Of a stretch of 64,000 nucleotides of DNA, positions 1 to 64,000 are shown piece by piece (within the stretch, counting starts at the first letter, position 1; every line of letters begins with the position of its first letter). The position numbers and the translations under genes are program-made. Below the pieces are notes generated by a model. The model made no database searches. It was given only the letters and a program-made list of their open reading frames with translations, and was not told where the DNA came from. The stretch comes from Lentinula raphanica (taxonomy: Eukaryota; Basidiomycota; Agaricomycetes; Agaricales; Omphalotaceae): positions 372,001 to 436,000 of the forward strand of contig JANVFP010000017.1 in NCBI GenBank assembly GCA_027919835.1, read 5' to 3'.

Positions 1-471
1 AAGTAGGTACCATGATTTACCTTGTAAGTTGTAAGTAGGTAGCCACCCAGGAGTGTGGGGTAGCTACCCTAATTAATTTTTAGAGTGGGTAGCTACCCCT
101 GATTGACTTCTCAGAGTGGGTAGCTACCTGAATTTACTTTGTTAAAGTTTAGTAATTGTGATCAAGTACATCTTGAAAGGCTCTATCCTGTTACATAAGG
201 TATGAGATAACTAATGTTACCAGAGTATTAGTAAACTACACCTAACAATTTTTCAAAAACATAGGGTAGCTACCTCAGAAGGACCCCTGGCACCCTAAGT
301 AGGGTAGCTACCCATCTCAAAACCTCACACTATGGGGGTAGCTACCCATCCTGTGGTAGCTACCTACCTTAAGGACCCCAGGGTAGCCTACCCATATTTT
401 GGGCCTCTTAGGCCTATTTAGGTACACCATTTTTTTGGCCTAAGAAGGCCTGTTTGGTGGGTGCCTGAAGT
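1..471. repeat. Right end of an ACTTCAGG-family element with GGTAGCTACC arrays
   Basis: This stretch has no gene. It holds at least seven copies of the perfect 10-bp palindrome GGTAGCTACC, or a 9-bp core of it, near 60, 98, 117, 264, 301, 334 and 352. It ends at 471 with GGTGCCTGAAGT, the reverse complement of ACTTCAGGCACC. The same 12-mer starts the elements at 45295 and 58702, so I read this as the right terminus of a related element whose body lies left of the window. The palindromic words would be subterminal repeats; a role in transposase binding is inference. Confidence 0.6.
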
Positions 472-597
472 GCAGAAAGCACCCAGAGAATTTTTAGAAG
501 CCTCAAAGAACTCAGATCCTCTAGGCTCTCTGAGACTACCTAGGAATTGGGGGGTATCTCTGGGGACTTTAGAGATGAGAATATTTTTCCTGATGCA
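472..597. repeat. X-family element fragment (right end)
   Basis: The segment contains a GGGGGGTATCTC block and ends TTTTTCCTGATGCA. It matches the right ends of the small elements at 36548-36778 (GGGGGGTATCTC, TTTTGCTGATGTA) and 36989-38141 (TTTTTCCTGATGTA). Only the right end is recognisable, and the left side is cut by the neighbouring repeat. Short ORFs here are not convincing genes. Confidence 0.45.
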
Positions 598-654
598 GGA
601 CTTGGTGCTGTTATTGACCAACACCTTCTACTTGCTGCGTGTCCCTGGGGGTAG

Positions 655-1095
655 GTGACAAATGTAAGGATCCAATAGGACCGTCGGACCGTGGGAAAGT
701 CAGAGTCCAAGTCCGAGTTGGACTAAATAGAGAGTTGAACAGACTAGTCGTGAAGGCAGAGGTTGTACTAGATAGGACTGAAACTAGTATCAGAAGTAAC
801 TAGGTCATACCCAAGTCAATTTTGAGGTTAAGCCTACAGTACAAACTACTAAGGCTTATATACCAGTCTTGGAGTAATCAAGTTTCAAGGCTGTCAAGTA
901 ATTAACAATAACTATTGTAAAATCATAACAAAAGAATGAATGTACTTATTGTAAAATAAAAGACAATAAGAGTGATAAGCATAAGGCTTAGTCCTAGAGA
1001 AATTCTCGCGTGGATTTTTTCACCCGAGATTTCTCCAAATTACTATATAGAGTTAAAAATTGATGTCATATGATTCTATATTGCTGTTAGGGTGC
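655..1095. repeat. Probable LTR-like remnant
   Basis: This is non-coding sequence with a TATA-like stretch (CTTATATACC near 854) and an imperfect inverted pair around the repeated CTCGCGTGG / CACCCGAGA motif near 1005-1035, as often seen in retrotransposon LTRs. No coding region is attached and I found no second copy in the window, so assignment as an LTR is tentative. Confidence 0.25.
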
Positions 1096-1207
1096 TCGTT
1101 GCTTTAACCCTTGACGGCACCACAGACGAAGGCTACAAGCGATTCGTCCCAACGAACGTCGTAGACAACTGCTAAGCAGGGATGTTCTACACCGAACGTC
1201 TGCACAG
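1096..1207. repeat. Fragment homologous (inverted) to 43070-43190
   Basis: About 110 bp resemble the reverse complement of 43070-43190, the tail downstream of the small gene at 43186-43867. Shared blocks include GGTGCTCGTTGCT, GACGGCACCA and GACGAAGGCTAC. The fragment ends exactly where FB-1 begins, so it is the surviving half of a sequence into which FB-1 inserted at CACAG. Confidence 0.5.
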
Positions 1208-2488
1208 GATACTGTGAAGCTTTTGTAAAAAGACCTGATGAGTTATCCAGGAGCTTTTGAAAATAGTTGTGACGACACAGAGGGGGCTCCGGAAATGGCT
1301 CCGGGGGGTGGGCATGCCTGTCACCACCTGTCACATCTGACCTATATTTACTGTTTTGGGTAATTAATAATTATCCAGATATTAAATAAATGGTACATAT
1401 GTAAAAAATCCTGATAAACTATAAAAATTCAAAAAAACCCAAAAAAACCTAATTAGGTCAAATCGGGGTATGTAAACAAAATAGCCTTATATGGTAAAAA
1501 ATGCTGTAGGATCTATCTAGGTGCTAAAAATAGCCAAAAGAAATCACTAAAAATGCTAAAAATATGTAGGAATGGTATATAGCCTATTGCAGATCCAGGC
1601 ATCCAAAAATTACCAAAAAGGAAATTTTTGATGATGATGTCATCTTGTAGCAAAAAATCTGAAAAAAATCCTAAAAATAGTCAAAAAATTCAGGGGTGCC
1701 TTGTTGGCCCTGGAAATGCAAAATAAAAAAAAACACGCGACAAGTGTAAAAATTTTTGTCACTCCAAATCATACCAAATCCACTATATAGTCAGTATATA
1801 TAATGTATATGCTATATTTAGCATTCTAGTACCCTCATTGGGCTAAAAATAGAACTTGATCTCATCTGGTAGCAAAAAATCTGAAAAATCATAAAAAATA
1901 CTCAAAAAATTCAGGGGTCCCTCATTGGCCCTGAAAATGCAAAATAAAAAAATTTACACGACACAATTGAAAAACAACATCATTCCAAATCTTATCAAAT
2001 TTACTATATAGTTAGTATATATCATGTATATACTATTTATAGCATCCCTAGTACCCTCAATCACTTATATCACTCAAGAATCCTACCAAACTGACAACAT
2101 TGAGTAAATGTAATGTACATGGTATTTTTAGCACACCTAGTACACTGAAAAACTCAGAACAATTTATATCACTCAATATGTTCAGTATACTTAGTACTCA
2201 TCACATTTAACACACTAAAACTCAGAACAGTACTTATATGTATCATACTTAACACAGTTGGCAATGAAAATACTCAAAACAGTGTTATCAGTCACTATAC
2301 TTAACACACTTAACAGTCAAAAAGTCGGAATAATGTTACTTGATATACATAACACACTCATTGTTATACTACAACACACTTATAACAACGAGTTTTGGGC
2401 GCTTTATGGGCGCTTATTTGGTATTTTTGAGTCGAAATTCTTTAATAGCACACTCAATAATTTTGTGTGAGGTTTATACTGTGTAAGG
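1208..2488 (+). mobile_element. FB-1: left arm of a family-A foldback element, truncated
   Basis: It starts GATACTGTGAAGCTTTTG directly after the flank CACAG, as all family-A copies do, and runs through the arm into the shared core (CGAGTTTTGGGCGC near 2391). It stops at 2488 where a Copia LTR begins. The rest of the core and the right arm are not found to the right. Closest to FB-2 in sequence (GGGCATGCC subterminal variant). Short ORFs inside are not genes. Confidence 0.8.
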
Positions 2489-2895
2489 TGTAAGACCGAC
2501 GTAAGTAGTATATCCTCAGCGGCACACGATAGAGTGCAAACGACTCGATTTAACTACCTGTAAGACCGACGTAAGTAGTATATCTAAATATGTCTATCAG
2601 TGTAAGTCCTACAGGATGGAATAACAAATGTGGCTCACCCTCAGCGGCACACAATAGAGTGCAAACGACTGAGGGGGCCCGACGAAAAACTACTCTATAT
2701 AAATAAAATCTTTTCTGAAAATTTTCAAGTAAGTATACTTCCGCTGAAACGATCCACGTTTCATCGGCCAATGCAGTGAGATAAAGAAAACTTGAAACCG
2801 CTCCCCGACACCTGGGCTATACCCTCAATGTCCGACCGGGGCTCCTTCCGTTGGACGCCCTCGCTTCCCTCGTCCACTTCTCCTATTCCTCGACA
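2489..2895 (-). repeat. Copia 3' LTR
   Basis: This is a 407-bp LTR that on the minus strand runs TGTCGAGG to TCTTACA. It is preceded on that strand by the stop codon of the Copia polyprotein and a GGGAG polypurine end (2896-2900). Inside, a block with TAAGACCGACGTAAGTAG and CAGCGGCACAC is duplicated about 70-140 bp apart. The LTR sits directly in the core of FB-1, so Copia inserted into FB-1. Confidence 0.65.
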
Positions 2896-2900
2896 CTCCC

Positions 2901-3782
2901 CTAGACCCGGGCGACGTTGGAGAGACCCAGGAGTTCCATCTGGCGGCGGTGGTACATCGGTCCCAATACCTTCGTGAGGATATCCGCGCAGTTCTCTTCT
3001 GACCCTACGTATGAGATCTTGACCTCCCCCTTCTTGACAGCCTCCCGTAAGTAGTGATAACGTATATCGATATGTTTGACCCTCTGGTGGAACTTTGGAT
3101 TTTCGGAGATGGCGATTGCCCCCTTGTTGTCCGCAAAGAGTTGTGATGGGAGAGCGACTGGATGTCCTATTTCTGCGAGGAAGTTGTGAACCCACCTAGC
3201 CTGCTGTGCTCCTTTCCCGTACGCAATATACTCGGCTTCTGTAGTCGAGAGGGCAACAACATCCTGTCGTTTGGCCATCCAGAAGACTGGCCCACCAGCC
3301 ATAAGAGTGACTACCCCAGTCGTGGAACGCCTCGTGTCGACGCACCCCGCGTAATTTGCGTCGCAGTAGGTCTTCGGTTCCAGCCCTTCCTTGGACCGTC
3401 GATAAGTGATCCCCACGTCTTTGGTACCATTGATGTATCGACAGAGGTGTACGAGGGCATTCCAGTGGGCTCGTCCGGGACTCTGGAGGAATCGAGAGAG
3501 TACGTTCGTCGAATATGCGAGGTCGGGACGACATGCGCCCTGTCCAAACTGAACGCCTCCTAGGATCTCCGCGTACGGCTTGTCCTTCATGAATTCTCGT
3601 TCCTCGTCAGTTTTAGGAGATTGGTCGACTGTGAGGACGATGCCGTTAGGGAGAGGGGTCGACTTTGGCTTCAGCTCGTGGAATCCATACTTGACCAGGA
3701 GTTGATCCCAATAGGCTGGCATGGAGAGCATGGCCGTTCCTTCTTTCTGTTCGTGCACTAGACACATCCCTAAGGCAGCTGT
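2901..3782 (-). CDS. Copia polyprotein fragment (RT C-terminus and RNase H)
   Basis: Minus-strand reading frame ending at a stop at 2901-2903. It encodes the last part of a Ty1/Copia Pol: the end of reverse transcriptase followed by RNase H. Recognisable pieces are the YCDANYAG block (first acidic residue), the ALSTTEAEYIA block (catalytic E), LFADNKGAI, the KHIDIRYHYLRE segment and the CADILTK tail, all in the order typical of Copia. The frame is open for about 290 codons. The 5' part (gag, protease, integrase and the RT palm) is missing because the sequence is cut at 3782 by a MITE-like repeat. It is a dead fragment. The start codon seen further upstream lies in the repeat and is not native. 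Confidence 0.85.
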   Translation of the reverse strand, partial: TAALGMCLVHEQKEGTAMLSMPAYWDQLLVKYGFHELKPKSTPLPNGIVLTVDQSPKTDEEREFMKDKPYAEILGGVQFGQGACRPDLAYSTNVLSRFLQSPGRAHWNALVHLCRYINGTKDVGITYRRSKEGLEPKTYCDANYAGCVDTRRSTTGVVTLMAGGPVFWMAKRQDVVALSTTEAEYIAYGKGAQQARWVHNFLAEIGHPVALPSQLFADNKGAIAISENPKFHQRVKHIDIRYHYLREAVKKGEVKISYVGSEENCADILTKVLGPMYHRRQMELLGLSNVARV

Positions 3783-3987
3783 AGCTGTAAGAACTTCACG
3801 AAGTAGACTGAGAAGTCTCCATATATGCTTTGCAAAGTAACAGGTGTGGCTTTCCAAGCTTAAAAACTCTTCCGGGCAGGCCACTAGGGCTCCGGTGGGT
3901 ACCCGGCTATTTATTATATTTATTGATATTTAATAGTTCTTTTATTATTTAATAGATATATTATAATAAATCTACTTTGTGAAGCTG
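3783..3987 (-). mobile_element. MITE-like element, copy 1
   Basis: A ~205-bp non-coding repeat with imperfect terminal inverted repeats (CTTCACGAAGTAGA at one end, CTTCACAAAGTAGA at the other). It is AT-rich in one half and GC-rich in the other (CGGGTACCCACCGG on the minus strand). A nearly identical inverted copy lies at 6169-6374. Here it truncates the Copia fragment. Confidence 0.65.
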
Positions 3988-6168
3988 TGCTGCACTTCGC
4001 AAAGTGACTACGTTTACGGCAATTATGAAATCAGGTAAATTAGGGTTACATCATTACGTCATCACCTTCCTTTTTCGGTTCTTGCCTTTTTGAAAAAAAA
4101 AATGTATAATATAATTTTCAAATGCTAAAAATCACAGGGAGCCAAAAATAGCTGCAGTGATGTCCTGGCTACCTCAGGCACATCAAAATTGCCTAAAAAG
4201 GAAATTTGTCTAAAAATAGAACTTGATCTCATCAGGTAGCAAAAATCAGAAAAAATCATTAAAAATACTCAAAAAAATCAGGGTTGCTTTGTTGGCCCTA
4301 AAAATGCAAAATAAAAAAAATACGCGACAAGTGTCAAAAGTTTCATTACTTCAAATGATACCAGAACCATCAGGCATTATGTATAGATGATCTATATGCT
4401 ATTTTTAGCACACCTAGTGCCCTCAAACACTCAGATAGCCTAAATCATTCAATATATTTACTATACTCAATGTTTATTATACTTAACACAGTTGACAAGA
4501 AAAAACCTTGTAACAGTAACATGTGTGTTATGCTTAACACATTTAACAATGAAGAAGCCTTGGAACAGTGTTCATGTATGTTATACTCAACACACTTAAC
4601 ACACTTGACTCAATATATTGGGAATGGTGCTCATGTGTATTATACTTAACACACTTAACAATGAAAAAAACTCAGATCAGTGTTACTGCATGTTATACTC
4701 AACAGACTTCATCAATGAATATAACACACTTAACAATCAAAACCTCGGAGTAGTGTTCTCACTCATTATACTTTTACACTCAACACACTTCATCAGTAAG
4801 TATAACACACCTTTAATGGGACATTGTTATACAATAACACACTTATAACAACGAGTTTTGGGCGCTTATGGGCGCTTATTTGGTGTTTTTGAGTCAAAAT
4901 TCATTAATACCACACTCAATAATTTTTGTGGTGGCTTTATATTGTGTCAGGATGTTGTCTATATCATATTCCTCTAGTTACAATTCAGAGAACTCGAAAA
5001 TTCAACTTGTGGAGGTAGCTATATTGTGATCTTTTGTGATATAACAGTGTTTTATGTAAATGTCACTGCATATTTCCATGTAATGCAAGTCTACTGATGC
5101 TGGGTCATGAGAAAAGCACTCCTACAGTCTACTAAAAGTGTCTGTACATGATTCAGATAGCTATGATGGAGGTTGGACTGTGTGATATACATGTACACCA
5201 TAGATGTCTACACTTACATGTAACAATAGATGTCATATTCAATGACCCCCATTACAGATCTCTTAGCTGTATCACATAGAGTTAGCATATAATAGGTTGT
5301 AGGATGACTCTTTTCATGACCCAGTAGCAGTTTAGCTTCATAACATGGGTGTATGCATTGACATTTATATAAAACACTGTTATATCACAAAAGATCATAG
5401 TATAGCTAGCCCCCCAGGATGAAGTTTCAAGTTCTCCAAATTGTATCTAGAGAATTATGATATAGACAACATCCTGACACAATATAGAGCCACCACAAAA
5501 ATTATTGAGTGTGGTATTAATGAATTTTGACTCAAAAACACCAAATAAGCGCCCATAAGCGCCCAAAACTCGTTGTTATAAGTGTGTTATTGTATAACAA
5601 TGTCCCATTAAAGGTGTGTTATACTTACTGATGAAGTGTGTTGAGTGTAAAAGTATAATGAGTGAGAACACTACTCCGAGGTTTTGATTGTTAAGTGTGT
5701 TATATTCATTGATGAAGTCTGTTGAGTATAACATGCAGTAACACTGATCTGAGTTTTTTTCATTGTTAAGTGTGTTAAGTATAATACACATGAGCACCAT
5801 TCCCAATATATTGAGTCAAGTGTGTTAAGTGTGTTGAGTATAACATACATGAACACTGTTCCAAGGCTTCTTCATTGTTAAATGTGTTAAGCATAACACA
5901 CATGTTACTGTTACAAGGTTTTTTCTTGTCAACTGTGTTAAGTGTAATAAACATTGAGTATAGTAAATATATTGAATGATTTAGGCTATCTGAGTGTTTG
6001 AGGGCACTAGGTGTGCTAAAAATAGCATATAGATCATCTATACATAATGCCTGATGGTTCTGGTATCATTTGAAGTAATGAAACTTTTGACACTTGTCGC
6101 GTATTTTTTTTTATTTTGCATTTTTAGGGCCAACAAAGCAACCCTGATTTTTTTGAGTATTTTTAATG
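3988..6168. mobile_element. FB-B: large palindromic foldback element
   Basis: An almost perfect palindrome centred near 5212. The sequence from about 4259 to 5212 is mirrored by 5212-6165, and the short ORFs of one arm recur identically in the other. The arms carry ATACTTAACACACTTAACA-type words and the core CGAGTTTTGGGCGCTTATGG found in all foldback elements of the window. The left side extends to about 4120 without a partner because the right arm is cut at 6168 by MITE copy 2. True ends are therefore unknown. 3988-4120 shows nothing recognisable. No transposase. Confidence 0.75.
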
Positions 6169-6374
6169 CAGCTTCGCAAAGTAGATTTATTATAATATAT
6201 CTATTAAATAATAAAAGAACTATTAAATATTAATAAATATAATAAATAGCCGGGTACCCACCGGAGCCCTAGTGGCCTGCCCGGAAGAGTTTTTTAAGCT
6301 TGGAAAGCCACACCTGTTACTTTGCAAAGCATATATGGAGACTTCTCAGTCTACTTCGTGAAGTTCTTACAGCT
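6169..6374 (+). mobile_element. MITE-like element, copy 2
   Basis: Inverted near-identical copy of 3783-3987, with terminal repeats CTTCGCAAAGTAGA and TCTACTTCGTGAAG. It cuts FB-B on its left and a minus-strand coding gene on its right. Confidence 0.65.
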
Positions 6375-7535
6375 TCAGCTGGGTGCGAAGCTCTGGCTGT
6401 TTCTGAAGAAGCTCCGACTTCAACTGCATACATTCCTTGTAGCATTTGTGGTTGAAGGCGTTGAAGATGGCTGAAAACTCTGCAGTTAACGAGCAGTAAA
6501 AAGGAGCAATAACGAGATAATATTTACAGCCTTGGTAAATGCAAATTCAGCGAATAGAGCGTTCACCAAGAAGGGAGTTCATGGCTGCTTGGTTAGCTTT
6601 TCCTGCCACGCAAAAGTTTTGCGGTTTCAGCCGACTGTTCCCATAACCAAAGCCGACTGTACGAGAGGTGAAATCCCCACGTCGGCCATGGGTTTGGGCT
6701 TTCGAAAAGCTGCTGGTTGTGTAGCATCTCTCGACCGCGGTCGAGGCATCGTCGCAGACACTTTGCCAGTCTTCACCCGCAGACCCGCTTGGAATGCCCC
6801 CAAGGGCGGTGACGATTCGGTCCTGGACATCTACGAGCGCTAGAGGTGTCCTAGAGGCAGGAGATTAGGGTCACAAATTCTGCAAGCAAATAGGCACGCA
6901 CTCGCCATCCCATTCCAGGAGCTCGAAGCCGTTGATTGAGCTGAGAAGCTCCAGGTTCTTCCATACCCTTTGTAAGCCAGGGGATAGCTTCTTCCTACTG
7001 TTTGCAGTCCAGCCGGTTGCAGACACAGGAAGAGAACACATATCAAAGGCCTTTAAGCTAATGGGTTTGGCGCCGTGTGCAAGTTCGACAGCATGCGGCT
7101 TGAGGCCGTGCTCTGAGATGCGTTTTACAGCATCTGCGACGCGTTTGCTACGGGAGCGCTTTGTGAGTTTTTGAAGCTTCTTGTCGCGCCGTGAGGGTCC
7201 AGTCGCGTTATTGCCTTCAGATGGTGTTACAGAAGCCAGATCTCCTTCAGAATATGCACCTGAAACTAAACAAGCCCATGAGACGCAGTCTAAGGGAGTG
7301 ATTCAACGCCAACACGTACCTGAGAGGTTCTCTTCCTCAGCGCCATCTTCAAGCGCGTTTTCCTCTTCATCACTACTCTCAAAAACATTTTCCCCGTCGT
7401 CTAAACTCTCTCCAGCGTCCTCAGCCTCCATCCGAGCTTGGTTGTCGCGTTCGAGCGCGGCTTGCAAGTCAAAGAAAGGAGTCTTGATGCGACTGCAATT
7501 TAGGTTTGGCTCCGGGGGAGCTGCATGAGTTTTCG
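6375..7535 (-). pseudogene. Truncated Agaricomycete hypothetical gene (WDG..P family)
   Basis: Minus-strand gene with at least three exons. An acidic region (EAEDAGESLDDGEN, then a run of D/E) is followed by an intron (GTACGT, donor at 7319), a basic helix (SRSKRVADAVKRISEHGLK), the block LLEWDGE, another intron (donor GTGCGT near 6890), and TPLALVDVQDRIVTALGG. It resembles a hypothetical protein family that, from memory, is common in mushroom genomes (EWDGRTP..LVD..GRI); function unknown. An in-frame TGA at 6547-6549 falls where an arginine is expected (CGA to TGA). The frame resumes after it but ends at the MITE insertion at 6374, so the C-terminus is lost. The 5' exon is not resolved. Likely a pseudogene. 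Confidence 0.55.
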
Positions 7536-7984
7536 TTTAGAAGACGCTTGGCTGGTAGGAAATGAAGAGAAAGAAACTCAAACCAAGCACTCTGAAAGAA
7601 CGGCTGGGTGTGCTTCAAAAGCCCTGCTTGAGTTATAGAACCATGCCGAGCCTTGCCTAGATGAGGGGCTGGGCGGCGGCTTGGTCTACGGATTCAAGCA
7701 TAGGCTGGAGAAGTATAAAAGAGAGCTCACCGCGCATCATTTGCATACATCGAAGATGGCTGTTGAACGTGGGGAACAGGGAGCGTTAAAGGTTGAGAGT
7801 TGAGGGTTGAAATCTTAAGTTGAACCTGATGATATAAGGTTGAGCCGCGGAGCAAGATCATTCACGTGAAAAGGCGTTAAGCCGTGAATGCCGAAACCAA
7901 TTGTAATAAGCCCTGAAGCGCCGTTCGAGCCAAATTGGCTCCTTACTATCAAACCTCTTACTCTTTTCCTCGACGGCCTTAAGC
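7536..7984. other. Intergenic region
   Basis: No gene seen. A TATA-like TATAAAAG at about 7715 lies ~270 bp upstream of the XPG-like start codon. It is near the upper distance limit for a promoter and is only suggestive. Confidence 0.3.
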
Positions 7985-9643
7985 ATGGGAATCGAGGGCC
8001 TCTGGAGTGTAAGCATAGTACTCACTGTAAGCTGCTATGAGCTCTAATGGATTGATTCAGCTCGTACAACAGAACGGTATTGAACAAAGCCTCAAAGATT
8101 TCAATATTGAATATCGATTCATGAAGAATTATGGCAACGTTGGTGCGCCTGTTGTCGGCGTAGATGCAAGGTAAGTCCAAGATCTTTGCTGAACACAATT
8201 TAGTTGTTCATTACAGTGCTCTTCCATAGTATCATGCTTGATACCTTCCGTGCTGCAGATAGGGGTATGCACAAGTACAGATCAAGCCTCCATACCTCGG
8301 ATTCCACCTTAACTCAATTCTACCGGTTTCTATGCCAGCTGGCAGAGGCCGGACTTAACTGTGTTTTCTATTTTGATGGACTCCAACGCCCTGCGGTGAA
8401 AAGAGGCCAGAAAGTCATCAACCGAGAGCCTGATTTCTACAAGCATGCCCGGGATCTTATCGAATTATTCGGGTACTACGCATTCACTGTATGTCAGGAT
8501 AGCTACCGACACCGGTGCTCTGGACTCATTCAGAACTTTCGCAGGCCAAGGGTGATGCTGATGCTGAATTAGCAGAACTGAATCGAACCGGACACATTAA
8601 TGCTGTCCTCACCAAGGATAGTGATGTGTTTCCGTTTGGTGCCGTCTGCGTTTTGCGGGCTCTTCCTTTGTATGTGGATACATTTTTATCTGAGAATATG
8701 AAGCTCATTTCTTGAAGTGCTCCTCAGCGGAGTAATGAGTTGGAGGTGAACGTTTTCAACACTGTTGATATTCAAACAAAAATAGGCATTTCACAAGGAG
8801 GCTTCATCCTTATCGCTCTACTCTTATTGAACGATATCACTGAAGGTGTAGATGGGATAGGAGCAAAGACCGCTCTCAGCCTTGCAAAATGTGGATTCGG
8901 GGATAGGCTCCTAGAGGTTTATCATCAATATTCAACAGCGGCCCCACAGCTTTTGGCATCAGCATTCCTAGGTATCAACCATGACATGGCAAACAAACTT
9001 GAGTTTGACAGCCACAGGAAGATCGGCAAGCGCAGTCCCAGCCGTGCTCAGAAGATTCGTGAGTCGGATTTCCCTTCACTTGGTGACTTGAAGGGAATCC
9101 AGGCGTTCTTCACACCACCCACTTCGCCCCTTATCCCTCACTGTCCCCCAAGGCTTCCAGACATAGGAGGAATTGCCTCATTCTGCAGGGAACATTTCTG
9201 CTGGGGTTCGGACCTCATGCGGAAAAAATTCCATTCAAATCTATGGCCGGCCGTTGTTGTTCAAATGCTCTGTTCGGTAAGTGCATGGGTATGCTTGTCT
9301 CTGATTGATTGACAGAATCATTTGAATTCCCTAGCAATCTGTCATCTACAATCCCAGCAATGCAGAAGTTCTTGCAACTCAAGTTGAGCCTATTCAAGGA
9401 AACTTTTTGCTTGACAATGTTGGGAAGCCGTTCATCCCAACCTACTCTATCATCATCAAAAATAAGAAAGCTCTCGACACCAAGAACAAGAAGTGGACCG
9501 AACGGATTCTGGTCACTTTCAGTACCGCCGTTCTCATGCGATTAGCTGGCTTGGCGAACTCCGCTGACTCAATCTCAACTCGACGAATGAACGTTCATGC
9601 TGTTCTCCTTTCGTATGCCATGAAAAATTCTTATCAAACAGCT
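7985..9643 (+). CDS. XPG/Rad2-type structure-specific nuclease, 5' part
   Basis: Encodes the N-terminal and internal nuclease regions of an XPG/Rad2-superfamily protein, which cleave branched or flap DNA. Exons: 7985-8008, 8061-8170, 8230-8488, 8545-8673, 8728-9276 and 9335-9643 (about 460 codons, frame kept throughout; the 8673 donor is the least certain). Start chosen because MGIEGLW is the canonical XPG N-terminus. Acidic active-site candidates: GVDAS, YFDGLQRP, GDADAELAELN and TKDSDVFPFG. The helix-hairpin-helix block is VDGIGAKTALSLAK. The family is widespread in Agaricomycetes outside the canonical repair paralogs. At 9643 the coding exon is interrupted by FB-2. The missing C-terminal part is found 24 kb away at 33745, in frame. 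Confidence 0.85.
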
Positions 9644-12634
9644 GATACTGTAAAGCTTTTGTAAAAAGACCTGATGAGTTGTCCAGGAGCTTTTGAAAAT
9701 AGTTGTGACGACACAGAGGGGGCTCCGGAAATGGCTCCGGGGGGTGGGCATGCCTGTCACCACCTGTCACATCTGACCTATATTTACTGTTTTGGGTAAT
9801 TAATAATTATCCAGATATTAAATAAATGGTACATATGTAAAAAATCCTGATAAACTATAAAAATTCAAAAAAACCCAAAAAAACCTAATTAGGTCAAATC
9901 GGGGTATGTAAACAAAATAGCCTTATATGGTAAAAAATGCTGTAGGATCTATCTAGGTGCTAAAAATAGCCAAAAGAAATCACTAAAAATGCTAAAAATA
10001 TGTAGGAATGGTATATAGCCTATTGCAGATCCAGGCATCCAAAAATTACCAAAAAAGGAAATTTTTGATGATGATGTCATCTTGTAGCAAAAAATCTGAA
10101 AAAATCCTAAAAATAGTCAAAAAATTCAGGGGTGCCTTGTTGGCCCTGAAAATGCAAAATAAAAAAAATACGCGACAAGTGTAAAAATTTTCATCACTCC
10201 AAATCATTCCAAATCCACTATACAGTCAGTATATATGATGTATATGCTATATTTAGCATCCTAGTACCTTTATTGGGCTAAAAATAGAACTTGATCTCAT
10301 CTGATAGCAAAAAATCTGAAAAAATCATAAAAAATACTCAAAAAATTCAGGGGTGCCTTATTGGCCCTGAAAATGCAAAATAAAAAAATTTACACAACAC
10401 AATTGAAAAACAACATCACTCCAAATCATACCAAATCCACTACACAGTCAGTATATATCATGTATATACTATTTATAGCACCCCTAGTACCCTCAATCAC
10501 TTATATCACTCAAGAATCCTACCAAACTGAATGATTTGGGATATTAAATATATTGTACATGATATTTTTAACACACCTAGTACCCTTGATGACTCAGAAC
10601 AATTTATATTACTCAATATGTTCAGTACACTTAACACTCATCAAACCTCACACATGAAAACTCATAACAGTATTTATATGTATTATATTTAACACAGTTG
10701 ACAATGAAAATACTTAAAACAGTGTTGTCAGTCACTATACTTAACACACTTAACAGTCAAAAAGTCGGAACAATGTTACTTTATATACATAACACACTCA
10801 TTGTTATACTATAACACACTTATAACAACGAGTTTTGGGCGCTTATGGGCGCTTATTTGGTGTTTTTGAGTCGAAATTCATTAATAGCACACTCAATAAT
10901 GTTTGTCTGGGCTCTATACTGTGTCAGGATGTTGTCTATATCATATTCTTCTAGATACAATTCAGAGAACTCGAAAATTCAACCTGTTGGGTTAGCTATA
11001 TTGTGATCTTTTGAAATATAACAGTGTTTTATATAAATGTCAATGCATATGTCCATGTAATGCAAGTATACTGATGGTGGTTCATGAGGGAATCACTCCT
11101 ACAGTCTACTAGAAGTGTCTGGACATGGTTCAGATACTCACTATGACTATTGGACTCTGTGATATATATGTACATGTTTCATGTACACTATAGATGTCTA
11201 CACCTACATGTAACAATAGATGTCATATTCAATGACCCCCATTACAGATCTCTTGGCTATATCACATAGAGTTAGCATGGAATAGGTTGTAGGATGACTC
11301 TTTCCATGACCCAGTAGCAGTTTGACTTCATAACATGGGTGTATGCATTGACATTTACATAAAACACTGTTATATCACAAAAGATCACAATATAGCCAGC
11401 CCCACAGGCTGTAATCTTGAGTTCTCCAAATTGTATCAAGTGTAGTATGATATAAACAACATCCTTACACAGTATAAACCCCACACAAAATTATTGAGTG
11501 TGCTATTAAAGAATTTCGACTCAGAAATACCAAATAAGCGCCCATAAAGCGCCCAAAACTCGTTGTTATAAGTGTGTTGTAGTATAACAATGAGTGTGTT
11601 ATGTATATCAAGTAACATTATTCCGACTTTTTGACTGTTAAGTGTGTTAAGTATAGTGACTGATAACACTGTTTTGAGTATTTTCATTGCCAACTGTGTT
11701 AAGTATGATACATATAAGTACTGTTCTGAGTTTTAGTGTGTTAAATGTGATGAGTACTAAGTATACTGAACATATTGAGTGATATAAATTGTTCTGAGTT
11801 TTTCAGTGTACTAGGTGTGCTAAAAATACCATGTACATTACATTTACTCAATGTTGTCAGTTTGGTAGGATTCTTGAGTGATATAAGTGATTGAGGGTAC
11901 TAGGGATGCTATAAATAGTATATACATGATATATACTAACTATATAGTAAATTTGATAAGATTTGGAATGATGTTGTTTTTCAATTGTGTCGTGTAAATT
12001 TTTTTATTTTGCATTTTCAGGGCCAATGAGGGACCCCTGAATTTTTTGAGTATTTTTTATGATTTTTTCAGATTTTTTGCTACCAGATGAGATCAAGTTC
12101 TATTTTTAGCCCAATGAGGGTACTAGAATGCTAAATATAGCATATACATTATATATACTGACTATATAGTGGATTTGGTATGATTTGGAGTGACAAAAAT
12201 TTTTACACTTGTCGCGTGTTTTTTTTTATTTTGCATTTCCAGGGCCAACAAGGCACCCCTGAATTTTTTGACTATTTTTAGGATTTTTTTCAGATTTTTT
12301 GCTACAAGATGACATCATCATCAAAAATTTCCTTTTTTGGTAATTTTTGGATGCCTGGATCTGCAATAGGCTATATACCATTCCTACATATTTTTAGCAT
12401 TTTTAGTGATTTTTTTGGCTATTTTTAGCACCTAGATAGATCCTACAGCATTTTTTACCATATAAGGCTATTTTGTTTACATACCCCGATTTGACCTAAT
12501 TAGGTTTTTTTGGGTTTTTTTGAATTTTTATAGTTTATCAGGATTTTTTTACAAATGTACCGCTTATTTAATATCTGGATAATTATTAATTACCCAAAAC
12601 AGTAAATATAGGTCAGATGTGACAGGTGGTGACA
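9644..12634 (+). mobile_element. FB-2: family-A foldback element, main part
   Basis: A long palindromic element beginning GATACTGTAAAGCTTTTG, inserted in an exon of the XPG-like gene at CAGCT/GTG. Together with its right tip (33634-33744) it measures 3102 bp, exactly the length of FB-3. The right arm is interrupted at 12634 by the KDZ transposon. The mirror-image arms share the CGAGTTTTGGGCGCTTATGG core and TTAACACACTTAACA words. Short ORFs inside occur as mirror copies and are not genes. No transposase, so it is non-autonomous. Confidence 0.85.
12627..12634 (+). repeat. 8-bp target-site duplication of the KDZ transposon (left copy)
   Basis: TGGTGACA here and again at 33626-33633. The uninterrupted sequence in other family-A elements (GGTGGTGACAGGCATG) contains it once, which proves that 12635-33625 is an insertion. 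Confidence 0.8.
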
Positions 12635-12905
12635 CTATAAAAGTATTAGTTCTGAACAAACACCCCAGGTCATAGCCAGGCTGAATTAAACAGCAATAAA
12701 CACAATGTATTAAACAGTGTACTACATAAACATAGTAGAACTGAATCAAACAGCCTATAATAAACACCACAACTACCAGCATTTAAACACCAGTAAGAAT
12801 AAACCACAAGTTAGGTTGAATGAACAGAATAAAACACATGTTATTAAACACCACCGGCCTAGGAAATGAACACTGTAAATGAACAGCTGATTAAACAGCT
12901 CAGAT
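12635..12905. repeat. Left terminal and subterminal repeat zone of the KDZ transposon
   Basis: Non-coding. Contains repeated AAACA words (ATTAAACAG, AATAAACAC, ATCAAACAG, and so on), at least ten in 270 bp. They mirror the TGTTTATT words at the right end. The terminal 70 bp pair imperfectly with the right end. Confidence 0.65.
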
Positions 12906-12925
12906 GACTTACTTCACGTTGACTC

Positions 12926-14987
12926 TCAAGTATTGGAATGCTTGCGCTTGTTCGAAGAGTCTACACCCTCCTCATCAAAAACAGGGACACGAATATCTCC
13001 AAACCCTTGAACATGTGTTGTTGGATCCTTGAATGATGGTCGATTTGCCCAACTAGAATAGAAGAAACATTAATACTCAGCGCATCTATCAAAGCACAAA
13101 GATAATTTACCGGTTAAAGTTGAACAGCTTCTCCTCCTCTTGTCGCCACTTCAACACATTGTCCGCCAAAGTTTTCCCTTTTGAGATGTTGCAAAGACCA
13201 GGTATACCACATTGTCTGTACTTTGCTTGAGCATCGGAACGTAAGGACTCTAGCATATCCGAATGTTCCTTAGCATAGGCAACGTGGCCAGGCGAAGATG
13301 CATATGGGAGTTGAGCAAGCTCCGTCCATGCGTCGCGTGCATATGCAGAAGCATTGATGAGTCTCATGAAATCCCCATGCTTCTTCTCAACTTCTTCTTG
13401 CCAACGCTCAAAGTCAGCCTCTGCTCGAGCCCATTGTATTCTATTATCTATAGAATACCGTTAGTCGCTAATACAAAAGGAAAATGATGTGCGTACTTAT
13501 CTGCTCCCATTGCTCAATCTCCTGCATTGACATGTTTTTCATTCGTCCTGCAGACCAGATCCACCCATCTGCGTCAACCCCCGGATTGTCAGTGTGTTCC
13601 GAGATTTCATGAGGTGGCTCAAACACTGATTTGACGTTAACTTCAGATTGCTGTAAAGATCTTGCTGAAGAGATATCAGTCAGCCTCACGGACATTGACC
13701 AGCAAAGTTTGATATGACTAACCTTGACGGAGAGACATCTGCGTGCCTAAGATACTGTTAGCCCGAAGTCTTCAAACATAATCAAAGGCCTACCTGAATA
13801 GTTCAAAACATTCTCATTGAATATAGATTCTTCACCCGCTCCTCCACACAATCCCTCGCCTATGTCGTGGCCAGATATCGCCCTTGATGCAGTTCTCGAG
13901 ACCGAGCTACTGTGTCCAGCGCTTGTCATACCCCATAGATTCCCTTCAAGCACTCGTGAGTCCCCAGGTGTACGACGTTGTTCCGTAGATTTGCGAAAGG
14001 TATCCTTCAGTTCCAATGGCGGCCACTTTATTTCATCGAGGTTGTCTAAGGCTTTGAGCGCCCCCCGAAAAAGGGTATAGTCGTCCATGAGATCATTGCG
14101 CTTCGACTCAATCTTCCGTATGCCCGTGATTGACTTCGTGTTTGCATCTTGCCCGCGCGCATCTTTAATCTTCCGTTCAAAAGCAGAGGAGAGGTTCTTG
14201 ACTGTAGTTTGCAAATTACTGATTGTCTCCCCCAGCGCAGCTTCAAGCATCTGAACCTGCTTCGTTGCGAGAGGAAGGAGACGTAGAGTTTGACGTTCTA
14301 TGGCGGTGAAATCGGAAGGGAGAAGAAGGCACTGCTCTTCGGGATGCTGCTTGTCGGGCTCCTGAGATAGGCGAGAACTGATACAGCTCATATAGCGTTT
14401 TTGCAGTTTACGCCATGCATCTAGATCAGCAGCTAACTTGCTTCATTGCGTGGAGAGTGATTTCGGTGGTGGGCTTGCACATGTTCTTGCTATTTTCAAG
14501 ATATGATTCCTACAACAGGTCAGAAGAGTTTTGGGCGAAATGAATCTTCACTTACTGAAGCTGAAAGAGTCGGAGCCCTTCCACTAACCAGGCAACAACG
14601 GCACTGAGTTTGGCATCTCCCGATGAGACAGAAATGGTGTCGCTAGAGGACATTTCCTTGTCAACAATGGCCTTGAGAGTAGGTGCTATGAAAGCAATCA
14701 GGCACTATCTGTCAGCGAGAAGTGGATCGCAAACCTTTCTGGTTGTTATGTGAGTAGATACTCACGACTGACCGCTTGCTATTTGGATCTACACGCAGCG
14801 AACGGTCCATCGAGTTCCATTCCAACACGCGCGACTCGAACAGCAGGCAGAGACCAGCAAAGAAATCACGCTTCTCAACGTACTTCACCTTAGCTTCATT
14901 GAGATCTTTGAGCAGTTGTTGAGCTGTCAATCATTAGCAACTTGTATTTGCGAAGAAATGATAAACTTATACCTAAACCTACCAGCT
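12926..14987 (-). CDS. KDZ transposase, C-terminal part
   Basis: Minus-strand exons following the FB-3 insertion. The frame picks up at the end of the conserved DWNWRK block (VAQQLLKDLNEAKVKY), continues with the helical EWNSMDRSLRVDPNS segment typical of the region after the KDZ catalytic core, and then long coiled or helical stretches (RLLPLATKQVQMLEAALGE, RIEVW-type helices around 14350-13750). The last exons include WRQEEEKLFNFN (13107-13367) and a C-terminus ending KRKHSNT with the stop at 12926. There are at least seven short introns (for example donors at 14574 and 14755). The C-terminal helices probably mediate multimerisation; this is inference. I saw no in-frame stop in the exons I checked, but the exon joins are only partly resolved. 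Confidence 0.7.
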
Positions 14988-17900
14988 GATACTGTAAAAC
15001 TTTTGTAAAAAGTACCGATAAGTTATCGGGTACCTATTGCAAATAGTTGTGATAACCCGGAGGGGGTCCCGGAAATGGCCCCGGGGGGTGGTCATGCCTG
15101 TCACCACCTGTCACATATGGCTTATATTTACTGTTTTGGGTAATTAATAATCATCCAGATATTAAATAAGCAGTACATTTTCAAAAAAACCCGAAAATTC
15201 ATAAAAATTCATAAAAAACCTAAAATGGCCTGATTAGGTCAGATCAGGATATGTAAGCAAATGACCTCATAGGATAAAAAATGATGTAGGGTCAATCTAG
15301 GTACTAAAAATAGCCTGAAAAATCACTAAAAATGCGAAAAATATTTAGGGATGGTATAGAGCCTATTGCAGGTCCAGGCACATCAAAATTACCAAAAAAG
15401 GAAAAATTTGATCATGATCTCATCTTGTAGCAAAAAATCTGAAAAAAATCCTAAAAATAGTCAAAAAATTCAGGGGTGCCTTGTTGGCCCTGAAAACGCA
15501 AAATAAAAAAAAATACGCAACAAGTGTAAAAATTTTTATCACTCCAAATCATTCCAAATCCACTATACAGTCAGTATATATGATGTATATGCTATATTTA
15601 GCATCCTAGTACCTTTATTGGGCTAAAAATAGAACTTGATCTCATCTGATAGCAAAAAATCTGAAAAAATCATAAAAAATGCTCAAAAAATTCAGGGGTG
15701 CCTCAGTAGCTCTGAAAATGCAAGATAAAAAAATTTACACAACACAATTGAAAAACAAAATCACTCCAAATCATACCAAATGCACTATACAGTCAGTATA
15801 TATCATGTATATGCCATTTATAGCACCCCTAGTACCCTCAATCACTTATATCACTCAAGAATCATACCAAACTGAATAATTTGGGGAGTAAATATATTGT
15901 ACATGATATTTTTAGCACACCTAGTACTCTTGATAACTCAGAACAATTTATATTACTCAATATGTTCAGTACACTTAGCACTTATCACACCTAACACACT
16001 AAAACTCATAACAGTACTTATATGTATTATACTTAACACAGTTGACAATGAAAATACTCAAAACAGTATTATCAGTCACTATACTTAACACACTTAACAG
16101 TCAAAAAGTGGGAACAATGTTACTTAATATACATAACACACTTATTGTTATACTATAGCACACTTATAACAACGAGTTTTGGGCGCTTATGGGCGCTTAT
16201 TTGGTGTTTTTAAGTCGAAATTCATTAATAGCACACTCAATAATTTTTGTGTGAGCTCTATACTGTGTAAGGATGTTGTCTATATCATATTCCTCTAGAC
16301 ACAATTCAGAGAACTCGAAAATTCAACCTGTGGGGCTGGCTATATTGTGATCTTTTGAAATATAACAGTGTTTTATGTAAATGTCAATGCATATGTCCAT
16401 GTAATGCAAGTATACTGATGGTGGTTCATGAGGGAATCACTCCTACAGTCTACTGGAAGTGTCTGGACATGGTTCAGATACTTACTATGACTATTGGACT
16501 CTGTGATATACATGTACATATTTCATGTACACTATAGATGTCTACACTTACATGTAACAATAGATGTCATATTCAATGACCCCCATTACAGATCTCTTGG
16601 CTGTATCACATAGAGTTAGCATAGAATAGGTTGTAGGATGACTCTTTTCATGACCCAGTAGCAGTTTGACTTCATAACATGGGTGTATGCATGGACATTT
16701 ACATAAAACACTGTTATCTCACAAAAGATCACAATATAGCCAGTCCCACAAGCTGTAATCTTGAGTTCTCCAAATTGTATCAAGTGTAGTATGATATAAA
16801 CAACATCCTTACACAATATAGAGCCCACACAAAAATTATTGAGTGTGCTATTAATGAATTTCGACTTAAAAACACCAAATAAGCGCCCATAAGCGCCCAA
16901 AACTCGTTGTTATAAGTGTGCTATAGTATAACAATAAGTGTGTTATGTATATTAAGTAACATTGTTCCCACTTTTTGACTGTTAAGTGTGTTAAGTATAG
17001 TGACTGATAATACTGTTTTGAGTATTTTCATTGTCAACTGTGTTAAGTATAATACATATAAGTACTGTTATGAGTTTTAGTGTGTTAGGTGTGATAAGTG
17101 CTAAGTGTACTGAACATATTGAGTAATATAAATTGTTCTGAGTTATCAAGAGTACTAGGTGTGCTAAAAATATCATGTACAATATATTTACTCCCCAAAT
17201 TATTCAGTTTGGTATGATTCTTGAGTGATATAAGTGATTGAGGGTACTAGGGGTGCTATAAATGGCATATACATGATATATACTGACTGTATAGTGCATT
17301 TGGTATGATTTGGAGTGATTTTGTTTTTCAATTGTGTTGTGTAAATTTTTTTATCTTGCATTTTCAGAGCTACTGAGGCACCCCTGAATTTTTGAGCATT
17401 TTTATGATTTTTTCAGATTTTTTGCTATCAGATGAGATCAAGTTCTATTTTTAGCCCAATAAAGGTACTAGGATGCTAAAAACAGCATATACATCATATA
17501 TACTGACTGTATAGTGGATTTGGAATGATTTGGAGTGATAAAAATTTTTACACTTGTCGCGTATTTTTTCTTATTTTGCGTTTTCAGGGCCAACAAGGCA
17601 CCCCTGAATTTTTTGACTATTTTTAGGATTTTTTTCAGATTTTTTGCTACAAGATGAGATCATGATCAAATTTTTCCTTTTTTGGTAATTTTGATGTGCC
17701 TGGACCTGCAATAGGCTCTATACCATCCCTAAATATTTTTCGCATTTTTAGTGATTTTTCAGGCTATTTTTAGTACCTAGATTGACCCTACATCATTTTT
17801 TATCATATGAGGTCATTTGCTTACATATCCTGATCTGACCTAATCAGGCCATTTTAGGTTTTTTATGAATTTTTATGAATTTTCGGGTTTTTTTGAAAAT

Positions 17901-18089
17901 GTACTGCTTATTTAATATCTGGATGATTATTAATTACCCAAAACAGTAAATATAAGCCATATGTGACAGGTGGTGACAGGCATGACCACCCCCCGGGGCC
18001 ATTTCCGGGACCCCCTCCGGGTTATCACAACTATTTGCAATAGGTACCCGATAACTTATCAGTGTTTTTTACAAAAGCTTTACTGTATC
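14988..18089 (-). mobile_element. FB-3: family-A foldback element in the KDZ transposase gene
   Basis: 3102 bp, flanked by CT (14986-14987 and 18090-18091; AG on the gene strand) within the target CACAGCTG. Two mirror-image arms of ~1.3 kb meet near 16540. In gene orientation the 5' end reads GATACA/GTAAAG and the 3' end TTTTACAG/TATC, which could act as donor and acceptor. The donor would leave GATACA and the acceptor TATC plus the 2-bp duplication, i.e. 12 nt. No coding capacity. Confidence 0.85.
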
Positions 18090-19119
18090 CTGTGAACCTA
18101 CAACCTTCCTCCAATTCCAATCACCGTAGTGCATGATCAACGTATCGATGCGGTGTCCATTGCTCATTTGCAGAACCGAGGGGCCTATGGCGTTGAAGAT
18201 TGCCCAACCATACTCAGCTGTTTCGCCATGGAAATGTCCCATGCACATCTTGTACATGTAGCAGTAGAGATAGTCGCATCCCTCGTGATGGTTTTTGACG
18301 TGGCAGGCAGGTATGGTCCAGCGAGCCTTCTGAACCACGTCAGCATCGTCCTTATGGTAGAGGAGCCACCGCTTGACTATATGTACAGCTAGACTGCACA
18401 TGTTGTCGTAACTGAACACTCGCGGAGGCTGCTTATCTTTATCGAAACGACACGACTCAACACGAAGCTTCACCCCAAGATCGACGGTAGCGTGACTGAG
18501 AAGGATTTAGAAAATTGATATGATATATAGACAGAAACACCTACTTTTCACCCCCTTTCATATCGACACTGGAACAGACAAATATGTGTGAGCATTGAAC
18601 ATTGACGTTGCCAGTTACGCTCATATTCTTGAATTTGGCACGGTTTGCACTATTCTCAACCTTGAGGTGATTGCAAGTAGCTTTCTGTTGAGTTAACATC
18701 CATGAGTATACGACAGACCGGTCTGACAGGAGGATTACCTCTTTTTGTAACTGAGGAACAGTTTGAAGGTAGCGTTCATGACGCTTTTGTTCTGGCATGT
18801 ACGCTCGTCCAGCGAACAGAGACACATCATTCGGGTCATTGTTCTTCGCGTAGTTCCCGGTTTTGCTGTTGCCGTCGATAGTGTCATAAATCGTATGCAG
18901 ATGCCTTCAGATGCGTTAAATGAGGTGTTAATGAGGTGTAAAAATCCACATACATTAAGTGCTGCGGCGTCTTCTCCCATCCTGGTTCCATGTTGACATC
19001 AGCCTCGGGGCAGGCAGGGCAGTATACCATCAGATTGTTTGTCGGACGTCTGGGATACTTCTCATTCATGCCGTTACCATGGAGTCTTCCGAACCGCTTT
19101 TCTGCTTCAAGAAGCACAG
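18090..19119 (-). CDS. KDZ transposase, catalytic core
   Basis: This is the central RNase H-fold region of the transposase. After the FB-4 insertion the exon continues VLLEAEKRFGRLHG and the zinc-ligand-like YCPACPEADVNM. After an intron (donor 18953) comes the IYDTIDGN block (first catalytic Asp candidate), then GRAYMPEQKRHERY, the CNHLKVENSAN..TGNVNVQC block, and after an intron at ~18541 VFSYDNMCSLAVHIVKRW (second Asp candidate) and GHFHGETAEYGWAIFNAIGP (Glu candidate), ending RRIDTL-like RIDTLIMHYGDWNWRKV. Order and spacing match KDZ transposases well (IDGN, SYD, GE.AE.GW, D..GDWNW). The exon breaks at CACAG, where FB-3 is inserted. No stop codon seen in the joined exons. Confidence 0.85.
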
Positions 19120-21787
19120 GATACTGTGAAGCTTTTGTAAAAAGGTCCAATGAGTTATCGAGGAACGTTTGAAAAAACCTGTGATAACTCGGAGGGGGCT
19201 CCGGAAATGGCTCCGGGGGTGGTCATGCCTGTCACCACCTGTCACATGGGGCCTATATTTACTGTTTTGGGTAATTAATAATTATCCAGATATTAAATAA
19301 GCAGTACATTTTCAAAAAAACCCGAAAATTCATTAAAAATCTAAAAAATCCTAAAAAAGCCAGATTAGGTCAGATCAGGGTATGTAAGCAAATGACCTCA
19401 TATGATCAAAAATGATGTAGGGTCAATATAGGTACTAAAAATAGCCCAAAAAATCACTAAAAATGCAAAAAATATTTAGGGATGGTATAGAGCCTATTGC
19501 AGGTCCAGGCACATCAACATTACCAAAAAAGGAAAAAATTGATCATGAGGTCATCTTGTAGCAAAAAATCTGAAAAAAATCCTAAAAATAGTTAAAAAAT
19601 TCAGGGGTGCCTTGTTGGCCCTGAAAATGCAAAATAAAAAAAAATACGCGACAAGTGTAAAAAATTTTATCACTCCAAATCATACCAAATCCACTATACA
19701 GTCAGAATATATTATGTATATGCTATTTTTAGCACCTCTAGCACCCTCAATCACTCAGAATAGCTTATATTACTTAAAAATTACACCAAACTGACAACAT
19801 TGAGTAAATATGATGTACATGATATTTTTAGCACACCTAGTATCCTTGAACACTCAGAACAATTTTTATTACTCATTATGTTCAGTACACTTGGTACTTA
19901 TCACACCTAACATACTAAAACTTAGACCAGTAGTGATATGTATTATGTCTAACACAGTTGACAATAAATACTCAAAATAGTGTTATCAGTCACTATACTT
20001 AACACACTTAACAGTCAAAAAGTCGGAACAATATTACTTGATATACATAACACACTCATTGATATACTATAACACACTTATAACAACGAGTTTTGGGCGC
20101 TTATGGGCGCTTATTTGGTGTTTTTGAGTCGAAATTCATTAATAGCACACTCAATAATTTTTGTGTGGGCTCTATATTGTGTCAGGATGTTGTCTATATC
20201 ATATTCCTCTAGATATAATCCGGAGAACTCGAAAATACAACCTGTGGGGCTAGCTATGCTATGATTTTTTTGTGATATAACACTGTTTTATATAAATGAC
20301 AGTGCATACACCCATGTTATGAAGTCAAACTGCTGCTGGGTCATGAAAAGAGTCATCCTATAACCTATTCTATGCTAACTCTATGTGATACAGCCAAGAG
20401 ATCTGTAATGGGGGTCATTGAATATGACATCTATTGTTACATGTAAGTGTAGACATCTATGGTGTACATGAAACATGTACATGTGTATCACAGTGTCCAA
20501 CCTTTATGATAGCTATCTGAATCATGTACAGACACTGCCAGTAGACTGTAGGAGTGCTTTTCTCATGCACTAGCATCCGTATACTTGCACTACATGGACA
20601 TATGCATTGGCATTTACATAAAACACTATTATATCACACAAGATCACAGTATAGCTAGCCACACAGGTTGTATTTTCGAGTTCTCCGGATTATATCTAGA
20701 GGAATATGATATAGACAACATCCTGACACAATATAGAGCCCACACAAAAATTATTGAGTGTGCTATTAATGAATTTCGACTCAAAAACACCAAATAAGCG
20801 CCCATAAGCGCCCAAAACTCGTTGTTATAAGTGTGTTATAGTATATCAATGAGTGTGTTATGTATATCAAGTAATATTGTTCCGACTTTTTGACTGTTAA
20901 GTGTGTTAAGTATAGTGACTGATAACACTATTTTGAGTATTTATTGTCAACTGTGTTAGACATAATACATATCACTACTGGTCTAAGTTTTAGTATGTTA
21001 GGTGTGATAAGTACCAAGTGTACTGAACATAATGAGTAATAAAAATTGTTCTGAGTGTTCAAGGATACTAGGTGTGCTAAAAATATCATGTACATCATAT
21101 TTACTCAATGTTGTCAGTTTGGTGTAATTTTTAAGTAATATAAGCTATTCTGAGTGATTGAGGGTGCTAGAGGTGCTAAAATAGCATATACATAATATAT
21201 TCTGACTGTATAGTGGATTTGGTATGATTTGGAGTGATAAAATTTTTTACACTTGTCGCGTATTTTTTTTTATTTTGCATTTTCAGGGCCAACAAGGCAC
21301 CCCTGAATTTTTTAACTATTTTTAGGATTTTTTTCAGATTTTTTGCTACAAGATGACCTCATGATCAATTTTTTCCTTTTTTGGTAATGTTGATGGGCCT
21401 GGACCTGCAATAGGCTCTATACCATCCCTAAATATTTTTGCATTTTTAGTGATTTTTTGGGCTATTTTTAGTACCTATATTGACCCTACATCATTTTTGA
21501 TCATATGAGGTCATTTGCTTACATACCCTGATCTGACCTAATCTGGCTTTTTTAGGATTTTTTAGATTTTTAATGAATTTTCGGGTTTTTTTGAAAATGT
21601 ACTGCTTATTTAATATCTGGATAATTATTAATTACCCAAAACAGTAAATATAGGCCCCATGTGACAGGTGGTGACAGGCATGACCACCCCCCGGAGCCAT
21701 TTCCGGAGCCCCCTCCGAGTTATCACAGGTTTTTTCAAACGTTCCTCGATAACTCATCGGACCTTTTTACAAAAGCTTCACAGTATC
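19120..21787 (-). mobile_element. FB-4: family-A foldback element in the KDZ transposase gene
   Basis: 2668 bp, flanked by AG at 19118-19119 and 21788-21789 within CACAGCTG. Its arms mirror each other around ~20450. Nearly identical in sequence and length to FB-6 (2670 bp), so it is a recent insertion. In gene orientation the 5' end is GATACT/GTGAAG and the 3' end CTTCACAG/TATC. Contains no transposase. Confidence 0.88.
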
Positions 21788-22812
21788 AGCTGCAAGAAGG
21801 GGCCAGATGCGTGAGACGAACTGGAATTGCTTGTAGACGTCCTAGCGTTATGACTCATAAGACCAGAGAATACTGCATAGCACATGGGAGCTTACCGGAA
21901 CATTGCCAGTGAACACATTGTCAGTTTGACGACGCAGCGCGCGTATATAGTCATAGGCGGTGATTTTTGACTGAAGTGTCATAAGTTGCCAGTGTCGAAG
22001 GGTTCCAAATGTGAAGGCCGTCTGCGGTTCTGCCACAGTCGCAGGGAAAAGGTCCGCATCCATAAGTTGTCGCCACTTGTTGGAGTCACTGCAGGCACAG
22101 AATGCGACTTTTGTAGCATGTACACCAGTTTTGTTATCCACAAGTGTCATGTGCAGAGGTTTGGAGGCTCGAGGACACACATCGCCATCGTGTCCGAGTG
22201 GAATTCCGTAAGAGTCAGAACCAAGTAGTGTTGATATGTCGTGGCGCTGAAAGTACCCCCGTTCATCATTCCAAACGTGGGCCCAGTGAAGTGGCTGGTG
22301 TTTGTGAGCCCGAACCCAACAGGAGCGACAAAGAGGAGCAAATTGTGTGCATTCGAGGCATCGAACCTCACGAGAGGCTTCATTACAGCAGCAACGCATC
22401 CCTATACGTGGATCCGCCTCTTTCCGCATGATCAGCTGGGCGGCAGGCTCGAACAGGTCAGCGTATTCTTCGAGAAGTTTAGCACGCTGGTGAACATCAA
22501 TGAGTTAGAGCCAAATGAAAACTGCGGCGACAATCATACCTGAGTGCGAGTTTCTTCAGAAAAATCAACGTCGTTGTCTTCGATTAACAGATCGCTGGAT
22601 GTAATATCTGGGAGAGCTGGAACCATTGGTGGCAGCGCATGGGAGCCAGTGGGCATCGACGGAGAGGTTCTAGGGAGAGTTTGAGCTCAAATTGTTTTCC
22701 GTCCGTTATCAATAACTGTGAAGGTCTTCTTCGGAACATTCAGGTTGGAGAATTGCGAAGTGTTTCGTTCAAGCTCGTTCTTCGTGATTTTGCGCCGCTT
22801 CGCTGAAGACAT
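21788..22812 (-). CDS. KDZ transposase, N-terminal part with CxC2-like cysteine cluster
   Basis: Start at 22812 (MSSAKRRKITKNEL, basic, a plausible nuclear signal). Exons 22812-22540, 22486-21896 and 21841-21788 join in frame. Exon 2 carries the cysteine/histidine cluster associated with KDZ transposases: MRCCCNEASREVRCLEC, APLCRSCWVRAHKHQPLHW, then FQRHDISTLLGSDSYGIPLGH and the CPR..KPLHMTLVDNKTGVH block. It probably binds DNA. An in-frame TGA at 22687-22689 follows codon 41 and the frame stays open after it, so the copy is either mutated or uses the later ATG (MPTGSHALPP). The last exon breaks at CAGCTG, where FB-4 is inserted. Confidence 0.8.
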
Positions 22813-23152
22813 GGTGGTGAAGGACAAGGAGTGGGTGGCGAGGGATAGGTGAGAGTTAGGGCTAAGCACAACAACCATTAGCCACCAGCCACTTCAACAA
22901 CAACAATGACATCACGTACCTTCTCGGGTTCGGTAGGACAATAGTGAATCGAGCAGTGAAGATGGCTAGAGATAGCTATACCAGGTCAATTGTATGGACA
23001 AAGATCTATTGTATGAATCATATACCTCATTTCCAGCGACAAAGTATCCAGCGAGAGGTCGACCCCGAAGCCAGTTCCAACGAAGAAACGCACCAACGAC
23101 ACAAAGTCATCGGTTGCCCAAAATTTAAGCAGACAGCACAAAGCCATCCTGC
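22813..23152. other. Intergenic region inside the KDZ transposon
   Basis: 340 bp between the transposase start and the end of gene A, both on the minus strand. It probably holds the transposase promoter. No clear motif; short plus-strand ORFs are antisense shadows. Confidence 0.3.
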
Positions 23153-23605
23153 TCAACCGTTCACCAGCGCATTAAAAGCATTCAGCAACAGCACAAAGCC
23201 ATCGATTGCTGAAGCAAGCAGACAGTCCAGCTCATCAATCTCGAAGTCATTCGTGCGTTCACTAGGAATAGTCTCTCCATCTCCCTTGGCTTCACCTCTC
23301 GAGGACGATCTAGTCGAGGAGAATTTTGTGACGGACTCAATAACTTCAAGGTCCGTATCATCATCGTGACTGAAATCGCTGGGCTGAATACGGTCGGTTG
23401 CACAGAGATCGCTGATATCAATATCGCTCTCTTCATCGTCAAAATCTACGGAACCTGGTTGTGAGGGTCTCGGGTCTGGTGAAGATGAACAAAAAGCCAC
23501 ATCGCCTGCATCGATATCGAGCTCTCGATGGTCATGAAGAGGCGGGACAAGTGGTTGTGTTCGTGAGGGGGTAGTAAGTTCTGCACGCAACTTGATAAGG
23601 CACAG
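23153..23605 (-). CDS. KDZ cargo gene A, 3' part
   Basis: Continuation of gene A after FB-5. The frame enters at CLIKLRAELTTPSRTQPL and runs to a stop at 23153. It is strongly acidic and serine-rich (FDDEESDIDISDLC, HDDDTDLEVIE, NDFEIDELD) and ends LLLNAFNALVNG. It looks like a disordered acidic tail. No known domain recognised. With the two parts joined across one copy of the target site the protein has 274 residues. Confidence 0.6.
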   Translation of the reverse strand: MCLIKLRAELTTPSRTQPLVPPLHDHRELDIDAGDVAFCSSSPDPRPSQPGSVDFDDEESDIDISDLCATDRIQPSDFSHDDDTDLEVIESVTKFSSTRSSSRGEAKGDGETIPSERTNDFEIDELDCLLASAIDGFVLLLNAFNALVNG

Positions 23606-26600
23606 GATACAGTAAAGCTTTTGTAAAAAACACTGATAAGTTATCGGGTACCTATTGCAAATAGTTGTGATAACCCGGAGGGGGTCCCGGAAATGGCCCC
23701 GGGGGGTGGTCATGCCTGTCACCACCTGTCACATATGGCTTATATTTACTGTTTTGGGTAATTAATAATCATCCAGATATTAAATAAGCAGTACATTTTC
23801 AAAAAAACCCAAAAATTCATAAAAATTCATAAAAAAACCTAAAATAGCCTGATTAGGTCAGATCAGGATATGTAAGCGAATGACCTCATATGATAAAAAA
23901 TGATGTAGGGCCAATCTAGGTACTAAAAATAGCCCAAAAAATCACTAAAAATGCAAAAAATATTTAGGGATAGTATAGAGCCTATTGCAGGCCCAGGCAC
24001 ATCAAAATTACCAAAAAAGGTAAAAATTGATCATGATTTCATCTTGTAGTAAAAAATCTGAAAAAAATCCTAAAAATAGTCAAAAATTCAGGGGTGCCTT
24101 GTTGGCCCTGAAAATGCAAAATAAAAAAAAAATACGCGACAAGTGTAAAAATTTTTATCACTCCAAATCATTCTAAATCCACTATACAGTCAGTATATAT
24201 GATGTATATGCTATATTTAGCATCCTAGTACCTTTATTGGGCTAAAAATAGAACTTGATCTCATCTGATAGCAAAAAATCTGAAGAAATCATTAAAAATA
24301 CTCAAAAAATTCAGGGGTGCCTTATTGGCCCTGAAAATGCAAAATAAAAAAATTTACACAACACAATTGAAAAACAACATCACTCCAAATCATACCAAAT
24401 CCACTACACAGTCAGTATATATCATGTATATACTATTTATAGCACCCCTAGTACCCTCAATCACTTATATCACTCGAGAATCATACCAAACTGAATGATT
24501 TGGGGAGTAAATATATTGTACATGATATTTTTAGCACACCTAGTACCCTTGATAACTTAGAACAATTTATATTACTCAATATGTTCAGTACACTTAGCAC
24601 TTATCACACCTAACACACTAAAACTCATAACAGTACTTATATGTATTATACTTAACACAGTTGACAATGAAAATACTTAAAACAGTGTTGTCAGTCACTA
24701 TACTTAACACACTTAACAGTCAAAAAGTCGGAACAATGTTACTTTATATACATAACACTCATTGTTATACTATAACACACTTATAACAACGAGTTTTGGG
24801 CGCTTATGGGCGCTTATTTGGTGTTTTTGAGTCAAAAATCATTATAGCACACTCAATAATGTTTGTCTGGCCTCTATACTGTGTCAGGATGTTGTCTATA
24901 TTATATTCTTCTAGATACAATTCAGAGAACTCGAAAATTCAACCTGTGGGGTTGGCTATATTGTGATCTTTTGAAATATAACAGTGTTTTATGTAAATGT
25001 CAATGCATATGTCCATGTAATGCAAGTATACTGATGGTGGTTCATGAGGGAATCACTCCTACAGTCTATTGGAAGTGTCTGGACATGGTTCAGATACTCA
25101 CTATGACTATTGGACTCTGTGATATACATGTACATGTTTCATGTACACTATAGATGTCTACACTTACATGTAACAATAGATGTCATATTCAATGACCCCC
25201 ATTACAGATCTCTTTGCTGTATCACATAGGGTTAGCATAGAATAGGTTGTAGGATGACTCTTCTCATGACCCAGTAGCAGTTTGACTTCATAACATGGGT
25301 GTATGCATTGACATTTACATAAAACACTGTTATATCACAAAAGATCACAATATAGCCAGTCCCAAAAGCTGTAATCTTGAGTTCTCCGAGTTGTATCAAG
25401 TGTAGTATGATATAAACAACATCCTTACACAATATAGAGCCCACACAAAAATTATTGAGTATGCTATTAATGAATTTCGACTCGAAAACACCAAATAAGC
25501 GCCCATAAGCGCCCAAAACTCGTTGTTATAAGTGTGTTATAGTATAACAATGAGTGTGTTATGTATATAAAGTAACATTGTTCCGACTTTTTGACTGTTA
25601 AGTGTGTTAAGTATAGTGACTGATAATACTGTTTTGAGTATTTTCATTGTCAACTGTGTTAAATATAATACATATAAGTACTGTTATGAGTTTTCATGTG
25701 TGAGGTTTGATAAGTGTTAAGTGTACTGAACATATTGAGTAATATAAATTGTTCTGAGTCATTAAGGGTACTAGGTGTGCTAAAAATATCATGTACATTA
25801 TATTTACTGAATGTTGTCAGTCTGATATGATTCTCGAGTGATATAAGCTATACTGAGTGATTGAAGGTACTAGAGGTGCTAAAAATAGTATATACATAAT
25901 ATATACTGACTGTGTAGTGGATTTGGTATGATTTGGAGTGATGTTGTTTTTCAATTGTGTTGTGTAAATTTTTTTATTTTGCATTTTCAGGGCCAATAAG
26001 GCACCCCTGAATTTTTTGAGTATTTTTAATGATTTCTTCAGATTTTTTGCTATCAGATGAGATTAAGTTCTATTTTTAGCCCAATAAAGGTACTAGGATG
26101 CTAAATATAGCATATACATCATATATACTGACTGTATAGTGGATTTAGAATGATTTGGAGTGATAAAAATTTTTACACTTGTCGCGTATTTTTTTTTATT
26201 TTGCATTTTCAGGGCCAACAAGGCACCCCTGAATTTTTTGACTATTTTTAGGATTTTTTTCAGATTTTTTACTACAAGATGAAATCATGATCAATTTTTA
26301 CCTTTTTTGGTAATTTTGATGTGCCTGGGCCTGCAATAGGCTCTATACTATCCCTAAATATTTTTTGCATTTTTAGTGATTTTTTGGGCTATTTTTAGTA
26401 CCTAGATTGGCCCTACATCATTTTTTATCATATGAGGTCATTTGCTTACATATCCTGATCTGACCTAATCAGGCTATTTTAGGTTTTTTATAAATTTTTA
26501 TGAATTTTTGGGTTTTTTTGAAAATGTACTGCTTATTTAATATCTGGATGATTATTAATTACCCAAAACAGTAAATATAAGCCATATGTGACAGGTGGTG

Positions 26601-26714
26601 ACAGGCATGACCACCCCCCGGGGCCATTTCCGGGACCCCCTCCGGGTTATCACAACTATTTGCAATAGGTACCCGATAACTTATTGGTACTTTTTACAAA
26701 AGTTTTACAGTATC
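23606..26714 (-). mobile_element. FB-5: family-A foldback element in cargo gene A
   Basis: 3109 bp, flanked by AG at 23604-23605 and 26715-26716 in CACAGCTG. Same subfamily as FB-3 (CACAGGATACAGTAAAGC end). Mirror arms meet near 25160. In this insertion the end with GATACAG lies on the 3' side of the gene, where it reads TTTACTG/TATC, so the terminal AG acceptor is absent. This copy should disrupt gene A even if other copies are spliced. Confidence 0.85.
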
Positions 26715-27139
26715 AGCTGGATAAGGGAAACCAGGTGCTCATTCGCTGCTAGGAGATCAGTCGGGATTGCGCGGGGGTCGCGAATCGTGCGTGCAAAACG
26801 GCCATTCTCTGTACACTATATTAACAGTGTTAAAAGACGTCGTGTATCTGGATCGATACTGCTTACCACGATGTGGATGAAAGTACCCAGATCACGAAAT
26901 TTCCAGTGGGTAGGCCCGTCGACGGGGGGGCTAGTTCCTCCATGAAACAGCAATGTCTTTTTGACAGTTTCGCCTGGGTGGACAGATGGACGGCGAGGAG
27001 CAGTGGTAGGGTATCCCAATGCAACACGGATCTTCTTCAGCTCCGTTAGGATTTGATCAGTGTACTGTGTCTTCAATTGCGACTTTCGGGGTTGTTTGTC
27101 TTTAGCAGGACGCTCAGTGGTCGCGGCAGCTCTGGGCAT
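26715..27139 (-). CDS. KDZ cargo gene A, 5' part
   Basis: Starts MPRAAATTERPAKDKQPRKS (27139), a basic N-terminus. Exon 1 is 27139-26867 (91 codons), intron 26866-26816 (GTAAGC to ATATAG), and exon 2 runs from 26815 to the FB-5 insertion. Recognisable text includes YTDQILTELKKIRVALGYP and FRDLGTFIHIV, then ENGRFARTIRDPRAIPTDLL. I do not recognise the family. Lying between the transposase and gene B on the same strand, it is part of the mobile KDZ unit. Confidence 0.65.
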
Positions 27140-27378
27140 AGCGTAGGATATAGGTCAATGGAGAAGAAGGTCAAACAATGTAATGTGCTACCCAATCCGC
27201 TTTTATAGTGCCTCCAAGCATATGTACAACCACAATGATTGTCTTTTAATGGTATCTCTGTCGCGTTTCTTCACACTTAAGCGATGCACAATAGCAGGGC
27301 ATGGCCCAGCAACCAAACGAAAAACTAGATCAAGATTAAGAGTCCTATGTACTAGCTAGAAGTCTGAGTAAAACATAG

Positions 27379-29928
27379 TCAAAAACGACGAGGGATAGTT
27401 GGAGCGCGCTTGAAGTAGTCAGAGAAAACACAAATGTAATGATAGGCTACATGATACTCCGCATTATCAATCTCGTGAACGCTAGGTTCGCAACTAGGCC
27501 TGAGAGGCTCAACAACACGTTCAAGCTTCGAAGATACCCCATAACCAAAACCCCAGCCTCGCATGATGCGGTAGAGATTGTACGTGGCTTCTTGGCGGTT
27601 TTCCTTGTTCGGTGACCCGAACCCCATATTTCCCGTAACCAGACCCGGGATGGCAACTATCTTGTCAAAGCGCTGTGAATGACTCGTCACACCCAGCTCA
27701 TCAACAACCTCGCCATCTTCAGGCGGTTCCTCCGTGTTCGATCTTGGGTCAAACAAATATCGATCGGCCGCCAAAAGTTCCGTTTTGAATGAAATTCTGA
27801 TGATTTCATTGAGAATCTCTGTGCAGATAGGATCAGGAATCTTGTCCGGGTACTGCTGGCCTTTCCACTGCGGGATGATGTTCTTGAGGTTTGAAAGATC
27901 AATTTCCTGAACAAGACTTGAAGTTAGCATTGAGGTATGTTGTGAGGAGTCATAGAACCTACCGGGTTGGGTAGTTGTGTTTCCTTCGTCGACGTAAGAC
28001 TCTGCAACATATTGACCAAAGTTTGACGCGTTTTGGCAGCCTGTGTACCCTCCTTTGACCGAAGATACTCCAATCCCAAGATTTTTCGCCAATCTTCATT
28101 CGACATGAACGAAGCGGTCATGCCAAGCTTCTGTAAGCGGTAGAGGAGTAGCTCGCGCAGCTTTAAGTACATGGAAAGGAAACCCTGGCGAGTGCCTTCG
28201 GAGAGATTGGCTAGCATAACAGCATCCGGTAATGGATAACCTCTTGAGACACCTTCTCGCAGGGGTTGCTCATGATTGAAATCTTTCCCGACATTGCTAC
28301 TAGCTCGCGCCCAAGTTGAAATTGCAGGTGGTAGCAGCGATGACTCGATTTGTTCAAATTTATTTCGAGAGGGGGTGGATTGACCTGACTGTGAACGATT
28401 CTTTTTCGGCCGGGAATCTATATCAAACAGGTAAGCAAACTGCATGGAACACTTGAAATGAGAATTCGACGTGCATGGTGTGGATCGGGAATCAGACGTT
28501 GGAATTGACGATGATATCCGCGAAATGGCTGAAGGTCCCGCAGTTGAGGTGAGGGGAGGACTAGTGATGGGAGTGGTCGGAGAAACCAGAGTAGAATTGA
28601 AGATGGAAGGGGGAAATGCTAGTTTGCCGGTATAATCAGCCATTAGCTGATAATGTTCACAAGAGTGAAGACTACCCGAATAAACAACGGGATGGGGAGG
28701 ATTCTCGTCTTCGAAGCTCACAACTTTGGTGATAACATCAAACAACTTGGGGAGTGGTGAATCATCAGAGTGCCAATGGATAACTTTGACATCGGAAGGA
28801 ACTGGAAGTTTCCGACCGTACCAGACAGGAATGCCAGCCTAGAGAATAAAATCATGCTTAGTTGGTTCAGAGTTTGGAATGCATCGAATGAAAGCCTAGC
28901 TTACTCGAAAGCATTGCTCGGCAATGAGCGGTTGGTCAGTGATGGTGCCAATGACTGGCCGGAGTGGGTGCGTTTTCCAGGCCTCTGATTTACCCCACGA
29001 TGGTTCTATAAACAGCATCCAAGTGATGAAGGCATCCATCTGCAGCAAATTGCGCTGACAGATGCACCAAATCATAAGACTCTCTGAGTACGGGGCCGCC
29101 GCAGTAGACAGTTGCGAGAGGAGATAACGGATACGACCCTGATATTCTTTGATTTTGGGATGAGATCGAAGGGAGGATGTTGTAGATGCCACTGAGGAGG
29201 AGGAAGAGGAAGCGAATTTCGCATCATCAATCCTTGTATAGATGGTAACTAAAGCATGCTCCAATGCGTCTAGCTGTATCTTGGGGAAGCGGCCGATAGG
29301 AACAGCAGCCAACTTAAAACCATCGATTGGCTCGAAGTCGACCTCCGAAGGTAGATGCCACAAAATGTTGAGGTAATCATTAAGATCTGGAATACGGATT
29401 AACGCAAGATATGCCCTGGACATGCTGAAGAATTGGGGATTGAAGTCGGGGTCATGTTGACCAAAGTGCAATTGCTTTCGAAGGCGAACGTCCTGGATTC
29501 CCCATACTGGCTCCGGCAAAACATCAGAGTTGGGCGACGTGAGGAAGATGTTGCTTTCTGAGTAGATACATCCAACTCGACCGTTATAAGATTTCATAAT
29601 TGTAGCCTAGGGAGCATGAATGATGATCCTGGTAAAGAGAGGATCTGCTCACCATAGTAGTAGGATTGATATGTATAAACCGCAGACAAGTACACAAACG
29701 ACGCAAAGCCGATTGGTGTGAAAACGAAAAATTCAACACGGAGTCAAATTTTCCTTTGGCAAACGGAATGGATATGGAACTGCAACACAGAGTTACTTGT
29801 TCAAAGACGATCGCCGTCACATAGACAGAAATCGCCTGATTTTTAGGGTAGACGGATGTTCAGAACATGAATACGTTCAAGACGCAAAGGTAGAACTTAG
29901 AAGGAGTTGAAGGAGAACCGTGACGCAT
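27379..29928 (-). CDS. KDZ cargo gene B, hypothetical protein (780 aa)
   Basis: Five exons on the minus strand: 29928-29875, 29835-29653, 29606-28905, 28838-27963 and 27906-27379, joined in frame with consensus introns of 39-66 nt. The predicted protein has 780 residues without a stop. Exon 3 holds the most conserved-looking part (WGIQDVRLRKQLHFGQHDP, FFSMSRAYLALIRIPDLNDY, LNILWHLPSEVDFEPID). Exon 4 contains GIPVWYGRKLPVPS and a serine/threonine-rich linker. Exon 5 includes NIIPQWKGQQYPDKIPDPI and MRGWGFGYGVSSKLE. Similar proteins are, as far as I recall, common uncharacterised families in mushrooms, often next to transposons. No catalytic motif or TET/JBP signature seen. Confidence 0.75.
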
Positions 29929-30775
29929 GATGTTACTGGCGCGTGTGATGACTCACTGGACAACTTCATGTAAGCATCTGATTTACGTTCTGCTACTAGC
30001 CTCCTCGCCGCCCACGACCATGAGCACGATGGCTTTGAGCTGTCTGCTTGATTCTTTGGCAGTTGATGACTCTATGTTGTCGCTGCATTTACTTGCGTAT
30101 GATGTTGACTTTGTGTTAACATCGTCGAAACTGCTTGACTTTGAGTCGGCAGTGCTGAATACTTCCTCGATATCGATGAATCTCTCAATGTTGAACTTGC
30201 AAGGTATGTAACTAGTTGAATGAGGTTATGACTCTGAGACTGATGCTTTCTATATATTTTTATCGCAATATTTGCAGCAGTCGACCTCAAGGCTCGACAT
30301 AAGACACCGAATCCAAGCGGACTTGGAAGGAATGGTCGCGATAGTCAACGCGATAGTCCATTTGGCCAACAATAACGAATCGGTAACCGAAACAACGACT
30401 CCCATCTACTCAAGTCTACTCGCTATCATCTCCGACATATCATCAAGCGGACTTAGAAGGAATGGTCGAGTGTGTGTGGGTAAAGACCACTCGAGCGTTG
30501 GATAGCCAATTTGGCCAACAATAGAATAAACAGAACAGACGAATTGGTAGGTGGCATCTAGATAGACAATGGAAATATGGATTTGACGTATTGTTTATTC
30601 GCAAGGGAACTCCTCTCGTGTCCGCGGTACATTGTTCGACTTGAGGCATATGACGCGTAGTTGAGCGCGTCGAACCACTCAACACACACCATTTCTCCTA
30701 AGGCCACTTCCTATATATCTTGTCTTCGAACACTCACATCCACCTTCTCCCTGATTCTCCTTGATTGAAACCATC
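29929..30775. other. Intergenic region between divergent cargo genes B and C
   Basis: About 850 bp that probably hold two divergent promoters. A unit with AGCGGACTTRGAAGGAATGG and ATTTGGCCAACAATA occurs twice (about 30316-30390 and 30446-30545). A TATATATTTTT lies at about 30251 and CTATATATC at 30711, ~65 bp upstream of the gene C start. No credible ORF. Confidence 0.4.
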
Positions 30776-33219
30776 ATGCTCAACAATACCACTTCGACTA
30801 TCACTCCTCCTCCTCCAGTCCCGCACGCGTCTGCAGCACCCGACTTGGAACCTCCGAAGAAGAAGCGTGGGCCGAAATCACCACTCACCGATGATCAAAT
30901 TGATATCATCCAGACTTATTTTCCAGCGATGGAGAAACTCCTTGTGCAGCATGAGCTTCACGCTGGCAAAGAAGACAAAGTCCCCGATCCGGATGCGGTG
31001 GTTACATGGTTCGACAATACCATTACAAAAATACTCAAGACGAAGGCTTTTGAGACGCTAGATAAAACCAAGAAAACTCCAGCACAGTGGCGCGTAGTAA
31101 GTGTCAATGCCATTACATGTTCCGTTCATCAGTATCAATCATTCTCTCATAGGTCATCTGAGACGTCTTCAAAAACTATCGCAACAACACCTTCATCCCA
31201 AAGAATCAGAAAACCTTTGCGCTGCACTACCTTCAATCCAAGAACAATGAGACTCGCAGTCCCGATGAGTTCATCAAGGCAGCAGATGCCTTAGTCTCGT
31301 TCAAAGTTCCCGCCGCTCCGAAGAAGCTGTTCGAGCGCGAGAACAAGGAAGCCATAATCGCTTTGATGAACAAGAAGATCGCAGATTTGACTGCCAAGAC
31401 ACCTGGAGGCGAATACGCTGAGAACGACGCGACAGAATCTCCCGAAACGCGCGCGGATAACACTCGTAATCCCAATCCCGCAGCACTTTATCAAAATGCG
31501 TTGACGGAACTCTGGGCCAAGGCCGACAAACAGCGTTACATTGACGAGGCATCCTCAGTGGATATCTTCAAGTGAGACTCTCTTTGATTCTACTATGATA
31601 ATCATTTCAACTAATATCTTCTTCGCAGGAATCAAGCTATGTTCCAAGAATCGATGTATAATACCCTCTGCGCTTTGGCGGAAGGTGGGGCGATAGGGCC
31701 AAGTGAGATGCTCCTTTGGGTTGGTTTTTGTGACAAGGACAACGTTGTGCAATGCCAACGGTATGTACTCTTTTGTTATTATAATGCTCAAGGTCTCCTT
31801 ATAGTGATTTCTCAGATTACATGCCCATCATCGCTACGACCCAGACAACACCATCAAACCATTCATTGAGGGCGATGAGGCCACGGAAATAGAGAACACC
31901 TGGGAATCATTCTGTGAACGGACTATTCCTTGTAGGTTTTCCAATTGATGTTCCTTCTTGACCGTCCATGTTGACACTGTCTGGTTTGTCTAAGGTCATC
32001 CAAAGAAATCTCCTTCCAACGGCGCTATTGATGAAGGGGCTAGTACGATCGATGTGCCTCGCACCGCTGCCGGTGTACTAGTCCTTCCCGAAATCGACTT
32101 CGATAATACAACGCGCATCCAGCTGTTAGAAACGTTGATCAACTTTCGCAAAGCGCTATGGTGTAAGTCCTTGACTTTGTGGCTCCGTTGATTATGAACT
32201 CATATGTTTCGACAGATTTCAGCTATCCAGCTGATATCAATATGCCTTCGGTCCCGGTGGCCCATATAGCCGCTCATCCAGAGGATTATCTTGACGTGGA
32301 GCAGTTTCCACAAGCAGTAGAACTTGCCACAGTCGAGAGCCTCGACCTTGTCGCTCTTTTTGAACTTGCCAAGTATCTGGGAAGTGTATCACATACTACA
32401 CATTCAACTCCGATCACTTTTAGACCAAAGGCTGAAATTCAACGAAGGGCTCATGATCGGAGTGTCAAGGAAGAAAGGGAACGGCAGACCGGGGACGAAA
32501 TCGTGTATGTTACCCAGACTGCATCTGGTAATGCTCCCGCCCCTTCCAAGGAGTTACAACCTTCTCCGGCGTCGGCTGCTGAGCAACAGGTTGATTCCTT
32601 GACTTCTGTGGGCCTCCCTTCCAATGATACCATGCCAGTCAAGTCTTCCTCTACCGAATCTCTTGCCACGGCCAACCCTCTTCTTGTTTCTGCGAGCCGT
32701 CATTCCACGCCATTTGAGCCTTTATCCACTGACTCTCTTGCCACGACCAACCCTCTTCTGATTTCTGCAAGCCCTCGTTCTACCTCTGTTGATGCTCCTC
32801 CTATGACTTCTGTCGATGCAGCAGTGCCACCTCCAGTGAACCCTCATTCTCCGTCTGTAGCTGTGGAGACTGCTTGTGCTCCTTCAAGTGAGGCTGAGAC
32901 AAGTGGTCCTCCTCTGACTTCTCTCGACACATCAGGAGCTTCCACTGATACCCCTCCTACTGCGATGTCTGATCATTCCAAAAAACGGAAGCGTCCCAAT
33001 GACTCCGAAAGCCAGGAAAACATCTTACCGGCTCCGAAAACTCGCAGGCGGGCTGGCACCAGTGGAGGAGTGGATCAAGGCACAGGAGCTGGACGGGTAA
33101 CCCGCGCCAGCACAAAACAAGCAGCGGAACCGCGAACACTTCAAGGTGGGCGTCGGGGTAACGTGGCTGGAGGACATGTACCAGGAGATCAAGTAGAGAA
33201 GCGGAAGGGACGCCGTTGA
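30776..33219 (+). CDS. KDZ cargo gene C, basic nuclear-type hypothetical protein
   Basis: Six exons: 30776-31096, 31153-31571, 31629-31760, 31816-31931, 31995-32162 and 32216-33219. They sum to 2160 nt (720 codons) and stay in one frame. The N-terminus has an AT-hook-like KKKRGPKSPLTDDQ; the middle contains MLLWVGFCDKDNVVQCQR and VLPEIDFDNTTRIQLLETL; the C-terminal third is Ser/Thr/Pro-rich and ends in basic clusters (KKRKRPND, KTRRRAG, EKRKGRR) that suggest a nuclear DNA-associated protein. An in-frame TGA at 31159-31161 near the start of exon 2 would stop translation unless splicing differs. Family not named; similar proteins seem common in Agaricomycetes. Convergent with the right KDZ end. 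Confidence 0.7.
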
Positions 33220-33225
33220 TTTGCT

Positions 33226-33625
33226 TTGTTGTTGGCCTGTTTGATGGTGTTCATTGCGTGTTCATTTCAGTATGTTGTTTACTTCTATGTGTATGCTGGT
33301 TATTTCATTGTCCTGTTTATTTCACTATGCTGGTTATTTCACTGTCCTGTTTATTTCACTATGCTGTTTATTTCATTGTCCCGTTTATTTCCGTATGCTG
33401 TTTATTTCACTATGTTGTTTATTGAATGCATGTTGATTATGTTGTTTATTAAATGCACGTTTATGTACATCACAAGGTGTTTATTGATGTGTTTATTGAA
33501 GACTCTAACTCATTTAATGTAAGGGTAGTAGGGGTAATGAAAAAGGTGTTTATTGGGATGTTTATTGAAGTTTATTCAAGTCTGGTCTTGACCTCGGGTG
33601 TTTATTAATAACTGAGCCGGATTCC
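33226..33625. repeat. Right subterminal and terminal repeat zone of the KDZ transposon
   Basis: Contains more than ten TGTTTATT or GGTTATTTCA-like words (for example near 33322, 33349, 33367, 33385, 33403, 33447, 33480, 33547, 33561 and 33598), the inverted match of the AATAAACA words at the left end. Ends at 33625 just before TGGTGACA. ORFs here are translations of the repeat. Confidence 0.65.
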
Positions 33626-33633
33626 TGGTGACA

Positions 33634-33744
33634 GGCATGCCCACCCCCCGGAGCCATTTCCGGAGCCCCCTCTGTGTCGTCACAACTATTTTCAAAAGCT
33701 CCTGGATAACTCATCAGGTCTTTTTACAAAAGCTTCACAGTATC
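33634..33744 (+). mobile_element. FB-2: right tip, separated by the KDZ insertion
   Basis: The last 111 bp of FB-2 (GGCATGCCCACC to CTTCACAGTATC) after the second TGGTGACA. It ends directly at CTGTG of the XPG-like gene. In the XPG direction it contains a YTNAY site (CTCAT), a CTTTTT tract and TTCACAG/TATC, a complete acceptor-like arrangement. Confidence 0.85.
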
Positions 33745-33938
33745 CTGTGTATCAAAACAATTTGCCCGGTCAGAATATTTTTCCTTGCTTGGTGTACTTG
33801 TAACTGAATGCGGAGTATGTTCCAGTCCTCCACGGTGTTCCCACCTCTTCAACTACCCTAGCCTCCAGTTCAAATTCACAGGTATCATTGTCAGACTACA
33901 ATGATATAATTGATATTAGCGACGAAGAGAATTTTTGA
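33745..33938 (+). CDS. XPG/Rad2-type nuclease, 3' part
   Basis: When the frame from 9643 is continued here across one target-site copy, codons run VYQNNLP, then a probable intron (GTCAGA to TTCCAG, about 33780-33834), then VLHGVPTSSTTLASSS and a C-terminus NDIIDISDEENF with stop at 33936-33938. Such an acidic Asp/Ser C-terminus is common in this family. The split gene shows the FB-2 and KDZ insertions occurred in a once intact host gene. Confidence 0.7.
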
Positions 33939-34327
33939 TACTGATAGATATGTACACAGCAATATGTATGAGTATGTATGTCAGTATGTACTCCCGTTAC
34001 ACTGACAGAATTCTCTCCGAGTTCTCCGACATGAAATCTAAGAAATGCGCGAACACCTGGCAAACACTACTAGTAATTCTCAAAGTCCATACTCTGATTG
34101 TGAAGGATCGGAGCACACAAGATATAGTAAATTGAAATTCAATTGCTCATGCATCTGTATAGCATAACATACATCGGCATACAGGACGATAAGGAACCGG
34201 TCATCAAACTAGGTACAGGAGGAGGTAGGTGGGCGTATTTCGACGTGTCTTCTCCAATCGAAGAGGGTACGGCGACTCTGAACAATATATCAGTTGAAGG
34301 CTAAGGGTAAATAATGAATGATATGTA
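33939..34327. other. Intergenic region
   Basis: About 390 bp between the end of the XPG-like gene and the ubiquitin-like gene. No feature recognised. Confidence 0.3.
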
Positions 34328-34829
34328 CTAGTCAGCCAAGTGAAGGGTCGCCTCCTTCTGAATGTTGTAGTCTGAAAGTGTTCGTCCATCTTTGAGTTGC
34401 TTTCCAGCGAAGATCAGATGTTGTTGGCAAATGGGAACACTATGATGGAAAGGGATGAGCGGCAGCAGCGATGAAAACACAACAGCAAATTACATACCTT
34501 TCTTTGGCCTGAATCTTGGCCTTCACGTTGTCGATGGTGTCCGAGGACGCCATCTTAACGTTGTCAATGGTGTCCGAGAACGCCATCTTAACGTTGTCAA
34601 TGGTGTCCAAAGACGCCATCTTAACGTTGTCAATGGTGTCCGAGGACGCCATCTTAACAGTGATTGTCCTACCCATTGGTGTTTTGACGAAGGGCTGTAC
34701 CTTGGGCGAACAGATGAGAGAGAAAACAGTCGGGATATAAGCGCAACTTACTTTCTGTCGAGTGGAGAAACCTGTGAGTAATACAACGTGTATTAGTGGT
34801 GAACGATGTTCTTGTGAGAGCATGTTCAA
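34328..34829 (-). pseudogene. Degenerate ubiquitin-like gene with four tandem 11-residue units
   Basis: Minus-strand gene derived from ubiquitin. An acceptor-like CAG precedes PFVKTPMGRTITV (34695-34653); then the segment KMASSDTIDNV is present four times (33-bp units at 34521-34553, 34554-34586, 34587-34619, 34620-34652). After KAKIQAKE comes an intron (GTATGT, 34496 to 34440) and an exon with [20 protein letters not shown] and KEATLHLAD, stop at 34328. Normal ubiquitin has this helix-strand segment once and ends in Gly-Gly; here the conjugating tail is absent. The start is not clear (an ATG near 34823 would add an unrelated N-terminus). It cannot be conjugated as ordinary ubiquitin. It is a pseudogene or an unusual non-conjugated variant. 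Confidence 0.75.
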
Positions 34830-35129
34830 GTAATAGCCGTGTCAGAGCCAGAGCACTCGACAGAGTATGTAGTCGGTTGAGTGATGCAGAGTGATGCAGA
34901 GAGAATTGAGGCAAATGACAGTGGCAGATTATGAAGAACGTTGAAATAGACAATGGTGGTGGTGGTGGAAGAAGATGAAGAACGGAACTCAGAACGTTGG
35001 CAGACGAATTAAATGATACGGTCACATGCTGCATTGGGTTAGATAATAGATTGGGTTTGCGCTTGTTGAGCTGGCCGGCGCCTCTTTCACAACGTCTTTT
35101 TTTGCTATCACAAAACTTCGAGATTTTTA

Positions 35130-35560
35130 TGGCTGGCAAGAAACACTGGAACGACGATTTGGACCTATGTGAAGACGATGTTGCTCGGTCATGGAGACGA
35201 TGTGGTATGGAAGGCGGTTATAATGCCCGTATGTACCTATACATTTGTATTCTCAATTGATACTGACTCCATCTTTGAATCAATCTTTCGGCATTAGTCT
35301 ACACTCCTACTCCCTCGTTCTTGCAACATAGCACCATATTACCTGCCAAATCCCTTCCCTGCTATATGGATTCCTCAAGATCGTAAGTCATTATCTCTCC
35401 ATTTTTCGTCTGCGCGCGTACGCGCGCACACCTTTTCAGTTTTCTCTCTTGTCAGTCTCCATCTACCGCAAGATTGCTCGGGCTCCAGCCAGCTCACAAG
35501 GACCTAATCACTTAGATGCCTCAAGGGTGTCTCTCTAGTCTGGAGTGCCTTCAAGTTTTA
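35130..35560 (+). CDS. Possible small hypothetical gene
   Basis: ATG at 35130 opens MAGKKHWNDDLDLCEDDVAR (31 codons to a GTATGT donor at about 35230). A TTAG acceptor near 35297 leads to YTPTPSFLQHSTILPAK, and a GTAAGT donor lies near 35380. A third exon may start near 35458 (IYRKIARAPASSQGPNHL). The composition is protein-like but the family is not recognised and the end is uncertain (TAG near 35537). Low confidence. Confidence 0.35.
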
Positions 35561-36547
35561 ATGCTTCCCTATCTACATTCACGCATCTTCCTTGCCTACC
35601 AACGCTCTCTATCTCAAAATTTCTCTCCTTCCTCAAGTACCGCTGCTCCTTCATTCCATTCTTTTCACCGTTCACCTACACTACCATTTTCCTGCCATTT
35701 TCCTAGACTGCAATACACTCAGCGCACCCACAACCGCATTCTTTCGTTCTTTTGTTTCCGTCAGCGACGTTTTTGCTTCCATCGCCGTCGACTGCCCCGT
35801 CCTACGCTGGATTCGTTTGCTCCCATCGTGGAGCTCGAATTCGGGTCTCTGTTCACTTGGTCTGCATCACGTCAGTCACCCATTCGTGACTGATGTGACT
35901 ACTATCGTCTTCATTTCGTGTCTCAATTGCACTTCTCCCTCTCCTACATTACGCAGTGTCTTCGCAGCCATCTGGCATATTCCAAGATTATGTTCGGATG
36001 TTGACAGAACGAGATGAGATATGGAGGAGTCATATGTTCCATTTTGTCGGAACACATATGGGGGTCCGTATTGGACAAAAATAAATTTAAAAAAAGTAGC
36101 ATAAAAACAAAAAAATATTGTTGTGATCACATCAAATACCAAAAAATATTGTCGTGATCACGATTGCCATAAAAAATATATGATGATCATGATGAAAATT
36201 TTTTTTAAAAAATTGTGTGACTTAAATTTATTTTGTTTTGCATTGTGATTGCATCTTTTTTCTCCAATCAGCAAAATATTTTTTGAAAACATGGTCACAA
36301 TCCAAATCACAATCACGGTCTTGGCACAGAACATAATTTCTTCTGTAATCATGATCTTCAATCTCAGTGTTTTACCTTTTGCCAATTTGATAGGGGAATC
36401 ATGATCAAGCAGATACATAAACGAAGGAGCAAACACTTAGTTGATGAGGTTGATGAGGGAGAGGAGCCTGGGGGAAAGGGAGAAAAGAATAAGGAGTGGT
36501 CAGAATCAATGCTGTTATATAGAAGAATTTACAGAGCTTATCTGGAT
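35561..36547. other. Non-coding region
   Basis: Pyrimidine-rich plus strand to about 36000 gives several spurious ORFs without conserved features. 36040-36450 is AT-rich with repeated GTGATCAC/ATCATGATC words. No gene supported. Confidence 0.35.
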
Positions 36548-36778
36548 ACTAATCAGGAAAAGTACCCTTAGCCTAGGTAACCCAGAGATACCCCCTAAAA
36601 CCTAGGCTCTCCCAAAGCACCCAAAGAAATCTGAGGCAAACTCAGGCTTGCCCAGGCTTTTCCAGGCAAACTCAGGCTTGCTCAGGCTTTTTCAGGCAAA
36701 TTCAAAGTTTTTAAACTGCTGAGGTTTTGGGGGGTATCTCTAGGCAGCCTAGGCACCAGGCCAGTTTTGCTGATGTAG
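36548..36778. mobile_element. X1: small X-family element (MITE-like)
   Basis: About 230 bp with imperfect terminal inverted repeats: ACTAATCAGGAAAAGTACCC with CAGAGATACCCCCTAAAACC on the left, and the reverse-complement counterpart (GGTTTTGGGGGGTATCTC, then TTTTGCTGATGTAGT) on the right. Between them are CTCAGGCTTGCCCAGGC words. Sits in or next to a coding fragment on the minus strand. Confidence 0.5.
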
Positions 36779-36988
36779 TACAAGTCCGAGTTCTCTTTCA
36801 AGCTAATCCGATACTTCTTGTTTGCCTTATGAACACGGTTCCAGCTGAGAAGCTGAAATCCAACCAATTTCCAGTCAGCCTCCTTTACAAAAGCAAGGTT
36901 ATCGCCAGGCTGAAATTCAAGTTTCTTGAGACACTCCTCGATTGCGCTATCGAAACGATTGACATCACAGAAATCTTGCAATGTGAGC
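36779..36988 (-). pseudogene. Coding fragment, possible SAM-like domain
   Basis: A 70-codon open stretch between two X-family elements: NRLTLQDFCDVNRFD, AIEECLKKLEFQPGDNLAF, EADWKLVGFQLLSWNRVHKA. The pattern (DFC..., helix, L..., ...L...F, ...DW...G...) resembles SAM-like domains in basidiomycete hypothetical proteins. The parent gene is cut on both sides. It may belong to the same gene as the exon at 38142-38620, separated by X2. Function unknown. Confidence 0.4.
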
Positions 36989-38141
36989 CTATTACATCAG
37001 CAAAAATGTTCTGTGCTCAGGGCTACCCAACATAGATCTCAAAGAATTCCAGGTTGCCTGGGGTCTCTAGAGTCTTCAGTGTCTTTGGTGTCTCCTGAGA
37101 CACCCCCCAAAACCTAAAGCCTTCAGAGTTCCTTGAATGTCTTTCAAAATCTCTGAATTTCTTTGGATATCTTTGAGAATCTTTGAATATCTTTAGAAAT
37201 CTTTGAATATCTCTGAGAATCTCTGAGAGTCTTCCAGAGATATTTAGATATCTTTCAAAGATTTTCCAAAGCTCTTTAATGAGTTCAAATGATTCAAAAA
37301 CTTATTCAATCACTTTTACTTCATTATATAATACTCTAACTATTGCTCTTATATTGACTATATCTACTAACACCCATATATTATGATATACTGTATTTGA
37401 ACTTGATAACTATTAATTTCGGAACACATTCTGATTATATGTATCATAATATATTATTACAATCATTATATATGTGTAATGTTAACAAATATAATAGATA
37501 ACAATGCATATAGTATATGTTATTATAGCTATATTCAGATTTTGACCTGGTGAAGTTCTTTTTGATTGTACACAGTCCACGGTGACAGGTCATGTGACCA
37601 CCTATATTATTGACAACTGTGAGTTATAATATTTTAACTGATATCTACACTGTATTACTACACTATACTATCTTCTAGATGTTCAGATGCAATAGTATCT
37701 CATTTCATATTCAATATCTCAAATTTCAAACTTTTGAAAACACTCAAAGTCTTCAGAGAAGCTGAAATATCTTTCAAAGATGTTCAAAGATATTCAAAGA
37801 TATTCAAAGATCTTTTAAAGATATTCAGAGAACATGAAAAATCTCAAAAGATCTTCAGGATATTGGAAAAAACCTAGGCAGCTCAGAGTATCCAAGCTCT
37901 CTAGAGTATCTGAAGAGCTCAGGTTATTCCCAAAAACCTGGAGCATTTTGGGGATCTCTGAGTTACCTTTGAATAACTCAGAAACAATTCTAAAGAATTT
38001 CAAGGAAACCAAATTTTGAACCCTTTTCCCAAAGAGTTCTGAGAGTCTAGATACTTTAAACTATTTGAAAGACTTTAGACTTTTGGGGGAATCTCTGGTG
38101 TCTTTGAAAGACCTCTGGTCAGGGGTATTTTTCCTGATGTA
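36989..38141. mobile_element. X2: larger X-family element with inverted AAAGATATTC arrays
   Basis: Terminal repeats ACATCAGCAAAAATG (left) and TTTTTCCTGATGTA (right). Inside, GAATATCTTTGA-type words run from about 37140 to 37270 and their reverse complements (TTCAAAGATATTCAAAGAT) from about 37740 to 37830, around an AT-rich centre. It is therefore also foldback-like, about 1.15 kb. No coding capacity. Confidence 0.5.
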
Positions 38142-38620
38142 TCTGTCATCAGGGGGGATGAAGATCAACTGGGGGACTTTGTGGGGGACTTTGGGAGTGT
38201 AGATAGCGAAGGTGAATGGTTCCCATGGGCTTGGGACATCAGCAGCGTGCTAGCAGAACCTGAAGCTGACATTGGAAAAGGGTGTGAATATTGCAAGGGA
38301 TGTCCCATCGCTATCATTAGCTGTTGTGCAGCCACTAGTTGCTGTACAAGATTGGACTGAGGCTGATCTGCAGGTGGTACTGGGGCTGCCGCTGCCACTT
38401 GGGGTACGGTTGGAGTACTTGGCACTTCCATGAGAGATACTGTTGAGGCTGTGCTTTTTGCAATCTTGAGGGCATGTTGGGATTTGAACCAGCTCTCGCC
38501 AAATGGAATACGAGAGATGTCTACTTTGGGCGTAGCTTTAGAACACTCAGACCGAGGCTGTTGACAAGACCAATTACTCTCGTTACACAAAGTGAATGAT
38601 GTGAAATTAAGAACATACAA
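38142..38620 (-). pseudogene. Exon of an unknown Pro/Ala-rich gene, truncated by X2
   Basis: Open minus-strand frame containing SKATPKVDISRIPFGESWFK, QHALKIAKSTASTVSLME, an Ala/Pro/Gln-rich stretch (VAAAAPVPPADQPQ) and a Ser/Pro-rich end (LPKSPTKSPS). Composition suggests a linker region of a larger protein. Upstream exons may lie toward 38800. No domain recognised. Cut by X2 just downstream. Confidence 0.4.
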
Positions 38621-39383
38621 TCTTTCCGGCCCACAAGATCGCGCGTGCGCGAAACCCTACATCAAAATATTGACCAGTCGAACGGTGAATGAAACAGGAT
38701 ATCAATGCATGTGCAGGTTCGTGGCATGCTTTCCCAGGGCTATAGCGTTCCTGTATCTCAGCGATTATAGCTTCAATGTCATTGTCAAGTTTGGCCTGTG
38801 AGATACACAGTTACACGTTGTATATTCAAATGGATGTGTTACATACCTTCTTTGCCATTGGTCCTTCATTGTTATGAAGCATAACATGTACTTCTAAGCC
38901 CCCACAAATTTCTCAAATATTTCCAGCATATCCCCTGATTTTTCCTGATTTTCTTACTATTTTTCCATATTTTTCCATCATTTATTTGGGCTTAAACAAC
39001 CTCTGCAGTCCTTTTCTATCGATGACCGAGCTTACGCCGAGGTGGCGCTTATTCGGCGTCTCGGCATCCAAACGTAGAAGCGCGGTCTTTTCCTTCTCCC
39101 ACGCTCATCCTCTCTCCTCGCTCCCATCTACCCTCTTCATCCTCGACCTCCCAATGCGATGGAACCAACGGATCAACACCAAGGACACCAGGACAGGCTA
39201 AAGGGATAGTGAGGACGACGAGGAACGACCATAGAGGGCTGGAGACCGCGAGGACACGGTCTGCCAGCCAGTCTCTTAATCATCACGACAGGTCCATCGT
39301 CGACTCGCGTCGATGTGTACTGACCTCCCCATGCGCTCCCGGATCTTGACAACCCCAACCAACCTCGGCCCCGCTCTTCAGCT
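38621..39383. other. Region without a supported gene
   Basis: A few short ORFs on both strands, none with conserved motifs or clear introns. Some may be exon pieces of the gene to the left. FB-6 is inserted at its right edge (CAGCT). Confidence 0.3.
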
Positions 39384-42053
39384 GATACTGTGAAGCTTTT
39401 GTAAAAAGGTCCGATGAGTTATCGAGGAACGTTTGAAAAAACCTGTGATAACTCGGAGGGGGCTCCGGAAATGGCTCCGGGGGGTGGTCATGCCTGTCAC
39501 CACCTGTCACATGGGGCCTATATTTACTGTTTTGGGTAATTAATAATTATCCAGATATTAAATAAGCAGTACATTTTCAAAAAAACCCGAAAATTCATTA
39601 AAAATCTAAAAAATCCTAAAAAAGCCAGATTAGGTCAGATCAGGGTATGTAAGCAAATGACCTCATATGATCAAAAATGATGTAGGGTCAATATAGGTAC
39701 TAAAAATAGCCCAAAAAATCACTAAAAATGCAAAAAATATTTAGGGATGGTATAGAGCCTATTGCAGGTCCAGGCCCATCAACATTACCAAAAAAGGAAA
39801 AAATTGATCATGAGGTCATCTTGTAGCAAAAAATCTGAAAAAAATCCTAAAAATAGTTAAAAAATTCAGGGGTGCCTTGTTGGCCCTGAAAATGCAAAAT
39901 AAAAAAAAATACGCGACAAGTGTAAAAAATTTTATCACTCCAAATCATACCAAATCCACTATACAGTCAGAATATATTATGTATATGCTATTTTTAGCAC
40001 CTCTAGCACCCTCAATCACTCAGAATAGCTTATATTACTTAAAATTACACCAAACTGACAACATTGAGTAAATATGATGTACATGATATTTTTAGCACAC
40101 CTAGTATCCTTGAACACTCAGAACAATTTTTACTACTCAATATGTTCAGTACACTTGGTACTTATCACACCTAACATACTAAAACTTAGACCAGTAGTGA
40201 TATGTATTATGTCTAACACAGTTGACAATAAATACTCAAAATAGTGTTATCAGTCACTATACTTAACACACTTAACAGTCAAAAAGTCGGAACAATATTA
40301 CTTGATATACATAACACACTCATTGATATACTATAACACACTTATAACAACGAGTTTTGGGCGCTTATGGGCGCTTATTTGGTGTTTTTGAGTCGAAATT
40401 CATTAATAGCACACTCAATAATTTTTGTGTGGGCTCTATATTGTGTCAGGATGTTGTCTATATCATATTCCTCTAGATATAATCCGGAGAACTCGAAAAT
40501 ACAACCTGTGTGGCTAGCTATACTGTGATCTTGTGTGATATAATAGTGTTTTATGTAAATGCCAATGCATATGTCCATGTAGTGCAAGTATACGGATGCT
40601 AGTGCATGAGAAAAGCACTCCTACAGTCTACTGGCAGTGTCTGTACATGATTCAGATAGCTATCATAAAGGTTGGACACTGTGATACACATGTACATGTT
40701 TCATGTACACCATAGATGTCTACACTTACATGTAACAATAGATGTCATATTCAATGACCCCCATTACAGATCTCTTGGCTGTATCACATAGAGTTAGCAT
40801 AGAATAGGTTATAGGATGACTCTTTTCATGACCCAGCAGCAGTTTGACTTCATAACATGGGTGTATGCACTGTCATTTATATAAAACAGTGTTATATCAC
40901 AAAAAAATCATAGCATAGCTAGCCCCACAGGTTGTATTTTCGAGTTCTCCGGATTATATCTAGAGGAATATGATATAGACAACATCCTGACACAATATAG
41001 AGCCCACACAAAAATTATTGAGTGTGCTATTAATGAATTTCGACTCAAAAACACCAAATAAGCGCCCATAAGCGCCCAAAACTCGTTGTTATAAGTGTGT
41101 TATAGTATATCAATGAGTGTGTTATGTATATCAAGTAATATTGTTCCGACTTTTTGACTGTTAAGTGTGTTAAGTATAGTGACTGATAACACTATTTTGA
41201 GTATTTATTGTCAACTGTGTTAGACATAATACATATCACTACTGGTCTAAGTTTTAGTATGTTAGGTGTGATAAGTACCAAGTGTACTGAACATAATGAG
41301 TAATAAAAATTGTTCTGAGTGTTCAAGGATACTAGGTGTGCTAAAAATATCATGTACATCATATTTACTCAATGTTGTCAGTTTGGTGTAATTTTTAAGT
41401 AATATAAGCTATTCTGAGTGATTGAGGGTGCTAGAGGTGCTAAAAATAGCATATACATAATATATTCTGACTGTATAGTGGATTTGGTATGATTTGGAGT
41501 GATAAAATTTTTTACACTTGTCGCGTATTTTTTTTTATTTTGCATTTTCAGGGCCAACAAGGCACCCCTGAATTTTTTAACTATTTTTAGGATTTTTTTC
41601 AGATTTTTTGCTACAAGATGACCTCATGATCAATTTTTTCCTTTTTTGGTAATGTTGATGGGCCTGGACCTGCAATAGGCTCTATACCATCCCTAAATAT
41701 TTTTTGCATTTTTAGTGATTTTTTGGGCTATTTTTAGTACCTATATTGACCCTACATCATTTTTGATCATATGAGGTCATTTGCTTACATACCCTGATCT
41801 GACCTAATCTGGCTTTTTTAGGATTTTTTAGATTTTTAATGAATTTTCGGGTTTTTTTGAAAATGTACTGCTTATTTAATATCTGGATAATTATTAATTA
41901 CCCAAAACAGTAAATATAGGCCCCATGTGACAGGTGGTGACAGGCATGACCACCCCCCGGAGCCATTTCCGGAGCCCCCTCCGAGTTATCACAGGTTTTT
42001 TCAAACGTTCCTCGATAACTCATCGGACCTTTTTACAAAAGCTTCACAGTATC
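39384..42053 (+). mobile_element. FB-6: family-A foldback element
   Basis: 2670 bp, flanked by CT (39382-39383, 42054-42055) in the target CACAGCTG (reverse orientation). Arms mirror around ~40720. Nearly identical to FB-4 apart from a few substitutions and single-base indels (for example GGCCCATC at 39773 versus GGCACATC at 19508). No coding capacity. The interrupted sequence around it is not recognised. Confidence 0.88.
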
Positions 42054-43069
42054 CTGTGCGCTCTTTTCGTGCTAATCTCACGGTACCGCAGTGTCAACGA
42101 CGACGTCGCCTCCCCATTTCCATTCGGCACTTCCCTCATTTCGTCTTCGTCATCCACGGCTCGTATTTACTCCGCTTAGTCGTTCTCACAGCCGGCCAAC
42201 CATCCTTTTGTTGCACCCTCGGTTCCGACGTGTCAACGTCGTTTTCACTACCCTGTCGTGCCATTTTCCCTCTCCTCGACTCGTCTTCGTCAACATCGGA
42301 CCCTCGGCAACTCGCTAGGTCATCCCTGATGACAATACCTACCCCGGCACCCTTTCCTTGGGCCGTTTAACTTCAACATCATCCCATAGTCGTCATCTCC
42401 GGCTCGTATACTCGTCACTCGGCTGTTCTTCGCCCTGGATTCGTTATCGCCAACACGTTACGTGTACTTCTCGTCGCCGAAACCTCCTCCTTCTTCCGCT
42501 TACTGTACCTACTCTGTTGGATTTGCATGACGGCCTTGCCTTCTTCGTCATCCGGGTTTCGTGTTCATCCTCCGACGTTCCCCATCAGTTTCGGTATGTG
42601 TTGTTCTTGACCCAGACAAGTCAAACCGAGTCATGGCGACTCCTTGTCTGGTGTCATATGATACTTGACTTATTATATTCTACATTTAATCTTTGATATT
42701 CGTACACGGCTGGATCGACGCGTACCCACGTCGATCCGTGTCGATTCGAGTCATTCTTATTCATAACGCGTCGCCGTTATTCAATAACGACGCGTTTACA
42801 CGTCCCGGCACTGGGATGTGTCATCACAATTACTATTGTGGTGACACGTCCTCAAGCCGACATTTACTTTCTATTACATTACCTTTTATATCAATACCTA
42901 CAGAAAACCTATATAAGCAGTATGTATTTTGTAACCCAATCCCCAGATTGGTTATTTTTACAGGTTCTCAATAGTATTTGGCTTTCTTCTCTCATCTCAG
43001 TCTAGTTATTACCAGTGTAACATCAAGTGTACTACTAACAACAAAGTTTCAGCAATTATCAATCACTCG
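42054..43069. repeat. Unassigned region with an LTR-like segment
   Basis: 42054-42600 has no supported gene. 42800-43040 looks LTR-like: an inverted pair TGTGTCATCACAATT / ATTGTGGTGACACG, a TATATAAGCAG at about 42911, and a transcription-start-like TC-rich segment after it. No second copy is present, so it may be a solo LTR. Confidence 0.3.
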
Positions 43070-43185
43070 GAATCCAGATCTTCGGTGTAGACTCATTAGC
43101 TTAGCAGTCTGTCTACAACGTTCTTTTGGACGGAACGCTCGTAGCCTTCGTCTTTGGTGCCGTCGAGGGATAGAGCAACGAGCAC

Positions 43186-43867
43186 CTAACATTCATCTTC
43201 AGTAGCAGGTGGGTCTTCGTCACCACCCGCTTGATTAAGAACCAAGACTGTTGACTCGTGATGACCAGTAATGGTGGTGTTTGATTCCCAAGGCTAGAAC
43301 GAGAAAGAGTGGATTGAGAGTATATATAGATCATCAGAAACATACCAAATGCTCATCCTGTTGCTGCACCTGCAGAGGCGGTGCCATCTCAAGGTAGACA
43401 ACCTTTTCTTGATTACCTTTCCGTGCTTTGACTTTTGATATCACGTAGTTAAAGTTTGATTCGTTTTGCAATGGGAAGTGAGTGTCCCGCTTGTTGATGT
43501 ACTAGAAGAAGGTATCGACCTGTAGTTGATGCACGTACTGAACTCCTTTAATGCCGGCACGAATGATTTCCAAGAATTGTTGGTAGGAGGAATTGACGGG
43601 AATGTCAACTGGTCCAACCATCTTCGGAGGAACTTTCTCGGTCTTTGAAGGTTTACCGCCCCTCGTTTTGATCACTTTCTCCTTCCGAAGGATGAGCAGA
43701 TACTCACTATGAACAAGCTCGGTAACCTCTGGTAAAGAATCAACTGACGATGCACGCATTCCTGTAAATTCATTGTGGTGATGTATGGTGGGATAATCAT
43801 TCAGTTCAGCAGCGGCCTGGGCAAGTGCATCAAGTAGGTTGTATGATGAAAAATAGTGTTCAGGCAT
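43186..43867 (-). pseudogene. Small hypothetical gene with an in-frame TAG
   Basis: Starts MPEHYFSSYNLLDALAQAAA (43867); contains FTGMRASSVDSLPEVTELV and PVNSSYQQFLEIIRAGIKG; after an in-frame TAG at 43502-43504 the frame continues YINKRDTHFPLQNESNFNYV and VVYLEMAPPLQ. An intron (GTATGT at ~43348 to TCTAG at ~43298) leads to a last exon ending DPPATEDEC, stop 43186. It resembles small uncharacterised basidiomycete proteins (...I.K...F....VYL.M.PP). The TAG makes it a probable pseudogene, though a missed intron cannot be excluded. The tail after the stop recurs at 1096-1207. Confidence 0.5.
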
Positions 43868-44057
43868 TGTATAAAAGAGCCAACGTAGAGAGCGAATGGA
43901 GCTAAGAGAGAGAGAGAGAGAAGAAGAAGAGCGCGGCGCGGCCTGAACGCATGTGCACAGATCATTTCCATTCTGGGAATTAATTATTTATTTATTGACA
44001 TGATGTGTAAAAATCAATTTCAACAAGGTTTTCCGAAACTGCTGTAAAGTTGCACTG

Positions 44058-44320
44058 GAGGGAAACTCATTGCCTAAGTCCATAATCCTCTACCTTCCTC
44101 TACCTGTTTTCTGTTATCTTGGGTGTATTGGTGCCTACCAAATTACCTTACCAGACCTTACCGTACTGTACCGTACCTTACCTCGGCCTTACAAAATTAC
44201 CTTGGATATGTATTCCCAAGGTCCGGCTAAGGTTCAGCCAAGGTTTGGCTAAGGTCCGGCCAAGGTAGCAGAGTTTCGGCCAAGGTAAGGTAGCGGGGCT
44301 CAAAACAAGCATACTTACTA
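44058..44320. repeat. Array of ACCTTACC / CCAAGGT-type short words
   Basis: Dense short words: TACCTTCC, CCTTACCAGACCTTACCG, CCGTACC, then GGTCCGGCTAAGG, CCAAGGTTTGGCTAAGG, CGGCCAAGGTAAGGTAG. The style (GG..CC words in both orientations) is like the subterminal arrays of the foldback elements, but no terminal repeat was identified. Non-coding. Confidence 0.4.
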
Positions 44321-44385
44321 CATAAATTTACACTTTGCATTACTCCTTATTTCTTTCTGACTACCACTACCTCTTCCTCTCAGTT

Positions 44386-45294
44386 ATGTTCCACTATATC
44401 AGAAGCCTTTTCTGTGGTGATAATCCAGCACCAAATCTCACTCAAAGTACTAGGGCTGAAACACTTCCTACTCTGAATCAAACTACTTCATCTTCAAGTT
44501 CATCAATCCCACTGACACAACCATATTTGCTAATACCTCTCAATCATCATTTGCCAACATCCTCAGAACATCTCACATCCTCCAACACCTTTCCTCTACC
44601 ACCTACTGTAACACCACAGAGGCCAATTGAACAAATTGTACCATTAGGTTGGACTATATATCCTGGACAGCAAGCATTCAACACATATATTCCATTATCT
44701 GTTCAACCTACCTATCCTCAATATCTGTGGCCACCTTTTTACCCAGCAACTTCACTATATCAAACAGCCCCTACAGGACCATATATTTTTGCACCTTCAA
44801 GTTATGTTCCAGCTACACAGTGGGGTTCTGTGAATCCAAATTCAACCCAGTCAGCACCTGTACAACCAATGAATTACAGCTCTTCTCAACCCTTTACCCA
44901 AACTCAGTCTAGTCAGATGTTTTTCAGTCAACATAAAAATAAGAGAACCTCTGATCACAGTAATTATATGAAATTTATTGCAAGATTTTACTTTATATTT
45001 ACATATCATTAATTTAGGCTTTCAAAATCATAGTGATACTCAAAATACTGAAGATATTGAATCTCCATATTGGCCTGAAGGAAGTCATCACCAAGAGCAA
45101 CTTGCAGGTGATGTTAATGCTGAAAAGAGTTTCAAAGAAATAGGCTGGGCTTGGTGCTCTACTGGCCAGGTATATCACAATGGATCTTTAGCTGAAAGAA
45201 GACGCTGCTTGGGAGTTTTTAAGTGTAGCTCATGCCAGAGATTATACCGGCCAAAAACCAAGGCATGGAAGTCACAAAATGGCACTGCTTGTGC
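44386..45294 (+). CDS. GCM1/WRKY-type zinc-finger protein gene, truncated by FB-D
   Basis: Exon 1 (from ATG 44386, MFHYIRSLFCGDNPAP; upstream ATG 44335 also possible) encodes a Ser/Thr/Pro/Gln/Tyr-rich region, likely disordered (PAPNLTQST, YPQYLWPPFYPATSLYQ). An intron (GTAATT 44960 to TTTAG about 45017) joins in frame to exon 2: DIESPYWPEGSHH, GWAWCSTGQVYHNGS, then CLGVFKCSSCQRLYRPKT and CAL. The C..C..C pattern after a W-rich strand resembles the WRKY-GCM1 zinc finger found in fungal MULE-type transposases and derived factors. The finger is cut before its last ligands by FB-D at 45295. Role inferred: DNA binding. Confidence 0.55.
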
Positions 45295-47456
45295 ACTTCA
45301 GGCACCCTTAAATCCTGCCGACTTAGGGGGGATTACCCACCAAATACCTGTACCTAATGGGGGGGATTACCGGGCAATTACCCAATGGGTATTACCCAGT
45401 CTGGGTAATACCCTGCCTCTAGTGCCAGGGGTCCTTGTCAGGTATTACCCAAGTTGGTAATACCTTACCAGTATATAATCATACTGCAATTGGTCAGTGC
45501 ATGTAGTATGAGGCTTTTATGCATAGTCATATGCAGTAGCTTAGCTCACAATTCTTTGTAAAATCAAAATACCACTTTCTATGGGTAATACCATCAATGG
45601 GTAATACCACTCACTAGGAATTTCATTGATAGGCAGAAGGCTGCCACTGAAAGATAATACCAAGGATGGGTAATACCATTGGGTAATACCACCATTGGGT
45701 ATTACCTTAGCTGGGTAATACCACCATTGGGTATTACCTTAGCTGGGTAATACCACCATTGGGTATTACCTTAGCTGGGTAATACCACCATTGGGTATTA
45801 CCTTAGCTGGGTATTACCATAGTTGGGTAATACCATTAGGTGGGTAATACCTTAGCTGGGTATTACCATAGTTGGGTAATACCATTAGGTGGGTAATACC
45901 ATAGGTGGGTAATAACAGTTCATGCAATGTGCTAGAAACCACAGGTGAATTCAAAAATAGCCATAGTGAGGTACTAGCTAGCTCAGGGACATCAAAATTA
46001 CCTAAAAAGAAAATTGGTCTAAAAATAAAACTTGATCTTATCAGGTAGTGAAAAATCTGAAAAAAAAATCATAAAAATACTCAAAAAATTCAGGGTGGCT
46101 TTGTTGGCCTTGAAAATGCAAAATAAAAAAAAACATGCAACACTTTTGAAAAATGATATCACTCCAAATCATACCAAATTTACTATACATTAGGTATATA
46201 TGGTGTACATGCTATTTTTAGCACATCTAGTACCCTCAGACACTCAGGAAAGCTTATATCATTCAATATATTCACTGGCAGCATACTCACTGCTGCTTAT
46301 TATACTACATGATGAAAAACCTTAGAGCAGTAGTAATGTATATCATACTCAATATACTTAATACACTCAACAATGAAAAAATATCAGAACAGTATTCATG
46401 TGTGCTATACTTAACACACTTAATACACTTTACAATGAAACAACTTGGAACAATATTATAGTAATGTATATTATACTCAACACACTTACTACACTTAATA
46501 ATAATGAAAAACCTCGGAACAGTGTTCATGTGTGTTATACTTAACATACTTCACAATGAAAAGCCTTGGACTCCAGTATTCATGTGTGCTATACTTACCA
46601 CACTTAATACACTTTCAATAAATAACACTAGTAATATATATCATACTCAACACACTTATCACACTTAACAATGAAAAACCTCGGAACAGTGTTCCTGTGT
46701 ATTATATTTAACACACTTGAAACACGTAACAATGCAAAACCTTGGAACAGTGTTCATGTGTTTTATACTCAACACACTCAACACACTTATTAATGATAGT
46801 GAGTGTGTTGAGTATTCAGTGTGTTAACAATTATTATGCTTATTACACTCAACAGACTTCATCAGTAAGTATAAAACACCTTCAATGGAACATTGTTATA
46901 CTATAACACACATATAACAACGAGTTTTGGGCGCTTATGGGCGCTTATTTGGGGTTTTTGAGTCGAAATTCATTAATAGCACACTCAACAATTTTTGTGT
47001 GGCCTTTATATTGTGTCAAAATGTTGTTCATACCATATTCCTCTAGATACAATTCAGAGAACTTGAAAATTCAACATCTGGAGGTAGCTATATTGTGATC
47101 TTTTGTGATATAACAGTGTTTTATGTAAATGTCAATGCATATGTCCATGTAATGCAAGTATACTGATGCTGGTTCATGAGGAAATCACTCCTACAGTCTA
47201 CTGGCAGTGTCTGTACATGATTCAAATAGCTATCATGAAAGGTGCCCAAAACTCGTTGTTATAAGTGGGTTATAGTATAACAATGTTACATTAAAGGTGT
47301 GTTATACTTACTGATGAAGTGTGTTGAGTGTAAAAGTATAATGAGTGATAACACTACTCCGAGGTTTTGATTGTTAAGTGTGTTACATTCATTGATAAAG
47401 TGTGTTGAGTATAACATGATGCAGTAACACTGTTCTGAATTTTTTAAATTGTTAAG
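45295..47456 (+). mobile_element. FB-D: foldback element, left arm and core
   Basis: Starts ACTTCAGGCACCC, the same 12-bp terminus as FB-C and the element ending at 471. The next 600 bp carry GGGTAATACC and its complement GGTATTACCC more than 20 times, often alternating. From 45960 on it has foldback arm sequence and the shared CGAGTTTTGGGCGCTTATGG core (46920). The centre is near 47240; the right arm is interrupted by a Gypsy element and resumes at 63089. Confidence 0.75.
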
Positions 47457-47750
47457 TGTAACCGTCCGTGAGGATGGTTGAATATGGAGCTTGTAGGCTT
47501 CAGATAGCTGTTAAGCTTAGACTTAGTTCACGCGTAAATGAACACGACGAGTCTGTATTAAGACTTCGCTATGCTACTGGTGTTTACACGATAAAAAGAA
47601 CTACTGTAATTTTAGGTAATCGTCTATTTTATAGGTCCGAGGAACTGTACAGTTACTTGTGAGAATAATGTCCAAATCAAGATAAGTAATTATAAAGATA
47701 AGATAGTCCATATATAGAAACTGAATAGAAACTACCTGAGGGCCGTTACA
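47457..47750 (-). repeat. Gypsy-1 3' LTR
   Basis: 294 bp, TGTAAC to GTTACA. On the minus strand it is preceded by the purine tract TGGGGGAGGG (about 47751-47762), the expected plus-strand primer. Confidence 0.88.
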
Positions 47751-47842
47751 CCCTCCCCCATTAGACTGATCCCAGCAGTCTGCGGGTATGTTACTGTTGA
47801 GTATGTTTAAGGACCTCTCCAGGTCCAGTGGGATATCATATT

Positions 47843-50233
47843 CTATCGGGCCATATCCATGCCCGTCTTGTCACCATCTCCATAGTCGAGAATAGGGTCG
47901 CCATTTTCGTCGTGAGTGACCTGATCCCAGTCAACCGTTTCCGGTACATCTGCCGCAATGTCAGCGGTGGAGGGTTGTGGTTGAGGTTCGTTGGAAGCAC
48001 CAGCTTCGCCTACGCCCGCCTCTTGCGGTGATATACGATCAGCCTTCAATCTGAGGGCCTCGACGATCAACTGCAGTTCAGCGAACCGTCCAGCTGCTTC
48101 GATATTGTCACGCGTCGACCCATCTGAGAACACGTATTGTTCTGTGAACCTGGGCCCGCTACGTGGCACACCTCGATGAGCATGTTGGACTAATACGTCG
48201 CGCACGACATGTACGAATTGCTGTTGAACAGCCAATCCCACATTGGGGATTTCATGTGCAATATCTTGCACCCACCACATGAGATATAACGCCAGATCAC
48301 TCAGGTGAGCTGGCGTATACCCTCGCAGCGCCAGATCATAAGCGATCTGCTCCACACCGACAGGTCCAGCGTACATGGGTAGTGGACCAGGGCGGTGCGT
48401 AGTATGCGGTGAAATTCCCGGAGCAGCGAGTATACGCTCGTATGCTCCCGGAAGGAACACCAATTCACATAACACTAAGTGTATGTAGATATTCGCCTTT
48501 AGACTGGCGGCGTCATTTAGCCCAAGTACATTGGGTAATAGGCGTTGTACCTCGAGCATTCCTCGAATGCCTCTGGAATTCGCCGCGAACTTGTAGTCCA
48601 CCGTCTCAACCCTCATTCCGGGGAGATGGTTTGAGTTCGTAGAGTGGATGATGTGATCAGCCCACTCTGGAATGGTATGGTCTTCATGTAAACCCTCCCA
48701 AGACCGTTGGTCACGTACCTCCGCCAGACGGGTCTGTAGACTCTGACGAGGCTTGGCCAGGGAATTCCCTGTAGACACGGGTCCACCCGTGGTGGTTGAC
48801 GACTCCTCTACGTCATTGGGGGCTATCAATTCAGCCGAGGGTTGGTTCGTGGTCGATCGAGGAGCTTGCATCGTAGGGAATACGAAAGGCCTTTTCTTTT
48901 GTTCAGTCAATGCCTCGTTGTACCAACGGGGAATGTAGTTGAACCTAGAGACGAGCGCTTTCTCTAGTTCACTGCGATTGACCGCAGGTATCGCACGAGC
49001 GTGCTCGTACATCCGACGCATGCCGTTCATGGTCCTCCACATGAGTCGTGGCGGTTGGAACGAGTCAGATTCACGCAGCGCGTGATTGATAGTATCCACT
49101 TCCTCCGGAGTGGATGGGGACTTGAACTCCTCCTTGGATACGGTGCGACGAAGCGCATCGAATTCCCTCTTCTTGCTACGTTTTCCGTGCTTCAGAGGGG
49201 GAGGTAGCCCTAAGGCCTTGTTGCGACGAACTGAATCTTCGTACATTCGTTTTTTTGCCTCCTTGTTAATGCGATTCTGACGAAGGCGAGCCTCACCCTT
49301 CAATCGATTGGGATGAGGGTCAGGTTCAGAATCGTCGCTCACGTCAGAGAGTTCGGGCAGCTTTAATCGCGTAACGCCGGATGGGGTAGACGAGTACGGT
49401 CCCTCGTATGGCTCCGCGGTTCGACCACTTCCTTCCTCAACTCGTGGCTGGGGATGAGGATTGAACTCTGTGGATAGAGTGCTCTGTGGTAGTCGAATTA
49501 CCACACTGCCTGCATCTGAAGATGCAGTAGTAGACGCAATAACTGCGGGGGGTTCGGTATCTTCTCGCATAGGGGACATTCTTTGCGATAGAGGGATTGG
49601 TGATTCCCGAGGTTCCGCTTCGCGTCCTGTCGCGATGCGTTGTTCCAGAGGTACCATAAGTACCTCCTTACCCTTGCCTTTGCGATTAGGTTTGGATTTC
49701 GAGCGTGAGTTCTCACTCTGGGTTTCCTGCATTGCAGGTAATGCCTTCCTAGAACCACTCGATGAGGGTCCTGGGAGTGAATCGTCAGGCTCTCTCTCTG
49801 GAGTGCCATATCGATACTTCCAGTATTGGCGACTTTCATTTAGTTTGCCATTTTCACGCGTCAAGTCATCAACTTGTTCGCGTTCTTGATGATATCGATT
49901 TCGATATTCATCACGCTCTAGTTCTAGAGCTAATATTCTGTCACCCATTGTTTGGCATTCGAGATCTCGGATACCACGCAATGAGGATAATTGCTCTTGT
50001 AAAGAGCTGATAATCGGCTCATGATTACATGAGCCAGAGGAAGAAGATGATCCCGCTCCACGAATCCGACTGTCCCGTAGAGTCATGATTTTGTTGAACT
50101 CATCGGTGGTTGACGCCATCGCCATATGCGCTATGTAGTTCGTACATATTGCACATCCTTCGGAATGGGCGATGATGTTTCCGAGCGTGATTCTCAGTGG
50201 AATGGCCATCTGAGGTGGGGGTAGCGGTGCCAT
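47843..50233 (-). CDS. Extra 3' ORF of Gypsy-1 (796 aa), unknown function
   Basis: Intact ATG-initiated ORF in the place where integrase or an env-like ORF would be. N-terminus MAPLPPPQMAIPLRITLGNI with a small C..C motif (GCAICTNYIAH); residues ~90-150 form a likely coiled coil (LRGIRDLECQTMGDRILALE, EQVDDLTRENGKLN). The middle is charged and disordered (KSKPNRKGKGKE, DVSDDSEPDPHPN); the C-terminal third is hydrophobic and folded-looking (LYLMWWVQDIAHEIPNVGLA, FAELQLIVEALRLKAD). No RT, integrase or envelope motif. Similar extra ORFs occur, to my memory, in basidiomycete Gypsy elements. It overlaps the end of the preceding pol frame by about 130 nt. Confidence 0.7.
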   Translation of the reverse strand: MAPLPPPQMAIPLRITLGNIIAHSEGCAICTNYIAHMAMASTTDEFNKIMTLRDSRIRGAGSSSSSGSCNHEPIISSLQEQLSSLRGIRDLECQTMGDRILALELERDEYRNRYHQEREQVDDLTRENGKLNESRQYWKYRYGTPEREPDDSLPGPSSSGSRKALPAMQETQSENSRSKSKPNRKGKGKEVLMVPLEQRIATGREAEPRESPIPLSQRMSPMREDTEPPAVIASTTASSDAGSVVIRLPQSTLSTEFNPHPQPRVEEGSGRTAEPYEGPYSSTPSGVTRLKLPELSDVSDDSEPDPHPNRLKGEARLRQNRINKEAKKRMYEDSVRRNKALGLPPPLKHGKRSKKREFDALRRTVSKEEFKSPSTPEEVDTINHALRESDSFQPPRLMWRTMNGMRRMYEHARAIPAVNRSELEKALVSRFNYIPRWYNEALTEQKKRPFVFPTMQAPRSTTNQPSAELIAPNDVEESSTTTGGPVSTGNSLAKPRQSLQTRLAEVRDQRSWEGLHEDHTIPEWADHIIHSTNSNHLPGMRVETVDYKFAANSRGIRGMLEVQRLLPNVLGLNDAASLKANIYIHLVLCELVFLPGAYERILAAPGISPHTTHRPGPLPMYAGPVGVEQIAYDLALRGYTPAHLSDLALYLMWWVQDIAHEIPNVGLAVQQQFVHVVRDVLVQHAHRGVPRSGPRFTEQYVFSDGSTRDNIEAAGRFAELQLIVEALRLKADRISPQEAGVGEAGASNEPQPQPSTADIAADVPETVDWDQVTHDENGDPILDYGDGDKTGMDMAR

Positions 50234-51260
50234 TCCTTGGAATGGTGGTAAGGGCTGCTGGAACCCGGAGTTGTGGAAGGGGAGTGGCGGAGGTTGATAG
50301 GATAGCGAGTGTTTCTTGTTCGAACACTCGGTAGTTCATCTGAGCAGCAGTGAACTTCTTGGACATGAATCCCGCTGGACAGCATTCTTTCCAAGTGGGA
50401 CCTTGCCCATAGTAGGCCCCAATGCCACTGACGGATGCGTCGCATATGACCCATATGGGTTCACCCGTTCTCGGGTCTATAGGTTTCAACATGGGAACCT
50501 TCTCAGACGTGGCCAGTCTCTTGATGTTCTGGAAACACGTTTCATGGAACGGAAGCCACACGAATGGGACATTGTTCCGACACATCAGCGACAGAGGGCT
50601 GGTGTAAACTGCCACGGATGGCATGTAACTGGCTAGGTACTGTACCAAACCTAAAAACTTCTGGACATCATTGAAGTTTCGTGGTGTCCTCCACTCTCGG
50701 ATTTTCGCCATCTTATCCATGTCGGCATGGATTCCATGGTTGTCTATAAGATGACCCAAGCAATCGAGTTCGTTTGCATACAACTTGCATTTTTCTGCCT
50801 TCAGATAGAACTTCTGTTGTCGCAGTCGTTCAAACACCTGGCCTAGGTGCTTTTCATGATCCTCTATGGAATCACTGAATGTGAAAATATCGTCTAGATA
50901 GACGTGTACAGATCTCCCTATGAGATCTTGAAACGTCCTCGTCATTATACGTTGGAACGTAGCAGGGGCGTTACAGTCTCCCTGCATCATGACCTGGCTC
51001 ACATATGTGCCATAGATGGTTGCGAATGCGGTCTTGGGTACATCCTTGACCTCATTGCGTATCTGCTCATACGCATCCAACATATCGATCTTTGATCGAT
51101 ATTTATGTCGAGCCACATCTGATCGTATGTGGTCTTGGTCAGGGAATGGAGTTACATCCTTGACCGTATTTTCGTTCCGTTGCCGATAATCGACAATGGT
51201 TCGTAACTTCCCATTCTTCTTGGGAATACACAGCATTGGAGCTGCTTGCGGAGTGGTGGC
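50234..51260 (-). CDS. Gypsy-1 Pol: reverse transcriptase and start of RNase H
   Basis: Continuation of RT after the hAT insertion: APMLCIPKKNGKLRTIVDYR, SKIDMLDAYEQIRN, ATFQRIMTRTFQDLIG, the catalytic VYLDDIFTFS, CLGHLIDNHGI and KFLGLVQYLASYMP, in order. RNase H begins at VICDASVSGIGAYYGQG (first Asp) and reaches NYRVFEQETLAILS (Glu), after which the family pattern (kinase-like LLGRKF, DHKAL) is lost and the frame degenerates to 50100. The remainder of RNase H, integrase and chromodomain are absent. Confidence 0.85.
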
Positions 51261-54200
51261 TAGTGTGTGGCTCGGGTGCCCCGGGTTCCCCCGGGTTCCG
51301 GGTCGGGTACTTGTGTCGGGTCGGGTCGGGACAATCTCCTGAAACCCGGCACCCGGATTGCACACCCGACCTTCCATTTGCCTTACTCCAGCTATCCCAG
51401 CTGCTTACAATATATCCTGGATATAATACACAGTTATTATTGATAACAACTACATGTTATTACTAAATATATCAAATTTTTGAACGTTGTGAGCGGCCTC
51501 TTGAAATTAGCAAAAAAAATCCCACACTCAATCATTACTCAACAATGCCTAAGCGACCCAACACAGAGGCGAACGGGGCACGAAAGTCCAAAAAAAGAGC
51601 TAGGAAAGCTAAAGAAACCTCTGACAAAGAAGACACTACGGCAGACAACCCTATGAACGTGCAAGACAGAAGTGACGAGGAGAGTGAAAATGATGTAGTC
51701 GATGCGACAGAACAGGTGAAAGCGGCAAGAGAAGCTGAAGAAAAACAAATAAGTCAGTATAAATCTTTGGGCACAATGGACATTCAGCTCACCTAGACTG
51801 CACACGACAGAAAAAGATTTAGCGAAACGAAAATCAGCGGTGTACGCGTTCTTTGATGCCAACCCCGAGGTTGAGTTTGATAAGAGTAACGAGGCGGAAT
51901 ATATTGTGTACCGGTGCATGAAGTGTAAGGAGAAGATGCGGCAAGGGTGGAAAACAGGGGATAAAGGGTCTACTGGTATGTTAAGTCAGCCAGCTCAACT
52001 CAAAGAACACAAGACTTACCTTGAGCAAAGGCAACATGAGAGATCATGTCCGGAGGTGCTGGGGGGAGGAGGCACTTGCTGCTATCAAAGACAGCACACT
52101 AGAGCAAGCACGAGCGGGGGTCAAAGAGCTATCCAAGGGAAAACAAACCACACTCACTGCGATAATAACGACGGTCCAGACCTGGTACAAGACATACTCA
52201 ACGCGCCCGCCGGACAAGGAGAAAATTCGGTACAGAGGAGCTTGCCCTTCCCACGATTTCCATTCGAGCTCATGATATTCACAGCGTTGTGACTGCACGT
52301 TGGGTCGCGGAGTCAGCACGTCCATTTCGCATTGTGCAGGACCGAAGTTTCCGGTGGCTTCAGAAAGAGGGACGACCGACGCAATATGTGCCGAGTAAAG
52401 AAACGGTTGGACGAGACGTGAAAACGTTGTATGCAGCCGCCAAAATACAGCTAGCAAAAGAGCTTGAGGTGAGTTCGCATTGTAGACAAGTGAACGGCAA
52501 CTCACCAAGAAGACTCCTAGACATACGAATACTTGATACCAGTTGAACTCGACTGTTGGTCTTCGCCTAACCACCGGGCGTTCATGAGTATCATGGCGAA
52601 AATTCTGCGCAAGGACAAACACAATGGAACGGAGAAACTTACTAGTGTTCTACTGAGCTTCGTGGAGCTCCCATGCTCCCACTCAGCCGTCAACATGGCC
52701 AAAACTCTTGCAGACTGCCTGGGAGAGTATGGAATCCAGGACAAGGTAAGTCAGCTAGTTACATGGCTCAAATCAGTTTCTGACGTACCCTAGCTCCTCT
52801 CGGTCACCTGTGACAACGCGTCCGCAAATACGGCGATGCTTGAAGAGATTTCCACCCATATTGATCACTTCTTGGGAAAGAAAATGCATGTGCGCTGTTT
52901 CGCTCACACCATCAACCTGACCGCCAAAGGAGTCCTGCAACCGTTTGAGAATACGAGGGCTCGAAGAGAGGTAAACGAGGAAGAACCAGCGGCGAGGGAA
53001 GAATTGGAAGCTGAGTTGAATAACCTGGAAGAGGATGGAGAGCAAGATGATGATGACAACGAAGGGTTTGTGGGGGTTTTGGATGAGATGACTGCAGAGG
53101 AAAGGGAAGAGTGGCAGCATGAAGTAACACTGGTCAAGTCGGCGCTGTTAAAGGTAAGTAACATTATGTTGTTTAAATAATTCACACTATCCCTCGACCC
53201 TGAACGTATGTTCTCCTCCGGTTCCCACCATCCCATCTCGGCTGATTATCACCACATGCTGACTTGTTTTACCCCCATCTTTCCTGTCTTTCATCTTTGC
53301 CCTTCCCAGACTCGCAAAATTTCATTCGCCATTATTCATTCTACCACGAAACTGTTACCCCGGTGGCGAGAACAAGTTTCGGATACCGAGTTCGAAGATC
53401 AGGTCCTTCCCCGCGATGTTGCCACCCGGTGGAACTCGACATACGACATGCTTGCAGCCTTTCTTCGAATGAAAGAACACGTTATAAAGTTTGTGGATAG
53501 CTCATCTAATGAGCTGCTGGCATATATACTCGAGGACGAGGAGTGGGAGGCTATCCAGGACCTTGTCTCAGTCCTCAAGGTCAGTTGAGCATTGTTATTA
53601 TGTCCACTGTCGCTTACCGCTGTTTCCAGATTCTTAAAGATGCAACTTCCTTCTTCTCCACAAACTCTCCTAGTGTTGCCACTATCATCCCTGCTATGGA
53701 CACCATCGACGAAGTATTTGCTTCCGGTATCGTCAACTGCGAAACCGTTTCGGTGCCTGTTCGACACGCTCTTTCAATCGGCAAGAGAACGCTCAACAAA
53801 TATTACCAGCTATCGGACGATTCTTATATTTATCGAATGGCTATAGGTACGTTCTTGCATTAGCTCACTGCACATGTCTCACCCCATCACACAGTCCTTC
53901 ATCCCTCGCGCAAGCTCGATTATTTCAATAAAGCAGACTGGCCGCAATCTTGGATCGACGATGCTGTGGCACTTACACGGGAAATCTGGGAACGGACCTT
54001 CAAGCCAACCGAGGAGGATGAGTCTGACGACGCTCAAGAGGTACGTCGCTTTCATTCTCTCTATCATTCATTGCTAACGTCTCTTGTTCCAGGAGCCAGC
54101 CACAACTTTCAGCAATACATTCTACTCTCTAATCGCCAAATGCAGCCAAGTCGCCGCAGTACCCTCTGGTACGGACGAGCTTGACTGTTACCTTGCTGAC

Positions 54201-54877
54201 AGCTGCGTTCCGTGCCCGGATCCCCTCGAATGGTGGTTGATGAACCGGAAGGTCTACCCAAATCTTGCAAAACTCGCACTATCTGTTCATTCTATACCTG
54301 GTGCGTACACTGTATATTGTTTGCCTTTGTCTTCTGATTGTTTTACCTTTTTAGCTTCCTCTGTTGGAGTAGAACGGTCGTTCTCTCGTGGACGCATTCT
54401 TATCTCGCATCTCCGCAATCGGCTTCGCGCGCGCACAATCCAGGCACTCATGTGCTTTGGAGACTGGTCGCGCGAGGATTTCTTCTCCAACGAGGAATTG
54501 GTATCTTTCCTTCTTGATGAAAATTTTGCTAGCACCCTCGAGAACGATGGCATTGACTTTGGTGATGACTATTAGTATACTTTAACAACCATTGTAGTTT
54601 GTACCTCATGTAGTTGTGTTACTAAACAGAACTGAGAATATATGTATCTTCTTGCTCCCAAGGCTTCTAGTAGCTAGTGGACGCCCAGCCCTTCATCTAG
54701 GCAAGGCTCCACCAGCTGCTACAAGCAAGGAAACCCGTCACACCTGTCCCCAACCAGACACTAACCCGACACCTCAAAACCCGTCACCCGGCAGGCTCGG
54801 GTACCCGTTACCCGGAGCTTCGGGTTCCGGGTCGGGATAGCTTCTCGAGCACCCGACCCGACCCGAGACACACACTA
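51261..54877 (+). mobile_element. hAT transposon (3.6 kb) inserted in Gypsy-1 RT
   Basis: Terminal inverted repeats TAGTGTGTGGCTCGGGTG / CCGAGACACACACTA with subterminal CCCGGGTTCC, GGGTCGGGT and CACCCGACCC words. The 8-bp flanks GTGGTGGC (51253-51260) and GCGGTGGC (54878-54885) differ at one base, matching the usual hAT 8-bp duplication. Encodes one transposase in the opposite direction to Gypsy-1. Structurally complete. Confidence 0.85.
51545..54575 (+). CDS. hAT-family transposase
   Basis: Starts MPKRPNTEANGARKSKKRAR (basic N-terminus, nuclear). About nine or ten exons with short introns (for example donors near 51753, 51977, 52748, 53154). Domains in order: BED-type zinc finger (VYRCMKCKEKMRQGW ... 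NMRDHVRRCWG), an N-terminal helical region, the RNase H fold with VELDCWSSPNHRAF (first Asp), LLSVTCDNASANTAML (second Asp) and RCFAHTINLTAKGVL, an acidic insertion (DGEQDDDDNEGF), RDVATRWNSTYDML, and the C-terminal hATC dimerisation block (DPLEWWLMNRKVYPNLAKLA, ASSVGVERSFSRGRILIS). Stop after FGDDY at 54575. No internal stop in the exons I joined, so it may be active. Confidence 0.85.
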
Positions 54878-54885
54878 GCGGTGGC

Positions 54886-55749
54886 ATGAATCCACCATTG
54901 AGCTCGAGTGTATCTCTCAAGTTTTTCGGACAAATCAACTTTCAGACTGTCCGGACATCGAGGCATATAATAGTTATACCTCTTATCCTCATCGATCAGT
55001 GGTATTCGATGATTAATCTCCCTTAATGGAGGGAGAGTTTCTGGGACGCCTTGCAGCATGTCCTTATTCCTTTCGAGCCACCCTTCGCGCAGTCGCGGGA
55101 TATCTCTAGAAGAGAATCGCTCTTCATGAGCGTTTAGGGATTTCATAACCCCCATGGGTGATTCCATTTCAATTTCGTCAAACGGAATATAAGTCAATTT
55201 GGCATGTCTGGCCCTGAATTGTCGACGACGGCGTGCAGTGAATCCTGTACGACGTTTCTTTTTCAACCCTTTTCGATTGTTCGACGTGGGTACTTGACCT
55301 CGTCGTTTGTGACTATGTATTACACACAGTCTATCCGATGGTCTGAGTTTGTGGGTATGTTCCACAATCTCATAGTCCTCCTTTACGGAGTAATCAGAAC
55401 CCGACTCTGATTCATCGTCAGTGAACCCTTCAACGAGTTCTACCGATTGTTGGGGTTCGGGAAATACCTGCCTTCCCTCCCCCATTTGATGTTTCCCTAA
55501 GGAAGCATCAAATCGTCTTGAAAACTCCTGGACAAATTCCACACTGTCATCCAACATCTCCGGACGGAGGTCAACCTGATCATCAGGATCAACTAGGCTA
55601 ATCACCATCGGGGAATCAGATGGTAATGCTCGTTTTATTCGAGCAATTTCTTCTCGGATATCCGAGTCATCCATCGTCTCTTCGATGGTGGGTCTACGAG
55701 AGAGCTTCTCAGCTTCCATTCTCTCGTTCTCCTCTCGGAGGGCCCGGAG
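54886..55749 (-). CDS. Gypsy-1 Pol: linker and start of reverse transcriptase
   Basis: Runs in the same frame as the segment upstream, after an in-frame TGA at 55750-55752. Contains acidic and basic linker text (EETMDDSDIREEIARIKRAL, KKKRRTGFTARRRRQFRARH) and the RT entry region (LERNKDMLQGVPETLPPLRE, HRIPLIDEDKRYNYYMPRCP, EKLERYTRAQWWIHAT). It breaks at the hAT duplication and continues in frame at 51252. The true start is set by read-through or the upstream gag-pol frame. Confidence 0.75.
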
Positions 55750-57108
55750 TCAGATGGTAGATTCAGACGGGGAAGGATTATCCTTCCTCTTCACCTTCTC
55801 ATTCCTTTCGGAATGCCTCATGGCGACACGTCGCTGGAACTCAGCGGCGTCCTCAGTAGCAGTCATCGCGGCTATTTTTGTGCCGTTGATGTTGATAACA
55901 TTGTTCTTGAAGTCAAGAACAACATTATGTTTCCTCATCCAAAACGTGCCTATTACCGCATCGTATCGATCGAGGTTAACGATATCCCAATATGTGGGGT
56001 ATCGAGCTTCACCTACTATGACATCTGCATGAGTGCCATAGTTAAATTTGGCACGACTGCCAATCGTACCCAGCTGCAGACTATGTTGCTGGGTGAGTTC
56101 AAACACCTTATGTTTAGCCACCTGGGTAAACATTGGTGTGAGTGCTTCTAGAGAACTCCCAGAGTCGAACATAAGAAGCGCTACTTGCCCTCCTATATTC
56201 ATTAGGCAGGACATCATGCGTCGATCTTCAACGGTACCACGTTGTGGTCGGTCAATCTTGCTGGAAGATTTGCGCATGACCACGCTAGTCATTATAGCGG
56301 GTTGCTGGCTATCCTTTTGAATAGCCACTAGACGCACATTGTCATCGATATAGCTGTATAACAGCTCACCCTCCTCTTCAGAGGATGGTTTAGACTCTCC
56401 TGATGCGACCTCTGGCCAAGGATCAAACTCGTGGCATTCTATCAACCCAGGAGGACAGTCATCTACTCCGTAAGGAGAATGGTTAATGGGGTCGCCCATG
56501 ACGATATCTACATCGACATCGTCACCCGCCTCCTCATCGAGTACGACATTGCCGTCACTCAACTCGACCCATCTTGCTCCATCTTGGTACACTATTGGGT
56601 GTCCTAAGATGTTGTCGAGCGGAATGCTCATACCAGTGAGTCGATCTTCATGCTCCAAAGAATCGTCTTCACTTTCGATGGACTGATACATGGCACCCAT
56701 GTAGTCCTCGTACTCTTCGAGCACGTATTCGCCATCAGAGGCTTCTACTAATTCAGCTTGTCCATTAGGACTGTTAGTGTTCTCAGTAGCGTCCTGCACT
56801 ACTACTACCTCAGAATCATGCGATTCGGGGTTTTCATTGTCTTTATCAGACACTTCATCGCTAATGGAGAACAACCGTTCTTTTCCATAGCGTTCGCATG
56901 ATGGGTCGTTGTGGAAATGACCCGTTTTCCCACACCCCCAGCACAGTTTTGGGGTGTTTCTGTGACCAGTGTTGGTCGTAGCCTTATCCTGCGGTTTCTC
57001 CGCGGGAGCAGACATAGCGGCATGTCTGGGCATATTGTTGCCCACTGTGTTAACAGGTTTCAACCAAGTGGTCGTTGGGCGATTGGTCTGATTGGACAGT
57101 TTTACCAA
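55750..57108 (-). CDS. Gypsy-1 Gag/Pol: zinc knuckle and aspartic protease
   Basis: In the same frame as the gag segment, after an in-frame TGA at 57109-57111. The nucleocapsid zinc knuckle is CWGCGKTGHFHNDPSC; then a long acidic spacer (SDKDNENPESHDSE, YVLEEYEDYMGAMY). The retroviral-type protease is VALLMFDSGSSLEALTP (active-site DSG), with the second conserved patch YDAVIGTFWMRKHNVVLDF. Ends at TGA 55750. The spacing matches fungal chromovirus-like Gag-Pol. Confidence 0.8.
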   Translation of the reverse strand: MVKLSNQTNRPTTTWLKPVNTVGNNMPRHAAMSAPAEKPQDKATTNTGHRNTPKLCWGCGKTGHFHNDPSCERYGKERLFSISDEVSDKDNENPESHDSEVVVVQDATENTNSPNGQAELVEASDGEYVLEEYEDYMGAMYQSIESEDDSLEHEDRLTGMSIPLDNILGHPIVYQDGARWVELSDGNVVLDEEAGDDVDVDIVMGDPINHSPYGVDDCPPGLIECHEFDPWPEVASGESKPSSEEEGELLYSYIDDNVRLVAIQKDSQQPAIMTSVVMRKSSSKIDRPQRGTVEDRRMMSCLMNIGGQVALLMFDSGSSLEALTPMFTQVAKHKVFELTQQHSLQLGTIGSRAKFNYGTHADVIVGEARYPTYWDIVNLDRYDAVIGTFWMRKHNVVLDFKNNVININGTKIAAMTATEDAAEFQRRVAMRHSERNEKVKRKDNPSPSESTI

Positions 57109-58691
57109 TCAAAACCGTTGACCGTTCCCTTTGGAATAACTCCCTACTCTCGCGGCATTGGGGGATACATGTCCAGTTTGCCCATGAAGCAACTTGGTAT
57201 TAGCAGCCATATTGTCTGCTTCTTCTTTCCTACGAATGCAGTTCACAATCTCGCGAACTGACGCGACTTCAGGAACAACATGTTCCTCCCTCAAATGATT
57301 GATGAGGCTCAAAGGTATACCTTCGAGTAATCTCGTTCTGAATGAGTGTTTACTCGGTATATGGAGTAATCTCAACGCGAACCTATTCAGTTTCGCGAAG
57401 AATTCTCTGATACCTAGCTTGGTATCATACTTAGCAGTACGCCAGCAAGTCTCAGCGTACGTGAAGACTTTGTCTTGCACGAATCGTTTGAATAGTCCAA
57501 TCAGGACTTCTTCAGTCTTCCATATATCCCGGACTCTATGTGGTCCAGTGACGTGATCATGATACCACAGTTTGGCATCTCCATCAAGCATGCCTTCAAG
57601 GCATAGTACCTGCATACCATTGCCTTCCGGGCCAGTCAATCGATTCACCACCATCCAGTTGATGACTGAATTGACCCACGTCTCGAAATTATCGATGTTA
57701 CCATCGCCTGCCCATGGGTCTGGGTATTTGATTTTAACGTTCTTTATGCCTTCGAGTGAAGGTAGAACTTGATCCAACTGTCTGCGTATTCCTTCCAGCA
57801 GTTGCTGCTGTATACGACGATTGTACTCATCGTGGCCTCGGTTGGTTAATATGTCCAACATTTCACGAGCCTTTTTTGCCTTTCGGCGTTTTTTCTTCTC
57901 CCGCTTACGCTGGGATTCCAGGCGAGCTTTCTCGCTGGGAGTATCACTGAACTCAGCGTGGACAGATTCTTCTGAATCTGACTGGAGCCAAGGCGTTTTA
58001 CTACGCCTGTCATCCTTGGATGGGTTATACCCATCGAATGAATTATCGGACGAACTGCCATCGCTATCGTCTCCAGGATCCCGATCCCCTTGAGCAGTTC
58101 TGAGCTTCTCGTCCGGGGGGTACTCCCTCTCATGGGGTTTTCCTTCGGTGTCGAAGGCGATATTCTGGTCATGCCATATACATTGGTTGACCGATGATCC
58201 AGCTCTGAGAGCATGGACTCTCAAAACTTGACCTATCACTCGGTCTTCCCATCGCAGTGGTTTACCAATGTAGCGATTACTACCCGGAATTTTGACGAAC
58301 CTCGGGTCGTTCACCATCTCGTCGAACGTTTTCCCGTTAGGGTAAACGTGCCGAGTGCTAGGCTTAGCACTCGTCTCGAGATTGATGTTCTTGTATATAT
58401 CAATCTCGGCTTCTTCAGCCTTGACTGATAGTGCCTCCGTGTTCGGGATTTCCACTTCCCCTGACGGTTTTGCGGTTTCCTCCTCGACAGAGGATTCATT
58501 GACCCAGTCTCTCAGGGTCTGAAACCCCTTTTTTAGAAGGTCGTTTTGCGATTCCCGCAATTCCTTGATTGATTTTTCAAGGATACTCTGGGCCTCATTT
58601 TCCTGAGACTCCAGGAGTTGTATTAGCGTTTGCGTACGCTTTTCAGGGGTTCGAACACTGGTACTTTCGTCTACCAGTATTGGATAACCCA
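57109..58691 (-). CDS. Gypsy-1 Gag, main part
   Basis: Continues from the gag N-terminus across FB-C (frame ELGGK / LGYPILVDEST). It has a charged helical N-terminal region, a Ser/Asp-rich linker, a basic KKRRKAKKAREML segment and the capsid-like domain: YPDPWAGDGNIDNFETWVNS, LCLEGMLDGDAKLWYHDHV, FAKLNRFALRLLHIPSKHS, EGIPLSLINHLREEHVVPE. Ends SKGNGQRF with a TGA immediately followed by the zinc-knuckle segment in frame. Confidence 0.8.
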
Positions 58692-58701
58692 GTTTTCCTC
58701 C

Positions 58702-61700
58702 ACTTCAGGCACCTACCCAAACATACCAAGTTAGGGTAGAAAAATCATGAAAATAACCTACCTAACATGGTCAAAATCCCATGGGCAGTCCCAAGTGTGG
58801 GATTCCCATATACTAGACTGGGGATTCCCACTTGGGATTCCCAATCAGGGACCCCAAACACTAGGGTATTGGGATTCCCAAGGGTGGGATTCCCATTCAC
58901 TCTGCATGGAGAGGCTGCTTGTAAACTGATTGCTGTTAGCCTTATATGGGGAAAGAACTAGGAGAACTTTACTGAGGCCAGGAAGCCTGTGTGTTTCATA
59001 TTAATATATTATATTCTTCTCTGCTTCTTGTGAGAATGTTTTCAAATATATATTTATACATGAAATTTATTGGTATACATTCTCTAGTTTCTGCATGACC
59101 TGTGGACATATTCATAGAATTATATTTACAGTGATCTGAATTTCTCATTTACTGTAACAATGCAATTAAGACAATTACTAGGATTATAAAGTTACTCTCA
59201 CTGGAAATTCAACACTGGAAGTTCAAGGAATCCCACTCATTGGGAATCCCACTCACTGGGAATCCCACTCTCTGGGAATCCCACTCATTGGAATTTGGAA
59301 TAGTCTCATAAACATTGAAATTTTACAGAAGGAATTGATACTACTGCCTACTATTATATATGGCAGGTAAAAGTTTATAAAGTCAAAACTACCACCTGTG
59401 CCTTATGCTGAGGGTAGATACAGGGATGAGACTAAGAATGAGCAATTTTAAATAAGGTTGAAAAGTATAGAGATCCACCACTCATTGCACTTATTATACT
59501 CAACACCCTTCATTAGTAACAATAACATACTTTGAATAGAACATTGTTATATTATAACATGAATTTTGGGTGCTTATTTTGAGTTTCTAAGTTGAAATTC
59601 CTGAATACTATACTCAATAGTTTTTGTGTGGACTTTATATGGTGTCAAGATGTTGTTTATACCATATCCTCTTCAATTCAAATCTAAGAACTTGAAAATG
59701 TAACTTTCAGAATATGCTATGTCCACCTGGGTATGAGAACAAGGATTTCCTTATACTCAACACACTTATATCACTCATCATGCAATAATGAAGAACTTAG
59801 AGTAGTGTAACTTTCCAGTGTTATCACTCATGATACTCATTACACATGGTATACTTCATCAGTAACTATAATACACCTTCTACACAATATTGTTATATCA
59901 TGATACACATATAACAATCAGTTTTGGGCGCTTATGGGCGCCTATTTTGTGTTTTTTGACTCAAAATTCATCAATACCACACTCAATAATTTTTGTATGG
60001 GCTTTATATTGTGTCATGATGTTGTCTGTATCATACTACTTTGGATTCAATTTGGAGAACCCACAAATACAGCCTGTAGAGCTGGCTATATCATGATCTT
60101 CTGTGATTTAACAGTGCTTATTTGGTGTTTTTAGTCAAAATACATTGATAGCACACCCAATAATTTTTGTGTGGGCTTTATATTGTGTCAGAATATTGTC
60201 TATATTATACTTCACTAGATACAACTCGGAGAACTCAAATATACAGCCTGTAAAGCTGGATATATCATAATCTTTTGTGATTTTACACTGTTTTGTGTAA
60301 ATGACAATGCATACACCCATGTTATGAAGTCAAACTGCTTCTGAGACATGAAAGGAGACATCCTACAACCAATTCTATGCTTACTCCATGTCATACAGCT
60401 AAGAGACTTACAATGGGAGTCATTGAGTATAATATCTGTAGTTACATGCAAGTATACATATTACCAATATACATGAAACATGTAAATGTATATTACAGAG
60501 TCCAATGGTCATGGTGAGTATCTGAATTATGTGTATACACTATCAGTAGACTGTAGGAGCACACTCCCCATGAAACAGCTTCTGTAACCCTGCATTACAT
60601 GGATATATGCATTGTCATTTGCATAAAACACTGTTAAATCATAAGGACTCATGTTATAGCTAGCCCTACAGGCTGTATTTGTGGGTTCTCCGAATTGAAT
60701 CCAAAGTAGTATGATACAGACAACATCATGACACAATATAAAGCCCACACAAAAATTATTGAGTGTGGTATTGATGAATTTTGAGTCAAAAAAAACACAA
60801 AATAGGCGGCGCCCATATACAGGCTGTATTTGTGGGTTCTCCGAATTGAATCCAAAGTAGTATGATACAGACAACATCATGACACAATATAAAGCCCACA
60901 CAAAAATTATTGAGTGTGGTATTGATGAATTTTGAGTCAAAAAAAAAACACAAAATAGGCGCCCATAAGCGCCCAAAACTCATTGTTATATGTGTATCAT
61001 GATATAACAATATTGTGTGGAAGGTGTATTATAGTTACTGATGAAGTATACCATGTGTAATGAGTCATGAGTGATAATGGCACTGGAAAGTTGCACTACT
61101 CTAAGTTCTTCATTATTGAGTGATGAGTGATATAAGTGTGTTGAGTATAAGGAGAGCCTTGTTCTCATACCCAGGTGGACATATATAGCACACTCCAAAC
61201 ATTACATTTTCAAGTTCTTATATTTGAATCAAAGAGGATATGGTGTAAACAACATCCTGACACTATATAAAGTTCACACAAGAACTACTGACTCAGAAAC
61301 TCAAAATGAGCACCCCAAATTGCACAAAATGCATTTTATATGCATGTTATAATATAACAATGTTCTGTTCAAGGTACATTATAGTTACTTATGAAGTGTG
61401 TAGAGTATAATAAGCATAATGAGTGATCACAATACTCTGAGTTCTTCATTATTGAATGATGAGTAATATAAGTGTGTTCAGTATAAGGAGATCCTTGTTC
61501 TTATACCCAGGTGGATTTCTATACTTTGCAACCTATATTCAAAATTGCTCGTGTATCTACCCTCAGCATGAAGCACTGGTAGTAGTTTTGGATTCATTGG
61601 AAAATCTTTTAATGCATGGATAGAGGATAAAATTCTACTTGTAATGTATAATAGTGAGCAGTGGTATCACTTCTTTTTGTAAAATTTCAATGCTTATGAG

Positions 61701-62309
61701 ACTCTTCCAATGAGTGGGATTCCCAATGAGTGGGATTCCCAATGAATGGGATTCCCAATGAGTGGGATTCCCAATGAGTGGGACTCCCAATGAGTGGGAT
61801 TCCCAATGAGTGGGATTCCTTGAACTTCCAGTGTTGAATTTCCAGTGAAAGTAACTTTATAATCATAGTAATTGTCTTAATTGCATTGTTACAGTAAATG
61901 AGAAGTTCAGATCACTGTAAATATACTTCTATGAATATGTCCACAAGTCATGCAGAAACTAGAGAATGTATACCACTAAATTTCATAGATAAATATATAT
62001 TTGAAAACATTCTCACAAGAAGCAGAGAAGAATATAATATATATTAATATGAAACACACAGGCTTCCTGGCCTCAGTAAAGTTCTCCTAGTTCTTTCCCC
62101 ATATAAGGCTAGCAGCAATCAGTTTACAAGCAGCCTCTCCATGCAGAGTGAATGGGATTCCCAATACCCTAGTGTTTGGGGTCCCTGATTGGGAATCCCA
62201 AGTGGGAATCCCACACTTGGGACTGCCCATGGGATTTTGACCATGTTAGGTAGGTTATTTTCATGATTTTTCTACCCTAACTTGGTATGTTTGGGTAGGT
62301 GCCTGAAGT
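58702..62309. mobile_element. FB-C: foldback element in Gypsy-1 gag
   Basis: 3608 bp palindromic element with termini ACTTCAGGCACCTACCCAAA and the exact inverse at the right. A perfect 10-bp duplication GTTTTCCTCC lies at 58692-58701 and 62310-62319. Subterminal words TGGGATTCCCA / GGGAATCCCACTCATT occur near both ends; a 16-bp unit is repeated about 4 times at 59224-59290 and 7 times inverted at 61705-61815. The core CAGTTTTGGGCGCTTATGGG (59911) is shared with all other foldback elements. Internal tandem duplications sit at 59930-60300 and 60668-60960. Non-coding. Confidence 0.85.
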
Positions 62310-62319
62310 GTTTTCCTCC

Positions 62320-62739
62320 TAGTTCCGGAGACTTACCAGTGTCGTTGCCTTGTTGCGCAATGAGCTCGGGAGGCTTATTGCCCAACAGGGCATTTTCTCT
62401 CTTACGATCGGCCGCTGCCGCTAATGGGGAACTACGAATCGTATTTCCTAGGGAACTCGTCTGGGAGTCATCCTCCTCAGTCGTTTGTTCCCTGATTTGA
62501 CCAGGTTCTGTAGGGGAACGAGGTCGTCATGGTGGTAAACCACCAAACGGATTTTCAAAGTCCGCCGTAGTCGTGACTACGTTGTCTCGGTCCACCTGAC
62601 CAGAGTTGCTCGTATTAGACTGACCATCGTCAGCCGGATTATTGGCAGAAGAGCCCAACGTTTGGGTCGGATCTGCCTTTTGAAGTTCGAATAGTGGTCC
62701 TATCTTAGGACCCTTTTTGCTGTCTTTTTTCGGCGGCAT
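62320..62739 (-). CDS. Gypsy-1 Gag N-terminus
   Basis: ATG at 62739, about 65 bp inside the 5' LTR: MPPKKDSKKGPKIGPLFELQ (basic start), then FENPFGGLPP and an in-frame TGA at 62527-62529. The frame continues RPRSPTEPGQIREQTTEEDD and LLGNKPPELIAQQGNDTGKS up to the FB-C insertion. Joining across one copy of the 10-bp duplication restores the gag frame at 58691. Confidence 0.7.
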
Positions 62740-62805
62740 TGTTCTATTCAGATAACTGAATGAGAATTGACTAATGGAGTTTTTAATGCTCGGTGTTCAA
62801 AAAAC

Positions 62806-63088
62806 TGTAACCGTCCGTGAGGATGGTTGAATATGGAGCTTGTAGGCTTCAGATAGCTGTTAAGCTTAGACTTAGTTCACGCGTAAATGAACACGACGAG
62901 TCTGTATTAAGACTTCGCTATGCTACTGGTGTTTACACGATAAAAAGAACTACTGTAATTTTAGGTAATCGTCTATTTTATAGGTCCGAGGAACTGTACA
63001 GTTACTTGTGAGAATAATGTCCAAATCAAGATAAGTAATTATAAAGATAAGATAGTCCATATATAGAAATTACCTGAGGGCCGTTACA
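62806..63088 (-). repeat. Gypsy-1 5' LTR
   Basis: 283 bp, TGTAAC to GTTACA; lacks 11 bp (around CTGAATAGAAA) present in the other LTR. The region directly inside (62740-62805) has no TGG tRNA-type primer site that I can recognise. Confidence 0.88.
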
Positions 63089-63328
63089 TTAAGTGTGTTA
63101 AGTATAATACACATAAGCACCAATCCGAGTTTTTTTTCATTATTCAGTATATTGAGTCAAGTGTGTTAAGTATAACACTGTTCTGAAGTTTTTCATTGTT
63201 CAGTGTGTTAAGCATAACACACATGTTACTGTTACAAGGTTTTTTTTTGTTGACTGTGTTAAGTGTAATAAACATTGAGTATAGTAAATATATTGAATGA
63301 TATAGGCTATCTGAGTGTTTGAGAGTGC
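63089..63328 (+). mobile_element. FB-D: part of the right arm
   Basis: Mirrors the left arm of foldback sequence (TTAAGTGTGTTAAGTATAA words) and is closely similar to FB-B near 5900-6000. It begins with the TTAAG duplication of Gypsy-1 and is cut at 63328 by another LTR, so its right terminus is not in the window. Confidence 0.7.
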
Positions 63329-63988
63329 TGTCCCGAAGGAGCTGGCACAGAAGGGTGACACGAGCACAAGCACAAGCACGACCCTATACAGGGTAAGGGT
63401 GAGGTTGATCTCAGCAACAGTGAGGGCACGAAGGGCCAATCACTAGGGCTTCAGAAGGAAAAGACAAGCTAGTTCCCAATGACCAAGTTAGTATTATTGA
63501 GTGTGAGTAGGATACAAATACGAACCTAGTTCCCAATGACCAAGAGGTCGAGATAGGGAACCAGGAGTCTAACTACAGTGGTATTTATACTGGGGAAAAC
63601 AATAAGTACCCAAAGTAGTAGAGACGAACAGCGTGAGTGAAGAAGATTGGAAAAGACAATAACGCGAGAATGTAAAAGGTGTAGTGCGAGAATGTAAAAG
63701 GTGAAGAGCGAATGAGAATGGTTGGAAAGATAAGGAGTAGTGACAGCGCGAGAGACAGATATGAAGAACAATAACACAAGTACCATAGTGCGAGAATGGA
63801 AGAAAGAATGATGACAGAACGCGAGAGGAGAATGATAAAGCATGAGAAGAGGATTGATAATGAAGCAGGAGGTATCATTGCTAATTGTAGTGAGTCATGA
63901 AGAACGATCAGGTGGTAGCAAGGACATATGATGCAAAAAGGAGTGCATGTGATAAGGAAAAATAACACACATGTCAGATGTCACGACA
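63329..63988 (-). repeat. LTR of a second retrotransposon (Gypsy-2), 3' LTR
   Basis: 660 bp, starting TGTCCCGAAGG and ending GTCACGACA on the plus strand. It is followed on the right by TTACCCCCCTCC, which on the minus strand is a polypurine tract, so this is the 3' LTR of a minus-strand element whose body lies beyond the window. CTAGTTCCCAATGACCAAG is repeated inside (about 63472 and 63526). ORFs on the minus strand here are not genes. Confidence 0.65.
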
Positions 63989-64000
63989 TTACCCCCCTCC

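Follow-up and report, generated by a model that had tools for sequence, protein, structure and literature searches.

Splice-site-like ends in foldback transposons of Lentinula raphanica may act as intron borders in short relatives

In Lentinula raphanica, a wild relative of shiitake, foldback transposons of one family (family A) and of related families end in GT and AG motifs that plausibly act as introner-like splice sites in short relatives and are probably ineffective in the foldbacks themselves, an explanation to which we give an even chance on sequence evidence. What was observed comprises the ends and their A/B polarity, the target site duplications (TSDs), empty sites, the number of copies, scores for the splice sites and one annotated splice. 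In this reading, the DNA transposons of family A are non-autonomous and palindromic over almost their whole length; their two ends differ (the A cap is CAGCT, the B cap CACAG), their TSD is 7 bp long, and they are placed in a clan that shares CAGCTG-N3-CT/GTRA ends. Short clan members (585–608 bp) would be removed as introns, long foldbacks would mostly stay in place and simply interrupt genes, and mobilisation would depend on a KDZ-type transposase, perhaps Kyakuja-like.

The origin of new spliceosomal introns is an old, long-standing question. If the short members are spliced, the clan would provide a DNA-transposon introner family in Basidiomycota that keeps the reading frame in either orientation, and its sister families, with ends ranging from good to poor splice sites, would form a natural series for the gain and loss of splicing competence. 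A literature search with most subscription papers outside its scope found neither introners in Agaricomycetes nor work on transposable elements of L. raphanica.

The window, that is, the whole 64,000-nt stretch analysed, contains the following elements (FB, foldback):

1203–2488, plus strand: FB-1, a truncated element that has a B-end and no A-end (limit on the right approximate)
3776–6381, no strand: second foldback family, termini CAGCTG-N3-CT/GTAAGA at both ends, matching the clan pattern
8204–9638, plus strand: XPG/PIN-like gene, part 5' of FB-2 (limits approximate)
9639–12634, plus strand: FB-2, left piece, A-end at 9639, inside the XPG-like gene; TSD TATCAAA at 9632–9638
12635–33625, minus strand: KDZ transposon of 20,991 bp, with three foldbacks nested in it, inserted in FB-2; Pfam CxC2 and KDZ
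14983–18094, plus strand: FB-3, 3112 bp, inserted in a KDZ exon with TSD AACCTAC; its A-end is on the left and its B-end, an A variant, on the right
19115–21792, minus strand: FB-4, 2678 bp, inserted in a KDZ exon with TSD CAAGAAG; its B-end is on the left and its A-end on the right, and both are T variants
23601–26719, minus strand: FB-5, 3119 bp; TSD GATAAGG; no established exon around it
33626–33749, plus strand: FB-2, right piece, B-end; TSD TATCAAA at 33750–33756
39379–42058, plus strand: FB-6, 2680 bp; TSD CGCTCTT

Family A has the long inverted arms and TSDs that characterise foldback elements; in FB-6, the palindrome occupies nt 6–2675 of 2680, with only the 5-nt caps outside it. An earlier note on this DNA had placed FB-3 and FB-4 in a KDZ gene and FB-2 in an XPG-like gene, and both placements hold: Pfam CxC2 and KDZ domains occur in segments of the former, and PF00867 occurs in P0001, a paralogue of the latter. 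FB-2, read in that note as an insert of ~3 kb, is instead split by the KDZ transposon (8-bp TSD TGGTGACA at 12627–12634 and 33626–33633) and spans 24 kb in total (9639–33749). Empty sites for FB-3 and FB-4 are present in four loci (L030, L031, L032 and L033), and that for FB-2 is found in P0001, whose end reads SYAMKNSYQNNLPG. The ORF flanking FB-5 had no Pfam match, and a TSD of 6–10 bp was looked for around the second foldback family and not found. A third foldback family (58701–62310) was rejected as a clan member, having no clan ends.

The true element boundaries are CAGCT/GATAC at the A-end and CACAG/GATAC at the B-end, both 5 nt outside those first proposed, and the TSD is 7 bp long and perfect in all four complete, unsplit window copies (FB-3 to FB-6). 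The first 11 nt are followed by a GT donor; an AG acceptor on the complement strand lies at a distance of 9 nt, and in many cases also of 3 nt, from the opposite end. Splicing would thus leave 11 + 9 + 7 = 27 nt (nine codons) or 21 nt, with the frame intact, so that the frame-keeping noted earlier stands and the 12-nt residue calculated then does not. The residual string ADTYPV was recovered, as was the exception of FB-5, whose 3' end on the KDZ strand reads ACTG and has no acceptor. The proposed CTCAT or CTTAT motif with a T tract is present at the five element 3' sides inspected, 18089, 21787, 26714, 33744 and 42053, the tract at 18089 being GTTTTTT rather than CTTTTT.

These repeats and their GT...AG-like termini are real features of the genome. 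With at most one mismatch allowed, the window has 13 matches to the end motif GATACWGTRAAG (shuffled sequences: mean 1.18, with 0 of 100 reaching 13), a few of which are not element ends; in the genome the motif has 373 exact matches against 18 for a reversed-pattern control. There are ~250 exact ends of each type in the genome, and the first 100 matches listed for each of two end searches, ordered by mismatch, were all exact. Among exact matches to the searched 14-mers, the acceptor-determining base is T in 257 of 258 A-ends versus only 105 of 246 B-ends; 141 of the 246 B-ends read ACTG and so lack the acceptor that had been claimed for every copy. Loci fetched by their A-end carried a perfect TSD in 13 of 20 cases, 6 of 7 bp in one and none that could be found in six. 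A 7-bp TSD also flanks all three family-A copies examined in KDZ genes outside the window, and both long A–B pairs. None of the eight A–A and B–B pairs checked has one, which suggests that transposition needs one end of each kind.

Conservation of the termini bears on a second explanation, which we consider somewhat short of an even chance: that these are ordinary foldback DNA transposons, whose GT and AG belong to a transposase-binding end sequence with no splicing role, and that the annotated splice described below is a gene-prediction artefact. In 17 TSD-anchored copies (13 of them fetched via A-ends already containing GT), the first 29 nt hardly vary and GT is invariant; just two columns differ between copies, one of them being the acceptor base of the B-end. 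GT and AG are therefore not singled out, and the conservation survey suggested in the earlier note lends its splicing claim no support.

The distribution of copies and scars points the same way. A whole-genome search for the family-A splice scar gave no match at 0–1 mismatch (12 at two mismatches, against five for the reversed control), although copies sit in LTR-retrotransposon genes, namely a pol gene (L019, Pfam RVT_1) and two that are gag-like by eye (L016, L024). The scar was likewise absent from 165 proteins examined, a weak test with few proteins from foldback-bearing loci; QLRC or QLKC in 11 of them was counted as native because 10 share one context (QLRCPRL) and the eleventh, P0037, has no other part of the scar. 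Of the three copies in KDZ genes outside the window, two appear to be placed in a native intron. The scar is open in six of seven exonic insertions examined, most phases being open by chance, and in L016 it contains a stop. One further foldback was followed to its locus:

C1:623787–626897: T/T foldback copy

This copy has an in-frame stop, and no protein of its locus with a family-A scar was found among 120 listed of 987 matches.

Splice-site scores are divided. They were compared with 39 short native introns (46–62 nt), introns above 70 nt (251, 269, 339 and 571 nt) having been left out beforehand and duplicates removed. Family-A donors lack the +5 G present in 35 of the 39, fall at the 8–15th percentile of native donors and are equalled by 10–25% of all GT sites in the window, while acceptors ending in ACAG outscore all 39 native acceptors. 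When random window 50-mers were treated as palindromic ends, ~12% had a donor as weak as that of family A together with an ordinary acceptor (5% frame-keeping), which speaks for ordinary transposons; against that explanation, just 0.2% matched family A on both scores. The FB-6 end missed the donor threshold of 1.2 in this comparison, probably through rounding.

The wider clan also weighs against ordinary transposons. Clan termini outside family A occur at window positions 3776 and 6381 and in L009, L010, L014, L032 and L038, and most score near native splice sites (among the ends scored, donors 3.2–7.6, acceptors 3.9–6.7; native leave-one-out medians 8.1 and 4.6). The search patterns required GT or TGT there, with a further search allowing up to two mismatches over 14 nt, so that the searches themselves account in part for the conserved GT of the different families. 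Matches judged not to be element ends were CAGCTGCCAGTGTC (L031, L032, L033), CATTGGACTCTGTAATA (L085, window 60507) and L014:2506. Both short copies with a TSD lie in exons and have open scars:

L038:117–701 (locus C19:211827–215240): short element, 585 bp, perfect 7-bp TSD ATTACAG, in a KDZ exon
L032:566–1173 (locus C27:118674–122099): short element, TSD TGATGTA, in a KDZ exon

The predicted spliced joints at these loci are GCT to GTG, or CTACAGGTG.

The L038 element, for which paralogues L039 and L040 provide empty sites, is spliced in a public annotation. Protein P0016 (C8R42DRAFT_547207) agrees fully with the locus once an intron of 571 nt is taken out, GCT/GTAACT...CTACAG/GTG, which uses the element's own GT and AG; the protein reads ITAAEAVITAHHY where the empty site reads ITAHHY, an in-frame scar of seven residues. 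Further long introns (251, 269 and 339 nt) are implied by these proteins, so long introns in such models may be unreliable, and the P0016 intron may come from gene prediction, ab initio or by homology, that skipped an insertion. No clear scar was seen in the others of the 165 proteins.

Introner-like ends that work mainly in short members remain our preferred reading. A bolder version, which we regard as rather unlikely, would make the whole clan an introner system whose host is a basidiomycete that forms mushrooms. The ends would be kept because splicing at them leaves the frame unchanged whichever way the element points (11 + 9 or 3 + 7 nt); the short members would be real introns, and the foldbacks overgrown copies still slightly spliced. 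Most clan ends do carry splice sites within the element by sequence and score, family A having weak donors and many B-ends that have lost the acceptor; of similar copies at several new intron positions, there is here one annotated case (L038/P0016).

The foldbacks of 2.7–3.1 kb look like poor introns, ~50 times longer than short native ones, and on balance the evidence speaks against their being spliced. When the end regions of FB-3, FB-4 and FB-6 are folded, the donor is predicted to pair with the acceptor with a probability of ~1 at nearly all bases (the acceptor A of FB-3 is an unpaired mismatch), and such pairing in the arm duplex would hide the splice sites from the spliceosome. The earlier proposal that the 1.3-kb arms pair, bring donor and acceptor together and allow efficient splicing is therefore very improbable despite the strong ACAG acceptors, the sound frame arithmetic and the mostly open scars, given also the shortness of native introns, the 24-kb FB-2, the stop in the L016 scar and FB-3, which lies 3 nt upstream of a native KDZ donor (judged by homology to L030) and would need a 19-nt micro-exon; what survives of it is frame-keeping splice-site termini in shorter relatives, with one annotated intron.

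Foldback lengths range from 2630 to 3119 bp, apart from one of 5672 bp (L013) that includes ~3.2 kb of other sequence with a longest stop-free stretch of 175 aa. Larger spans between an A-end and a B-end were also inspected for an autonomous partner:

C7:973913–984453: long A–B pair, 10.5 kb, with a foldback-like repeat in its middle
C2:1823215–1836720: long A–B pair, 13.5 kb

No autonomous element with the family-A ends came to light in this comparison, made by eye: no KDZ match among those listed lies inside either pair, and a 1.2-kb sample of one pair had no stop-free stretch of 70 aa. KDZ genes are abundant in the genome, which gives 158 Pfam matches when each exon is counted separately.

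Among known systems, the clan most resembles introners of DNA-transposon type in having TSDs, carrying both splice sites and, as predicted here, adding whole codons to the mRNA. According to the sections consulted of Gozashti et al. 2022 (PMC9860276), an Aureococcus introner family brings both of its splice sites along and lengthens the mRNA by 12 bp, median lengths of introner families are 30–654 nt, and the fungal hosts named there are pezizomycotina and ascomycetes only. The clan differs in its 7-bp TSD, its 21 or 27 added nucleotides and its basidiomycete host, and is known here from sequence and annotation; its short members (585–608 bp) fit the length range, whereas the foldbacks, mostly 2.6–3.1 kb, exceed it. 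Kyakuja elements of the KDZ group, as described in part of PMC12730594, have 5'-CA..TG-3' termini, a 7-bp TSD and their own transposase, and lack TIRs. Family A and the clan share the TSD and the CA..TG termini, but family A has a palindromic structure and none of the copies examined proved to be coding, so they are not classed as Kyakuja members. With the hAT7 transposons of rust fungi (same source), the likeness is the 7-bp TSD. The introner-like elements of Dothideomycetes are repeated introns that invade fungal genes (PMC4457414), and the main text of that paper uses 'inverted repeat' and 'transposon' zero times each. The internally symmetrical stwintrons of Hypoxylaceae, as outlined in part of PMC8469720, are, like the foldbacks, symmetrical, but they are nested spliceosomal introns.

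Family-A foldbacks, several of which lie in other transposons, are themselves palindromic transposons, polar and non-autonomous, and look poor as introns. Judged from sequence, the layout of their ends is also that of short elements which make far better-looking introns; one of these short elements is annotated as an intron.

The genome surveyed comprises 49 Mb in 75 contigs, with the window at C17:372001-436000. An earlier note ended the elements at GATAC; the palindrome does begin there, but five more nucleotides lie outside it in every complete copy read. These caps are CAGCT at one end (the A-end) and CACAG at the other (the B-end), and identical 7-bp target duplications flank them in 4/4 complete, unsplit window copies. 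The FB-6 palindrome, for example, occupies nt 6-2675 of 2680, at 94.7%. Among 20 further loci fetched by their A-end, 13 have a perfect duplication and a B-end and one matches at 6 of 7 bp; no duplication was found in the other six. None accompanies any A-A or B-B pair checked (0/8), an indication that one end cannot stand in for the other during transposition. In two of these eight pairs, the flanks are mutually reverse complementary. Foldbacks with two like ends at C16:249208-252312 and C11:10116-13233, where the flanking DNA is an inverted repeat, are inverted duplications around the palindrome, either real or an assembly artefact.

Exact A-ends in the genome number 32 (TGTG), 225 (TGTA) and 1 (AGTR), and exact B-ends 105 (TGTR) and 141 (AGTR). 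No A-end with a non-G first donor base emerged from a search requiring the inner context AGCTTTTG. CA..TG ends and 7-bp target duplications also characterise Kyakuja, which is described without TIRs, unlike the palindromic foldbacks (PMC12730594). An autonomous partner of the foldbacks was looked for and none was found. Given these two points, they are not filed as Kyakuja.

Nesting is evident within the window. FB-2 sits in an XPG-like gene (A-end 9639, B-end 33749, TATCAAA beside each) and is itself interrupted:

Window 12635-33625: KDZ transposon (CxC2 + KDZ), 8-bp duplication TGGTGACA, housing FB-3, FB-4 and FB-5

Empty sites of FB-3 and FB-4 are visible in the paralogues L030-L033. A native donor lies 3 nt downstream of FB-3, where the L030 protein (P0007) has KVVGLAQQ, encoded on both sides of a 49-nt intron.

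Splicing as GATACW/GT...AG/TATC had been expected to leave 12 nt; the residue would instead come to 27 nt, that is, 11 + 9 nt of element plus an extra 7-bp target duplication. The scars expected from splicing are open in 8/9 exonic insertions examined (seven family A, two short), the exception being a stop in the gag-like L016, but this is weak evidence because chance alone leaves most phases open. A genome search for the joined family-A scar, in either orientation, gave no match at 0-1 mismatch; at two mismatches, the scar occurs in 12 places and the reversed pattern in 5. Outside the window, three KDZ-domain genes, each with a foldback between gene halves, were also examined. The C1 foldback seems to lie in an exon, in a copy that also has an in-frame stop, and the others apparently lie within native short introns:

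C3:338273-341377: foldback, 7-bp target duplication ATTTCTT
C7:828881-832039: foldback, 7-bp target duplication ATTAGTT

Two KDZ genes have further family-A ends just past their KDZ domain (L032:2194 and L051:2077), the former carrying both a short element and a foldback end.

Splice-site quality was judged against 49 introns read through exact fits of annotated KDZ proteins, from this and other strains, to fetched loci. The score matrix used 39 distinct introns of at most 70 nt, which lack independence because the genes they belong to are related; introns of 251, 269, 339 and 571 nt were left out. These native short introns span 46-62 nt, with G at +5 in 35/39. Family-A donors, of the form GTRAAR, rank within the 8-15th percentile of the 39, while acceptors ending in ACAG outscore them all; the A variant of the B-end has no acceptor. 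For three elements, the end regions were folded with ViennaRNA, and in each the donor pairs with the acceptor. When random window 50-mers were read as palindromic ends, 0.2% equalled family A on donor and acceptor scores together, and 12% combined an equally weak donor with an ordinary acceptor, 5% also keeping frame. Thus, a splice-like coincidence is not by itself strong evidence.

GT is invariant among 17 copies anchored by target duplications; the acceptor-deciding column of the B-end, by contrast, varies. Within the first 29 columns, only 14 and 17 (A-end) and 11 and 14 (B-end) vary. A-end conservation is partly built in, as copies were anchored on CAGCTGATAC and 13/17 came from loci fetched by CAGCTGATACTGTG. 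Consequently, conservation cannot single out the splice letters. The end matches at up to three mismatches, with A- and B-ends mixed, were sorted by mismatch, and the best 100 of 360 and best 100 of 358 were all exact.

Ends of the form CAGCTG-N3-CT/GTRA (slash, putative splice point) extend beyond family A to a second foldback family (window 3776-6381) and to L009, L010, L014, L032 and L038, in a scan of 360 kb whose patterns required GT at the donor place. A scan for complete elements, guided by target duplications and allowing at most two mismatches per 14-nt end, recovered 19, of which 17 belong to family A and two are short; a third short copy has no duplication:

L032:566-1173: short element, 608 bp, target duplication TGATGTA
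L038:117-701: short element, 585 bp, target duplication ATTACAG
L010:1863-2470: third short copy, without target duplication

Their A-end reads CAGCTGAGGCT/GTAAGA (GTAACT in L038) and their B-end CACCTGTAGCT/GTAGGT. Donors of L032 and L038 score 5.4-7.6 against a native median of 8.1, and their acceptors (9 and 3 nt) 3.9-6.7 against 4.6; frame is kept with either acceptor, whichever the orientation. The L009 donor is weak (3.2). A lone end at L028:2615 (minus strand), CACCTGTGGCA/GTGAGT, has a strong donor (8.5), and no partner end was found for it.

The annotated case is L038, a KDZ gene. Its paralogues L039 and L040 are free of the element and match L038 at 99.8% and 98.5%, respectively, on the long flank and at 100% over the first 117 nt. 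The public protein P0016 (C8R42DRAFT_547207) aligns exactly to L038 once a 571-nt intron is taken out, running from GCT/GTAACTTC to CTACAG/GTG, and reads SKITAAEAVITAHHY against the SKITAHHY expected from the empty site, an addition of 11 + 3 + 7 = 21 nt. This intron is an annotation rather than a transcript, from a model set with other long introns, and it emerged during compilation of native introns, not from a targeted search. Among 165 proteins examined, no other has a clear scar. The nearest precedent seen is an Aureococcus introner in which the element itself supplies both splice sites, with four codons added (PMC9860276).

Splice-like ends of this kind were absent from a third foldback family:

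Window 58701-62310: foldback, symmetrical CACTTCAGG ends, 8-bp target duplication TTTTCCTC if the ends are symmetrical

At window 47846-58704, long minus-strand open reading frames resemble, by eye, gag and pol pieces of a Ty3/gypsy-type retrotransposon.
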